NCBI GenBank assembly: GCA_034231615.1
Contig: CM067318.1
Coordinates: forward strand, 32,381,723 to 32,445,722
DNA from: Meghimatium bilineatum
Lineage: Eukaryota > Mollusca > Gastropoda > Stylommatophora > Philomycidae
Length of the DNA stretch: 64,000 nt
Direction: 5' to 3'
The notes beneath the pieces were generated by a model, which had not been told where the DNA came from, made no database searches, and worked only from the letters and a program-made list of their open reading frames with translations. The translations under genes and the position numbers were made by a program. Below, in pieces: positions 1 through 64,000 of this stretch. Numbering within the stretch: the first letter of the stretch is position 1; every line of letters starts with the position of its first letter.

Positions 1-432
1 GTGCTATATAACCCCTATACTAACATATGGGTGTGAGTCTTGGACAATAAACAAACTGGAAAATGGGAAATAAGAGGCAACAGAGATGTGGTTCTACAGA
101 AGAATGCTGAGAATACCATGGACTGCCAAAAAACTAATGTAAAGGTGTTTAAAGAGTCAAATGCGAAACGGACCTTAATCAACAATATAAGAAAAAGGCA
201 ATCTTCTTTTTTTGGCCACTTCATGAGACAGGCAGGTTTAGAGAACATAGTCACAACAGGCAAAATTGAAGGCAACAGAGACAGAGGGCGACAACGTGAG
301 AAATATTAGACAGTTTGACAAACTGGCACAGCAAGGAAACAACAACGACTTTGATACATAATACTGTGGACAGAGAGATGTGGAGGTCCATGACCACCTA
401 CGCCAACAGACATGGCAGCTGATGATGATGAA
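1..432 (+). mobile_element. LINE 3' end (RTE-like), cut by window edge
   Basis: Decayed C-terminus of a non-LTR retrotransposon reverse transcriptase. Typical pieces are IRKRQSSFFGHFMRQAGLEN near 187-246 and a GKIEGNRDRGRQ motif near 259-294, followed by the usual 3' tail of ATG/TGATGA triplets at 417-432. Frameshifts and stops make it non-functional. It abuts the next LINE at about 435. Clade assignment is from motif resemblance only. Confidence 0.75.
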
Positions 433-434
433 AG

Positions 435-3420
435 TAAAACTAATAGTGAAGGAGGTTAAACATAACAAATTACCAAAAACATGCCGAAATGTAGATCTAA
501 GGAAAAATGGTAGAAAGGCTTATGCGGTGATCAACAATTTGTCTGAAGAAAAAAGAACAAATGATAAACCTGCATGGATGGAAACAGAGCAATCACTAAA
601 GATCAGAAAAAAAGGGCAGAACACTTTAACAACCTTTTTGCCAGGTGTGAACAGAGTAGGGAAGATATCCGAGACTGACAAGAAGCATCTGTATCTACTG
701 AAGCAGCAAGAAAAACTCCAAACTACTAGTTCGTGCATATTTGAATAAGACTATGCAGGAACTTCAACAAGGGCTGAAGAAATTAAAGTCAAGAAAGTCT
801 CCTAGACCAGAAAAATTTATAATGAAATGTTAACACACATGGGCTCATTGGGGAAAGAAGTACTCCTTAAACTAATAAATATAATCTGGAGAAATGGAAA
901 TCTGCCTAAACACTGAAGAAATGCTCAAATCTTTCCCATCCTGAAAAGTAACAAACCTCCAGATGAACCCAAAAGCTACTGCCCCTTATCATTAATATCA
1001 TGTCTTGGGAAATTGGCAGAAAGAATGGTTAAAGTACGACTTTACTGGTTCCTCGAGAGCTCAAACATTCTCTTCCATGAACAGTCTGGCTTCAGAGAAG
1101 ACAGTTGCACAGAAGATCAACTATTTAGACTGACACAGAAAATCCATGATGGATTCCAGGAAAACAAACACACTGTAGCCATCTTCTTTGACTTACAACA
1201 GGCTTATGATCGAGTATGGAGAAAGAGTCTCCTGATGAAGATGATTGAAGTGGGAATTAGTGGAAAGCTATATAATTGGATAAAATACTTCCTCATTGAC
1301 AGAACAATCCAGACAAAGTTAAATAATGCAATCTCATATAAAGAAGTTGCCAAACATATCAGAGATGAAAAAGCATTATATGCTGATGACCTACCAATAT
1401 GGAACAGCCATTAGAATATTGAAAAGTCAGCTAAAATACTAAATGGAGATTTAAGAAGGCTATACGAGTACTGAAACATGGAAGCTTAAAATAAACTGTG
1501 AACAAAATGTCTATACCATCTCTACCAAGAGTCATAAAGTAGCCAAACAAAATCAGTCTATTATTAGATACATAGAAATTGTCAAGAGAGGAACATCCCA
1601 CATATCTTGTAGTCACGCTTGATCGGCAGCTCACCCTAAACAAGCATGTACAAAATATCAAAAATCAAGCACTGAAACGGTTACAGCTACTGAAAATGCT
1701 CACTGGCACATATTGGGAATCAGACAAGGATACGCTCAGAGGACTTGGTTACATACGTTCTAATTTAGAATTCAACAGTGCTCTCCTGACAACATATTTT
1801 AAGACAAATATAGAATCCCTAGCCAAGGTGCAGAACACTGCCCTACGCCTTATTTGTGGAGCAAAGAGATATACACCAACGTCTGCATGTTAAATACATG
1901 CAAATGTCGACCCCCTTTGAAATACGAAGAGATAGGCTGGAATGGATACTTATGAAAGAAGCAAAAAGAATGAACAAAGATCACCTAAATAAACAACTTG
2001 TTCGAAAACTGACAACTAAACCAGAGAATAAAACAAAAGTCAGTCCTCAGTCATGTCAATGAAATAAACGACAGTTATCACCTCCCAGACAAGAAACATT
2101 GGGTTATAGCGTGTCAGGCTCGAAATCACGTCCGGACAAAATAAACATCAGGTTTGTGATTTCTCGCCTGACACGACCACTCCTCCAGTCGACTCAGTTG
2201 TAAGTACCTGACGCATGAGTTAGGGGAGGTAAAGACAGCAAGGAAGGGAAGTGACCACCCCACCTAACAGTTGCTGCGGCTTAGTACATGAAGAGTTATA
2301 TTCATCCCCGACGGCAGGTTGCTGCCATGGGACATACCTTTACCTTTAGACTAGAAACACGAACTGTAAAGAGTATAAAAATGTCTACCGCCATACACAT
2401 GTTTTAAATTGAAGGAAATCAAGATACAATTAAGAGATAATGTAAGGAAAAGTTCCGACCCTGCAAGTTGTATGAAACACAGAAAACAATAGACACCCAC
2501 CCAGAACAATTGATTCATGTCTAGACTTACAGGTCTGCTTTTAAAGCCACCATCAACGCAGGTTATGGTGTCTATATAGAATATCCAGACAAAACATCTG
2601 ATGAGTTGTTTGATGTTTGTGGGGAGATATGTTATAACTATGAAGTTTAAATAACAGCACTGGAAGTTTCTTTGTACCACCTGAAGACCATATTTGGTGC
2701 ATTTTAAAAAAAAAGGCCAAAACCTGATTTTTACAGACTCTATGGCCGTTCTTCAAGCATTAGAATGTGATGGACATTGTCAGCCTGAGCTCGCTGAAAT
2801 ATATCACCATGCCAAACAGCTGCTTGCATTTTATGAAGTCGGCATTGTTATGCAGTGAATTCCTGGCCATTCAAATACACTTGGCAATGTCAAGGCAGAC
2901 AGACGAGCAAAGAAGGGAACACAACAAGAATAACCTTATAACAAAACAGCCATGCACACAGTTACAATTATGTAGAAATCTGTGAATACAGAAAATTGGA
3001 TGAAAATATGGACCATGGGAAACACTGGGAGGGAAATATATGACCATCCAAAATCCTAAAGACAAAATCAACCTCCTGGGACGGAAAGACCAGAGTATCA
3101 TCTTCAGACTTCACGCACAACATGTACACCTTTAACAATCTCCGGAACAGAATACAACCACAACACACTCCAGGGTGCCAGCTGTGCACTCATCCCTATA
3201 AGACGGTTGACCACCACCTTTTTGAACGTCCAGCACTGGATGACGTCAGGAAGATGCTTCTCCCTCCAGGGCCAGATAAATGGAACATCTTATATGAAAC
3301 AAAACAACAGCTCAGAAAAACATGCATTTATCACACAATGGCATTGGGTCAAAGGACATGAGTCCATGGACCACTGGATCAGCAACCAACCAACCAAAGA
3401 AACGAACTTTCTCTAAAGTC
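435..3420 (+). mobile_element. Degenerate LINE with reverse transcriptase and RNase H (I superfamily)
   Basis: Old non-LTR retrotransposon. The reverse transcriptase fingers and palm are readable at about 990-1400: SLISCLGKLAERMVKV, then FFDLQQAYDRVW, then the YADD catalytic box at 1379-1390. The stretch between the DxxxAYD motif and YADD is too short, so the PQG motif region is deleted. The thumb follows at 1579-1860. RNase H-like sequence is readable in shifting frames at about 2535-2930, including FTDSMAVLQALE and the HSNTLGNVKAD motif. A zinc-knuckle-like CQLC...HHLFE tail sits near 3180-3225. Many stops and frameshifts show it is dead. A SINE (2099-2347) is nested inside it. No endonuclease domain was recognised at its 5' end. 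Confidence 0.8.
2099..2347 (+). mobile_element. tRNA-derived SINE, 5'-truncated, nested in LINE
   Basis: Same family as 42448-42731 and 28796-28918. It begins at the tRNA B-box region (TCAGGCTCGAAATC) and runs to the family 3' end (GGGACATACCTTTACCTTT). It is flanked by a 12-bp target-site duplication with one mismatch: AGACAAGAAACA at 2087-2098 and AGACTAGAAACA at 2348-2359. It interrupts the LINE, so it is the younger of the two. Confidence 0.8.
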
Positions 3421-3690
3421 GTATACACCATAGCATCAATCGGTCTGCGCGAAACACACTGAGTGGCCACCTCCTCCCCTTCCCCTCCAATAGACCTCCA
3501 ATAGAAGACTCTTGGGGAGGGTGGCTCTCAGTGCGCTGCGCCCAGATCGAATTATTAGTAGCAGACAACAGCGTATTTTTTTATCTCCGCGTCACGGAAG
3601 CTGTATGAAATCATGTCTAATATTTAAAAGTCGGAATGTGTGTGGACACATTATCCCGTAATGAACCTAAATTTGTTCCGCGAGTCACAA
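3395..3690. repeat. Dispersed hairpin-forming repeat
   Basis: Shares an extended colinear match with 43600-43835 (ACTTTC.CTAAAG, CGGTCTGCGCG, CTGTATGAAATCA). The core is a long inverted repeat: the arm near 3443-3475 (CTGCGCG...ACTGAGTGGCCACC) pairs with 3513-3551 (GGTGGCT.CTCAGTGCGCTGCGC). Probably a non-autonomous DNA element. No coding potential seen. Confidence 0.6.
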
Positions 3691-3946
3691 AAATGTTGCC
3701 AATCTCTTGTTTAGATAATAGATAATAATTATTGACATAAACAAGTACACACACATTTAGACCCTCTCTAAGTAGGAGCCTTTTTTCTCAAGCCATTGCA
3801 TTCACCGTCAAGAGCTTATGTCTTCTGGGTATATAAGAAAACTTTTCAGAAACAACTCGTTGTACATAGAGAACAAGAGCTAGTTGCTTGTAATTTCAGA
3901 TGATTGTACAAACGTTATCACATTTGCATTTTCTGTTTTGTTTCAG

Positions 3947-4033
3947 TCGCAACGAGATTTGAGGCCAGACGTACGTAAAACTGTCATTGTTGTATCAGAA
4001 GGCGTCTCACTTTTCCCGGTAGAGATTCGAGAG
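3947..4033 (+). CDS. Exon: middle of vWA domain
   Basis: 29 codons, phase 0 at both ends. The acceptor is CTGTTTTGTTTCAG. The peptide contains RPDVRKTVIVVSEGVSLFP, which matches the central beta strand and following loop of vWA domains (usual form VIVLTDGxS). The usual TDG is SEG here, so the third metal-site acidic residue is Glu rather than Asp. The best donor is GAG followed by GCAAGT at 4034-4039, a consensus GC-AG donor. An in-frame GT donor at 4019 is possible but would remove five residues that vWA loops normally have. Earlier vWA exons are not in the window. Confidence 0.75.
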
Positions 4034-7000
4034 GCAAGTTCACCAAAACTTTAATAGCTATAATGTTATGTTGTTCGTCCATCACAAGTGATGATGACCA
4101 TTTGTTACATTCACTTTTGAAAATTCAATTTTAGTTATGTCCTTGATTATGACTTCGTAGATGGCTAATGAGCCATATTCGAGCTGTAAAGGTCCTTGGA
4201 CAGTTCGGACATGGAATGACGACAGTAGACGGATCTTGGTCTGTCCGTGACTTTCTAACTGCTCAGCTTTTGAGCTGCTGCATTTTTCCTCTTTTCACAA
4301 GATGATGCGCTCTTATTGATTTTAGAACGCCATGTAGATCTATTTTGTGCAAGTTCTTCCCATGTCTCGTGGTCTATTTCAAAGACTTTTAGTGAGTTCT
4401 TTACCGAGTCTTTGTAGCGCTTCTTTTGGCCACCTTGAGATTGTGTGCCCTTCTCCAGCTCACCATAGAGAAGTATCTGTGGCAGACGATGGTCTGGCAT
4501 ACGCACCAAATGACCTGCCCAACGAATCTGTGTCTGCATCAGGATCGTATCAATGCTGGGGATACCAGCTCTATCAAGGACAGTGATATCTGGAATCTAG
4601 CTATAATATAGCTATAATACAGTATAGATGTAGGCTTCATTAAGTAGTATTCGATCACACTAATGATGGAGAGATACGATTGTGACAGAACCAATTAGTA
4701 CTATACTGTTGAAAAATTAAAAAAAGGAACCGCAACATTATTTCAAACATGTACTAAAATTGTATTTTACTGAATTAATGTTCCATCCTTGGCATGACGA
4801 AACTTTAAGACTTTAACTAAATCAAAACCCATTGTCTCAAGACATTCCTAACGGTCCATTGCCGATGCTAGTTCGCCCACTGCAGTCGGTTCTTATGATG
4901 CCTGTCCGTAAAGAACAGAACCTCCGTAGGGTCTTCTAGCCAAAAGACTAGCGTCGTGCAGCCGGTTCCTGGACGTTTGATATGAAATTCGACGAGTTCC
5001 TGGAATTGACTGAACTGTGGAGGACGCAGATGCACCTCGATTCCTGAGGTGACGACGCCGTATGAAACGGTTTTCGGTAGGAGTTGTGGGTCTTCCACGG
5101 CGCGGCTTGTCTGCCACTGAGCCAGTTTGTTGAAATAGCCTCCAAAGGCGACTATCGGTGCTTCTAACCACATTAAATTGTCTGACCACCACACTTTGTG
5201 ATTGTTCAGTCTGTAAGCGCCCAATGATGATGTATCGTTGTCCCACCCGTGTATTGACGGGGCCCGAAGGGGAGCAAAGAATAGCAACACTGTTTACCTT
5301 CCACGCATGTCGTAAAAGGCGACTAAGGAGGTTATGGGATGGAGTTGGCTTTCCCATCCCATATAGGGTCAGTGACCCAAAGCCATGCTGAAGTCGGATG
5401 TGTTAGGCTGAAAGGCGCAGATATTTCAGCAATGCTGTAAACCAAGACACAACGCATTCCGTTCTCCGGACTACATCCTTTTAATCTGCAGGAGTGTGAG
5501 AACGAACGCAGAAGAAGAAGAAGAAGTATCGTTGTTCTGCAGTGAGATTAGTCATTAGACATTAAATTGTCAACATAATTTATTCGAGCACCGCCAATCT
5601 TTAATAGGCATTCAATAATATAGTCAGAGAGTTTTGTATTCATAGCGACACTCAAGAATCTGTCACTAATTATTGACAAAAATGTTGTTTTAACCTTGAC
5701 CGCTTTCATGACATCACGAATAATGAGGTAAGTACAATTCAATTAACCAGGACAAGGTTACATTGGATAGGTTGGAATATGTATAATTCGCGGATATCTT
5801 TTATAAAAGTAACTCCAAAAAAAGTTGAGTCTCTTTTATTTGGAACAGAATAGGTTATTTACCCGAGGCAGCAATTTCATTGACACGACATGAAATATGT
5901 ATCTCACATTTAAACTATATATGAAGCACAAGTACTTAGCACACTTTTCCCATATCATTCTATCTATCTGTCTATCTGTCTATCTATCTATCTATCTATC
6001 TATCTATTCGCTGAAACCCTCTGTTGCCTTTCGGCGTCAGAGGTAGAAGAGTTTTCTGGAGACGGCCCCCGTGTGTGCTGAGTATATTATGGAATTTGTT
6101 GCCTCTTTTATTTCAGTAGGCCATCGTTTTCTTGGTCGGCCTCTAGGTCTGCCTTCGCTGTATCTGTGTAGCATAGCTTGCTGTGGTAGTATGCCGTCTG
6201 ATGGTAGTCTGCTGACGTGTGAAAACATTGTTCTTTTGAGTGTTTCTTTTGGTCTACCATTTGCTCTTTTACCTGTAGGTATCCATTCAAGAGATCGAGA
6301 TCGATGGTGTATTCTTTTGATGTCTGCACGTAGGACATGCTCGATGTAGGACCAACGGCGTTTTCTGATAACATCTGTGATAAAATTTTGATGTGTCTCT
6401 TCTCTGATTTTATCATTCGATTTGAATTCACTCCAATGGGTGTTAGTTATCCTACGAAGACATTTGTTCTCGAAACTCAGTAATTTCTTTTCTGAAGATA
6501 AAGAGCTTTTCCAGCTCTCACATCCATATGATAGCACCGGAATAACGCAGGAATTAAATAAGCGCATTTTCGTGCGTGTGCTGATTGACTTTGACTTCCA
6601 GATATTAGAGAATCTGTTAAATTCACTTGATGCTAGGGCAATGCGAGTTGTAATTTCTGGCATGACATACCGTCGAGTGTTAATTTGATCCAATAGCACT
6701 GTAATAATATTGCGCTACTTATGTTGAACAGTGTGTGTGTGCGTGTGCGTACGTGTATATGTGTGTGTATATATACGGCCGTGCTGAATATGACCAGTGT
6801 ACATTGCAAGTTTACTGAATGGTTCAGTGTCTTCTTTGTTGCATGCACTGTTGAAACTCTCTAGTACTAGTATAGGTTTCCGTTTGTTGTTTGTGTGAGT
6901 GCGTGTGTGTGTTGATAAACTTATTATTCATCATGACTTTTAACATAAACCTAATATTTCAATGTTTGTAAACTTACAGCAGATGTTCACTAAGATATTC

Positions 7001-10000
7001 AACTATAATATTCTCAACAGAGCGCTGAGAGATTGAGGGAGATCCCTGCAGATGTGTATGCTGTCGGGATAGGTTCGTTAGCGGCTGTGCCAGATTTAAT
7101 GGACATCACTGGAAACGTTAGCAAAACAATTATTTTGGAAGAATTAGATGATCCAGTATTAACTGACATTAAAATTGATCTCGACGTTGATCTTGATGGC
7201 ATGATAGGTCAGTATGTGTTAATTTTTTAAAGATACTTTTAATAAGTTGTTTTTCTAATGCAGATGATATATGTATTCGTGTGTGCGTGTGTGTTTAATC
7301 TTGCATGCTGTCACTATATTATCCAAAACATCCCCGTTTCATATTTATATTGTTGTGTTCCTTCAGCGTCAAATAATGTTCATTCATTCATTGGTACCAT
7401 GCCTTCCGGCGTAGGCGATCATGTCTATCCACAGTCGTCTGTTTGTTATACATTTAAATATAGTTTCTGATGATTCTGCATCATGCCAGGCTTTCAAGCC
7501 ATCCAACATTTTCTCATGTTGTCTTCCTCTGTCTCTCTTATCCTCGATCTTTCCAGTTGTTATGATGTTCTATAACCCACCTCTTCTCGTGACATGACCC
7601 AGAAACTGTGACTGTCGTCTTCTAATACAGTTAATAAGTTCTCTATTTGAGTTGACCAGTTGTAGAATTATAGCATTACTCCTTTTAGCTGTCCATGATA
7701 TTTTCAACATTCTTCTATAAAACCACATCTCTGTGGCCTCCAGATGTTTTCTTACAATATTGGCAATTGTCTATGCTTCACTACCATATAACAGTATGGG
7801 TTCTATGTAACATTTTAGTATGTTCTTTCTTGCTTCTATTGAAAATGAATTGTTACACTAGATGTTCCTCATCTTCTGGATTGCTGCTTTTGCCTGTATG
7901 TTGTTTTCGACTTTTTATCTCAGTGACGCACCTTTAACTTCTGAAGTAATAATTGTGCACAAATATTTAAATTTGTCTACTTGTTTATGAACTGTCCAGT
8001 TGACCTTGATGTTACTTTTAGAAGGGTTAGATGTTTTAGATATTTTAGATGTTTTAGATGTTTTAAATAATGTTCATGGAACAGAAACCAGTGCTCACCA
8101 TGTTGAGCAGCGATGTAAATGATACTGTGTGTAGTTTTTGCATGTTTACGAGTGTTTACTCCCCGTTTCATAATGTTCTATAAAATATAGAACCTTATCA
8201 TCAATGTCTCCTTTTGACATTAGTAACCCTGCTGTGCATTTGACTCATTCAACTGCAATTCGTTATTTCTAACTACCCATGATACTCTCATCATTCTTTT
8301 GTAGAACCATATTGTCTCGAAGGCATTTAATTGTCCGCTCTCCAGTTTATTTATTGTTCAAAACTCTATTATATTTATTAGATTCGGTGAATCCCACCAA
8401 AAAAACAACAGATAGAATAATGAATTTGTTACTACAAAATAGGCAATATATCCATATTTAAAAAAACAACTCAATTTCATGTTCAATTTTTTTATTTATT
8501 TTTTTGTAATACACCATTACTTTTTCCATTTCAGATGGCCTTTATCCTTCGATTATGCCTGGAGGTAGGACTATTATTATTACCAGGTTTATAACTAGGA
8601 CTATATCTAAGACTATATCTGCCACAACACCAACAAGGCTGATCTCTGTCGCTTCAAGCACCATAACATCAACAAGCCTGATCCCTCGAGCTACAAGCAC
8701 CATAACATCAACAAGCCTGATCCCTCGAGCTACAAGCACAATAACATCAACAAGGCTGATTCCTCGTGCTACAAGCACCATAACATCAACAAGCCTGATC
8801 CCTCGTGCTACAAGCACCATAACATCAACAAGCCTGATCCCTCGTGCTACAAGCACCATAACATCAACAAGCCTGATCCCTCGTGCTACAAGCACCATAA
8901 CATCAACAAGCCTGATTCCTCGCGCTACAAGCACCATAACATCAACAAGCATGATCCCTCGCGCTACAAGCACCATAACATCAACAAGCCTGATTCCTCG
9001 CGCTACAAGCACCATAACATCAACAAGCCTGATCCCTCGTGCTACAAGCACCATAACATCAACAAGCCTGATCGCTCGCGCTACAAGCACCATAACATCA
9101 ACAAGCCTGATCCCTCGCGCTACAAGCACCATAACATCAACAAGCCTGATCCCTCGCGCTACAAGCACCATAACATCAACAAGCCTGATCCCTCGCGCTA
9201 CAAGCACCATAACATCAACAAGCCTGATCCCTCGAGCTACAAGCACCATAACATCAACAAGCCTGATTCCTCGCGCTACAAGCACTATAACATCAATAGT
9301 GTTCACGATGTACCAGACAAAGACCTCATTTGCTCTCCACTCTGACACCACAACTCTAGAAATTTCAACATACACCGACATATCTTACACAACTCAAACA
9401 GTTTCATCTTACACAGACACATTTATTTCTTCAACATCGTACTCCGACATCACAACTCCAGCAAGCACTGGTGCATTCACTTTAGAAACTTCATCATACA
9501 CTGACACTACTTTTGTTACAGCAGAAAGCTCTGAGCTATTCACTCTAGAACCTTCATCATACACTGACACTACTTTTGTTACAGCAGAAAGCTCTGAGCT
9601 ATTCACTCTAGAACCTTCATCATACATTACTTTTGTTACTGCAGCAAGCTCTCATGCATTCACTCTACAATCTTCATCGTACGCTGACACTGCTTTTGTT
9701 ACAATAGAAAGCTCTGATGTATTCACTCTAGAATCTTCATCGTACACTGACACTACTTTTGTTACAATAGAAAGCTCTGATGTATTCACTCAAGAACCTT
9801 CATCATACTCTGTCACTACTTTTGTTACAATAGAAAGCTCTGATGTATTCACTCAAGAACCTTCATCATACTCTGTCACTACTTTTGTTACAATAGAAAG
9901 CTCAGAGCTATTCACTCTAGAACCTTCATCATACACTGAAACTAATTTTGTTACTACAGAAAGCCCTGATGCATTCACTTTAGAAACTTCATCATACACT

Positions 10001-13000
10001 GACACTACTTTTGCTATAACAGAAAGCTCTGCTGAGCTATTCACTCTAGAACCTTCATCATACACTGACACTACTTTTGTTACTGCAGCAAGCTCTGATG
10101 CATTCACTCTAGAAATTTCATCATACACTGAAACTACGTTTGTTACAACAGAAAGCTCTTATGTATTCACTCCAGAATCTTCATCGTACACTGACACTAC
10201 TTTTGTTACAACAGAAAGCTCTGAGCTATTCACTCTAGAACCTTCATCATACACTGACACTACTTTTGTTACTGCAGCAAGCTCTGATACATTCACTCTA
10301 GAAACTTCATCGTACGCTGACACTACTTTTGCTACAATAGAAAGCTCTGATGTATTCACTCTAGAATCATCATCGTACACCGACACCACTTTTGTTACAA
10401 TAGAAAGCTCTGATGTATTCACTCTAGAACCTTCATCATACTCTGACACTACTTTTCTTACTACAGCAAGCACTGATGCATTCACTTTAGAAACTTCATT
10501 ATACACTGACGCTACTTTTGTTACTGTAACAAGTTCTGATGCATCCGCTCTAGAACATTCATCATACACTGACACTACTTTTGATACTGCAGCAAGCTCT
10601 GATGCTTTCACTCTAGAAATTTCTTCATACACTGACACTACTTTTGTTACAACAGAAAGCTCTGAGCTATTCACTTTAGAAACTTCATCATACACTGAAA
10701 CTAATTTTGTTACAACAGAAAACACTGATGCATTCACTTTAGAAACTTCATCATACACTGACAATACTTTTGTTACAACAGAAAGCTCTGAGCTATTCAC
10801 TCTAGAACCTTCATCATACACTGACACTACTTTTGTTACTGCAGCAACCTCTGATGCATTCTCTCTAGAAATTTCATCATACACTGAAACTACGTTTGTT
10901 ACAACAGAAACCTCTGATATGTTCACTCTAGAATCTTCATCTTACACTGACACTACTTTTGTTACAATAGAAAGCTCTGGTGTATTCACTCTAGAACCTT
11001 CATCATACACTGACAATACTTTTGTTACAATAGAAAGCTCTGGTGTATTCACTCTAGAACCTTCATCATACACTGACACTACTTTTGTTACAATAGAAAG
11101 CTCAGAGCTATTCACTCTAGAACCTTCATCATACACTGAAACTAATTTTGTTACTACAGAAAGCGCTGATGCATTCACTTTAGAAACTTCATCATACACT
11201 GACACTACTTTTGCTATAACAGAAAGCTCTGCTGAGCTATTCACTCTAGAACCTTCATCATACACTGACACTACTTTTGTTACTGCAGCAAGCTCTGATG
11301 CATTCACTCTAGAAATTTCATCATACACTGAAACTACGTTTGTTACAACAGAAAGCTCTGATGTATTCACTCTAGAATCTTCATCGTACACTGACACTAC
11401 TTTTGTTACAACAGAAAGCTCTGAGCTATTCACTCTAGAACCTTCATCATACACTGACACTACTTTTGTTACTGCAGCAAGCTCTGATACATTCACTCTA
11501 GAAACTTCATCGTACGCTGACACTACTTTTGCTACAATAGAAAGCTCTGATGTATTCACTCTAGAATCATCATCGTACACCGACACCACTTTTGTTACAA
11601 TAGAAAGCTCTGATGTATTCACTCTAGAACCTTCATCATACTCTGACACTACTTTTCTTACTACAGCAAGCACTGATGCATTCACTTTAGAAACTTCATT
11701 ATACACTGACGCTACTTGTGTTACTGTAACAAGTTCTGATGCATCCGCTCTAGAACATTCATCATACACTGACACTACTTTTGATACTGCAGCAAGCTCT
11801 GATGCTTTCACTCTAGAAATTTCTTCATACACTGACACTACTTTTGTTACAACAGAAAGCTCTGAGCTATTCACTTTAGAAACTTCATCATACACTGAAA
11901 CTAATTTTGTTACAACAGAAAACACTGATGCATTCACTTTAGAAACTTCATCATACACTGACAATACTTTTGTTACAACAGAAAGCTCTGAGCTATTCAC
12001 TCTAGAACCTTCATCATACACTGACACTACTTTTGTTACTGCAGCAACCTCTGATGCATTCTCTCTAGAAATTTCATCATACACTGAAACTACGTTTGTT
12101 ACAACAGAAACCTCTGATATGTTCACTCTAGAATCTTCATCTTACACTGACACTACTTTTGTTACAATAGAAAGCTCTGGTGTATTCACTCTAGAACCTT
12201 CATCATACACTGACAATACTTTTGTTACAATAGAAAGCTCTGGTGTATTCACTCTAGAACCTTCATCATACACTGACACTACTTTTGTTACTGCAGTAAG
12301 CTCTGATACATTCAATCTCGAAATTTCATCTTACACTGAAACTACGTTTGTTACAACAGAAAGCTCTGATGTATTCACTCTAGAATCTTCATCGTACACT
12401 GACACTACTTTTGTTACAATAGAAAGCTCTGGTGTATTCACACTAGAACCATCATCATACACTGACACTACTTTTGTTACTGCGGCAAGCTCTGATACAT
12501 TCACTCTAGAATCTTCATCGTACGCTGACACTACTTCTGCTACAATAGAAAGCTCTGATGTATTCACTCTAGAATCATCATCGTACACCGACAACACTTT
12601 TCTTACTACAGCAAGCACTGATGCATTCACTTTAGAAACTTCATTATACACTGACACTACTTTTGCTACTGTAACAAGTTCTGATGCATCCGATCTAGAA
12701 CCTTCATCATACACTGACACTACTTTTGTTACAACAGAAAGCTCTGCTGAGCTATTCACTCTAGAACCTTCATCATACACTGGCACTACTTTTGTTACTG
12801 CAGCAACCTCTGATGCATTCTCTCTAGAAAATTCAGCTTACACTGAAAGTACGATTGTTACAATAGAAAGCTCTGATGTATTCACTCTAAAACCTTCATC
12901 ATACTCTGACACTACTTTTGTTACTGCAGCAAGCTCTTATGCATTCACTCTAGAACCTTCATCATACACTGACACTACTTTTGTTACTGCAGCAAGCTCT

Positions 13001-16000
13001 GAGCTATTTACTCTAGAACCTTTATCATACACTGAAACTAATTTTGTTACTACAGAAAGCACTGATGCATTCACTTTAGAAACTTCATCATACACTGACA
13101 ATACTTTTGTTACAACAGAAAGCTCTGAGCTATTCACTCTAGAACATTCATCATACACTGACACTACTTTTGTTACTGCAGCAACCTCTGATGCATTCTC
13201 TCTAGATATTTCATCATACACTGAAACTACGTTTGTTACAACAGAAACCTCTGATATGTTCACTCTAGAATCTTCATCTTACACTGACACTACTTTTGTT
13301 ACAATAGAAAGCTCTGGTGTATTCACTCTAGAACCTTCATCATACACTGACAAGACTTTTGTTACAATAGAAAGCTCTGGTGTATTCACTCTAGAACCTT
13401 CATCATACACTGACACTACTTTTGTTACTGCAGTAAGCTCTGATGCATTCCATCTCGAAATTTCATCTTACACTGAAACTACGTTTGTTACAACAGAAAG
13501 CTCTGATGTATTCACTCTAGAACCTTCATCATACACTGACACTACTTTTGTTACTGCAGTAAGCTCTGATACATTCAATCTCGAAATTTCATCCTACACT
13601 GAAATTACGTTTGTTACAACAGAAAGCTCTGATGTATTCACTCTAGAACCTTCATCGTACACTGACACTACTTTTGCTACAATAGAAAGCTCTGATGTAT
13701 TCACTCTAGAATCATCATCGTACACCGACACCACTTTTGTTGCAATAGAAAGCTCTGATGTATTCACTCTAGAACCTTCATCATACTCTGACACTACTTT
13801 TCTTACTACAGCAAGCACTGATGCATTCACTTTAGAAACTTCATTATACACTGACACTACTTTTGTTACTGTAACAAGTTCTGATGCATCCGCTCTAGAA
13901 CCTTCATCATACACTGACACTACTTTTGTTACTGCAGCAAGCTCTTATGCATTCACTCAAGAAATTTCATCGTACACTACCACTACTTTTGTCACTACAG
14001 CAAGTTCTGATGCATTCACTCTAGAACATTCATCATACACTGACACTACTTTTGATACTGCAGCAAGCTCTGATGCGTTCACTCTAGAAATTTCTTCATA
14101 CACTGACACTACATTTGTTACAACAGAAAGCTCTGAGCTATTCACTCTAGAACCTTTATCATACACTGAAACTAATTTTGTTACAACAGAAAGCACTGAT
14201 GCATTCACTTTAGAAACTTCATCATACACTGACAATACTTTTGTTACAACAGAAATCTCTGAGCTATTCACTCTAGAACCTTCATCATACACTGACACTA
14301 CTTTTGTTACTGCAGCACCCTCTGATGTATTCTCTCTAGAAATTTCATCATACACTGAAACTACGTTTGTTACAACAGAAACCTCTGATATGTTCACTCT
14401 AGAATCTTCATCTTACACTGACACTACTTTTGTTACAATAGAAAGCTCTGGTGTATTCACTCTAGAACCTTCATCATACACTGACAATACTTTTGTTACA
14501 ATAGAAAGCTCTGGTGTATTCACTCTAGAACCTTCATCATACACTGACACTACTTTTGTTACTGCAGTAAGCTCTGATACATTCAATCTCGAAATTTCAT
14601 CTTACACTGAAACTACGTTTGTTACAACAGAAAGCTCTTATGTATTCACTCTAGAATCTTCATCGTACACTGACACTACTTTTGTTACAATAGAAAGCTC
14701 TGGTGTATTCACTCTACAACCATCATCATACACTGACACTACTTTTGTTACTGCAGCAAGCTCTGATACATTCACTCTAGAATCTTCATCGTACGCTGAC
14801 ACTACTTTTGCTACAATAGAAAGCTCTGATGTATTCACTCTAGAATCATCATCGTACACCGACAACACTTTTGTTACAATAGAAAGCTATGATGTATTCA
14901 CTCTAGAACCTTCAACATATTCTGACACTACTTTTCTTACTACAGCAAGCACTGATGCATTCACTTTAGAAACTTCATTATACACTGACACTACTTTTGT
15001 TACTGTAACAAGTTCTGATGCATCCGCTCTAGAACCTTCATCATACACTGACACTACTTTTGTTACAACAGAAAGCTCTGCTGAGCTATTCACTCTAGAA
15101 CCTTCATCATACACTGGCACTACTTTTGTTACTGCAGCAACCTCTGATGCATTCTCTCTAGAAAATTCAGCTTACACTGAAAGTACGTTTGTTACAATAG
15201 AAAGCTCTGATGTATTCACTCTAAAACCTTCATCATACTCTGACACTACTTTTGTTACTGCAGCAAGCTCTTATGCATTCACTCACGAAATTTCAACGTA
15301 CACTGCCACTACTTGTGTTACTACAGCAAGTTCTGATGTATTCACTCTAGAACCTTCATCATACACTGACACTACTTTTGTTACTGCAGCAAGCTCTGAT
15401 GCGTTCACTCTAGAAATTTCTTCATACACTGACACTACTTTTGTTACAACAGAAAGCTCTGAGCTATTCACTCTAGAACCTTTATCATACACTGAAACTA
15501 ATTTTGTTACTACAGAAAGCACTGATGCATTCACTTTAGAAACTTCATCATACACTGACAATACTTTTGTTACAACAGAAAGCTCTGAGCTATTCACTCT
15601 AGAACATTCATCATACACTGACACTACTTTTGTTACTGCAGCAACCTCTGATGCATTCTCTCTAGATATTTCATCATACACTGAAACTACGTTTGTTACA
15701 ACAGAAACCTCTGATATGTTCACTCTAGAATCTTCATCTTACACTGACACTACTTTTGTTACAATAGAAAGCTCTGGTGTATTCACTCTAGAACCTTCAT
15801 CATACACTGACAATACTTTTGTTACAATAGAAAGCTCTGGTGTATTCACTCTAGAACCTTCATCATACACTGACACTACTTTTGTTACTGCAGTAAGCTC
15901 TGATGCATTCAATCTCGAAATTTCATCTTACACTGAAACTACGTTTGTTACAACAGAAAGCTCTGATGTATTCACTCTAGAACCTTCATCATACACTGAC

Positions 16001-19000
16001 ACTACTTTTGTTACTGCAGTAAGCTCTGATACATTCAATCTCGAAATTTCATCTTACACTGAAACTACGTTTGTTACAACAGAAAGCTATGATGTATTCA
16101 CTCTAGAATCTTCATCGTACACTGACACTACTTTCGTTACAATAGAAAGCTCTGGTGTATTCACTCTACAACCATCATCATACACTGACACTACTTTTGT
16201 TACTGCAGCAAGCTCTGATACATTCACTCTAGAATCTTCATCGTACGCTGACACTACTTTTGCTACAATAGAAAGCTCTGATGTATTCACTCTAGAATCA
16301 TCATCGTACACCGACAACACTTTTGTTACAATAGAAAGCTCTGATGTATTCACTCTAGAACCTTCAACATATTCTGACACTACTTTTCTTACTACAGCAA
16401 GCACTGATGCATTCACTTTAGAAACTTCATTATACACTGACACTACTTTTGTTACTTTAACAAGTTCTGATGCATCCGCTCTAGAACCTTCATCATACAC
16501 TGACACTACTTTTGTTACAACAGAAAGCTCTGCTGAGCTATTCACTCTAGAACCTTCATCATACACTGGCACTACTTTTGTTACTGCAGCAACCTCTGAT
16601 GCATTCTCTCTAGAAAATTCAGCTTACACTGAAAGTACGTTTGTTACAATAGAAAGCTCTGATGTATTCACTCTAAAACCTTCATCATACTCTGACACTA
16701 CTTTTATTACTGCAGCACGCTCTTATGCATTCACTCAAGAAATTTCAACGTACACTGCCACTACTTTTGTTACTACAGCAAGTTCTGATGCATTCACTCT
16801 AGAACCTTCATCATACACTGACACTACTTTTGTTACTGCAGCAAGCTCTGATGCGTTCACTCTAGAAATTTCTTCATACACTGACACTACTTTTGTTACA
16901 ACAGAAAGCTCTGAGCTATTCACTCTAGAACCTTTATCATACACTGAAACTAATTTTGTTACTACAGAAAGCACTGATGCATTCACTTTAGAAACTTCAT
17001 CATACACTGACAATACTTTTGTTACAACAGAAAGCTCTGAGCTATTCACTCTAGAACATTCATCATACACTGACACTACTTTTGTTACTGCAGCAACCTC
17101 TGATGCATTCTCTCTAGATATTTCATCATACACTGAAACTACGTTTGTTACAACAGAAACCTCTGATATGTTCACTCTAGAATCTTCATCTTACACTGAC
17201 ACTACTTTTGTTACAATAGAAAGCTCTGGTGTATTCACTCTAGAACCTTCATCATACACTGACAATACTTTTGTTACAATAGAAAGCTCTGGTGTATTCA
17301 CTCTAGAACCTTCATCATACACTGACACTACTTTTGTTACTGCAGTAAGCTCTGATGCATTCAATCTCGAAATTTCATCTTACACTGAAACTACGTTTGT
17401 TACAACAGAAAGCTCTGATGTATTCACTCTAGAACCTTCATCATACACTGACACTACTTTTGTTACTGCAGTAAGCTCTGATACATTCAATCTCGAAATT
17501 GCATCTTACACTGAAACTACGTTTGTTACAACAGAAAGCTCTGATGTATTCACTCTAGAACCTTCATCGTACACTGACACTACTTTTGCTACAATAGAAA
17601 GTTCTCATGTATTCACACTAGAATCATCATCGTACACCGACACCACTTTTGTTACAATAGAAAGCTCTGATGTATTCACTCTAGAACCTTCATCATACTC
17701 TGACACTACTTTTCTTACTACAGCAAGCACTGATGCATTCACTTTAGAAACTTCATTATACACTGACACTACTTTTGTTACTGCAGCAAGCTCTTATGCA
17801 TTCACTCAAGAAATTTCATCGTACACTGCCACTACTTTTGTTACTACAGCAAGTTCTGAGCTATTCACTCTAGAACCTTTATCATACACTGAAACTAATT
17901 TTGTTACAACAGAAAGCACTGATGCATTCACTTTAGAAACTTCATCATACACTGACAAGACTTTTGTTACAACAGAAAGCACTGAGCTATTCACTCTAGA
18001 ACCTTCATCATACACTGACACTACTTTTGTTACTGCAGCACCCTCTGATGCATTCTCTCTAGAAATTTCATCATACACTGAAACTACGTTTGTTACAACA
18101 GAAACCTCTGATATGTTCACTCTAGAATCTTCATCTTACACTGACACTACTTTTGTTACAATAGAAAGCTCTGGTGTATTCACTCTAGAACCTTCATCAT
18201 ACACTGACACTACTTTTGTTACAATAGAAAGCTCTGGTGTATTCACTCTAGAACCATCATCATACACTGACACTACTTTTGTTACTGCAGCAAGCTCTGA
18301 TACATTCACTCTAGAATCTTCATCGTACGCTGACACTACTTTTGCTACAATAGAAAGCTCTGATGTATTCACTCTAGAATCATCATCGTTAACCGACAAC
18401 ACTTTTGTTACAATAGAAAGCTCTGATGTATTCACTCTAGAACCTTTATCATATTCTGACACTACTTTTCTTACTACAGCAAGCACTGATGCATTCACTT
18501 TAGAAACTTCATTATACACTGACACTACTTTTGTTACTGTAACAAGTTCTGATGCATCCGCTCTAGAACCTTCATCATACACTGACACTACTTTTGTTAC
18601 AACAGAAACCTCTGATATGTTCACTCTAGAATCTTCATCGTACACTGACACTACTTTTGTTACAATAGAAAGCTCTGGTGTATTCACTCTAGAACCTTCA
18701 TCATACACTGACAATACTTTTGTAACTGCAGTAAGATCTGATACATTCAATCTAGAAATTTCATCTTACACTGAAACTACGTTTGTTACAACAGAAAGCT
18801 CTGATGTATTCACTCTAGAATCTTCATCGTACACTGAAACTACTTTTTTTACAATAGAAAGCTCTGATTTATTCACTCAGGAACCTTCATCATACTCTGA
18901 CACTACTTTTCTTACTACAGCAAGCACTGATGCATTCACTTTAGAAACTTCATCATACACTGACACTACTTTTGTTACAACAGAAAGATCTAATGTATTC

Positions 19001-22000
19001 ACTCTAAAACCTTTATCATACATTGCCTCTACTTTTATTACTACAACAAGTTCAGATGTATTTACTCTAGAATCGTCATCATACACTGACAGTACTTTTG
19101 TTAATGCAGCAAGCTCTGATGCGTTCACTCTAGAAATTTCATCATACACTGACACTACTTTTGTTACAACAGAAAGCTCTGCTGAGCTATTCACTCTAGA
19201 ACCTTCATCATACTCTGACACTACTTTTCTTACTACAGAAAGCACTGATGCATTCACTTTAGAAACTTCATCATACACTGACACTACTTTTGTTAATGCA
19301 TCAACCTCTGATGCATTCTCTCTAGAAAATTCATCATACACTGAAAGTAAGTTTGTTACAACAGAAAGCTCTGATGTATTCACTCTAGAATCTTCATCGT
19401 ACACGGACACTACTATTGTTACAATAGAAAGCTCTCATGTATTCACTCAAGAACCTTCATCATACTCTGACACTAATTTTCTTACTGCAGAAAGCACTGA
19501 TGCATTCACTTTAGAAATTTCATCTTACACTGAAACTACGTTTGTTACAACAGAAAGCTCTGATGTATTCACTCTAGAAACTTCATCGTACACTGACACT
19601 ACTTTTGTTACAATAGAAAGCTCTGATGTATTCACTCAAGAACCTTCATCATACTCTGACACTACTTTTCTTACTACAGCAAGCACTGATGCATTCACTT
19701 TAGAAACTTCATCATACACTGATACTACTTTTGTTACAACAGAAAGCTCTGAGCTATTCACTCTAAAACCTTTATCGTACACTGACACTACTTTTGTTAC
19801 AATAGAAAGCTCTGATGTATTCACTCTAGAATCTTCATCGTACACTGACACTACTTTTGTTACAACAGAAAGATCTAATGTATTCACTCTAGAACCTTTA
19901 TCATACATTGCCTCTACTTTTATTACTACAACAAGTTCAGATGTATTTACTCTAGAATCGTCATCATACACTGACAGTACTTTTGTTAATGCAGCAAGCT
20001 CTGATGCGTTCACTCTAGAAATTTCATCATACACTGACACTACTTTTGTTACAACAGAAAACTCTGAGCTATTCACTCTAGAACCTTCATCATACACTGA
20101 AACTAATTTTGTTACTACAGAAAGCACTGATGCATTCACTTTAGAAACTTCATCATACACTGACACTACTTTTGTTACAACAGAAAGATCTAATGTATTC
20201 ACTCTAGAACCTTTATCATACATTGCCTCTACTTTTATTACTACAACAAGTTCAGATGTATTTACTCTAGAATCGTCATCATACACTGACAGTACTTTTG
20301 TTAATGCAGCAAGCTCTGATGCGTTCACTCTAGAAATTTCATCATACACTGACACTACTTTTGTTACAACAGAAAACTCTGAGCTATTCACTCTAGAACC
20401 TTCATCATACACTGAAACTAATTTTGTTACTACAGAAAGCACTGATGCATTCACTTTAGAAACTTCATCATACACTGAAACTACGTTTGTTACAACAGAA
20501 ACCTCTGATATGTTCACTCTAGAATCTTCATCTTACACTGACACTACTTTTGTTACAATAGAAAGCTCTGATGTATTCACTCTAGAATCTTCATCTTACA
20601 CTGACACTACTTTTGTTACAATAGAAAGCTCTGGTGTATTCACTCTAGAATGTTCATCTTACACTGACAGTACTTTTGTTACAATAGAAAGCTCTGGTGT
20701 ATTCACTCTAGAATCTTCATCTTACACTGACACTACGTTTGTTACAATAGAAAGCTCTGGTGTATTCACTCTAGAATCTTCATCTTACACTGACACTACT
20801 TTTGTTACAATAGAAAGCTCTGATGTATTCACTCTAGAATCTTCATCTTACACTGACACTACTTTTGTTACAATAGAAAGCTCTGGTGTATTCACTCTAG
20901 AACCTTCATCATACACTGACAGTACTTTTGTTACTGCAGCAAGCTCTGATGCGTTCACTCTAGAAATTTCATCATACACTGACAGTACTTTTGTTACTGC
21001 AGCAACCTCTGATGCATTCTCTCTAAAAAATTCATCATACACTGAAACTACGTTTGTTACAACAGAAAGCTCTGATATGTTCACTCTAGAAATTTCATCA
21101 TACACTGACACTACTTTTGTTACTGCAGCAACCTCTGATGCATTCTCTCTAGAAATTTCATCATACACTGAAACTACGTTTGTTACAACAGAAACCTCTG
21201 ATATGTTCACTCTAGAATCTTCATCTTACACTGACACTACTTTTGTTACAATAGAAACCTCTGATGTATTCACTCTAGAATCTTCATCTTACACTGACAC
21301 TACTTTTGTTACAATAGAAAGCTCTGGTGTATTCACTCTAGAATCTTCATCTTACACTGACACTACGTTTGTTACAATAGAAAGCTCTGGTGTATTCACT
21401 CTAGAATCTTCATCTTACACTGACACTACTTTTGTTACAATAGAAACCTCTGATGTATTCACTCTAGAATCTTCATCTTACACTGACACTACTTTTGTTA
21501 CAATAGAAAGCTCTGGTGTATTCACTCTAGAATCTTCATCTTACACTGACACTACTTTTCTTACTACAGAAAGCACTGATGCATTCACTTTAGAAACTTC
21601 ATCATACACTGACACTACTTTTGTTAATGCATCAACCTCTGATGCATTCTCTCTAGAAAATTCATCATACACTGAAAGTAAGTTTGTTACAACAGAAAGC
21701 TCTGATGTATTCACTCTAGAATCTTCATCGTACACGGACACTACTATTGTTACAATAGAAAGCTCTCATGTATTCACTCAAGAACCTTCATCATACTCTG
21801 ACACTAATTTTCTTACTGCAGAAAGCACTGATGCATTCACTTTAGAAATTTCATCTTACACTGAAACTACGTTTGTTACAACAGAAAGCTCTGATGTATT
21901 CACTCTAGAAACTTCATCGTACACTGACACTACTTTTGTTACAATAGAAAGCTCTGATGTATTCACTCACGAACCTTCATCATACTCTGACACTACTTTT

Positions 22001-25000
22001 CTTACTACAGCAAGCACTGATGCATTCACTTTAGAAACTTCATCATACACTGACACTACTTTTGTTACAACAGAAAGCTCTGAGCTATTCACTCTAAAAC
22101 CTTTAACGTACACTGACACTACTTTTGTTACAATAGAAAGCTCTTATGTATTCACTCTAGAATCTTCATCGTACACTGACACTACTTTTGTTACAACAGA
22201 AAGATCTAATGTATTCACTCTAGAACCTTTATCATACATTGCCTCTACTTTTATTACTACAACAAGTTCAGATGTATTTACTCTAGAATCGTCATCATAC
22301 ACTGACAGTACTTTTGTTAATGCAGCAAGCTCTGATGCGTTCACTCTAGAAATTTCATCATACACTGACACTACTTTTGTTACAACAGAAAACTCTGAGC
22401 TATTCACTCTAGAACCTTCATCATACACTGAAACTAATTTTGTTACTACAGAAAGCACTGATGCATTCACTTTAGAAACTTCATCATACACTGACACTAC
22501 TTTTGTTACAACAGAAAGCTCTGATGTATTCACTCTAGAATCTTCATCTTACACTGACACTACTTTTGTTACAATAGAAAGCTCTGGTGTATTCACTCTA
22601 GAATCTTCATCTTACACTGACAGTACTTTTGTTACAATACAAAGCTCTGGTGTATTCACTCTAGAATCTTCATCTTACACTGACACTACTTTTGTTACAA
22701 TAGAAAGCTCTCGTGTATTCACTCTAGAATCTTCATCTTACACTGACACTACTTTTGTTACAATAGAAAGCTCTGATGTATTCACTCTAGAATCTTCATC
22801 GTACGCTGACACTACTTTTGTTACAACAGAAAGCTCTGATGTATTCACTCTAGAATCTTCATCGTACACTGACACTAGTTTTTTTACAATAGAAAGCTCT
22901 GATGTATTCACTCTAAAACCTTCATCATACTCTGACACAACTTTTGTTACAACAGAAAGCTCTGGTGTATTCACTCTAAAACCTTCATCGTACACTGACA
23001 CTACTTTTGTTACAATAGAAAGGTCTGATGTATTCACTCTAGAAATTTCATTATACAGTGAAACAACGTTTGTTACAACAGAAAGCTCTGATGTATTCAC
23101 TCTAGAATCTTCATCGTACACTGACACTACTTTTGTTACAATAGAACGCTCTGATGTATTCACTCACGAACCTTCATCATACTCTGACACTAATTTTCTT
23201 ACTACAGCAAGCACTGATGCATTCACTTTAGAAATTTCATCATACACTGAAACTACGTTTGTTACAACAGAAACCTCTGATATGTTCACTCTAGAATCTT
23301 CATCTTACACTGACACTACTTTTGTTACAATAGAAAGCTCTGATGTATTCACTCTAGAATCTTCATCTTACACTGACACTACTTTTGTTACAATAGAAAG
23401 CTCTGGTGTATTCACTCTAGAATCTTCATCTTACACTGACAGTACTTTTGTTACAATAGAAAGCTCTGGTGTATTCACTCTAGAATCTTCATCTTACACT
23501 GACACTACGTTTGTTACAATAGAAAGCTCTGGTGTATTCACTCTAGAATCTTCATCTTACACTGACACTACTTTTGTTACAATAGAAAGCTCTGATGTAT
23601 TCACTCTAGAATCTTCATCTTACACTGACACTACTTTTGTTACAATAGAAAGCTCTGGTGTATTCACTCTAGAACCTTCATCATACACTGACAGTACTTT
23701 TGTTACTGCAGCAAGCTCTGATGTATTCACTCTAGAAATTTCATCATACACTGACAGTACTTTTGTTACTGCAGCAAGCTCTGATACATTCACTCAAGAA
23801 ATTTCATCGTACGCTGCCACAACTTTTGTTACTACAGCCAGTTCTGATGCATTCACTCTAGAACCTTCATCATACACTGACACTACTTTTGTTACTGCAG
23901 CAAGCTCTGATGCGTTCACTCTAGAAATTTCATCATACACTGACAGTACTTTTGTTACTGCAGCAACCTCTGATGCATTCTCTCTAAAAAATTCATCATA
24001 CACTGAAACTACGTTTGTTACAACAGAAAGCTCTGATATGTTCACTCTAGAAATTTCATCATACACTGACACTACTTTTGTTACTGCAGCAACCTCTGAT
24101 GCATTCTCTCTAGAAATTTCATCATACACTGAAACTACGTTTGTTACAACAGAAACCTCTGATATGTTCACTCTAGAATCTTCATCTTACACTGACACTA
24201 CTTTTGTTACAATAGAAACCTCTGATGTATTCACTCTAGAATCTTCATCTTACACTGACACTACTTTTGTTACAATAGAAAGCTCTGGTGTATTCACTCT
24301 AGAATCTTCATCTTACACTGACAGTACTTTTGTTACAATAGAAAGCTCTGGTGTATTCACTCTAGAATCTTCATCTTACACTGACACTACTTTTGTTACA
24401 ATAGAAAGCTCTGGTGTATTCACTCTACAATCTTCATCTTACACTGACACTACTTTTGTTACAATAGAAAGCTCTGATGTATTCACTCTAGAATCTTCAT
24501 CTTACACTGACACTACTTTTGTTACAATAGAAAGCTCTGGTGTATTCACTCTAGAACCTTCATCATACACTGACAGTACTTTTGTTACTGCAGCAAGCTC
24601 TGATGCATTCACTCTAGAAATTTCATCATACACTGACACTACTTTTGTAACAATAGAAAGCTCTGGTGTATTCACTCTAGAACCTTCATCATACACTGAC
24701 AGTACTTTTGTTACTGCAGCAAGCTCTGATGTATTCACTCTAGAATCTTCATCGTACACTGACACTACTTTTGTTACAATAGAAAGATCTGATGTATTCA
24801 CTCTAGAATCTTCATCGTACACTGACACTACTTTTGTTACAATAGAAAGATCTAATGTATTCACTCTAGAACCATTATCATACATTTCCTCTACTTTTGT
24901 TACTACAACAAGCTCTTATGCATTCAATCTAGAACGTTCATCATACTCTGAAACTACTTTTCTTACTACAGTAGGCACTGATGCATTCACTTTAGAAATT

Positions 25001-28000
25001 TCATCATACTCTGACACTACTTTTGTTAGAACAGAAAGCACTGAGCTATTCAATCTAGAACCTTCATCATACACTGACATTACTTTTGTTACAACAAAAA
25101 GGTCGGATTTATTCACTCTAGAACCCTCATCATACACTGACTCTATTGTTGTTACAAAAGAAAGCTCTGATGTATTCACTCTAGAATCTTCATCATACAC
25201 TGACAGTACTTTTGTTACAACAGAAAGATCTAATGTATTCACTCTAGAACCTTTATCATACATTGCCTCTACTTTTGTTACTACAGTAAGCACTGATGCA
25301 TTCACTTTAGAAATTGCATCATACACTGACACTACTTTTGTTACAACAGAAAGCACTGAGCTATTCAATCTAGAACCTTCATCATACACTGACATTACTT
25401 TTGTTACAACACAAAGCTCGGATTTATTCACTCTAGAATCTTCATTAGACACTGACACTATTGTTGTTACAAGAGAAAGCTCAAATGTATTGACTATAGA
25501 ACTTTCATCATACACTGACACTTCGTTTGTTACAACAGAAAGCTCTGATGTATTCACTCTAGAATCTTCATCATACACAGACACTACTTTTGTAACAACA
25601 GAAAGCTCTTATGCATCCGCTCTAGAACCTTCATCGTTCTCTGACACTACTTTAGTTAGAAGAGAAAGCTCTGAGCTATTCACTCTAGAACCTTCACTAT
25701 ACACTGACATTTCTTTTGTTACAATAGAAAGCTCTGATGTATTCACTCTAGAACATTCTTCATACACTTACAGTACTTTTGTTACTGCAGCAAGCTCTGA
25801 GCTATTCACTCTAGAACCTTCATCATACACTGACACTACTTTTGTTACTGCAGCAAGCTCTGATGCATTCACTCTAGAAATTTCATCATACACTGAAACT
25901 ACGTTTGTTACAACAGAAAGCTCTGATGTATTCACTCTAGAATCTTCACCGTACACTGACACTACTTTTGTTACAATAGAAAGCTCTGATGTATTCACTC
26001 TAGAATCTTCATCGTACACTGACACTACTTTTGTTACAATAGAAAGCTCTGATGTATTCACTCTAGAATCTTCATCGTATACTGACACAACTTTTGTTAC
26101 AATAGAAAGCTCTGATGTATTCACTCTAGAATCTTCATCATACTCAGACACTACTTTTCTTACTACATCAAGCACTGATGCATTCACTTTAGAAACTTCA
26201 TCATACAAAGACACTACTTTTGTTACAACAGAAAGCTCTGATGTATTCACTCTAGAACCTTCATCATACACTGACACTACTTTTGTTACTGCAGCAAGCT
26301 CTGATGCATTCTCTCTAGAAATTACATCATACACTGACACTACTTTTGTAATACCAGAAAGCACTGATGTATTCACTCTAGAACGTTCATCATACACTGA
26401 CACTACTTTTATTACTATAGCAAGCACTGATGCATTCACTTTAGAAATTTCATCATACACTGATACTACTTTTGTTTCAACAGAAAGCTCTGAGCTATTC
26501 ACTTTAGAACCTTCATCATACACTGACATTACTTTTGTTACAACAGAACGCTCTGATGCATTCACTTTAGAAGCATTATCATTCATCGATACGTCTATTG
26601 TTACTACAACATCCTATGATGCCTCAACTCTATTACCTTCATCATACACGGAAACTTCTATTGTCACTAAAAGAATATATGACACTACAACTCTAGAACC
26701 TTCATCATACGTCGATACTTCTATTGTTACTACAGCAAAATATCATGCTTCAATTCTAGAACCCTCACCATATATATTCTCTTTATACACCGAGGCATCC
26801 ATGACTCCAAAAACTTCATCTGACTCCACAGGTAGTGAAATGTTATCTTACACAGACACATCTTACACCATAATCCCAGCTGATTCATCTTACACCGAAC
26901 CTTCTATTATTCTAAAAACATCTTCTGACACCACAACTCTAAAACTTTCAATATACAGCGACACTTCTATTGTTACTACAATAATATCAGACACCACAAT
27001 TTTAGAAACTGCATCTTACACGGGCACATCTTACACGGGCACATCGTACACGGACACATCTTACACGGACACATCTTACATGGACACATCTTACACGGGC
27101 ACATCTTACACGGACACATCTTACATGGACACATCTTACACGGACACATCTTACATGGACACATCTTACACGGACACATCTTACACGGACACATCTTACA
27201 CTATAATTCTATCTTATTCTTCAAATGCCGACACTTCTGTTGTTCCAATAACAGCTCTAGAACCCTCAATATACACCGACTTGTCGATTGTTACAACAAC
27301 AATGTCTGACACCATATCGCTGGAACTATCATCATATACCGACACTTCTATTGTCTCTATGCCAACCTCTGACGCCACAACTCTAGATATTTCTTCTTCA
27401 CACTATGACACCACATTTCTAGAAAGATCAACTTACACTGACATATTTATTGTTCCAACAACATCACATGACACCATATTTCTAGAGATATCATCTTTTG
27501 CCAACAAATCTATTGTTCAAACAACATCATCTGACACAGTTTTTCTAGAAACATCATCTTACATCGACACATCCATTATGCCAACAATATCCTCTGACAT
27601 CACAACTCTAAATCCTACTTCTACCACCAATTATTACACATCTCTCACTTCAACAACTGCCATGTATACATCACTTTCCTCTACAGCTAACATCCACTCA
27701 ACAATCATCCCCACAACTACTCAATCAAACTTACAAATGTCCTCAACGATGCCAAACAAAAACTCCGGAAACAATACAAATTGCGGCGATGACAATGGGG
27801 ATTTAGGAGACGGAAGTGTTGTCTTTAACTCTTCCAAGGATGGTAATGTTCTCAATGCTTACGATAGTGTCATTGTAGTTGTTAGTGTTGTTATGGTTTT
27901 TGAAGCCATTGTTTTGTGTTCATGACATCGCAAGTTCAAAATCATGCCACGTTTTCTCGTTTGTAAGTGCATTTTTCCAGGTCCCCAATCATCGTTTAAG

Positions 28001-31000
28001 CTGAAAATTAAGAGTGCAAAATTTATTATACTCCTTCTCACTCAGGACAATAGTAATAGCGATGTCCAAGCTAAAACAACTGATAAAGTTGTGTGCAAAC
28101 ACAGGAACTAAGGTATGTTTGTTACGTACATGTGTGTTTCCAGTGACGACCTACGGCTGTGAAACATGGACAATAAACAAAACTACAGCCAAGAGAATAG
28201 AGACCTTCTAAATGAAGTGCTATATAACAAATATAAGTGCTATATAAGAGTCATGAGAATACCAAGGACAGCAAAAAAGACCAACGAAGACGTGTTAAGA
28301 AAAATCAACGTTCAAGAAGGCTGGCTTTTAAATACCATATTAAGAAGGACGTTAGGTTTTTTGTCGGCCAAATGAAGAAACACTATGGCATGTAAAGAGT
28401 GTTTTTGGAGGGGGCGATAGAAGGCAGTAGACATAAAGATCGACCGAGACGACGCTGATCAAGAGGGAATGCATGTACGTGTCGCTAGAGGAGGTTGAAC
28501 AACTTGCCAGAGATCGCGGGGATTTCAGGAGATTCATAAGGAAGACTACGTTCTGGAAAGAAAACGTCACATGACACACAGAGTTGTACGCTTTACAAGT
28601 AGCTTGCTGCTCTTATGAGACGCAAAGAGTGCATATGGAAAATTCGAATACAATTAAATCAATCCTCTGTGTCTTTAACTATGTTTCATGATTGAAACTA
28701 TTTGGATATGACGTCTAAGGAATTGAGCAGCCTAACAATGGCAACCCATCTTAGTAGCATCTCACAATATGTATATCACTGCATAGTGCTAGTAAAGTAA
28801 AGGTATGTCCCATGGTAGCAACCTGCCGTCGGGGATGAAGATAACTCTTGTGGCCAGTTCCCTTGTTTGCTGTCTTTACCACACCTAACTCATGCGCCAG
28901 GTACTTTTTACAGCTGAGTAGTGCTAGTAACTCTCAGGTAAAGAATATGGTGCAGCCATTTCCAAAAACAACATCAGTTAGACCCTATATACAATCGATC
29001 ATTGTTTTTTACTAGCATATACTGTTCAGGACATAGCCTTTGTGCCTTTAGTGATTGTTCTAGGCAATATTGATGCTCAGTAAGTTGTAATTTCGTTAAG
29101 GTTACTCCTAAACACGGCTTCTGTAGTAAAAATTCACTCTTATTTCTTAGCCGTTCTAGATGCATTCTGTATCTCTCCGCTGCTGAGCCGGGCAGATCAT
29201 TAACTGAGAAAAAAAAGGGAGTTTCAAAATATTATAAAGATCCAATACTGTTGTAATGAAGAGAATCTTAGACAGTAATCAAACAGGCAAGAAAAAACGG
29301 ACATGTAGATTACTGTACATCATATTAAATATGATGATGATGTTGATGTTCCTCCTTCGCTAGCAAAGTTGAGCATGGCATGAAAAAAAAATTAAATGCG
29401 ATGGAAAAAAAATATATATATAATAATTAAAATTGGTAATTAACTAATTTGGTTTGTGAGTTCGTAGATGCCCGATGAGTCCGATTCGTGCACGGAAAGT
29501 TATATTGCAGTGCATGCAGGAGTGCTGAAAGTTCGGGGTAGGAGAATTTACGGATTTGTCCTTCCGCTTCTTGCGCTTGTGGATTGCCCGCAGTGTTCTT
29601 TCCTTTTTCAAATTTCGTGATGCCAGCAGTTATCTGGGTGTACCAGGCTGAGCGATCAAGTGATGTAGTCTCCCAGGAGCTCGGATCGATGCTGTAGTAT
29701 TGAGAGAGCTTTTTAGGTGATGTTTGAAGCGCTTTTCTGCCCTCCACTTGAACGTTTGCCTTCGCACAACTCCCGCACAAACATTAACATTACATTTATA
29801 TTGAACCAGGAACCATCATTCATATTTATATTTGTATTTTTTTTTTACTTCAGATGGAATATGTTTCAAAGCTATAGGATTCAAAGGATTTGGGTTCATT
29901 TCCCATCCTCGTGACTGTTATAAGTTTATACAATGTCATAGAGCAGAAAATGGGAAAGTAACAGCCTCGGTCAGGTTTTGCCCCATTGGCCTGTTCTGGA
30001 AGCAAAACAGCCTGACGTGTGTAGAACCACACTTAACATCCTGTCAAGGTGAGTTGGATACCAGAGATGGATTTGTCAGTAGATGATAGATATAGATAAT
30101 CGGAGTATTGAAAGAGACAGGTGGAAGGGTGAATGGATTATTGAGAGAGAGAAAAAGATGAGTGGGTTAATTCTGGGTTACCATGCGTCCTCTTTTTCCC
30201 GTACATGTCCTCTTTTTGGGCCTAAAATTTAGGTCCGACCGGATTTCTTAAATATGTCCGGGATTTTTACTTTGCGCCCTTTTATTCGAATTGTCCTTAT
30301 TAATATTATAATGAATGATATTAAAAGTTCAACTAAACGATTTTAAACCTTGCCTCGTAAGGGCCCACCCAAGTGACCGGTGCTTCTGCTAAGAGGTCAG
30401 GGGAAAGCAGAGTATTGCTACTGGCCAAACAATATTCTTCAGAGTTGGTCAGTGGACTGCGGAAGGAGTATGAAACAAAAAGCCTGAGCTACAGTAATTC
30501 CTAAGTAAAATCATATTAACATAATGTGCATACAAGAGACGCTCCTAAAGGACACACAGAGATTCTTTATTCGGGGTTATGCGTCCTGCTGCCTAGATCG
30601 ATCCGAAAGAGTCAACGCAGGAATACTGACATTTGTAAAAACATAAATACCAGCAGTAGAAGTAAACAAATCCGGAGAAGAACTCAAACATATAGCAGTG
30701 AAATTGCTGCTGCCTGGCTGAGAAACATCAATCACAAACTTCTACAGCCATCCTGCCACAAAATAGAACTATGTAAACTAAAGATAGAGGAATCGAAACA
30801 CCTAATAGTTAGTGACTCTAGGCAATCCAAGACAGAAGGCAATTCCAAGGGACAGACGAAGAGAATACAAGCCTTATTGGAGTGAGACCCTAAAAATTTG
30901 CATAACCAGCTGAATTATGGCATACAATGGAGCAAAACCTTACAGTAGAAAACAATTAAATTAAACACACGTTCAATGAGCAGAAAAGAACAGATTCAAA

Positions 31001-34000
31001 AGAGCTGGCATGAAAATACCAGCAGCCTAAACATGACAAAAGACACAAGCAAACTTTGGAACCTTACAATAAATGAAGAAAAAAAGAATTCACACTGAAA
31101 GACTGTCATAAAAGAAGCAGGGAAATTCCACACAGAACAAAATGGCAGCAAACATTTTAGCATGCTTCTAAATAATGAAGACAGCACAACTCTCTTTGAT
31201 ATACGTATCAAAGAAGTCAAAAGAGAATATTTTTTTTTAAACTGAAGAATCAAAATCCAGAGCCATGCATATAGACACCCTTTCCATCGCAGAACTAAAT
31301 GATGCCATATGAAAAATTAAAAACCAAAAAGGCCCCAGGAAATGATGCCATAACCAATGATAAGATCAGGAACCTAGGGTCAATCAGCAGAAACAAACTC
31401 CTTACCATCTTAAACCAATTATGGAGAACTGGTAAAATTCCAGACTTATGGCCTGAAATCGCCATTATCCCTATCGGTAAATAACAAAAAGAAACAAACC
31501 AACAAGTCAAGATACCGACCAGTCATCCTCATGAGTTGCGTAGGAAAAACAATGAAGCAAATGGTCAACTCTATTCTAATAGAATACCTAGAGGACAGCC
31601 AACAGCTCACCAAGAGACAGTCAGCACAATTGGAAAAATCGAAGCACTAAAGACCAGTTCATATACCTACCACAGGAAATTGAAAATGCTTTTCAAAAGA
31701 AGGAAAATCATGCTGGCAACTTTTATGGACCTGAGCAAGGCCTTCGATAAGGTGTGGAAAAATGGGACCCACTTCAAACTTATCCAAAACAAAAGTAAAG
31801 GTAGATTGTTCAGCTGAATAAAAGATTTCCTCTGTTACCGCACAGCAAGAGTAATAGTAGATGGTAATCTAAGCAAACGTGTTACTCTCCAACAAATAGT
31901 GCCTCAAGGAGGAGTGATCTCTCCTAATCTCTTCCTAGTATTCATCATTGATATTGCAGAGAAACTGTCACATCATATTTCAAAGGTCCTCCATGCAGAT
32001 GATTTTGCTGCCTGGAGTGTTGCAGACAACCTATCCACTGCAAAGAAAAGAATGCAGACCGCAAGTGACACTCTAAGTGTGAATGGGCATCTGACTAGGG
32101 AGTCCAGATCAACCTCTTCAAAACTGTGCCAACCATCTTCTCACTTTCAAACCACCAAGAAAAAACACCACATCTTAAAATAAATGGAAGTGTTATTACA
32201 TAGACTAGACACGCTACTCACCTGCAAATTACACCTGATAACCAATGAGCAAAAAGCAACCAGGACACTATCCTTGATGAAACTTGCAGGCACAAGCTGG
32301 GGAGCAAATGGAAGTATTCTCCTAAAAGTCTATGTGAGTACAGTCAGACCTGTAGTAGAATATGGAATGACAGCCTGGGAATCAGTCAGCATCAAAAACA
32401 AATACTGATCGCCTATCTAAAGTACAAAATGCAGGACTTCGACTAGTCTCGGGAGAGATGAAGACCACTACAATCCATGTAATGAAAAAAGCACGTAAAC
32501 ATCCGTCCACTGGATGACAGAAGAGAAGAAAGAGTGCGTGTGCATAGGGACAAATTAAAGCCCATGCCAACCGATGCATGTCAAATTTCTATATCAACCA
32601 CAAGCAAGCTGAGAATCAGCTTTTATCCCATCTCCAACCATCCCCATCAACAACACAAAGATATCCTCACAATCTCCCATCTGAAATTGAAACACTAACG
32701 GATTTTGAAGAGCCAGACAATAGTCTCCAAAAAGTATCCATAAAAACACATGTTCCTGGAATAATTAATAAGGAATACCAGACTCCGCCTCAACTAAAAA
32801 ACATTGACACTAGAGATGATAGAAATTAAATACAATCCCAAGGAATGGACACATGTCTACACAGATGGATCGGCAAAGGGAGCAGTAAGGAATGGAGGAT
32901 GTGAAATTATTATAAGACTCAAAGTTGAGAGACAATCTCAAAAGCGTTTCCAACCCGAAAATACTCCTCCAACTTTAGAGCAGAAACAGTTGCACTATAT
33001 CAAACACTGAAAGTCTTATCGAACCAGAACTTCCAAGACCAAAGAAGATAGCTATATTCACAGATTGCAGATTCCTACTGGAATCAATCCAGAGCAACAG
33101 AAATGAAAGTCTTCTGCACAACATCAGACATGAGCTAAGAGATATCCAATAATCATCAGTTATTACCCTTCAATGGGTACCATTACACTTTGAAATCATT
33201 GGAAATGAGAAAGCGGATGATCTGTCATAAACAGGAAGTGCAATGGAAGAATACAGACAACCATTTTCCTACAGGGAGGCACAAAAAATAATCCAAAACA
33301 CATACACAGCAATGTGGAAGAAACAAATGAAAGTGGAAGACAAACATGATGCAATACATCACCTCCAAAGATATTGACCACACTATTTCACATTGGAACA
33401 GGCCACTACAGACTGTTGGGCCACCGTTACCAATTGAAGATCTCATACACTGATGAATGCCCATGTGGATCCTGAACAAAGACATTCAATATACGTACCT
33501 CAGGATTGACCAACATACAAAGAGCAGACACAGCAGACCTGGCCAGAGGATACAGATTTGAAGCAAAAGCTATGAGGCAATCTCTCTGACCTGGAGAAGA
33601 CAGTGAACTTCGTCCTGCCACCAGGCCTGAGAATATAATATGACAGCAGATGTTGAGCGCAGAAGAAGAAGTTCTTGTATACTCTGTACAATGGTGATGT
33701 TTCTTCTGAGCATAACCGAGGAATCCAACTCTAAGAGGTATACAACGCTTCGAGAAGAAGTCTCCAACTGAGAGGAGTAACAATTAACTGTACGGATAAA
33801 GTATTATGAGGTTTCCACAAGAGGAAAGCATCATTATATAGACATGCCATCTAATCAGGGGTTTACTTCTGCACATGGATTGGAAGAATTCAATAGGAAG
33901 TGGCTACTTTATCCTTCACTGTACCTTAGTCGTCAACGTCTCTCCTTGAACAAGTTAGATATTAGAAGATGATTAACGTTGTTCGCTATGTTTCATCACT

Positions 34001-37000
34001 GTTGATTGATTAATTGATTGATTGATTGATTCATTCATTCATTCATTCATGGATATTGGTTATTTTTTTCTTATTTGTAAGTACTATATGCAAGCATTGC
34101 TGCTTTATCTAACAAGATAACATAGTATTTATAACACTTTTTGATTGCAAATGTCTTCTCAGATCCGTGCAAAAAACTATGCGATGGTCAGACCTTCAGG
34201 ATGGACGGTGGTTGTGGTCTGTACTGGAAGTGTCATAAGGGTGTGTCCACAGCTAAAAGATGTCGATTCTACAACGCCTACATTCCCGGAAACGGGTGTA
34301 TCTTCATGCCAACATGTAACAATGAACAAAATATGCAAACATTTTGTGAGTTATCAGGTATGCCATTATTTATACCATAAAAAATGTGTATATAGGAATT
34401 GTGGGTAGGAAGCGATTGTTGTGAGTGTGATGCTGAGATAATCCATTAAGCTATGCGCAGACAGCTCTTTACAGTGTATTCTTTCAGACAACGTCACGGG
34501 TTCTTTTCACTTGTGCATTTGATGTAACACCCATACTCGTTTAAAGTTGTCACGAATGCATGGTTGTGTAATGGTTGTTTATGGATGCATGTTTAGTTCC
34601 CGAAGGGAGACAACTTGTGCGCCAGTATCCCAGGATTACCGAGTCATGCCAGGAGCACAGTACACACTTCTGCGCCAACTATATCATCATTTTTTTTGGT
34701 CAGATTTGTTGACCCATATTCGTTTGGCTTTCCCCATTACCTAGGAGTCTGCCGCAAATGTACAAATATGCAATGTCTGCTTAGATTTATCTCTTCGTCA
34801 TCCATGGGGATGATTTGATAGAAGATAAAAGTAAAAAATTGAGTTAATATGTGAAAATGATAATTTTTTTCACAGGTGACAGGTTGTCAGCGTTTCCAAG
34901 AAACAGATAACAATAAAAACACCTACAGAAATAATTGGTGATATGTAGATGAAGTGATATAATAATAAACCTATACTAAATGAAAATGAAAAAACAACAG
35001 CACGTAGACAACGAAACTTATGAAAGGTAGCGGATAGAAAATAAATATCAATATAAATAACCAAAATATCGGGAAATGTACGACAAAATGGAGTGTGCCG
35101 CAGTAATCAAACGAGTAAGTAGGAAATACTAAGTAAGGTAGAAATGTTACAAAATACCTATCAATAGTAACAAATATTTGTTTAAAACTAACAATAGTAA
35201 TAGAAAATTGTTCTTATTCTATGATTTATTGTTAGTTTTTTTGTTTTTTTTAAATGTTGATAGTTGGGTATTTTGTAACTTTTCTACCTTACTTAGTATT
35301 TCCTACTTACTCGTTTGATTACTGCGGCACTCTCCATTTTGTCGTACATTCTCCCCGATATTTTGATTATTTATATTGTCAGCGTTTCCCCAATTTTCCT
35401 TAATAACATCCTACAATATGCCTGAATTGAAGACAGTGGCCCTATTCTTTGCAACCCTGAACTAGTAGTCCAGACGCCTGTTGCGACACGGACGTGCTTT
35501 GAATGTAAAAACAGATCTCTCAATGGCCATGCAGAAATTACCTCTCCAGCATTCAAGAATTGATAAGATATATAAAAGTCATGGTTACCCCAGTTGTCAT
35601 TATTTCTCAAACTCGATCTTTCTGGTGGCATCTACGCATGACAACACGCACCAGCATAGATGCAACGGCTGTGCAGCTCTGAAACTAGGCACTGTCACCC
35701 TGAGCAAACTCTGGTCACCGTTATAGCTCCGGCCCTATATAAACTGTTTTTCGTTGGGGTACACTAGGGTATTGGTTGTGGCACCGCAGTCGAAACAACC
35801 GCCCCGATTGCTCTGTTCAAGTTTCTCTAATGTTACTGGCAGAAGAAAAGCCCAATTGACTTTCAGCAAGGGCATCCAAATAAATTAAATATTTGTGATT
35901 TTAGTCGCCTTAGGGCTTAGTGCGTTTCTCAAACTCTTTCCAGCTACCACCCTTTCATATACATTTCTTAAACCAACGTTCCCCCAACCAGGTCCGTAAA
36001 TACGTGTTCGTAACAGAGGGAAGAAATCCTAAAAAGTATTTTTTGGTTATTTGGGGATTTTTTTAATATGAATTTTGTCACTTATTTGAATGATGTCAGT
36101 GAAGACCAGGTTTCAAATAGATTTCAATGTATACCAGCATACTTGTGCCTTTTATCTTATTGTACATAAAAAGTATTTAGTACTTTCAATTTTTGTATGC
36201 AATTTGATATATCGGCGGTCACTAAAGTTCTTTTGCCCCATGACCTTTCATCACCCTTTACCCTTCATCGCCCCTCTCCTGAAATATCTCTTAGCGCCCT
36301 AGTGTGCATTTTTGCTCGGTCTTTGGGGCTCAATTCCAGATATTCTGTCTGGGATACTCCGATAGCGTTTTCATCTCTCAAAAATTTCACAAGATATCCT
36401 TGACAGTTTTCTAGGCCGAGGCGTGGACACGATGTTTGTTTATGTCGCTCGGCTATCACAATTGAAGACTGTTTTGTGTTTATTCACAAACTCCCATCGA
36501 TCTCTTATAGCAGGACAATGACTCTACTAGATTTTTAGCAGGATGCAGTGCAAATAACCAAACATGTGTTGTATCGCCGTTTTTTTTGTCCTTATGTCCG
36601 ACAATTTCGACTTTGCCGTTGGTATCTAATACATTCAACGCTGAGGATTTATCCTGTTTTTCACCACTTCCCTAGAATGTTGAGCATCTGAAGCCATAAC
36701 GCTAGTAGGCCTACAGTTAGTCAGATGTGCGAGTGAACTGGTTCTTGTGTGACAGGGAGGTTAACAGGAGTGTTAACAAGAGTGAATGTAGTGATTTAAA
36801 ATAATCAATGGCATAAGATCACTGACAACTGATGTACTTTTCAACATGGAACACGATACAAGCGATGTATCTCATCCAGCGTCTTCCTACTGGAAGACTT
36901 TTGTTTATTTTGTGATACAATAACTAGTTCACAACATCAAGGCATCAATTTTGCACATCAATAAGAAATCAAATAGTTGTATTAATCGATTTACTGCTAA

Positions 37001-40000
37001 GAGTTAACGTCTGCATTCAACGGTTCTCTATCGCGAACTAATCTTCTTCCTAGGGCAGTCTTTTTTTACAACTTTTCTTAGTTTGTTTTTTGCTACTGCA
37101 AACTGTTGGTCGATCGTATAGTATTTTAGAGAATCGTTCAATCTCTATCTTCGCTGTTTGTAGTGGATTTTAGTAATCTCCACGCTGGCAACCCACAGGT
37201 TTCGTTATCAGAAGAAAAAGAAATTGAGTTTCCTTTTCACTTGTATTTGTTTCTCCGTATCTCTTACACTTGTATTCACTGTCGGAAAACACTATTAACT
37301 AATCTTCACATTTAGAATCATAAACGTATTTCTTATTCTTCTTCTTTCTGTCCTCATGTACCTTTCGGTGTTGAGGGGAGAGTGAGTGTAAGGTCTTTTG
37401 CCCTTCTATTTGCCTCTTCTGCGTGTATAATTCCGAGTGTCTCTAATACACTATCTATCCACCTTTTACGAGGGTGTCCAATAGGTCGCCTGTTTGACGT
37501 ATTTAGAAGTTTCTAAATTAATCCTCATACTTGGAATTCGAGACGTTTTCTCGATGTTTGAAACCTATCTATTTCACTTTTGTAATTCGGCAGCTCTTCT
37601 GCCAACTTGCCTGACTGGCCACTCCTGACTCTTGACTGTCCCGAATACCGAGTCCGAATCCGAAAGCGAATCTCCTAAACTGCATGTTTCAGCATGTATA
37701 CCCTTCCTAATCTAAAACACTTGTATCATTAAATTCCTGACATCATTCTTTTCACAAACATTTCACATTATTTTCTCTTCAGGACTTTCACACATGTCGA
37801 TTATTTGTATTCTCTAACTCGCAGAGTAAACCATTAAATATTGACTTTGAAGTAGTCAAACTAAAGAACGTGCAATAAAAATGGTATTTGCATTTGTGAT
37901 AACGACATAATCGTAAATGAGTAAATAATAATAATTACCATTGGCTATTTCAAATGTACTTCAATGGATCAACACCTCGATGTAACAATCCTCAAGTAGG
38001 TGTGAGTTCATATGGTAATGTCAACATATCAAGTCGCTCCACGCTATATGGTGATCAAGATAAATATTTACCCCAATACGGTCGGCCACCGTCACAGACT
38101 ACAAGGAGATGTTTCCTAGCAGTCTAGACAGATAATCGCCTTGTTATTCGTCTGTCATAAGACCGACATCCAAACAATAGCTACCAGCATTACTGACCAC
38201 AATAAACAATAGCTGACCACAAAAAAGCATTCTACCATATTTGGCAACGGTATATTTGTGTCAATATATTTCAATGGTGTAATGGTTTTGTGTCTCTTTC
38301 CTTCTCGCGAATTTTGCAGTGATGGTTCTCACTTCGTCCTTAGCGTCCTCAACGGCCCTGGTGGTTCTTATGTCCTTGAGGTACTTCCCCCCCCCCCCCA
38401 AAAAATCTCCCTAGCACACTTATACGTACATGCTGGTCACCAAGTTCTAAGCTAACCACGATCACGCGTGCTTATCTCTTTTGTGTCGTTATTGACATAG
38501 TCACATTTGTCACAATTCAACTATCCATCGCAGTGGCTCTCAACCTTTTCAGGTGACGATCACCTCCCACATGTAATAATTAAAACTTGCGAGTACTTAC
38601 TTTTTCACTTGCATGACGCGAGCACATGTTCTTTCAAAAGCACTAAGGTACTTGCGCGCATCAGATTGAGAACACCTGCTCTAGCGGAACCATAATTTTT
38701 GCGCATTAATTTTTCAGAGCATCTTTTTTCTAGTAGTCTGGTGGTCTTCATTATGAATGCAATATTTATTTTCCATTTATCCATATTTTATTTCAATTTG
38801 TTTCATGTTTATATATTTCTAGGAATTATTAGTTGTGTGTGCTTTTTGCATGAAACTAATATACATCCTACTCTTTTTTTTTTTGCAGGAAAATGCGAGA
38901 ACATGCCATTGGCTGGTAACTCGGGTTACAGAGTCAAGACAATTAGTGAATCAGTTGTGATTAACTGTTGGACGTTGACTGAATTCGACTTTGCTTCTTG
39001 TTCTTGTCGACCATTGAAAAATTTAGTGCGAAGTAAGTGGAGAGATGCATAATCATTTCAAGAAGGATCATCATCAGGTAGCATACCCTGAACATGATGT
39101 AGCAATCATCCCAGCGTTTCGAAACTTCTGTCGATCTAGATCCCGTCTTCTCGCTTATGTTAGCGTCATTTTCAGGTGGCCTTTGATAACTTGCGTCAAC
39201 CTTCTTCTTAGTCTGCCTCTTGTTCGTCTCCTTGACATCATTCCCCACTAGGGACTGCTCTAGGTTTCCATGGCGTTTAATATGGCCAAAATATTGTAGA
39301 TTTTTGGAATGAGCCATGCTGTTTAGCCAGTTTTCTTTTACATTCATTTCTCTCAAGATGGCTGTATTGGTAATTTTTGTGGTTCATGGTATTCTGTGGA
39401 TTTTCTGTAACATTTTGTTTCAAATGCTGCTATTTTATTTTTCACTTTGTTGGTGGTTGTCCAGGATTCACTCATATATTGCCACTGGGAATATGCAAGC
39501 TCTTAGGAATGTTAGTTTTGTTGTTTTGCTGCAGCTCAGCTATATGTTTTTCATTTGTATCATCTTCTTTGATGCGATAGTCAGCCTCCTTCTGATTTCT
39601 TCAAAGCAATCACCGTTACTGTTGATAAAAGAACCAAGGTATTCAAAACTGTTGACTTTTTCTAATTCGATGTTGTTGATACTGATTGAGAATTTGCTAG
39701 TGGTTTTGTCGCTTGTCATAACCTCTTGGTCTTGTTTCCATTCAGAAAGGTCTGTTTTTACTATGTTCTTTAATGGAGTTTATGAAGTGTTCGAGACCTG
39801 CTTGTCTGTGCGCCAAGTGTTATATCATCAGCATATCTTTGTTCTAGTATCTCGTGACCTCTGATGTTGATTGGGTCGAAGTTATTTCTCTGTTGGTCAT
39901 TTCTTACATTCCTCATTATGTTCTCTGCATAAATAATGAAGATATATGGTGATAGTACACATCCCTGTCTGACTCCCTTTCCATTCTGAATCAATCAGAT

Positions 40001-43000
40001 GTTTCATTATAAAATCTCACGGCTGCATACTGGTCATGATAAAATGTTTTGATGTGGCGGATTAAGTGTAGCGAATCCCATGTCGTTCATGATATTCCAA
40101 AGTTTTGAATGTTGTAGACAACGAATGTTTTGGTTAGTCAATAAAACATGTGTATATGTCGAAATTAAACTCTCTGCATTTCTCTATGATGTTCCGCATA
40201 TTTAAAATTTAGTCTGGTGCCTCTTCCCTGCCTGAATCAGTGCATTGCTAGCGTGATTGATCAGTGCAATGCTAGCGTGATTGATCAGTGCAATGGCGTG
40301 ACTGTTAAGTCAAGAAGAATGGATAGAGAAATATAGAGGAATGAACCGATTGATGGATGGATGGTTAGATGAATGGGTGAATGAATGGATGAGTATTTCA
40401 GTCTTTAGAAGAGATCAGCTTGTAGAAATTATGGTATACCAATGATATCAATGATATGTTATATCAATCTGAAGAACAGACATTACATTATTTCAGTTTG
40501 TATAATAAACAATAATTTAGGCTGTAGAATAGATGATATCTTAGGCTGTAGAATAGATGATATCTTAGGCTGTAGAATAGATGATATCTTAGGCTGTAGA
40601 ATAGATGATATCTTAGGCTGTAGAATAGATGATATCTTAGGCTGTAGAATAGATGATATCTTAGGCTGTATAATAGATGATATCTTAGGCTGTAGAATAA
40701 TTATTTTTTGGGCTGTAAATATATTGTTTCGGTGTGTATAACCGATATTTCAATCTGTATAGCAGATATCTCAACTTATTGTGATTTTGACCTTTCTCAC
40801 AAATATATTTATCCATCTGTTTGAATAAAATGTTGCCCATTACATTGAATTAAATTTCTCAATTAGACGACATATTTGCCAGAGTTATACAACTTTGTAT
40901 AAAATTGTATTTATTATCTTGGTTGATTCTGATCACAAACATATACTAATTCTTCTTTTTCTTAGAGTGAGTACATGTCACGTGACGAGCTGATAGTTTG
41001 CTTGGTTCGCCCATTGTATGTTTTTTCTCCGACGAGGCGCTTTGCAACAATGAACTATTTCTCGTGTCGGAAGGCCATTCCATTAATTCCCTTTGTTTCC
41101 CTAGGTCCCATACCTAATTTCTTATGTATGAGCCGTGTTGGGTAACGACGACAGTCGTATTAGACCCAGAGTTGATACACCTTCCTAGACGAGGTGCTGC
41201 TTTGCCAAACACACCGGGAGCTGGGATTTGACTGTGCATTTCTCATGCACTCATATTGTCTGCTTGTGATGGCCCTCCAATCCATCGCCAGTCGCGGCCT
41301 GTATATTTTGACTCTTCGCCATTGCGTATATTTCCAAAAGAAGTAAGTAGAGTAAGTCTGTCTCGGACAAGAAGCTTCGCAGTGGGCCGTTGGATACTGA
41401 ACCCAATTTTCTCTGTATGAACCGTGTTGGGCAAAAGCGACAGTCAGGTTTGGCTAGGTTTGCAGTGTTCTGAATGACAAGGACTTGCTCCCTATTCTTC
41501 GGTGCGCAGAGTCCGAGTCTCAACACTGCTTCGGTTAGAATTTTGAACAATGTGCTCCCAGATATTTCTTCAATGCTTGTCCTGTGTTCAATGGGGAGTT
41601 GTATTTAAATATTTCTTTCATACCCAGGGGTACATGTTCGAGTTGGCGTATCCAATACCCGAGGCATGACTCCTGCTTTAATCTGGTCTATTGTAATTGG
41701 ACGTGTGGCTTCTGTGTGTTCTCGAGCATAAACAGCATGCATTTCTACCAGTCGGTCTCGGGCTTGACAATTTTAGCTTTGTTGCCACTATATAGATAAC
41801 ATACACAACGCTGCCCTTTAGCGCATGTTGCTTTTTCCAGATTCAATGTGTACTCATAGAATCTTAGCGGGTTCTACCCATATCAGGACATTGAGATTGG
41901 ACGCCCTTCCAATGTTTCTGCATTATCTTCTGTACGAGACGCAATGCACAGAGACATTTCGTCACTGTGTGCCGACGGTGCTGCTGGGTATGTTGGCGTA
42001 GAGGTTTCGGAGAAGATATTGTTTGTCTCTTTGCAGACAGTTCTCATTCCATCTACAGCTTCCACATCCACAGACACGAGCCTAAAGGTGTTGGCCAGAG
42101 CAACAGCAAGAGCGGCTGTCTATGCCATAGTGCTAGATTGTCTAGCATCTTCTTTCATGGTCTTCCTAAAACCCTCTTGCTCTTCTACTTACCTGGTGTT
42201 GCAAATTGTTCCATATTTCTTCATCTCATGATATGCCCATAAATTTGAACTGTCTGTTTCTGATGCCACTAAACTGCTTTTTCTTAATTAACAAGATATC
42301 TTCATTAACCTTTTATTTATCCATGGTGTTCTCAATATTCTTCTATAAAATCATATCTCTGCTGTCTATATAATTTGTACTGTTGTGTTGACTGCCCAAG
42401 ATTCACTACATCAGAATTTGTTCTATATAAGAAATCGCTTTCACACCAAGGAGAGCGGTAGCCTAGTTGATAGTGAGCTTGTGTACTACACCAGATTACA
42501 TCGTGCCAGGTTCGAAACAACGTCAGAACAAAAAAAAACTTCGGATTGCGATTTCTCGCCTGAGATGATCGCCTCTCCAGCCAACTAACTGTAAATGTGT
42601 AGATACATATGCGTTAGGGAAGGTAAACATAGCGAGGAAAGGAATTAGCCACCATACCTAATAGTATGGTGTGGCTTAAAAGTTATCGTAATTCTCAACG
42701 TCAGGTTTCTGCTATGGAATCGACCTCTACTTTTCACACCTCAATTGACAAAGATATATTACATAGGATGTTTATATTGTGAAATCTTGCCTTTGCCATT
42801 CTATATTTGACTTTAATACATTTTCCATCTTATGTTATCAAGGTACCCAAATAGTTAAATAGGTTGACTTGCTTCAGACTGATCTAATGCTTATTCTTAT
42901 TCTTGTATTATTCTACAGAGTGCCCTTTGGTTACACTTCTCAACACCACATCCAATGTAATGATTAACAACATAGAGAATAACAGTAATAAAGAACACAG

Positions 43001-44387
43001 TAGATGCAAGACATCTCCAAACTCCAAAAACACAGGAATTTTCAAACGTAAAAAATGTAGCGGTAGCACATCAGAAGTGTTGATTCCTTCTTCGGACGTG
43101 ACTAGACCGGTCACTCTCCTATTTCAGTATCTGACATCCGCTAACCGAAGCATAGGTTCACCTCCAGAAGTTTTAATTCGTTCTAGAACTTGTAAGCAAG
43201 AACATGAAGGAATACTTGTCGTATCGGAAGATGTTGCATTCCTCAGTGTCCAAATATTATCACCGTCTGGATATGTCTTATCGGCCTCATTACCACTTCA
43301 GGTAAGACTGAAAAAAATATCATATTTTTCAAGTACACGTAGGCTATAAGGTTTTTAACCTCTTTTACCTAATATGGGATGGGACAACTAATTCCACCCT
43401 ACATCTTTAGTTGCCTCTTACGACATGCATGGAAGGTAAAGTGTTTTTATTATTTGCCCCCTTTTGGGCCCAGACATCACAAAAATGCATCTTTTACATT
43501 TAAATATTAGAGAAAGTCCAAGTTTGCTAAGTATGGTTTTTGATTCATTGCGGAAATCAGTGGCCACATTTTAACGGAACAAATCATATTATTTAACGAA
43601 ACAAACTTTCACTAAAGACTTATAAACCGCCGCACCTATCGCTCTGCGCGCAACGCACTTAGAAACCGCCCTCTCATCGATGCCCTGTGGACAGCTTTCA
43701 TCTGCGTTGCACGCAGATCGATTCATTGGCACCACAAATTACGTCTTTTTAATCTCCGAGTCATGGAAACTGTATGAAATCACGAATAACATAAAAAAAA
43801 GTTACAATGTGAACACATGATGCGGCCACTGATTCCCGTGATGATAGGGTTGGTTGTTTTTTTTTAAATCTATATTGATACAGTGGAATCCATCTATAGC
43901 GTATCCTTTTACAACAAATTTTCCTATTTTTACAACACTTTTTAAAAAATCCCCCATTATATTTATTCTTTATTGTTTTTAATGCTTTTAGCGAATTTCT
44001 GTTATTATAGGGGCATATACATATTTTGTTGTTCCGGACCAAGTTGTCATAATGCGATTTGACTGTTGTAACCTTATACTCATTGTTTCTTAGGGCCTAA
44101 ACCAGACTGAATGGCGCAAAATCTACATCCAGTACTTGAAAGGGAATGTATTTCTAGAATTAACTTCAGGAAACCTAGTTTACAACGTCTACGTAACAGG
44201 TAGCATTATACTGTTTCAATATTAAACATATCTCTTTAACATGAAAATCTCATCCATATGTTACCACAGTACTAAGGGTAATGCAAAGTGCATCAAGTAT
44301 ATGAGTGAAGTATGTTCAAACCAAAGGGTAGCACAATATCATACTGGAATAATAGGATTTTCAAGACACATTTATTGATCTTATTAA

Positions 44388-44474
<87 letters not shown>

Positions 44475-47400
44475 AACATAACACTGACCATGTCAGGCTT
44501 TATTATACTCATTTATAGATAGACCTGAAGATCTAACATTTTTTTTATTAAAGGCACTAGCTATTTATCTCTCTAGCCATTTATATTCCTCATACTGGTC
44601 ATTTATCTAATATTTTGTACACCTTATACTAGTCATTTATCCAACCTTTTATATCCCTGAGAATAAAACCAACAAAGAGGTTCTAGCAACACTTCGTATG
44701 AATTGTTTAAAAAAAGAAAAAAATATTAAAAAATAAAGATCAAACAAATCAAATATTTTGGACATTAAAAGACCATATTACCTTGTTGAATACTTTATTT
44801 GAGGGTAAATAAAGGGGAGGCAAGCAAGAGGGAATAAGAGATACAAGTGAGGGAGTAAATTCTCGAGATGGACAGGTTACAGTCTAACAGAATGCACCAC
44901 CAATACAAGAGACATGGGATGTTGCAGGTCTGTTGCAGCCAATCTTCATTGCGGAGATGGAATTTCATGATGATGATATCCCTGACTATGCTGATTTATC
45001 TAACCTTTTATATTACATGCATTAGTTATCTATCTCTTTACCATTTATATCCATGATATTGGTTATTTATCTAGCCTTTCATATCCCTTACATTGGTCAT
45101 TTATCTAACATTTTATATTCATTACATTGGTCATTTATATAACCTTTTATATTCCTTAAACTTGTCCTTTACCTAACCTTTTATATCCCTTACATTGGTC
45201 CTTTATCTAACCTTTTATATTCCTTACACTTGTTCTTCTTCTTCAACGTTCATTCTCAAACTCCCATTTGATATCTTGTATCAGGACCATGGTCCTAATA
45301 GATTTCCAGATGGATGTAGTCCAGAGAATGGAAATGTGTTGTGTCGCCGTTTTATTTGCGCCAATGGCCCGACACAGCCGTCTTCAGCGGGCTTACACTT
45401 GTAATTTATGTAACCTTTTATATTCCTTACACTGGTCATTTATCTAACCTTTCTTGTATATCCCTGACACTGGTGACTTATCTTTGTTTGTTTGTTAAAT
45501 GGGGGATTAAGCCTCTTAGCTGAAGCACGACCCTTTCAACCTAAGACAGAAGTCTATTTTGGTTATATCAGGCCGTATTAGCTTTTATCTAAATGTGACC
45601 TAATGGTCTGGGTGTTTGGAAAGCCGTGCGTGCTATTGCTATGTATTATTTATATTGCTAGGTGGAGTTGATGTTTATTTGTGGCCAAGATGCTTTTTAT
45701 CTAAGTGTGACCTATGGTCTGGGCGAATTGAGAACCGTGCGCGCTATTATTGCAAAAGAATGTTATGTTGCTAGTTGTATTAAACTGTTTATTTCTGGTG
45801 GTATTGCTTTTTTATTTAAGAGTGACACTAATGCCTGGGGGAGTTTGAAAAACCATGCGTGCGATTATGCCAAAAATTGTCCATATTGCCAGTCGTATCC
45901 TGTGGTGAGCGTTCCTCGGTTGTTATTTGTTGAAAGCTGTGGAGAGAGACCTGTAGAAAGACTGATGACAACCAATGACTTATTTTGTTTTTGACTTGCT
46001 TAGATTTTTTAATTAGGGCTTTAGTCCTGGTGACTTATCTCTCTAACATTTCCTTTTATATCCCTTAGACTGGTCTTTTATCTAACCTTTATAATTCTGA
46101 AACTATGGTTATTTATCTCTAATTTTTTGTATCCCACTCTAATCATTTATCTCTCATATAATTTAGAGATAATATAGAGGTTAATATAACCTCTTATAAG
46201 ACTATTCCTGACACTATGGTTATGCATCTCTAACCATTTATATCCCTGACACTTTAATCATTTGTCACTTTAACATTTCATATCTGTTATTGTTCATAAT
46301 GTATATAACACATTTCTGTTATTAAATATATATTTTGTAGGTCTGAATAAATTTGTTATAATGGGATTTAACCATATATTTAAATATGTTATGTAATGGG
46401 ATTTAACCATATATTTAAATATGTTATGTAATGGGATTTAACCATATATTTAAATATGTTATGTAATGGGATTTAACCATATATTTAAATATGTTATGTA
46501 ATGGGATTTTAACCATATATTTAAATATGTTATGTAATGGGATTTTAACCATATATTTAAATATGTTATGTAATGGGATTTAACCATATATTTAAATATG
46601 TTATGTAATGGGATTTAACCATATATTTAAATATGTTATGTAATGGGATTTAACCATATATTTAAATATGTTATGTAATGGGATTTAACCATATATTTAA
46701 ATATGTTATGTAATGGGATTTAACCATATATTTAAATATGTTATGTAATGGGATTTAACTATATATTTAAATATGTTATGTAATGGGATTTAACCATATA
46801 TTTAAATATGTTATGTAATGGGATTTTAACCATATATTTAAATATGTTATGTAATGGGATTTTAACCATATATTTAAATATGTTATGTAATGGGATTTTA
46901 ACCATATATTTAAATATGTTATGTAATGGGATTTAACCATATATTTAAATATGTTATGTAATGGGATTTAACCATATATTTAAATATGTTATGTAATGGG
47001 ATTTAACCATATATTTAAATATGTTATGTAATGGGATTTAACCATATATTTAAATATGTTATGTAATGGGATTTAACCATATATTTAAATATGTTATGCA
47101 ATGGGATTTTAACCATATATTTAAATAAGTTATGCAATGGGATTTAACCATATATTTAATATGTTATGTAATGGGATTTAACCATATATTTAAATATGTT
47201 ATGTAATGGGATTTTAACCATATATTTAAATATGTTATGTAATGGGATTTAACCATATATTTAAATATGTTATGTAATGGGATTTAACCATATATTTAAA
47301 TATGTTATGTAATGGGATTTAACCATATATTTAAATATGTTATGTAATGGGATTTTAACATATATTTAAATATGTTATGTAATGGGATTTAACCATATAT

Positions 47401-50128
47401 TTAAATATGTTATGTAATGGGATTTAACCATATATTTAAATATGTTATGTAATGGGATTTAACCATATATTTAAATATGTTATGCAATGGGATTTTAACC
47501 ATATATTTAAATATGTTATGCAATGGGATTTTAACCATATATTTAAATGTTATGTAATGGGATTTAACCATATATTTAAATATGTTATGTAATGGGATTT
47601 AACCATATATTTAAATATGTTATGTAATGGGATTTAACCATATATTTAAATATGTTATGTAATGGGATTTAACCATATATTTAAATATGTTATGTAATGG
47701 GATTTAGCCATATATTTAAATATGTTATGTAATGGGTTTAGCCATATATTTAAATATGTTATGTAATGGGATTTAACCATATATTTAAATATGTTATGTA
47801 ATGGGATTTAACCATATATTTAAATATGTTATGTAATGGGATTTAGCCATATATTTAAATATGTTATGTAATGGGATTTAACCATATATTTAAATATGTT
47901 ATGTAATGGGATTTAACCATATATTTAAATATGTTATGTAATGGGATTTAACCATATATTTAAATATGTTATGTAATGGGATTTAACCATATATTTAAAT
48001 ATGTTATGTAATGGGATTTAACCATATATTTAAATATGTTATGTAATGGGATTTAACCATATATTTAAATATGTTATGTAATGGGATTTAACCATATATT
48101 TAAATATGTTATGTAATGGGATTTAACCATATATTTAAATATTTTATGTAATGGGATTTAACCATATATTTAAATATGTTATGTAATGGGATTTAACCAT
48201 ATATTTAAATATGTTATGTAATGGGATTTAACCATATATTTAAATATTTTATGTAATGGATTCATGCTCTATTCAGCTTTGTGTGTTAATCTTTTAAATA
48301 TTTTGGGTGTAGGACACAAATATTTTGTGTTAGGTGTCTGCTAAGCAAGCACAGAACAAAAGGATAAAAACCTAACAGCAAAAACAACAATACAATCTAC
48401 TCCATTATTTTATCTACCAGGTGGATTACATATTCCGGTAGGTGCGTGTGGATGGAGCGTTGGAACAACTGAAGACCTAAAGAGTAATTTGACTAAGTTT
48501 TCTGGAAAAATTACTGAAGTAAGTACATAACTATTCTGAATACTTTTATAAGAATCAAAACTCTTAGGCCTACAACAGAAACATGCGAATGAAGGAACTA
48601 AAGATAGAGAGAGTACAGGTAAATGAAATGATATGACTAGACTAAAGATAAATTGTTGATTGACAGATAGTGATGTAGCTAGACCTATAGGTACAATTTA
48701 GATGGATTGAGAAGGGTGTAGCTTAGTCTTGAACAAAGAATATAGATGGACAGAGGATGTAACTAGACTTGAACAAAGAATATATATGAACAGGGAAGGA
48801 TGTAACTAGACTTGAACAAAGAATATAAATGAACATAGAAGGATGTAACTAAGACTTGAACAAAGAATATAGATGGACAGAGGATGTAACTAGACTTGAA
48901 CAAAGAATTATATGAACAGGGAAGGATGTAACTAGACTTGAACAAAGAATAAAAGTAAAAGAAAAATTGATGTACCAGTAACTAGATTTGAACAAAGAAT
49001 ATACTCCGCCGAAGATGGATGTGTCGGGTCATTGGCGCAAATAAAACGGCAACATAACGCATTTCCATTCTCTGGACTACATCCTGCTGTAAATCTAGTA
49101 CTGCCATTGTTCTGCTACAAGAGAGATCTGGCGGGAGTTTGAGAATGAACGCTGAAGAAGAAGAAGAACAAAGAATATACATGGACAGGGAAGATGTAGC
49201 CAGACTTGAACAAAGAATATAGATGGACAGGGAAGGGTGTAACTAGACTTGAACAAAGAATATAGATGGACTGAGAAAGATATAACTACACTTGAACAAA
49301 GATTGTAGATGGACAGAGGCGGATGTAACTACACTCGAACAAAGTTTATAGAAAGACAGAGGATGAAGTAACCAGACTTGATGATAGAATGTAGATATAT
49401 AACATAAGTAGATTCTAAAATAGAATATAGATAGATAGAGAAGGATCTAACTAGACTTTACCATAGAATATTGGTAGCGTATCGTATTCAAGACATAGCC
49501 ATCAACCCAGAATTTTTGGTTGTAGTGATTTTCTAGGAAATATAAATATGTTTAGTAGTATGCCATTGCTTTCTGAATGATCCGGATGCACAATTGTCCA
49601 TGACGGGTTTCAAGCTCAATATTTTGGGCATCATAGACGTGCACTGTACCATGCCGGCCACAGAGCTGGACACCATATAATATGATTTTAAAAATCTCAC
49701 TTAACTTAAACATAAAATATAGATCGACAGGACATAGATACAAATTCAGTAAGGATTTGGGGGAGGGTTTACCTAAAAGTGGCATTTGATGAAAAATGCA
49801 ACTTTTTGTAAAAATCGTTGGGGGGTGGGGGGGGGGGGTTCTATCTTTTGGCTACATTTCAAGTACTAAAAGTTATATTCCAATTTGCAAAGGGGGTGGG
49901 TTTTAATCCTTTCCCCCCCCCCCCCCCACCACCACACCTTTATATATGGGTTTGTCGACAGTGGATATCTGTAGGCTTGAACATAGAATGTAGTTATGTC
50001 CAACAAAGAATGATGACCTATCAAAGCCTTACTTATGGTAAAAATTAATATAGTACATCCAGTAACACATAATTATCTACTTCTTTTTCTAGATTCTCAT
50101 CTCCAGGTGCAACGAATATGGATTTTAA
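3947..50128 (+). CDS. Pif/BMSP-like shell-matrix protein gene with a giant Ser/Thr repeat exon (5' end missing)
   Basis: Gene-level entry. Ten exons join in frame (exon-end phases 0, 1, 1, 1, 1, 1, 0, 1, 0, stop) into 20,739 nt, 6,912 codons plus TAA. Domain order: C-terminal half of a vWA domain, an acidic linker, about 6,435 codons of Ser/Thr-rich repeats, two peritrophin-A-type (CBM14) chitin-binding domains, a short cysteine module and a laminin-G-like domain. Known Pif and BMSP proteins combine vWA, chitin-binding and laminin-G-like domains, are secreted, and bind chitin and calcium carbonate in shell. By inference this protein has a related extracellular, chitin-bound role. The giant repeat between vWA and the chitin-binding domains is the unusual part. 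Signal peptide, first vWA exons and promoter lie upstream of the window. A large mucin-like peritrophin not tied to shell is the main alternative. Confidence 0.85.
4255..4550 (-). mobile_element. LINE 3' fragment (RTE/CR1-like C-terminus)
   Basis: The minus strand encodes QIRWAGHLVRMPDHRLP, then LLYGELEKGTQSQGGQKKRY, then WEELAQNRSTWRS, a very common C-terminal block of invertebrate LINE reverse transcriptases. No catalytic domain is present. It lies inside the GC-AG intron of the shell-matrix-like gene. A related block occurs at 29440-29775. Confidence 0.8.
4868..5250 (-). mobile_element. Tc1/mariner transposase N-terminal fragment
   Basis: The minus strand shows the bipartite helix-turn-helix DNA-binding region of Tc1-type transposases: GRLQTEQSQSVVVRQFNV, then LWRLFQQTGSVADKPRRGRP, and after it NRLHDASLLARRP. 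A frameshift near the end moves the reading to a TDRHHKNRLQWA stretch. The catalytic DDE part is absent, so it is a dead fragment. Its N-terminal side abuts the retroposon at 5251. Confidence 0.8.
5251..5526 (+). mobile_element. AGAAG-tailed retroposon, longest copy
   Basis: The most complete copy of a dispersed family. The 5' part has CGCATGTCGTAAAAGGCGAC, the middle GGTCAGTGACCCAAAGCCAT, and the 3' part ACAACGCATTCCGTTCTC then GGACTACATCC, ending in (AAG)n at 5508-5526. The same order occurs at 58130-58465 and 62330-62560; halves of it occur at 36478, 43340, 45234, 49005, 51945, 58575 and 59701. It has no open frame. It is probably a SINE or the mobilised 3' end of a LINE. Confidence 0.65.
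5527..5956. other. No recognisable feature
   Basis: AT-rich intron sequence. No coding, repeat or regulatory signal was recognised. Confidence 0.5.
5957..6007. repeat. (TATC)n microsatellite
   Basis: Run of TATC units with a few TGTC variants. Confidence 0.95.
6030..6700 (-). mobile_element. LINE 3' part, long open C-terminus
   Basis: About 220 open minus-strand codons. They include RLFNSCVIPVLSYGCESWK, KCLRRITNTHW, RKRRWSYIEHVLR and a GRPRGRPRKRW stretch, the typical region after the RT thumb in RTE-like LINEs. The RT catalytic part is missing. A related 3' end lies at 37340-37505. Still largely open, so younger than most LINE pieces here. Confidence 0.8.
7021..7207 (+). CDS. Exon: C-terminal end of vWA domain and acidic linker
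   Basis: 62 codons plus one base; phase 0 in, phase 1 out. The acceptor is TTCTCAACAG and the donor is ATAG followed by GTCAGT. The peptide starts SAERLREIPADVYAVGIGS, the textbook last helix and strand of vWA domains (A-x-x-L-R...V-Y-A-V-G-I-G), then LMDITGNVSKTIILEELDDP. It closes with an alternating acidic linker, TDIKIDLDVDLDGM. The next exon starts AT GGC, so the split codon reads GAT (Asp) and the frame runs straight into the giant exon. Confidence 0.85.
7375..7950 (-). mobile_element. LINE 3' fragment (RTE-like)
   Basis: The minus strand, read through frameshifts, gives the same C-terminal block as 1-432: a tyrosine/tryptophan-rich start near 7790, RRRQSQF-like and GHVTRR-like segments near 7600, and an ITTGKIED..RDRG-like segment near 7540. 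No intact frame. It lies in the intron just before the giant exon. Confidence 0.65.
8200..8385 (-). mobile_element. Short LINE remnant
   Basis: Minus-strand similarity to the LINE block at 7690-7760 (ATGATACTCTCATCATTCTT then GTAGAACCATATTGTCTC against GATATTTTCAACATTCTTC then ATAAAACCACATCTCTG). Too short and decayed for a firm call. Confidence 0.4.
8535..27842 (+). CDS. Giant exon: Ser/Thr-rich mucin-like repeat region
   Basis: 19,308 nt, phase 1 in and phase 1 out, with no stop or frameshift across about 6,435 codons. The acceptor is CTTTTTCCATTTCAG and the donor is GATG followed by GTAATG. Content in order: a short Thr/Ile-rich start (8535-8630), about 17 copies of a basic 13-residue repeat, roughly 270 copies of an acidic 21-residue repeat, a diverged repeat zone (about 26,560-27,010), a 5-residue SYTDT array, further diverged repeats, and a Cys/Asn/Gly/Asp-rich end. 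Ser and Thr dominate, so heavy O-glycosylation or phosphorylation is plausible. Regular Asp and Glu would make the bulk acidic, as expected of a calcium- or matrix-binding protein (inference). In known Pif proteins the equivalent stretch is far shorter or absent. Read-through to a stop at 27926-27928 is the alternative ending. Confidence 0.85.
8630..9296 (+). repeat. 39-bp coding tandem array (13-residue unit)
   Basis: About 17 in-frame copies of a 39-bp unit encoding SLIPRATSTITST. Variants include R, M and A substitutions (RLIPR, SMIPR, SLIAR). Each unit has one Arg and no acidic residue, so this block is basic, unlike the acidic array after it. Confidence 0.95.
9440..26790 (+). repeat. 63-bp coding tandem array (21-residue unit), about 270 copies
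   Basis: In-frame units read SSYTDTTFVT followed by TESSDVFTLEP, with variable sites (T/I/A before ES, D/G/EL before F, P/S/I/T at the end). A few units are one codon longer (SSAELF) and one near 9620 is shorter. Alternating hydrophobic and polar residues (TFVTT, VFTLE) suggest two short beta strands per unit (inference). Unit types are shuffled in blocks, showing unequal exchange or conversion inside the exon. The array decays towards its 3' end (after about 26,560). Confidence 0.95.
9901..12290 (+). repeat. Higher-order duplication, 1,200-bp period
   Basis: 9901-11090 and 11101-12290 are nearly identical: 4 differences seen by line-by-line reading. The period is 19 units of 63 bp plus one extra codon. 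It is a recent tandem duplication inside the coding exon. Confidence 0.9.
27014..27208 (+). repeat. 15-bp coding tandem array (SYTDT)
   Basis: About 13 copies of a 15-bp unit (TCTTACACGGACACA) encoding SYTDT, with SYTGT and SYMDT variants. It is in frame within the giant exon. The unit equals the start of the 21-residue repeat, so it probably arose by local slippage from it. Confidence 0.95.
27843..27928 (+). other. Possible alternative end: hydrophobic tail and stop
   Basis: If the donor at 27843 is not used, the frame continues for 27 codons and stops at TGA (27926-27928). The tail is a small/polar stretch (NAYDS) followed by VIVVVSVVMVFEAIVLCS. That resembles a GPI-attachment or C-terminal membrane signal, with no basic residues after it. 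It could be chance translation of intron. Transcript data would decide. Confidence 0.35.
28060..28575 (+). mobile_element. LINE 3' fragment (RTE-like)
   Basis: Frameshifted C-terminal block: TCVFPVTTYGCETWTINK at about 28127-28180, then IRVMRIPRTAKKTNEDVLRK, then a decayed remainder to about 28575. Same family type as 1-432. It lies in the intron after the giant exon. Confidence 0.75.
28796..28918 (-). mobile_element. tRNA-derived SINE, 5'-truncated
   Basis: Reverse complement of the 3' half of the SINE at 2099-2347 (TATGTCCCATGGTAGCAACC, CTGCCGTCGGGGATGAA). It is flanked by a perfect 12-bp target-site duplication, TAGTGCTAGTAA, at 28784-28795 and 28919-28930. Confidence 0.85.
28931..29430. 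other. No recognisable feature
   Basis: Intron sequence with short A-rich and ATG-rich stretches near 29325-29425. No gene or repeat family recognised. Confidence 0.5.
29440..29775 (-). mobile_element. LINE C-terminal fragment with zinc-finger-like tail
   Basis: The minus strand reads KALQTSPKKLSQYYSIDPSS, then WETTSLDRSAW, then FEKGKNTAGNPQAQEAEGQI, then PCTNRTHRASTNSQ. The order matches the LINE end that closes with a C-x-x-C...H-x-x-x-H finger. The finger residues are mostly lost. Confidence 0.7.
29854..30048 (+). CDS. Exon: chitin-binding (peritrophin-A/CBM14) domain 1
   Basis: 65 codons, symmetric phase 1. It follows a long pyrimidine tract and TTCAG; the donor is CAAG followed by GTGAGT. 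The peptide has the six-cysteine pattern of CBM14: C in GICFKA, C in HPRDCYKFIQCH (two), C in VRFCPIGLFW, C in LTCVEP and C in LTSCQ. The aromatic FW after the fourth cysteine fits chitin contact. Known CBM14 domains bind chitin outside cells. Confidence 0.9.
30180..30345. mobile_element. Possible DNA transposon end
   Basis: Contains CCATGCGTCCTCTTTTTCCC and ACATGTCCTCTTTTTGG, then GTCCGGGATTTTTAC. I associate this motif set with non-autonomous DNA elements in invertebrates, but I cannot name the family and see no matching second end. Confidence 0.3.
30400..33620 (+). mobile_element. Near full-length degenerate LINE: endonuclease, RT, RNase H
   Basis: I-superfamily-type non-LTR element. A damaged apurinic-type endonuclease start is readable at about 30440-30800 (NKKPELQ.FLS, then MCIQE.LLKDT.RFF, then GILTFVKT). 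The RT shows RYRPVILMSCVGKTMKQM near 31514, then FMDLSKAFDKVW at 31725, PQGGVISPNLFLVFI at 31902 and the HADDFAAW catalytic box near 31994. RNase H follows: VYTDGSAKGAVRNGG near 32855 and GNEKADDLS near 33202. A DECPCGS cysteine tail lies near 33453. There are many stops and frameshifts and part of the endonuclease is lost. It lies in the intron between the two chitin-binding exons. Confidence 0.85.
33785..33850 (+). repeat. Dispersed repeat end
   Basis: GAGGTTTCCACAAGAGGAAA followed by ATTATATAGACAT matches 54006-54045 closely. Function unknown. Confidence 0.5.
34004..34050. repeat. (GATT)n/(CATT)n microsatellite
   Basis: A run of GATT units passes directly into a run of CATT units. Confidence 0.9.
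34163..34357 (+). CDS. Exon: chitin-binding (peritrophin-A/CBM14) domain 2
   Basis: 65 codons, symmetric phase 1, exactly the length of the first chitin-binding exon, which suggests exon duplication. The acceptor is AATGTCTTCTCAG and the donor is TCAG followed by GTATGC. Cysteines lie at DPCKKLC, GGCGLYWKC, KRCRFYNAY, NGCIF, MPTCNN and QTFC. The central GLYWKC matches the CBM14 core. More diverged than domain 1 in its second half. Confidence 0.9.
34550..35730 (+). repeat. Dispersed repeat (about 0.7 kb), split by an insertion
   Basis: 34550-34897 and 35376-35730 together match 61780-62330 in order: GGATGCATGTTTAGT, then GACAGGTTGTCAGC, then ATGCCTGAA..GAAGACA, then CTGAACT.GTAGTCCA. The element is interrupted by 34898-35375. 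No open frame; origin unknown. Confidence 0.65.
34898..35375. mobile_element. 478-bp foldback insertion with 14-bp target-site duplication
   Basis: It sits between two copies of TTGTCAGCGTTTCC (34884-34897 and 35376-35389) and splits the repeat described above. Its right two thirds form a long inverted repeat: the arm from 35049 to about 35168 (starts CAATATAAATAACCAAAATA) pairs with about 35258 to 35378, roughly 90% matched. The transcript would fold into one hairpin. No coding capacity. Confidence 0.8.
35740..36470. other. No recognisable gene
   Basis: Intron. Short CCCC-rich and TTTT-rich stretches; possibly a decayed DNA element near 35900-36310, but no ends could be matched. Confidence 0.4.
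36478..36620 (-). mobile_element. AGAAG-family retroposon, decayed copy
   Basis: The minus-strand order of the family is visible: AACTCCCATCGATCTCTTA, AGCAGGACAATGACTCTACT, AGATTTTTAGCAGGATG and GTTGTATCGCCGTTTT, matching 59701-59868. Confidence 0.6.
36621..37339. other. No recognisable feature
   Basis: Intron sequence; nothing recognised on either strand. Confidence 0.45.
37340..37505 (-). mobile_element. LINE C-terminal remnant
   Basis: The minus strand gives a RRPIGHPRKRWIDSVLETL-like piece followed by a HAEEANRRAK-like piece and the same 3' end as 6030-6100 (TGTACCTTTCGGTGTTGAGG against TTGCCTTTCGGCGTCAGAGG). Confidence 0.6.
37510..38515. other. No recognisable feature
   Basis: About 1 kb of intron with a poly-C tract at 38389-38400. 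No gene, LINE or SINE recognised. Confidence 0.45.
38531..38686. mobile_element. hAT-like MITE
   Basis: The start CAGTGGCTCTCAACCTTTT and the end GATTGAGAACACCTG form terminal inverted repeats of the common hAT type (CAGNGGTTCTCAACC). Flanking 8-mers ATCCATCG and CTCTAGCG match at 5 of 8 positions, so the target duplication is decayed or absent. Confidence 0.65.
38889..39032 (+). CDS. Exon: short cysteine module before the laminin-G-like domain
   Basis: 48 codons, symmetric phase 1. The acceptor is a 16-base T tract then GCAG; the donor is CGAA followed by GTAAGT. The peptide has GKCENMPLAGNSGYRV, then INCWTLTEFDFASCSCRP. The C...F-x-x-x-x-C-x-C ending resembles the short cysteine segment between the chitin-binding and laminin-G-like parts of Pif-type proteins (inference from memory of the family). 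A minus-strand LINE begins right after its donor. Confidence 0.8.
39050..40240 (-). mobile_element. LINE with RT palm and C-terminus (RTE-like)
   Basis: The minus strand shows GVRQGCVLSPYIF at about 39950-39980, then YADDITLGAQ near 39830, the RT catalytic boxes. It continues towards lower coordinates through KNLQYFGHIKRHGNLEQSL near 39260-39310, and ends at about 39050 near a GATGATGA tail. Several frameshifts. Confidence 0.8.
40241..40305. repeat. 24-bp tandem repeat, about 2.7 copies
   Basis: GCTAGCGTGATTGATCAGTG repeats with a CAAT joint. Confidence 0.85.
40517..40700. repeat. 24-bp tandem repeat, 8 copies
   Basis: Unit TTAGGCTGTAGAATAGATGA plus TATC, nearly perfect, with the last copy diverging. 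A divisible-by-three length leaves a frame open by chance; no sign of a gene. Confidence 0.95.
41100..42080 (-). pseudogene. Unidentified decayed coding sequence
   Basis: The minus strand reads as protein-like sequence across about 980 bp with scattered stops and frame changes. Readable pieces in order from high to low coordinates: ETSTPTYPAAPSAHSDEMSL, then LEKATCAKGQRCVCYL, then RLKQESCLGYWIRQLEHVPL, then FKILTEAVLRLGLCAPKNR, then CRFCPTRFIQRKLGSVSNG. I do not recognise the family. Two cysteine pairs and the loss of frame suggest a dead transposon or viral-type ORF rather than a host gene. It lies in the intron before the laminin-G-like exons. Confidence 0.4.
42180..42437 (-). mobile_element. 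LINE 3' remnant
   Basis: CCATGGTGTTCTCAATATTC followed by TTCTATAAAATCATATCTCTG matches the LINE piece at 7690-7735 on the same strand. Interrupted on its right by the SINE at 42448. Confidence 0.55.
42448..42731 (+). mobile_element. tRNA-derived SINE, full-length copy
   Basis: The head carries pol III promoter boxes: A box TAGCCTAGTTGA at 42459-42470 and B box GGTTCGAAAC at 42509-42518. The body is shared with 2099-2347 (GATTTCTCGCCTGA, GTTAGGGAAGGTAAACATAG, ATTCTCAACGTCAGG). Target duplications TTTCACACC lie at 42439-42447 and 42732-42740. It is the reference copy for the family in this window. Confidence 0.85.
42919..43301 (+). CDS. Exon: start of laminin-G-like domain
   Basis: 127 codons after two joining bases; phase 1 in, phase 0 out. 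The acceptor is TATTATTCTACAG and the donor is CTTCAG followed by GTAAGA. The joined first codon is AAG (Lys). The peptide begins CPLVTLLNTTSNVMI, has a Lys/Ser/Asn-rich stretch with two cysteines, then VTLLFQYLTSANRSIGS, then GILVVSEDVAFLSVQILSPS. The hydrophobic strand pattern fits the first half of a concanavalin/laminin-G fold, though weakly on its own; the later exons make the case. Several N-x-S/T sites are present. Confidence 0.8.
43340..43480 (-). mobile_element. AGAAG-family retroposon, 5' half
   Basis: Reverse complement of the 5' part at 5260-5370: TTGCCTCTTACGACATGCAT, GGAAGGTAAAGTGTT and CCTAATATGGGATGGGA. The 3' half is absent. Confidence 0.65.
43600..43835. repeat. Dispersed hairpin repeat, second copy
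   Basis: Matches 3395-3690 in order (ACTAAAGACTTATA, CGCTCTGCGCGCAACGCACT, CTGTATGAAATCACG). The inverted core TCTGCGCGCAACGC with GCGTTGCACGCAGA is retained. Confidence 0.6.
43881..44070. mobile_element. pogo/Tigger-like MITE
   Basis: Starts TACAGTGGAATCCATCTATAG and ends ATAATGCGATTTGACTG; the ends are imperfect inverted repeats of the CAGT-RAATC type seen in pogo-like elements. It ends 23 bases before the next exon. The 35-bp array at 46361 shares its right end. Confidence 0.45.
44094..44199 (+). CDS. Exon: middle of laminin-G-like domain
   Basis: 35 codons plus one base; phase 0 in, phase 1 out. The acceptor is CATTGTTTCTTAG and the donor is ACAG followed by GTAGCA. The peptide GLNQTEWRKIYIQYLKGNVF then LELTSGNLVYNVYVTG matches the W-x-x-(I/V)-x-(I/V)-x-(Y/F)...G...L strand pair of laminin-G-like domains. 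Confidence 0.85.
44394..44471. repeat. (AT)n microsatellite
   Basis: About 39 uninterrupted AT dinucleotides. Confidence 0.98.
45234..45391 (-). mobile_element. AGAAG-family retroposon with 11-bp target duplication
   Basis: Minus-strand copy: TTCTTCTTCAACGTTCATTC, GATGTAGTCCAGAGAATGG and GCGCCAATGGCCCGACACAG. It is flanked by CTTACACTTGT at about 45223-45233 and 45392-45402, which supports copying through RNA. Confidence 0.8.
45590..45994 (+). pseudogene. Short coding-like block, possibly OTU-like
   Basis: An open stretch of 110 codons from 45662 holds ICGQDAFYLSVTYGLGELRT, then VRAIIAKECYVASCIKLF, then NCPYCQSYPVVSVPRLLF. The first two pieces loosely resemble the G-x-x-x-F-x-x-A-x-x-x-x-L...(L/V)R...V-A-x-E core of OTU-like proteins, many of them transposon-derived. 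The usual Asp-Gly-Asn-Cys is not intact. A diverged second copy of the start lies at about 45585-45660. Low-confidence identification. Confidence 0.3.
46361..48259. repeat. 35-bp minisatellite, about 54 copies
   Basis: Unit ATGGGATTTAACCATATATT plus TAAATATGTTATGTA; 36-bp variants carry one extra T. The array is head-to-tail without spacers. The ATATATTTAAATAT core is nearly self-complementary. It ends about 160 bases before the acceptor of the next coding exon. Confidence 0.97.
48421..48518 (+). CDS. Exon: later part of laminin-G-like domain
   Basis: Two joining bases plus 32 codons; phase 1 in, phase 0 out. The acceptor is ATTTTATCTACCAG and the donor is GAA followed by GTAAGT. The peptide GLHIPVGACGWSVGTTEDLK then SNLTKFSGKITE has the glycine/cysteine turn and the F-x-G-x-I-x-E closing strand typical of laminin-G-like domains. 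One N-x-T site. Confidence 0.9.
48660..49480. repeat. Degenerate 40-43-bp tandem repeats
   Basis: Recurrent unit ATGTAACTAGACTTGAACAA then AGAATATAGATGGACAGG, decaying towards both ends. Interrupted by a retroposon at 49005-49165. Confidence 0.85.
49005..49165 (+). mobile_element. AGAAG-family retroposon inside tandem repeats
   Basis: Plus-strand copy (GGATGTGTCGGGTCATTGG, ATTCTCTGGACTACATCCTG, GAACGCTGAAGAAG). Flanked by GAACAAAGAATATAC at 48990-49004 and 49166-49180. Because the host array repeats nearly this sequence, part of the duplication could be the array itself. Confidence 0.8.
49819..49935. repeat. Poly-G and poly-C tracts, opposed
   Basis: An 18-base G-rich run (about 49820-49838) lies 75 bases before a C run (about 49912-49927). 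Together they are an imperfect inverted repeat that could form a hairpin or G-quadruplex. Confidence 0.85.
50093..50128 (+). CDS. Terminal exon: end of laminin-G-like domain, stop
   Basis: Eleven codons and TAA, phase 0 in. The acceptor is TTCTTTTTCTAG. The peptide ILISRCNEYGF completes FSGKITE from the previous exon, giving the last strand and the final cysteine of the laminin-G-like domain. No clear AATAAA was seen nearby downstream. Confidence 0.8.
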   Translation: MLISRCNEYGF

Positions 50129-50654
50129 CTGAGAACAACCCTGTTGGAGCATGTGGCTAGAGCAATAGACATGCTTCACTCGCAACCATCTACATAACTG
50201 TCAAAATGAAAGGTTTGTCCTAACAATGCAACCTTTTCATCAGTCATATCTGACAGTGTAGGCCCTAATTCACATATCATTGATGTAACTTTAATATAAT
50301 TTTCAAGTTGTAGCATTTTCTGGCAAACTGGATGTATTCTAAGGAAAGTTCCAAAATTCCAGTTTGTAATAATCTAGATGTGTTCTAAAGCAGATTCTAA
50401 CATACCACTTTGTAATAATGATATCAAATAAGCAGCTTTAATATGAGAATATTTTAACTATTAACAAATCGGAAGTAATTTTTTTTAATGATTTTTTTTA
50501 TTCCTGTATTGAATGTTTATAATTTATAAATATGTTTTAATGGGTTCTTTCCCAGTTAATGGGTCTACCTTCACACTATCTTAAAAATTTACGCCGATTT
50601 GAAATTTTGTGTAATTTTATGATGTCACTCTGCTAGCTCCGTCATAGTTACAAA

Positions 50655-50900
50655 ATGGCTTTCGTAGATTTGTTGAACTTTCCTTCAACCGATAAAGATG
50701 CAGTATGCATGCTACAGTTGCAAGGAGTGCTCATGGATGCTAAGATATGCATGCAGGGACATTCTATGTCCTTATCCTACTACACTGAGGGAAGGATTCG
50801 TTGGAAGTGCCTGCATTTCACGAAAATCCAAGTCTTGGCGATATGTCGATTCTGTTATGACTTAGCGTATCAAAAACAAAATAAGCATCACGTCACTGGA
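50655..50900 (+). mobile_element. Merlin/ISXO2-like transposase N-terminal fragment
   Basis: 82 open codons begin MAFVDLLNFPSTDKDAVCML and contain LQGVLMDAKICMQGHSMSLS, then RIRWKC, then ICRFCYD. The layout (short start, Leu-x-x-x-Gly-Val-Leu, C...GH.M.L, R-x-x-W-x-C) matches the zinc-ribbon start of Merlin-type transposases. The catalytic part is missing and the second cysteine pair is altered. Confidence 0.6.
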
Positions 50901-51079
50901 TAAATATGGTCAAGGGAAATCCTTGAGAAAAAAAAAAGGAAGAAAACAGATCTGTCTACCCTTTATTTAATTTCACTTTCCGTAAAAAAAAAGGTAGATC
51001 CGTAATCTAGGAAAGAGGCTTTTAATATATTAGCTCTACAATATTTTCTTATGACTGGAGTAATTACACATTACAGAAA

Positions 51080-51370
51080 GATAGTGACATGTGAGATGAA
51101 ATGCTTGAGAAAGGATGCAGGGGTCACAAGGCTTGATAGATTATGAAATGAAGACATCAGAGAAATAATAGGTATAACACCTTTCACGGAATACATAGAT
51201 AGCCAGCAGATCAAGTGGTTTGGCCACATTATGAGAATGCATCACAACAAGTTGCCTGTATAGGCATATAGCCAAATGAGACCAGGGTACAAAGCCAGAA
51301 GAAGACCACGAAAAAGATGGATAGAAAACATCAGGGACATCTTGAACAAACAGTCATAGCACGGCTGAGG
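51080..51370 (+). mobile_element. LINE 3' fragment
   Basis: Reads ITPFTEYIDSQQIKWFGHIM then MRMHHNKLPV and GYKARRRPRKRWIENIRDIL, the C-terminal end of an RTE-like reverse transcriptase, with one stop inside. Confidence 0.75.
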
Positions 51371-51420
51371 TGACACATCTGGCCTTGAAACACAAGCTTG
51401 AGCTCTAATCACCTTTACGC

Positions 51421-51730
51421 TTAATGGAAATAGGGGATAACAAATCACCTGGGGAAAGACTATAGACTGTGGAGTTTTTGTAGATAATGAATGACTTCCA
51501 AAGAAGGGGGTGGGTTTAAACACCCTAAACCTCCCACTCCCTTAGGACATGAGCTTTAGTACTGTGATGCAAGCCAGAAACATGACAAACACTCCTCTGA
51601 AAAAAATACATAGATAGAAACTCCTCTTAATGATTTTCTCCGAATAGCTCACCAAAAATCTTAGGAAAATGAAGAAATGGCATAAAGCTAAACCCCCTCT
51701 TTACGAATTGTATCTACAACCCTGGTTTTT
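51421..51730. other. No recognisable feature
   Basis: Sequence 3' of the shell-matrix-like gene; nothing recognised before the possible alternative exon. Confidence 0.45.
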
Positions 51731-51736
51731 GTCCAG

Positions 51737-51769
51737 ATTTTCATCTCAACATGTACCGATACGTCTTAA
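51737..51769 (+). CDS. Possible alternative terminal exon
   Basis: Acceptor GGTTTTTGTCCAG, then ten codons IFISTCTDTS and TAA in phase 0. It parallels the terminal exon at 50093 (ILISRC..., with the cysteine at codon 6 in both). It could replace that exon after the donor at 48519 or be a decayed duplicate. Confidence 0.35.
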   Translation: MFISTCTDTS

Positions 51770-51944
51770 TCAACTGAATGAATGTATGTAGTTTTTAACA
51801 ATGTGAAGTTCTCATGGAAGATGTGTTAAATAGATCAGATGTAAAATAACACAGGCAAATCAACTTTTCACAAAATGAAGAACATCCTATGTAATATATC
51901 TTTGTCAATTGTGGCGATAGACTTTTCAGAAGCTACATATAACC

Positions 51945-52080
51945 TTCTTCTGCATTCATTCTCAAATACCTGCAGACTAGCAGGATGGAGTCCAGAGAAT
52001 GGAATGCGCTGTGTTATGGTTTACAGCTTTACTGTAATATCTGCACAGTTTGGCCTGACACATCTGACTTCAGCGTGGCT
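51945..52080 (-). mobile_element. AGAAG-family retroposon, 3' half
   Basis: Minus-strand copy closest to 5380-5526: CCTTCTTCTGCATTCATTCT, GATGGAGTCCAGAGAATGG and AATATCTGCACAGTTTGGCC. Confidence 0.7.
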
Positions 52081-52319
52081 TCTGGTTTACTTTGACACTT
52101 AATGTGATGGAACAGTCAATCCAAAAGATCCTTCTTTCCAGTTACATTTTACAACATACATGGCAGGTAACACTGTCATTATTCTTTGTTCCCATTCTGA
52201 TATAGAACCAATTCTGTTATATGACAGTGAACCATTGACAATCAGCAGAATATTAACAAAATATACTGAGGCAATAGAGATATGGTTTTATATTGTTGAG
52301 AATGCCAAGGGCTAATTTT

Positions 52320-52690
52320 TTCAGAATTGTAATGAAGATATTTGGACAGAACTTCATTCAAAAAGAGGGCTTCTCATTCTCATCAGGAAAATATAATTCA
52401 CATTCTTTGGACACATCATCAGAAGTGGAAAAATAGAGAACATAATGAAAACATGCAAGTTAAAGAGCAAGAGGGTGCTCAGGAAGACCAAGAAGATGAT
52501 GGGTTTTTGACATGGAGAGAGGGAACATTGGTATCAATAATGATTGACAGTAAATGTGACAGAATGCTGTGGAAAGACATGATAACCAATGTCAAATGCC
52601 ATGCACTATAAAAAGAAATGATTGACAGTGCAAGAGACAGAAGGCTGCGGACAGACATAATAACCAACACCACATGGCATTGACTGTAGG
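52320..52690 (+). mobile_element. LINE 3' fragment (RTE-like), decayed
   Basis: Frameshifted C-terminal block on the plus strand. A GHIIRSGKIENIMKTCKLK-like piece spans about 52408-52465, followed by two near copies of a segment with RDRRLWRDMIT-like sequence at 52545-52615 and 52620-52680. Confidence 0.6.
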
Positions 52691-52699
52691 AAGAATGAA

Positions 52700-53430
52700 T
52701 TATTGAAAGAAAAATTGAGAAAATATATTTCTGACACCAAACATAAAAATATCTTAGTTTTACCATTGAATTCTTCATAGAAAAGAAACATCTTCTAAGG
52801 ATCTGAAATGATATTTGAAATGGATATACCACTCAAATGTTGTAGATCTACTGAGGACTCTGAAAGGTAATTTCAAAAGTTTTGGAACCAGTTTTTTTTC
52901 ATAGTGAAAGCAGAAATCAATGCACACACATTGTTGAAGATTAATAGACATTTTTGAAATGTGATGAGACAAACTAGGTCACCTTCACTTATACGATCCT
53001 ACATCAGGCATGTGCGAAATCACATACTTTCAGTTTCATGCATATAGTAACACTTGGTGATCACACACACCTGATACAAAAATGAGTCTAGGAACTTGTT
53101 GAACAGCCTTCATATATTTTATACTTGATATGACTTGAACATAATTATGTTGTGTTGCTGGTTTTCAGCAAAGATGCACTATTTTCACTTTTTTACCAGC
53201 ACATTATTTTTATGCAATATTTTTGACCTGAATCCTTTGAGAAATCCTTTGAGAAACCTTACTCACAGAGGGAGTGAACACATAATTGTGTATATATGTT
53301 GCTATAGGGCATCCACAAGTGAAAATCTTCATTAGATAGGCATGTTATATACAGGGTTTTAGTTGTAGATTGCATGGTGGTTGGTATGAGTGGTAACTGG
53401 TGAGACCTTTAAATCTTCAGCATGTGGTGG
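52700..53430. other. No recognisable feature
   Basis: AT-rich intergenic sequence; nothing recognised. Confidence 0.45.
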
Positions 53431-53439
53431 TTGTTGTTT

Positions 53440-54050
53440 CAATCTTCAGGAATTACAAGTGATTAACTCTTTACTTCCTATGTGCAATGTGGTGGTTGTC
53501 CCTGTGCTTATTTTATACCCAGAAGACCAACTCTCAGCAATGTGCTAAGCTTTGAGGTCTACACAGAAGGTGTCAATTCTAAGGGTTTTGTGTCTTTTAT
53601 ATCTTTCTGCAACATATAGAGTTAGGGTCATGAGCTTCAGCTTTCCTGTCATGCATCCTCTCCTATCATGGTTTCCATTGCAACCCAGCTTTGAATCATG
53701 GTCACGGGGATGGGTGGGAAGCAAGTTATGCATTCTCCATTATCCGAGGGGGCTCTCCAATTATTCTGGGCTAACGTATGTGCCTGATTCTGGGCTCTCT
53801 CAGGAAATTGTTATATTTGGCACAAAATTGCTTGTCATCACATCCCATGTGGCAACCTATTCATTATCAGGGTACTATTGTTTGAGTACGTTTGCATCTA
53901 GGACCAAGGACAGAGCCTTCTGGTTCCTACCAGTGATGTGCAATGCTGGGTTTTCTGGATATTGCCCCACAAAGGGAAATGTAATTGTGCAGATGAAATG
54001 CTGTGAGGCTTCCACAAGAGGAAAGAATCACTATATTGACATCTAAAATA
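53440..54050. repeat. Dispersed repeat family
   Basis: 53455-53560 (AACTCTTTACTTCCTATGTG, CCCAGAAGACCAACTCTCA) recurs at 56110-56215, and 54006-54045 recurs at 33807-33845. An open stretch of 164 codons on the plus strand lacks any recognised domain and is treated as chance. Confidence 0.5.
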
Positions 54051-54059
54051 ATAATAAAA

Positions 54060-55030
54060 CAAATAACCCATCAGAGCTGTTGGGGTGTCACATAGAGACA
54101 TTTGGTGCAGACAGATCACCACGAACCTCTACCATCCTAATAAGTTTAGAAACTTGACACCCTGTCTAATACTTGATATTACCCAGCCATGCCTTCTTCA
54201 TGCCACCTCATCTTCTTCCACTCTCCACCATACCTTAAAGAACATCTTTTGTCGCAGAGGAATGTCTCACCATGAGTCCATCCACCAGATTTTATGATGT
54301 TCCTTGATTATTAACAGTGGTATTGACATGTCAGCTACTGATATTTTACTGTTACATAATGGGTTGGTCTGATAGACCAATAGTGAGACCTCCTGCATAT
54401 CTTATACTGAGTTTACTGTTGTATAGTTTAGTCTGATAGATCAATAGTGAGACCAGACCTCTCAAAAGTGGTCTGCATGTGGTTAGGATGAGGCCACAAC
54501 TAATTATTATCAAACCTTTCTTAAAGTCGAATATAATTCTTGGTAGAAGACAAAGTAAATGAGCAGTTCTCTTGATTAGTGATCGTATAAATTAAGGATG
54601 TCTAGCTGGTTGACCATTAGCCACATGTGGTTCAGTCCGCACGTTCTGTGTTTAGTGTCACACTAGAAATGTTTCTTTAATATAGTATCACTCAGGTTGG
54701 TTGAGGCTACATGGGCTTATGCCCTTGTGTGACACTCAACTCAATGCCGTTGTGTGACAAGCATGTGTTTGAGAGCTGCTGTTTTGCTCCATATAGTATG
54801 TTCAATTCATCTGACCTTGGAGGGACAAGCATTTTTCCGATATCCTGCACTGGACATTTTAAAAATTGAGTCAACAGTTTCGCAAGAATATATTTTGTTG
54901 TAATCTGCTCAAGACATTTTTTAAGCTGTATATGTTGGATGCACAGTAGGAAAACTTTAACCTTTCCTTACCAGGAGGTTGATATTGTCTTTGGACTGCT
55001 CATATATTTGTCACTGTGACTTTTTGATCT
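54060..55030. other. No recognisable gene
   Basis: TCTGATAGACCAATAGTGAG near 54369 recurs as a near copy at 54430, so a short local duplication is present. Otherwise nothing recognised. Confidence 0.45.
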
Positions 55031-55033
55031 AAT

Positions 55034-55222
55034 CTAGTGTTTCCCAATGTGCTGCAATTTGATTATTTAGGGGGCAATTCAAAGAAGTTGCAATTAGGCT
55101 TCATTTAGAGAGAATTTCAATTTTTTTAACATAAAAAATATGTATGTTACATAGGGGGGGTATTAGAATTTTAGAAATACTTAGGTGGGGCATGGTACAA
55201 AAAAGGTTGTGAAACACTAACC
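55034..55222. mobile_element. hAT-like MITE
   Basis: Starts TAGTGTTTCCCAA and ends TTGTGAAACACTA, imperfect terminal inverted repeats. The interior includes a G run near 55155. No clear 8-bp target duplication. Confidence 0.5.
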
Positions 55223-55559
55223 AAACATTTTTCTGGCCCTTAACAGGAAAATAAAATCCAAACTTTCCCAAGATATTGTAGCATTTGTTGAGGCTTGACA
55301 CTACAAATATAACTGGATAGACTAACATTTGTAGCAGAAACAGACCACCCATAACATTGTCATGAAATTAAGTAAATGTGCTAATTTTGTTTTTAAATGT
55401 CTGATATATACTGTATCTGTTTACTATATAATTAAAATTACTCTTGATTGTATGTCTCTTCTTATCATTGTCTTTCAATATTTATGTATTTTTACAGAAG
55501 CCTTAAATCATATATTTGCTTTGTTTGTTTGTTTATGTGGACTCCCATAAATTACTTCT

Positions 55560-56060
55560 GCATTCAGGATGTTTTTGGTCTAGCTAGATCTTCAGGCCAG
55601 TCACCAGGGTGAAGATTCCAGTCTTCTCCAGGTCAGAATGGCTGCCCCAAAGTTTTTACATTAGTTCAGTTCACTGGCTATGTCTTGCCTCACAGTTCTT
55701 TGTAATCTAGACAGTCTTGGAGTATGTTTTCAGGGGTCTGTATGCCTGTTCCGCATGCACATTCATTTGTGTGGGCCATACTGATCTGGTATAGGTGGCC
55801 CTGTTGTCTGCAGTGGCCATCTAAGTCGAAAGATGATGGTCTGTTGTTGCCTATGAAGTTGGTGTAATGGATCTAGTTTCCGATCAATATCCAAATCTTT
55901 CTTCCACTATCATGTATAAAGGTTGCGGATTATTGTTTTGGCCCCACTGTATTGCAGAAAATAGCTGAATTATTCCATTTTACCTCCTGCTTTTGCCAGG
56001 GCATCAGCTCTTTCATTCCTAGTTGATACTAAAATGGGCAGGTAGCCATTAAAGAATGAT
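55560..56060 (-). mobile_element. LINE RNase H and C-terminal remnant (I superfamily)
   Basis: Minus-strand pieces, from high to low coordinates: RNERADALAKAGG near 56010, the end of an RNase H domain; then a GPPIPDQYGPHK-like piece near 55790; then NECACGTGIQTPENILQDCL near 55720, the cysteine/histidine tail of I-type elements. Decayed. Confidence 0.7.
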
Positions 56061-56109
56061 GTTTGAGCATTTATTTATGTTCACCAGTTTGTCAAATTTT
56101 GTGTTGTGT

Positions 56110-56215
56110 CTATAAGTGACAAGTGATGAAACTCTTATTTCCTATGTGCAATGGGAAGATTCTCTTCTTTCATGCCCAGAAGACTACAGCTCTCAATGCT
56201 GTGAGAAGTAGCCTC
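56110..56215. repeat. Dispersed repeat, second copy
   Basis: Matches 53455-53560 (ACTCTTATTTCCTATGTGCA, ATGCCCAGAAGACTACA). Confidence 0.6.
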
Positions 56216-56339
56216 ATACTCAGAGGGGACTATGTATGTATATAGAAGGTATGCTTCACCATTTTATATGGAGACATCCAATCACATGAAAGTCTACAAA
56301 AATTAGGTACACCAATATTGACCTCTGCTGAACATCTAG

Positions 56340-56680
56340 CCTGTGTGACTGCATGAACTTAATATGGTCAGATAAATTGTACTGATGATCATAATAATTA
56401 CCAGATTTAAATTAGACTATACTCATGCTATAGAAATGGCACTGTAGATCAATAGGACATACACAAAAGAAGACCAACAGAAGCAATGTAAAACAGGAAT
56501 TGTTCAGAAACCACAGGGAAAGAGGAAGATAAAATAAAGGAAAGAGATGTAGAGACACAAAATTCTGGGTAAAACATGGAAAGAACTAGAATCAATGGCT
56601 AAAAATCGGACGGGATGGATGACATTTGTTGAGGACATAGGCTCCCAGGGAGCTAAAATAATGTATAGAAAGATATACAA
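56340..56680 (+). mobile_element. LINE 3' fragment
   Basis: The plus strand reads QKPQGKRK, then LGKTWKELESMAKNRTGW, then MTFVEDIGSQG, the classic final block of an RTE-like LINE ORF. Upstream part decayed. Confidence 0.75.
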
Positions 56681-56689
56681 CTATAAACT

Positions 56690-58125
56690 TAACTAATAAA
56701 TTAAACAAAATAACTGTAAAATAGTAATGGATTGTCTGTTTAGGACTTTCAATAAAGAAGAAACAGTGTTGCAAGCATTCATATAGACTAAAGAAAAGAC
56801 ATCTTCAAAATGTTTGTTAGTTTCTTTTATTCACTAAATAACAGAATACACATTTGAAGTTTAACAACGTTCAAGGTCTACCAAATACAACAGACATTGA
56901 TACACATATTTAGAATTTAAAATTGCCAAATATAATTAATGTTAGGACACAATTACAGTTTGGTATAATTAACAATATTTGCATAATTTTGGTTATCTGG
57001 CCATCTAATTGTAATTATTGACAATGTCTGTTAGTGGCATATCCTGTTCAGTCAGCTCAATGGAAGAGTGGTTAGAGAGCCCATCTCAAGACTTTCTTGT
57101 AATTCATAGACCAATCATCCACGGTGTGTACCGGTGATATTATTAGATGTATAAATGTTGTCTAAAATTTCAATAATAATAAAAATCTATGTTCAATACA
57201 GGATATGCTTCAATCATTATTTCTATTTTTACAATCTGCCATCAACTCTAGCATTGTTTTAATGTGCTTATTTTCTAGTTAATATTTCTGTTCAGCTGTT
57301 TGTCATGTCACTGCTTTAAAAACTTATCATTTACCCAACTACCAACTGCTGAATTTGGACCTGTTACTTTTGGCTTTAAAGTTGTGCTCACTATCTCCAA
57401 GCCAAAGAGTAAACACCTCTCTTGAAAAGTAAACATATATTTGATCCACATATTGCACTATATTGATTTTTCATAAAGTAATAACTTCCTAATGGTCACA
57501 ACCACTTAAAAATATTAGAATCAGCCTATGCTCTTAGGATGCTCTGTCCTTTTTAGCCAGCTGAAAGTGTCAACTGCAGAGCACACATACAGCAGCTCTA
57601 GCAATAATTCAAAATGTCACTTAGCCCAGATAATCTTTAGCTGAGTAATTGAGAATATATTTATTGAGAAATAAACGCCATCTGCTGATGTGAAAGTCCG
57701 CTTCACTGTAGCTCGTATATACTGATTGTCCACTGGTGTGAAAACCCAGCTCACTATTTCTCACGTATAACTTATTCAGTAAGCTGACATCCTGACAGTC
57801 CATTACTGTTCTTATGAAATCATTTCATCTCAGCATGACTTTATACTGTAGTGTCTATGTTCTACTAGAAAGTAAATATATGTTCCACATGCTGTATGCA
57901 ATGGAGCAAACTATAGGAATTGTATACAAAATACATAAATCTATAAATTCATTCTTCATGAAGGAATAGACTACAGACGAATTCTCACCCCTTCATCCTG
58001 TCTTTAGATTTTCTCTCCCAGACTTGTACAAAAAGAGAACAATTCTAAAAATCTGAAATCAATAGAATCTTTTTTAGACATATTTTTAACTGTGTGTTAC
58101 GAGGGTCTAAAGAGAAGTAAACAAT
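56690..58125. other. No recognisable feature
   Basis: About 1.4 kb of AT-rich intergenic sequence between the two genes. No coding, LINE or SINE signal recognised. Confidence 0.5.
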
Positions 58126-58129
58126 AACA

Positions 58130-58465
58130 CTGTGACTTGCCATGCATGTTGTAAGGGGCGACTAAGGAGGTTTGGGAGTGAAGTTGGTTGTATAAAAACC
58201 ACATAGGTCAAAATCACTCAAAAGTCATACAGAAGGTGAAGATGCAAACCATGACACAATGCATTTCATACTCTGGACTACATCCTACTAGTTTGTATGA
58301 GTTTCAGATTTCATACTCTGGACTACATCCTACTAGTTTGCATGAGTTTCAGATTTCATACTCTGGACTACATCCTACTAGTTTGCATGAGTTTCAGATT
58401 TCATACTCTGGACTACATCCTACTAGTTTGCATGAGTTTCAGACCAATTGCAGAAGAAGAACAGA
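58130..58465 (+). mobile_element. AGAAG-family retroposon with internal tandem expansion
   Basis: Has the 5' part (CATGCATGTTGTAAGGGGCG) and the start of the 3' part. 58268-58447 is then four copies of a 45-bp unit (CATACTCTGGACTACATCCT, ACTAGTTTGCATGAGTTTCA), an amplified piece of the element itself. Confidence 0.75.
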
Positions 58466-58574
58466 GTACATACAACGTTAATATGTAAATGGTATATAAT
58501 GAAATGTAGATTTTGAGATGATATACATACAAAAATAAAGACAACATGAATGAATTCCGGCCCACTCATGTGTT

Positions 58575-58715
58575 GCTCCTGAAAGAGGTGGATGTGTCAG
58601 GACAAAAGGTGCGGATATCGCAGTCGCAGCTAAGTTGTAAACCATGACAAAACATATCACGTTCTTTGAACTACATCATGCTAATCTGCAGCAATTTGAA
58701 AAAGACCGCAGGAGA
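58575..58715 (+). mobile_element. AGAAG-family retroposon, 3' half
   Basis: GGATGTGTCAGGACAAAAGG, GCGGATATCGCAGTCGCAGC, AAGTTGTAAACCATGACA, then AACTACATCATGCTAATCTG. Decayed tail. Confidence 0.65.
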
Positions 58716-59343
58716 AAAATAACAAGTTGCTTCTAGCCATGTGGATAAAAGCTATAAGAACTTACTTTTCACACAGTTAATATGCATTCATGAGTTAACA
58801 CTTTCCTGACCAATTTCGATGCTAGTCGAATTTCCGTTACAAAACCTTGCTGACCAAGGTCGACGCTATCGAATGCGCTATGATAGATCAGAAAAATTGG
58901 AATAACCATTGCAATAATAGTGCTAAAAATAGTGTTTCAAGGAAATTATGTTCTGTAAAAATAGCGGCATGTTGGGAATACCGATATAGACATCGTAGGT
59001 GAGTTTTTAACAAGAAATATCGAAGATTTTGAAGGAAATATTGTATGATATATAGAAATTAATGTAAATCTAGGCTTAGCATTATGATAAGTAGCATTTT
59101 GCACTTGAAATAGCTCTGGAGCTTTCAAATTCAGTCAGAAAGTGCAAACAGTCGTTACAACACATAGAATGTTTCAAGGCTTTCTTTCGCTAGATTGATT
59201 TTATACAAATTTTTAAAGACAGTGATGTCAATGTATAAAATTTTGCGTGCAACCTCAGTAATGGTGGACAAGTACACTCTGGATTGCTGGTGAGCAAAGT
59301 GTTAATGAATGGACAGGAACAGTGATAATTATGGAATGAATGA

Positions 59344-59349
59344 TTTATT
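59344..59349 (-). promoter_or_regulatory. lin-7: Possible polyadenylation signal of lin-7
   Basis: AATAAA on the minus strand, about 150 bases after the lin-7 stop. Nearest clear hexamer seen; not otherwise supported. Confidence 0.4.
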
Positions 59350-59501
59350 GGAAGAAATATCACAAAAAATGTATAGTTGTATTCAGAAATGTATAAATGA
59401 TACAGTGAAATCATAAACAAACAAAAAACAATTGTATGAACCAGTAAAATACACGTGAGTAGCTTGATTTAATGGTAGACAATAAATGTAGACATGATAT
59501 T

Positions 59502-59605
59502 TTATTGTGGTACTGGTCTGCGATTGGCTGCTCTTTGTTTGTCAAACCGTGCCTCCATTTCATCCAGGACTCGGGGAGTATATCGCACAACCAGCTTTAC
59601 TGTGC
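59502..59605 (-). CDS. lin-7: LIN-7 homolog, terminal exon
   Basis: 34 codons including TAA. The minus-strand acceptor is CTTTTAG. The peptide [20 protein letters not shown] then [13 protein letters not shown] matches the invariant end of the LIN-7/Veli/MALS PDZ domain ([16 protein letters not shown]) and the basic tail. LIN-7 pairs with LIN-2/CASK through its L27 domain and holds receptors and channels at cell junctions and synapses through its PDZ domain. The split codon with the previous exon reads GGC (Gly). The tail ends shortly after the basic run, with its own species-specific last residues. Confidence 0.93.
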
Positions 59606-59700
59606 CTAAAAGATAACGAGGTATAAGTTAATGAAAGTCTCACACATTTGATTACATTAGGAAGAAATATTACCATTTCCAGTTGTTGACATCACATTTC

Positions 59701-59868
59701 TTCTTCTTCAGCGCTCATTCTCAAACTCTCGCTGGATCTCTCTTGTGGCAGGACAATGACCCTACCAGATTTCCAGCAGGATGTAGTCCAGAGAATGGAA
59801 TGCATTGTGTCGCTGTTTTATTTGCACCAATGGCCCGACACATACATCTTTGGCGGATACAATACATA
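59701..59868 (-). mobile_element. AGAAG-family retroposon in lin-7 intron
   Basis: Minus-strand copy: TTCTTCTTCAGCGCTCATTC, GATGTAGTCCAGAGAATGG and GCACCAATGGCCCGACACAT. No clear target duplication. Confidence 0.8.
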
Positions 59869-59999
59869 TGATTCAGAATGTTTGCTATTTCCGTAAACTG
59901 GTTATTTAACTCCTCCATACCCATTAGAGTCATCTGGCATTGCATTTTTTGACTATTTTGAGTCAGCCAATGATGAATCCCTGGCCATGACCTTTGCAT

Positions 60000-60780
60000 A
60001 GTTCAGAGTTCATGATTCTTCTTCGTGTTTATATAGTGAGAATATCACGGCGGATTGATTAGCTAAAAATTTTTTTTAAATAGCAGGAGTTTTGACACAG
60101 CTTGTCCGCAATGGAGGATATTATTTGTATGCAAACTGATGTGTTTCGGATAACGAAGAGGAAATTCGTGATACCAATTGTGGCATCACAAATTTTTTTG
60201 ATGCAGTTTTTCCAGTGGGCTTAGAAGTTGTGAATTTTGTAGATGACATTGGGTCTGTACTTAATCTTGATTAGATTACTACACATTATGAGTACTTTAG
60301 CCTCATTATCAATGAGGAGTTTTATCAATCTGAAGCCGATCAGGCAAATTTTGTACGTAATATAATGCATAGAACAAGCAAGAAGACATGTGCTGGACAT
60401 CTGTAACTGTTAGTGAAATAAAACTTTTTTTCATATTTATATTATGATAGGCATACATAAGGATATGATTATACAATTCGCAGTCAAATTGAAGTACAGA
60501 TGACGGGTTCAATGTTTCAGAAAGAGATTTGAGAAAATACCTCAATATTCTCATCTCAATCACTCCACTAAGCAGCACCCCAAAGTAAGGTAAAAAATTT
60601 GCAAAAGAGAATCCAGTGGCTGGGTAATTTATAAACCAGCTTGCTAAAGGTTAAACGAGTGTAAACTTAATACATCCGAGCAACACGAGAATCGAAAGTA
60701 GACATATTCTACTTCCATTATTGCTTGTGATTTCCTATACAATTTTTGCTAATTTATTTCTACAATCCGTTGAAATCGTT
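60000..60780. other. Intron, possible decayed coding at 60110-60380
   Basis: The plus strand at about 60110-60380 reads weakly as protein-like sequence (NCGITNFFDAVFPVGLEVVN) broken by stops. It could be a transposase remnant; no family could be assigned. Confidence 0.25.
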
Positions 60781-60784
60781 CAAA

Positions 60785-60926
60785 ATGTCATCCATTTTTG
60801 AGAATCCATTTATTTATTCCGATGTCGAATTTCTTGGTTTCATGGATGCAGATATTGTTTCCCGGCCCCAGATAGCTGACAATGAGGAACAGCAGTTCTT
60901 TGTTGAGTGTGTGCGTAAAGAAAAGT
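60785..60926 (+). other. Orphan open frame starting MSSIFENPF, possibly an exon
   Basis: ATG at 60785 opens about 47 codons (MSSIFENPFIYSDVEFLGF, later EEQQFFVECVRKEK) followed by GTATGA, a usable donor, and then a stop. Lies antisense in the lin-7 intron. No family recognised; a transposon remnant is equally likely. Confidence 0.2.
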
Positions 60927-60959
60927 ATGAATATAGTTGAATAGTGCCAGTGCAGGTTA

Positions 60960-61779
60960 CAATTATCTCTACGACGCAACTTTTCCAAAGTTGTAGGAGC
61001 AATCTGCCTATCAGATAATGTGAGAATGGCGTGTTTCATTTGCTTCCACAGATGATATTCTATGATCACGTTAGATTGGTAATGTAAGAGCAGAAATAGT
61101 ACAGGCATTTTCTTTTAGCGACATTCCTTGTGAACACATCGAAGTTTACAGAAACATTATGCCTAGCCAGTAATGTGAGTTAGATTGACCTGTTTCCTGT
61201 GTTTTCACAGATGATATTATATGAAAATGATAGTTATGTTATGAAATAACACCAAATCTATTATAGGCCTCTGCATTTAGCTGCATTTTATCCTGGCTTT
61301 AATATATCTGACAAGAATAAGCAAGTCGCATATTTTTTCTGTGATTTTTTTTGGGGTGTACATTATTTTTTTTAAATCTTCATCAATTTCTTAGATATCA
61401 CACATACGCCAACATAACTTAATCACTACACTCAGTAACCATTCCTTTATTTCCACACACACAAATTATACAAAAAGCTTCAAAAACAAAAAGTTTTTGC
61501 ATTTTCCAAATACCCTCCATAAATAACGCATAACGGCAAAAAAATAATGCAGTGGCATACGAAATTACTCAATTTTAATGCAGCATGCTAAAAGTTAAAC
61601 ACACAAATTTAAAAAAAGGAGTGATAAACACAAAATTTATGTATAGGAATGAAACATGATAGTAAGGCCATCCCTTTACATGTGGGCAGGCAGCTCCTGA
61701 CAGCCCACAGGCCTTTTGACAGTCCTGAATAACTGAAGTGACACTCAGACTTATAACAAGATTTTTTTGTCTCCAAGGC
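60960..61779. other. No recognisable feature
   Basis: AT-rich lin-7 intron. Nothing recognised. Confidence 0.45.
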
Positions 61780-62560
61780 ATGGCTGTGTTGGGGGTTATG
61801 GATGCACATTTAGTCCCTGAAGAGAGACATTCCAGTTAAGCAGTATCGCAGGATCATCGTATCTTGCCAGGAGTGCAGCATAAACTTTTGGGCTAATTAG
61901 TTTATCATTCTTCCATCATATTTGTTGAGACATCAGCAATGATGTCATATATAGCATTTTCTGCCGCCTAGCAGTCAGCCAAAAAAGGACCGGGTGCAAG
62001 TAATGTCTGCTGGCCTGCATACCTTTGTCATTCATGGAAACCATACGACAGAAGACAAAATTAAGAAACCAAGACAGGACATACAGCGATGATTTTTTTT
62101 TCCCACAGATGACAGGTTGTCAGCCTAACACCCAACTTTGCATGGTCGCTTCCTACAACATGCCTGAAACAGAAGATAATGGTGCAATTCTTTACATCCT
62201 GAACTGGAAGTCCAAGTCCCAATTGCCACAGGGAATGAAAGATATAGCCCTGCACAATGTACAGACACTCAGATCACTAAGAGACTGTGTACCTGGGCTC
62301 GAAAAAAGAGCAAAGACTAGCAACTCTGTGATTTATCATTCATATTATAAGAGACGACCAGGGATGTTTGGGAGTGGATTTGGCTGCCTGACCCAATAGG
62401 TCAAAGTTACCCAAAAGCCATGTTGAAGTTTAATGTGCCAGACGGAAAGGCATAGTTGTGGCAGCCAAGCTGTAAATCGTGACATGACACATTCTGTTCT
62501 CTTGACTACATCTGCTAACCAGCAAAAATTTGACAATGAACACAGAAGACTAAGACATCT
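61780..62560 (+). repeat. Dispersed repeat joined to AGAAG-family 3' end
   Basis: 61780-62330 matches 34550-34897 plus 35376-35730. It runs without a visible break into the AGAAG-type sequence at 62330-62560 (TTATAAGAGACGACCAGGGA, ACTACATCTGCTAACCAGC). The join suggests the short retroposon may be the mobilised 3' end of this longer element. Confidence 0.6.
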
Positions 62561-62678
62561 AAGTAATGAAACTAGAGCATATACGAAGTATAAGCACAAG
62601 CATTTACATCCAATAAAAATTACAAATATCAGTTTTTGATTGATGTACAAACAATTTGTGTCCCGTTTTTAAACTCAC

Positions 62679-62733
62679 CGTGTGCAATTTTCAGTAGCTC
62701 AACTGCCTTTTCATGGTACTCGCCCTCAACAGA
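62679..62733 (-). CDS. lin-7: LIN-7 homolog, penultimate exon
   Basis: 18 codons plus one base. The minus-strand acceptor is CTTTCCATAG and the donor is CACG followed by GTGAGT. The peptide SVEGEYHEKAVELLKIAH is the conserved alpha-B helix region of the LIN-7 PDZ domain (vertebrate form SVEGEHHEKAVELLKAA). It joins the terminal exon in frame across a 3.1-kb intron. The L27 domain and the first part of the PDZ domain must lie beyond the right edge; no further exon was found at 62734-64000. Confidence 0.93.
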
Positions 62734-62739
62734 CTATGG

Positions 62740-64000
62740 AAAGAAAGTCATATCAGTTACTCCTGACAAGAAAACTACCCTGATGTGTGTTAAAAACAAA
62801 ATGTAGGTACATTAAAGGGGTTTGTGTATTAAACATAGTGTCCCAGCAAGGTTTCAGTAAATGATGTAGTGGGAATTTCCCACTATGAAGTTATTTAATA
62901 TATAAATTATATAAATCCTATGAATTTCATCAACCAAGTAAAATAAGAGAACACACATGAAGGTTAGGGCACAGATGTCTAGATACAATGACAAGAAACA
63001 CATCAAACTTAAGAGGCATTTCCTTCCGAAATTTCTACTGACCCAATTCTCACTAGTATAGATAACGAATAAGACCTTCCCCGTGACAGTTTTTACGCTG
63101 ATCTTGATATATCTGGAAAGTGACAAATGATCTGCAAAGATTAGTGTCACTGTGTGAGATCAGCAAGCAGTGATATTTTGCAGAATGACTTGATAAATAA
63201 TGTACATGAAACTCCAGCTATTTACTTATTTTATTGGTAAAAAACCTATTCTTTTTGTGATGTTTTACAATCCCGTTTCTTATTTTTGTCTATTTCTAGA
63301 TATCAATGTTAGCAATAGCATTTCATCTGAAACTTGACATACATCATCAATGCCCTCTTTTCACTGCTAAATAATTACTAGGATTCATTGGGATACCACT
63401 GTTGTTTTTGTCCCTGGTCCAAACTAAGAGTTAAGCAAACAGAAATGCATAAAAATATAAGCTGTAAAACTATGTTTTGTATACAAACTCCTTCCATGAA
63501 CACGAGTTTATGCTTTGTTAACAAATTTCAGATATTAACGTTTAAAAGAAAACACTGACCAATCTCAGAAAAAACAGCAAAATATTCATTGTTGAAAAAC
63601 CCAAAAATATAGTGCTAAACTCAAACAATTTTTACAGGCCAGACTATAAATTAGATATATTTACTCAGGTTCATTTAATCTTTATGATCCTATCAAAGCC
63701 CGGAAACGCCAGCGCATATATGTAACTAAGGGTGTGGTGGCATTCCAAAACGCTGGTTGCTATGTCCCGATTCATTAGTATGGAACTACATGAAGTTACG
63801 CTCAACGACGACAGATTCACGTCACACAAAGCTAGAATATATCACAGCCTAAAGGTCAAATTCCTATACACATTAGGACTGTAAGAACGAGGAGGCCTTT
63901 CTGTTGCATGGGTGGTTTGTCTAGTGAGCCATTGGTGAGACCCACAGACGCAACCGCATAGGCAAAAAAAAGAATTACCTACCTATCATTAGTAAAAAAA
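62740..64000. other. lin-7 intron, no recognisable feature
   Basis: No earlier lin-7 exon or named repeat was recognised. GTGAGCCATTGGTGAGACCC near 63925 loosely resembles 54369-54390. Confidence 0.45.

Follow-up and report, generated by a model that had tools for sequence, protein, structure and literature searches.

The window, which is the whole stretch of DNA analysed here, comprises 64,000 bases without N from Meghimatium bilineatum (contig C21:32,381,723-32,445,722, in an assembly of 1,612,235,226 bases and 32 contigs), and 60 kb of upstream DNA was added to it for modelling. The start-to-stop gene model obtained consists of 13 exons with matching phases and no internal stops, encoding 7,041 residues with a pI of 4.05. 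Its predicted order is a signal peptide, a vWA, an exon of 19,308 bases, a pair of chitin-binding modules, then a cysteine module and finally a beta-rich end. The features are as follows, in window coordinates, negative positions lying upstream of the window.

-11682 to -11601, + strand: candidate signal-peptide exon, chosen by hydropathy and a phase-1 donor
-6909 to -6779, + strand: vWA exon, first piece, from phase match and the joined Pfam vWA
-3952 to -3797, + strand: vWA exon, second piece, from phase match and the joined Pfam vWA
3947 to 4033, + strand: E1, third piece of the vWA, phase 0/0, GC-AG donor
7021 to 7207, + strand: E2, end of the vWA and acidic tail, phase 0/1
8535 to 27842, + strand: E3, giant exon of 19,308 nt, phase 1/1, no stop
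8622 to 9296, + strand: 39-base (13-residue) tandem repeat inside E3, basic and Thr/Ser-rich
9475 to 26735, + strand: 63-base (21-residue) array inside E3, about 274 units, consensus FTLEPSSYTDTTFVTTESSDV
27012 to 27201, + strand: 15-base tandem repeat inside E3
27843 to 27925, + strand: in-frame read-through of the E3 donor with a hydrophobic end, TGA at 27923-27925
29854 to 30048, + strand: E4, first chitin-binding (CBM_14) module, phase 1/1, Pfam match
34163 to 34357, + strand: E5, second CBM_14-like module, phase 1/1, Pfam match below cut-off
38889 to 39032, + strand: E6, cysteine module, phase 1/1
42919 to 43301, + strand: E7, start of the presumed laminin-G-like region, phase 1/0
44094 to 44199, + strand: E8, phase 0/1, weak donor (0.79)
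48421 to 48518, + strand: E9, phase 1/0
50107 to 50160, + strand: E10 with the stop codon TAG

The ten in-window exons, which the initial annotation had joined into one frame with matching phases, are retained as part of the 13-exon model, and their 20,757 nt encode 6,918 residues, in keeping with the minimum of 6,900 given there. The junctions 7207/8535 and 27842/29854 on either side of the giant exon are likewise sound, both being GT...AG sites with phase 1 on each side. The extent assigned to the gene (3947 to 50128) was corrected at both ends: position 3947 is indeed an acceptor but not the gene start, three exons lying further upstream, and the model places the stop codon at 50158-50160 rather than ending at 50128.

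Donor strength, scored with a simple matrix made for this analysis and ranked against all GT in the window, was uneven, with 8.17 for E4 and 7.11 for E7 against 1.59 for E3 (96.7th percentile) and 0.79 for E8 (94.5th percentile). Three donors are thus weak or non-canonical, namely those of E3 and E8 and the GC donor of E1. E8 was recovered only with relaxed splice thresholds, as the best among 12 candidate rows. A stretch at 45285 was also tried as E8 and rejected, having no usable donor and part of its reading repeated on another contig.

The giant exon and its repeat array

E3 lies within a stop-free stretch of 6,471 codons on the + strand (8510-27922) and encodes about 6,436 residues, of which 25.1% are Thr and 19.7% Ser (44.8% together), with a net charge of -888. 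Base composition would lead one to expect about 354 in-frame stops in its 6,435 codons, and none occurs. The main array holds 273.8 copies of the 63-base unit, and the periods of all three arrays in the exon (39, 63 and 15) are divisible by three. The repeat insert recognised in the initial annotation is therefore far from chance. The term acidic given to it needs dividing, since it fits the 21-residue array, with 911 D+E and 39 K+R, but not the 39-base array, which is basic over about 226 residues with 18 K+R and no D+E.

Over 5,753 codons per frame of the main array, stops number 0 in the coding frame and 482, 361, 793, 755 and 80 in the other five. When the array was cut into 274 units, all starts fell in the same frame; 266 of the 273 spacings were 63 bases, six were 66 and one was 57, so that all seven length variants are multiples of three. 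Several of the six 66-base spacings have an identical insertion and may copy one event. Moreover, of the coding-frame codons that differ from the consensus by one base, none of the eight possible stops occurs, all eight being transversions, while 71 of the 118 sense neighbours reached by transversion are present. Of 45 one-step stop neighbours in the other five frames, with units shifted cyclically and columns having a stop as consensus left out, 30 were present. This difference implies that the reading frame of E3 is guarded.

At the level of residues, pN/pS among repeat units was about 1.04 (pS 0.164, pN 0.172), as sampled from 3,000 pairs drawn at random from the 162 distinct units among the 266 units of 63 bases. 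Selection is visible on the frame of the units and not on their residues, which counts against the reading proposed below; a pN/pS near 1 is not unusual for a mucin-like stretch, where composition outweighs order. Within the array, identical stretches of 200 bases or more are repeated at offsets of 1,200, 2,331 and 1,452 bases, and therefore blocks of many units have been duplicated too.

Terminal modules and paralogous loci

At the N-terminal side, the signal-peptide exon candidate reads MSLWITVFVCMFCVTSSQDVDLKPVTS. No other candidate having the required phase-1 donor turned up in 33,090 upstream bases, and 145,090 control bases yielded none, in a search with fixed thresholds that used hydropathy and phase only, not SignalP. 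The vWA domain is visible to Pfam only after exon joining: in raw + strand frames (2000-8600, 27500-46300 and 48000-57500) Pfam reported the CBM_14 in E4, a LINE and a weak CdrL_M (E 0.34). E1 and E2 alone gave a match to the C-terminal half of the vWA, and the 10 kb adjoining the window upstream contained its N-terminal start (profile 1-41, E 0.051). The joined vWA exons matched Pfam VWA with 65.1 bits (E 1.2e-17), uninterrupted over positions 1-154 of the 174 in the profile, and gave 24 matches among PDB sequences at E 0.01. Among these, collagen VI alpha 3 reached 2.3e-21 for the whole many-domain chain, the best single domain having an i-E of 0.0011, and von Willebrand factor A domains scored from 8.1e-05. 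Such uninterrupted matches support the exon joins, and the vWA end of the earlier reading is borne out as a complete domain.

Only one vWA was found in the gene. The usual metal-site motif of vWA domains is D-x-S-x-S, and the corresponding site here, in the exon at -6909 to -6779, reads E-S-S-N-Y and looks degenerate, which may mean that metal-dependent binding has been lost. In the same upstream 10 kb, residues 9-172 of frame 3 gave a match to PF04286 (DUF445) with E 1.3e-4 and 22.5 bits, below the cut-off of 33.8.

On the C-terminal side, two chitin-binding domains had been proposed, of which the first is confirmed by profile and the second is not. Joined E4-E7 (307 aa) matched CBM_14 with 31.4 bits against a cut-off of 22.1 (E 2.1e-7), the best stretch lying in E4, which scored E 9.2e-7 in its raw frame. 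E5 alone reached 14.2 bits (E 0.048), below the Pfam cut-off of 22.1, and is 37-39% identical to CBM2-like exons of paralogous loci. Two cysteines of those exons seem to be missing from it, the first belonging to a CC doublet and the second lying beyond it, so perhaps a disulfide was lost as a pair. The E6 cysteine module had no match in Pfam. The laminin-G-like end announced earlier found no profile support: E7-E10 had no meaningful Pfam match (one CoA_trans, E 0.2) and only three unrelated ones among PDB sequences (E 0.28-0.71), the resemblance being one by eye. For the argonaut Pif, the C-terminal domain was likewise unpredicted by sequence, yet its model resembled LamG3, according to the consulted part of PMC9635652. 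The C-terminal part, in an early exon set, was also compared with a large protein set, where none of 2,900 candidates reached E 0.01.

Genome searches placed the gene among relatives. With the C-terminal part as query, the 14 matches at E up to 1 were the gene's own seven exons and seven paralogous CBM exons, lying on C8 at 10.48 Mb and 10.75 Mb and on C21 at 36.67 Mb, with a lone CBM2-like exon on C21 at 26.82 Mb. The two C8 sites (10,481,731-10,483,974 and 10,745,076-10,747,316) hold Pif-like CBM1-CBM2 pairs about 263 kb apart, with equal CBM1 match scores and slightly different CBM2 scores. On C24, a cluster of CBM_14 matches at 60,532,901-60,590,768, four with identical scores, suggests recent tandem duplication. 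With the 186-residue vWA as query, there were 23 matches, comprising the gene's own four exons and 19 weak vWA matches on C9 (24-30% identity); 18 of these are listed in a tandem cluster at C9:57,648,034-57,694,897, with near-equal scores and mostly about 2.6 kb apart.

The paralogous DNA compared consisted of 10 kb upstream and 10 kb downstream of the first C8 locus and 10 kb upstream of the C21 locus (30 kb in all), together with short search loci. At both the C8 and the C21 locus, vWA-like pieces are followed by CBM1 and this by CBM2. Joining the C8 pieces by eye gave VWA at 6e-11 and CBM_14 at 2.1e-9, and two joined C21 pieces gave VWA at 0.0018, below the cut-off. None of these vWA pieces was found at E below 1 by tblastn with the gene's own vWA, and the vWA domains are therefore far apart in sequence. 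With splice sites picked by hand among those listed, the CBM1 exon of both loci has phase 1/1, that of C8 beginning at the split codon of E4, and the CBM2 exon of C21 has phase 1/1 as well. The shared order and phases thus indicate that the relation of vWA to E4 belongs to a real kind of gene.

From the last vWA piece to CBM1 the distance is about 0.57 kb at C8 and 2.96 kb at C21. Among the open stretches of at least 40 codons in these intervals (5 at C8, 10 at C21) none is Ser/Thr-rich, the highest Ser+Thr being 0.13 at C8 and 0.22 at C21 against 0.45 in E3, so that in both paralogs read the site of E3 is seemingly only intron. The C8 locus also has a tandem array, 13 residues in period and rich in Ser/Thr, which occupies an open stretch amid the vWA pieces (reverse complement of L051, about 5008-5583). 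Without low-complexity filtering this array matches the head of E3 at E 4e-6, and its period is that of the 39-base array. This likeness is taken as one of composition, and common origin may be involved. No convincing tblastn match to the laminin-G-like end was obtained in the 10 kb below CBM2 of the C8 paralog.

A proposed giant linker, its precedents and its alternatives

The reading that we consider likely is a single Pif/BMSP-type gene for a secreted modular matrix protein, in which a linker of about 6,436 residues separates vWA from CBM, its array having grown in frame within a skippable exon. The Pif/BMSP-type order holds for the signal peptide, the vWA and the CBM_14 and is backed by two paralogs; the second module is weakly CBM_14-like, and LG is without support by profile. 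The role generally proposed for shell matrix proteins of the Pif type is to connect chitin with mineral-binding partners. In the protein envisaged here, the C-terminal modules would hold chitin and the N-terminal vWA would hold other proteins of the matrix, a behaviour seen for the vWA of PfuPif in pull-downs according to the part consulted of PMC11291548. Between them, the linker would serve as a long spacer formed by a short basic Thr/Ser stretch and then the strongly acidic 21-residue repeat. Heavy O-glycosylation is probable and would turn it into a hydrated polyanionic tether, able to span more than 1 micrometre if extended, and a mucin-like tether is our main reading of it. The filament of the earlier annotation is likewise a putative form.

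The array would have grown through duplications that kept the frame, of units as well as of blocks of them, and these are tolerated because unit and exon lengths are multiples of three. In silico skipping of E3 leaves a complete, in-frame, Pif-like product of 606 residues, and since the exon is symmetric (phase 1/1), long and short forms could arise by splicing.

Precedents for this arrangement are recorded in the consulted portion of a survey (PMC11291548) that covers 50 Pif/BMSP proteins in eight subfamilies, describes vWA-CB proteins from molluscs and other lophotrochozoans, and reports partial laminin-G sequences at the C-terminus of 34 of the 50 members. The closest are the PifN proteins, nacre proteins of four bivalves, which according to that portion have a vWA, a fairly long insert containing poly-Thr and then CBM_14 and LG (PMC11291548). 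The statement that the Pif-type order occurs without a repeat insert of this size is correct only in part, as a long insert with Thr occupies the corresponding position in PifN, in the passages seen of that source (PMC11291548). The feature is present here as E3, with the difference that a single 19.3-kb exon supplies about 6,436 residues, which for the most part are copies of a 21-residue repeat. As for size, the same claim stands, in so far as E3 is longer than the published inserts with stated lengths in the consulted text, those lengths being of inserts within LG, of 138-1,438 residues (PMC11291548).

The gene resembles Pif/BMSP of Pinctada and Mytilus in being predicted as secreted and in the order vWA, CBM_14 and CBM_14-like module. 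It differs from Pif in the cleavage of R-M-K-R type between the vWA/CB part and the C-terminal part, as no R-X-K/R-R site occurs in all 7,041 residues (only KRKK, in E7), and from Pif/BMSP in that no long Asp/Lys-rich insert was seen, by reading, in the C-terminal part. Bivalve BMSP has four vWA, against the one found here. Among limpet proteins, the Pif-like Lotgi1|239574, 228264 and 232022 of Lottia have a Thr-rich motif directly before the chitin-binding domain, which in Lotgi1|239574 amounts to 59% Thr over aa 300-370, as far as the consulted text of PMC3374290 extends. This motif of about 70 residues compares with about 6,436 here, and the Cys doublet of the second chitin-binding domain in Lottia, as given there (PMC3374290), also occurs in the C8 and C21 paralogs but not in E5.

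What appears to be new, judged from sequence, is that a gene of the Pif/BMSP type has a giant symmetric exon at the position of the smaller PifN insert. No Pif-type protein of such size was found in a literature search whose coverage mostly excluded subscription journals. Secreted gel or membrane mucins have giant Ser/Thr-rich repeat exons, and E3 resembles these in its repeats and its Ser/Thr content of 45%. It differs from them in that the 63-base array encodes very little proline (1.8%) and 14% aromatic residues, with Phe/Tyr regularly spaced.

The strongest rival is rather unlikely, and holds that E3 is mainly or sometimes a terminal exon, so that a signal peptide, vWA, giant mucin-like domain and hydrophobic anchor would form a cell-surface mucin, the chitin-binding exons belonging to another transcript. 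Read-through of E3 stays open to 27922, and right before the TGA at 27923-27925 lies an 18-residue hydrophobic stretch (mean hydropathy 2.79) that could be a membrane or GPI-type anchor. An equally hydrophobic lead precedes none of the other + strand stops in the window that follow 18 open codons (811, the E3 region left out), although attention fell on this tail only in hindsight. With a score of 1.59 the donor of E3 is weak, yet it ranks first among the 24 GT sites in 27300-27925 and has the phase needed by E4. An AATAAA follows about 250 bases past the read-through stop, and 5 AATAAA/ATTAAA occur in the 2.0 kb there against about 2 expected (1.06/kb in the window), while none lies within 1.6 kb after the stop codon of the model. 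Gastropod PifG proteins, moreover, have a vWA without CBM_14 or LG, according to the section consulted of PMC11291548. Against this rival, vWA and CBM stay together in the paralogous loci. In addition, a separate CBM transcript would want a start of its own, and a search from 27,950 to 50,100 yielded no signal-peptide exon of phase 1, so that by this test the chitin-binding part is without one. These two observations favour the secreted form, and the secreted and read-through forms may both exist.

For the linker itself, a distinctly unlikely alternative to the mucin-like tether is a folded beta-solenoid rod of about 274 stacked 21-residue coils, with the vWA at one end and the chitin-binding modules at the other, its coils lined by Thr, Ser and acidic ladders. 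AlphaFold2 modelled eight repeat units as all beta with high confidence, and the antisense frame of the array was not folded as all beta. The rod is kept as the lesser reading because AlphaFold2 gives beta folds for more than 40% of random repeats, as stated in the part seen of PMC11795689. At an assumed 0.48 nm per coil and one coil per unit, it would be about 130 nm long. If true, it would be an encoded ruler or a mineral-facing ladder, with its length set by repeat number and removable whole by splicing.

It is improbable that the functional product is the 606-residue protein with E3 skipped, the giant exon being a rarely used or decaying cassette. The symmetry of E3, the completeness of the skipped product, the two paralogous loci with no such exon between vWA and CBM1 and the pN/pS near 1 among units would all suit it. 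A decaying cassette should nevertheless contain stops, where none occurs against about 354 expected, and every length variant of the unit keeps the frame. Least probable is an intron satellite, with openness a by-product of the 63-base period and no coding role: a period divisible by three does keep any frame without consensus stops open until mutated, and the best antisense frame has open stretches of up to 399 codons, but that frame holds 80 stops against 0 in the coding frame, one-step stops differ as described (0 of 8 against 30 of 45), and the non-repeat ends of E3 and the 39- and 15-base arrays are open in the same frame.

If expressed, the secreted, tethered form would be an unusually long protein for the Pif kind. 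With the linker brought to about 6,400 residues by in-frame expansion, one symmetric exon could alter the reach and charge of the link, perhaps tenfold, and an effect of linker length on the structure of hard tissue could be tested directly through splice form and repeat number. Assemblies built from short reads would probably break such a gene, so more may be hidden.

As for other features, Rfam at gathering cut-offs and a tRNA scan gave no matches. The E4-E5 intron (31670-33300) carries a LINE-type reverse transcriptase (PF00078, E 1.1e-10) with a weak RNase H (E 0.0025). A 35-base tandem array of 54.5 copies with 97% matches occupies 46348-48259 in the intron before E9, and a 45-base tandem array of 4 copies with 99% matches lies at 58263-58443.
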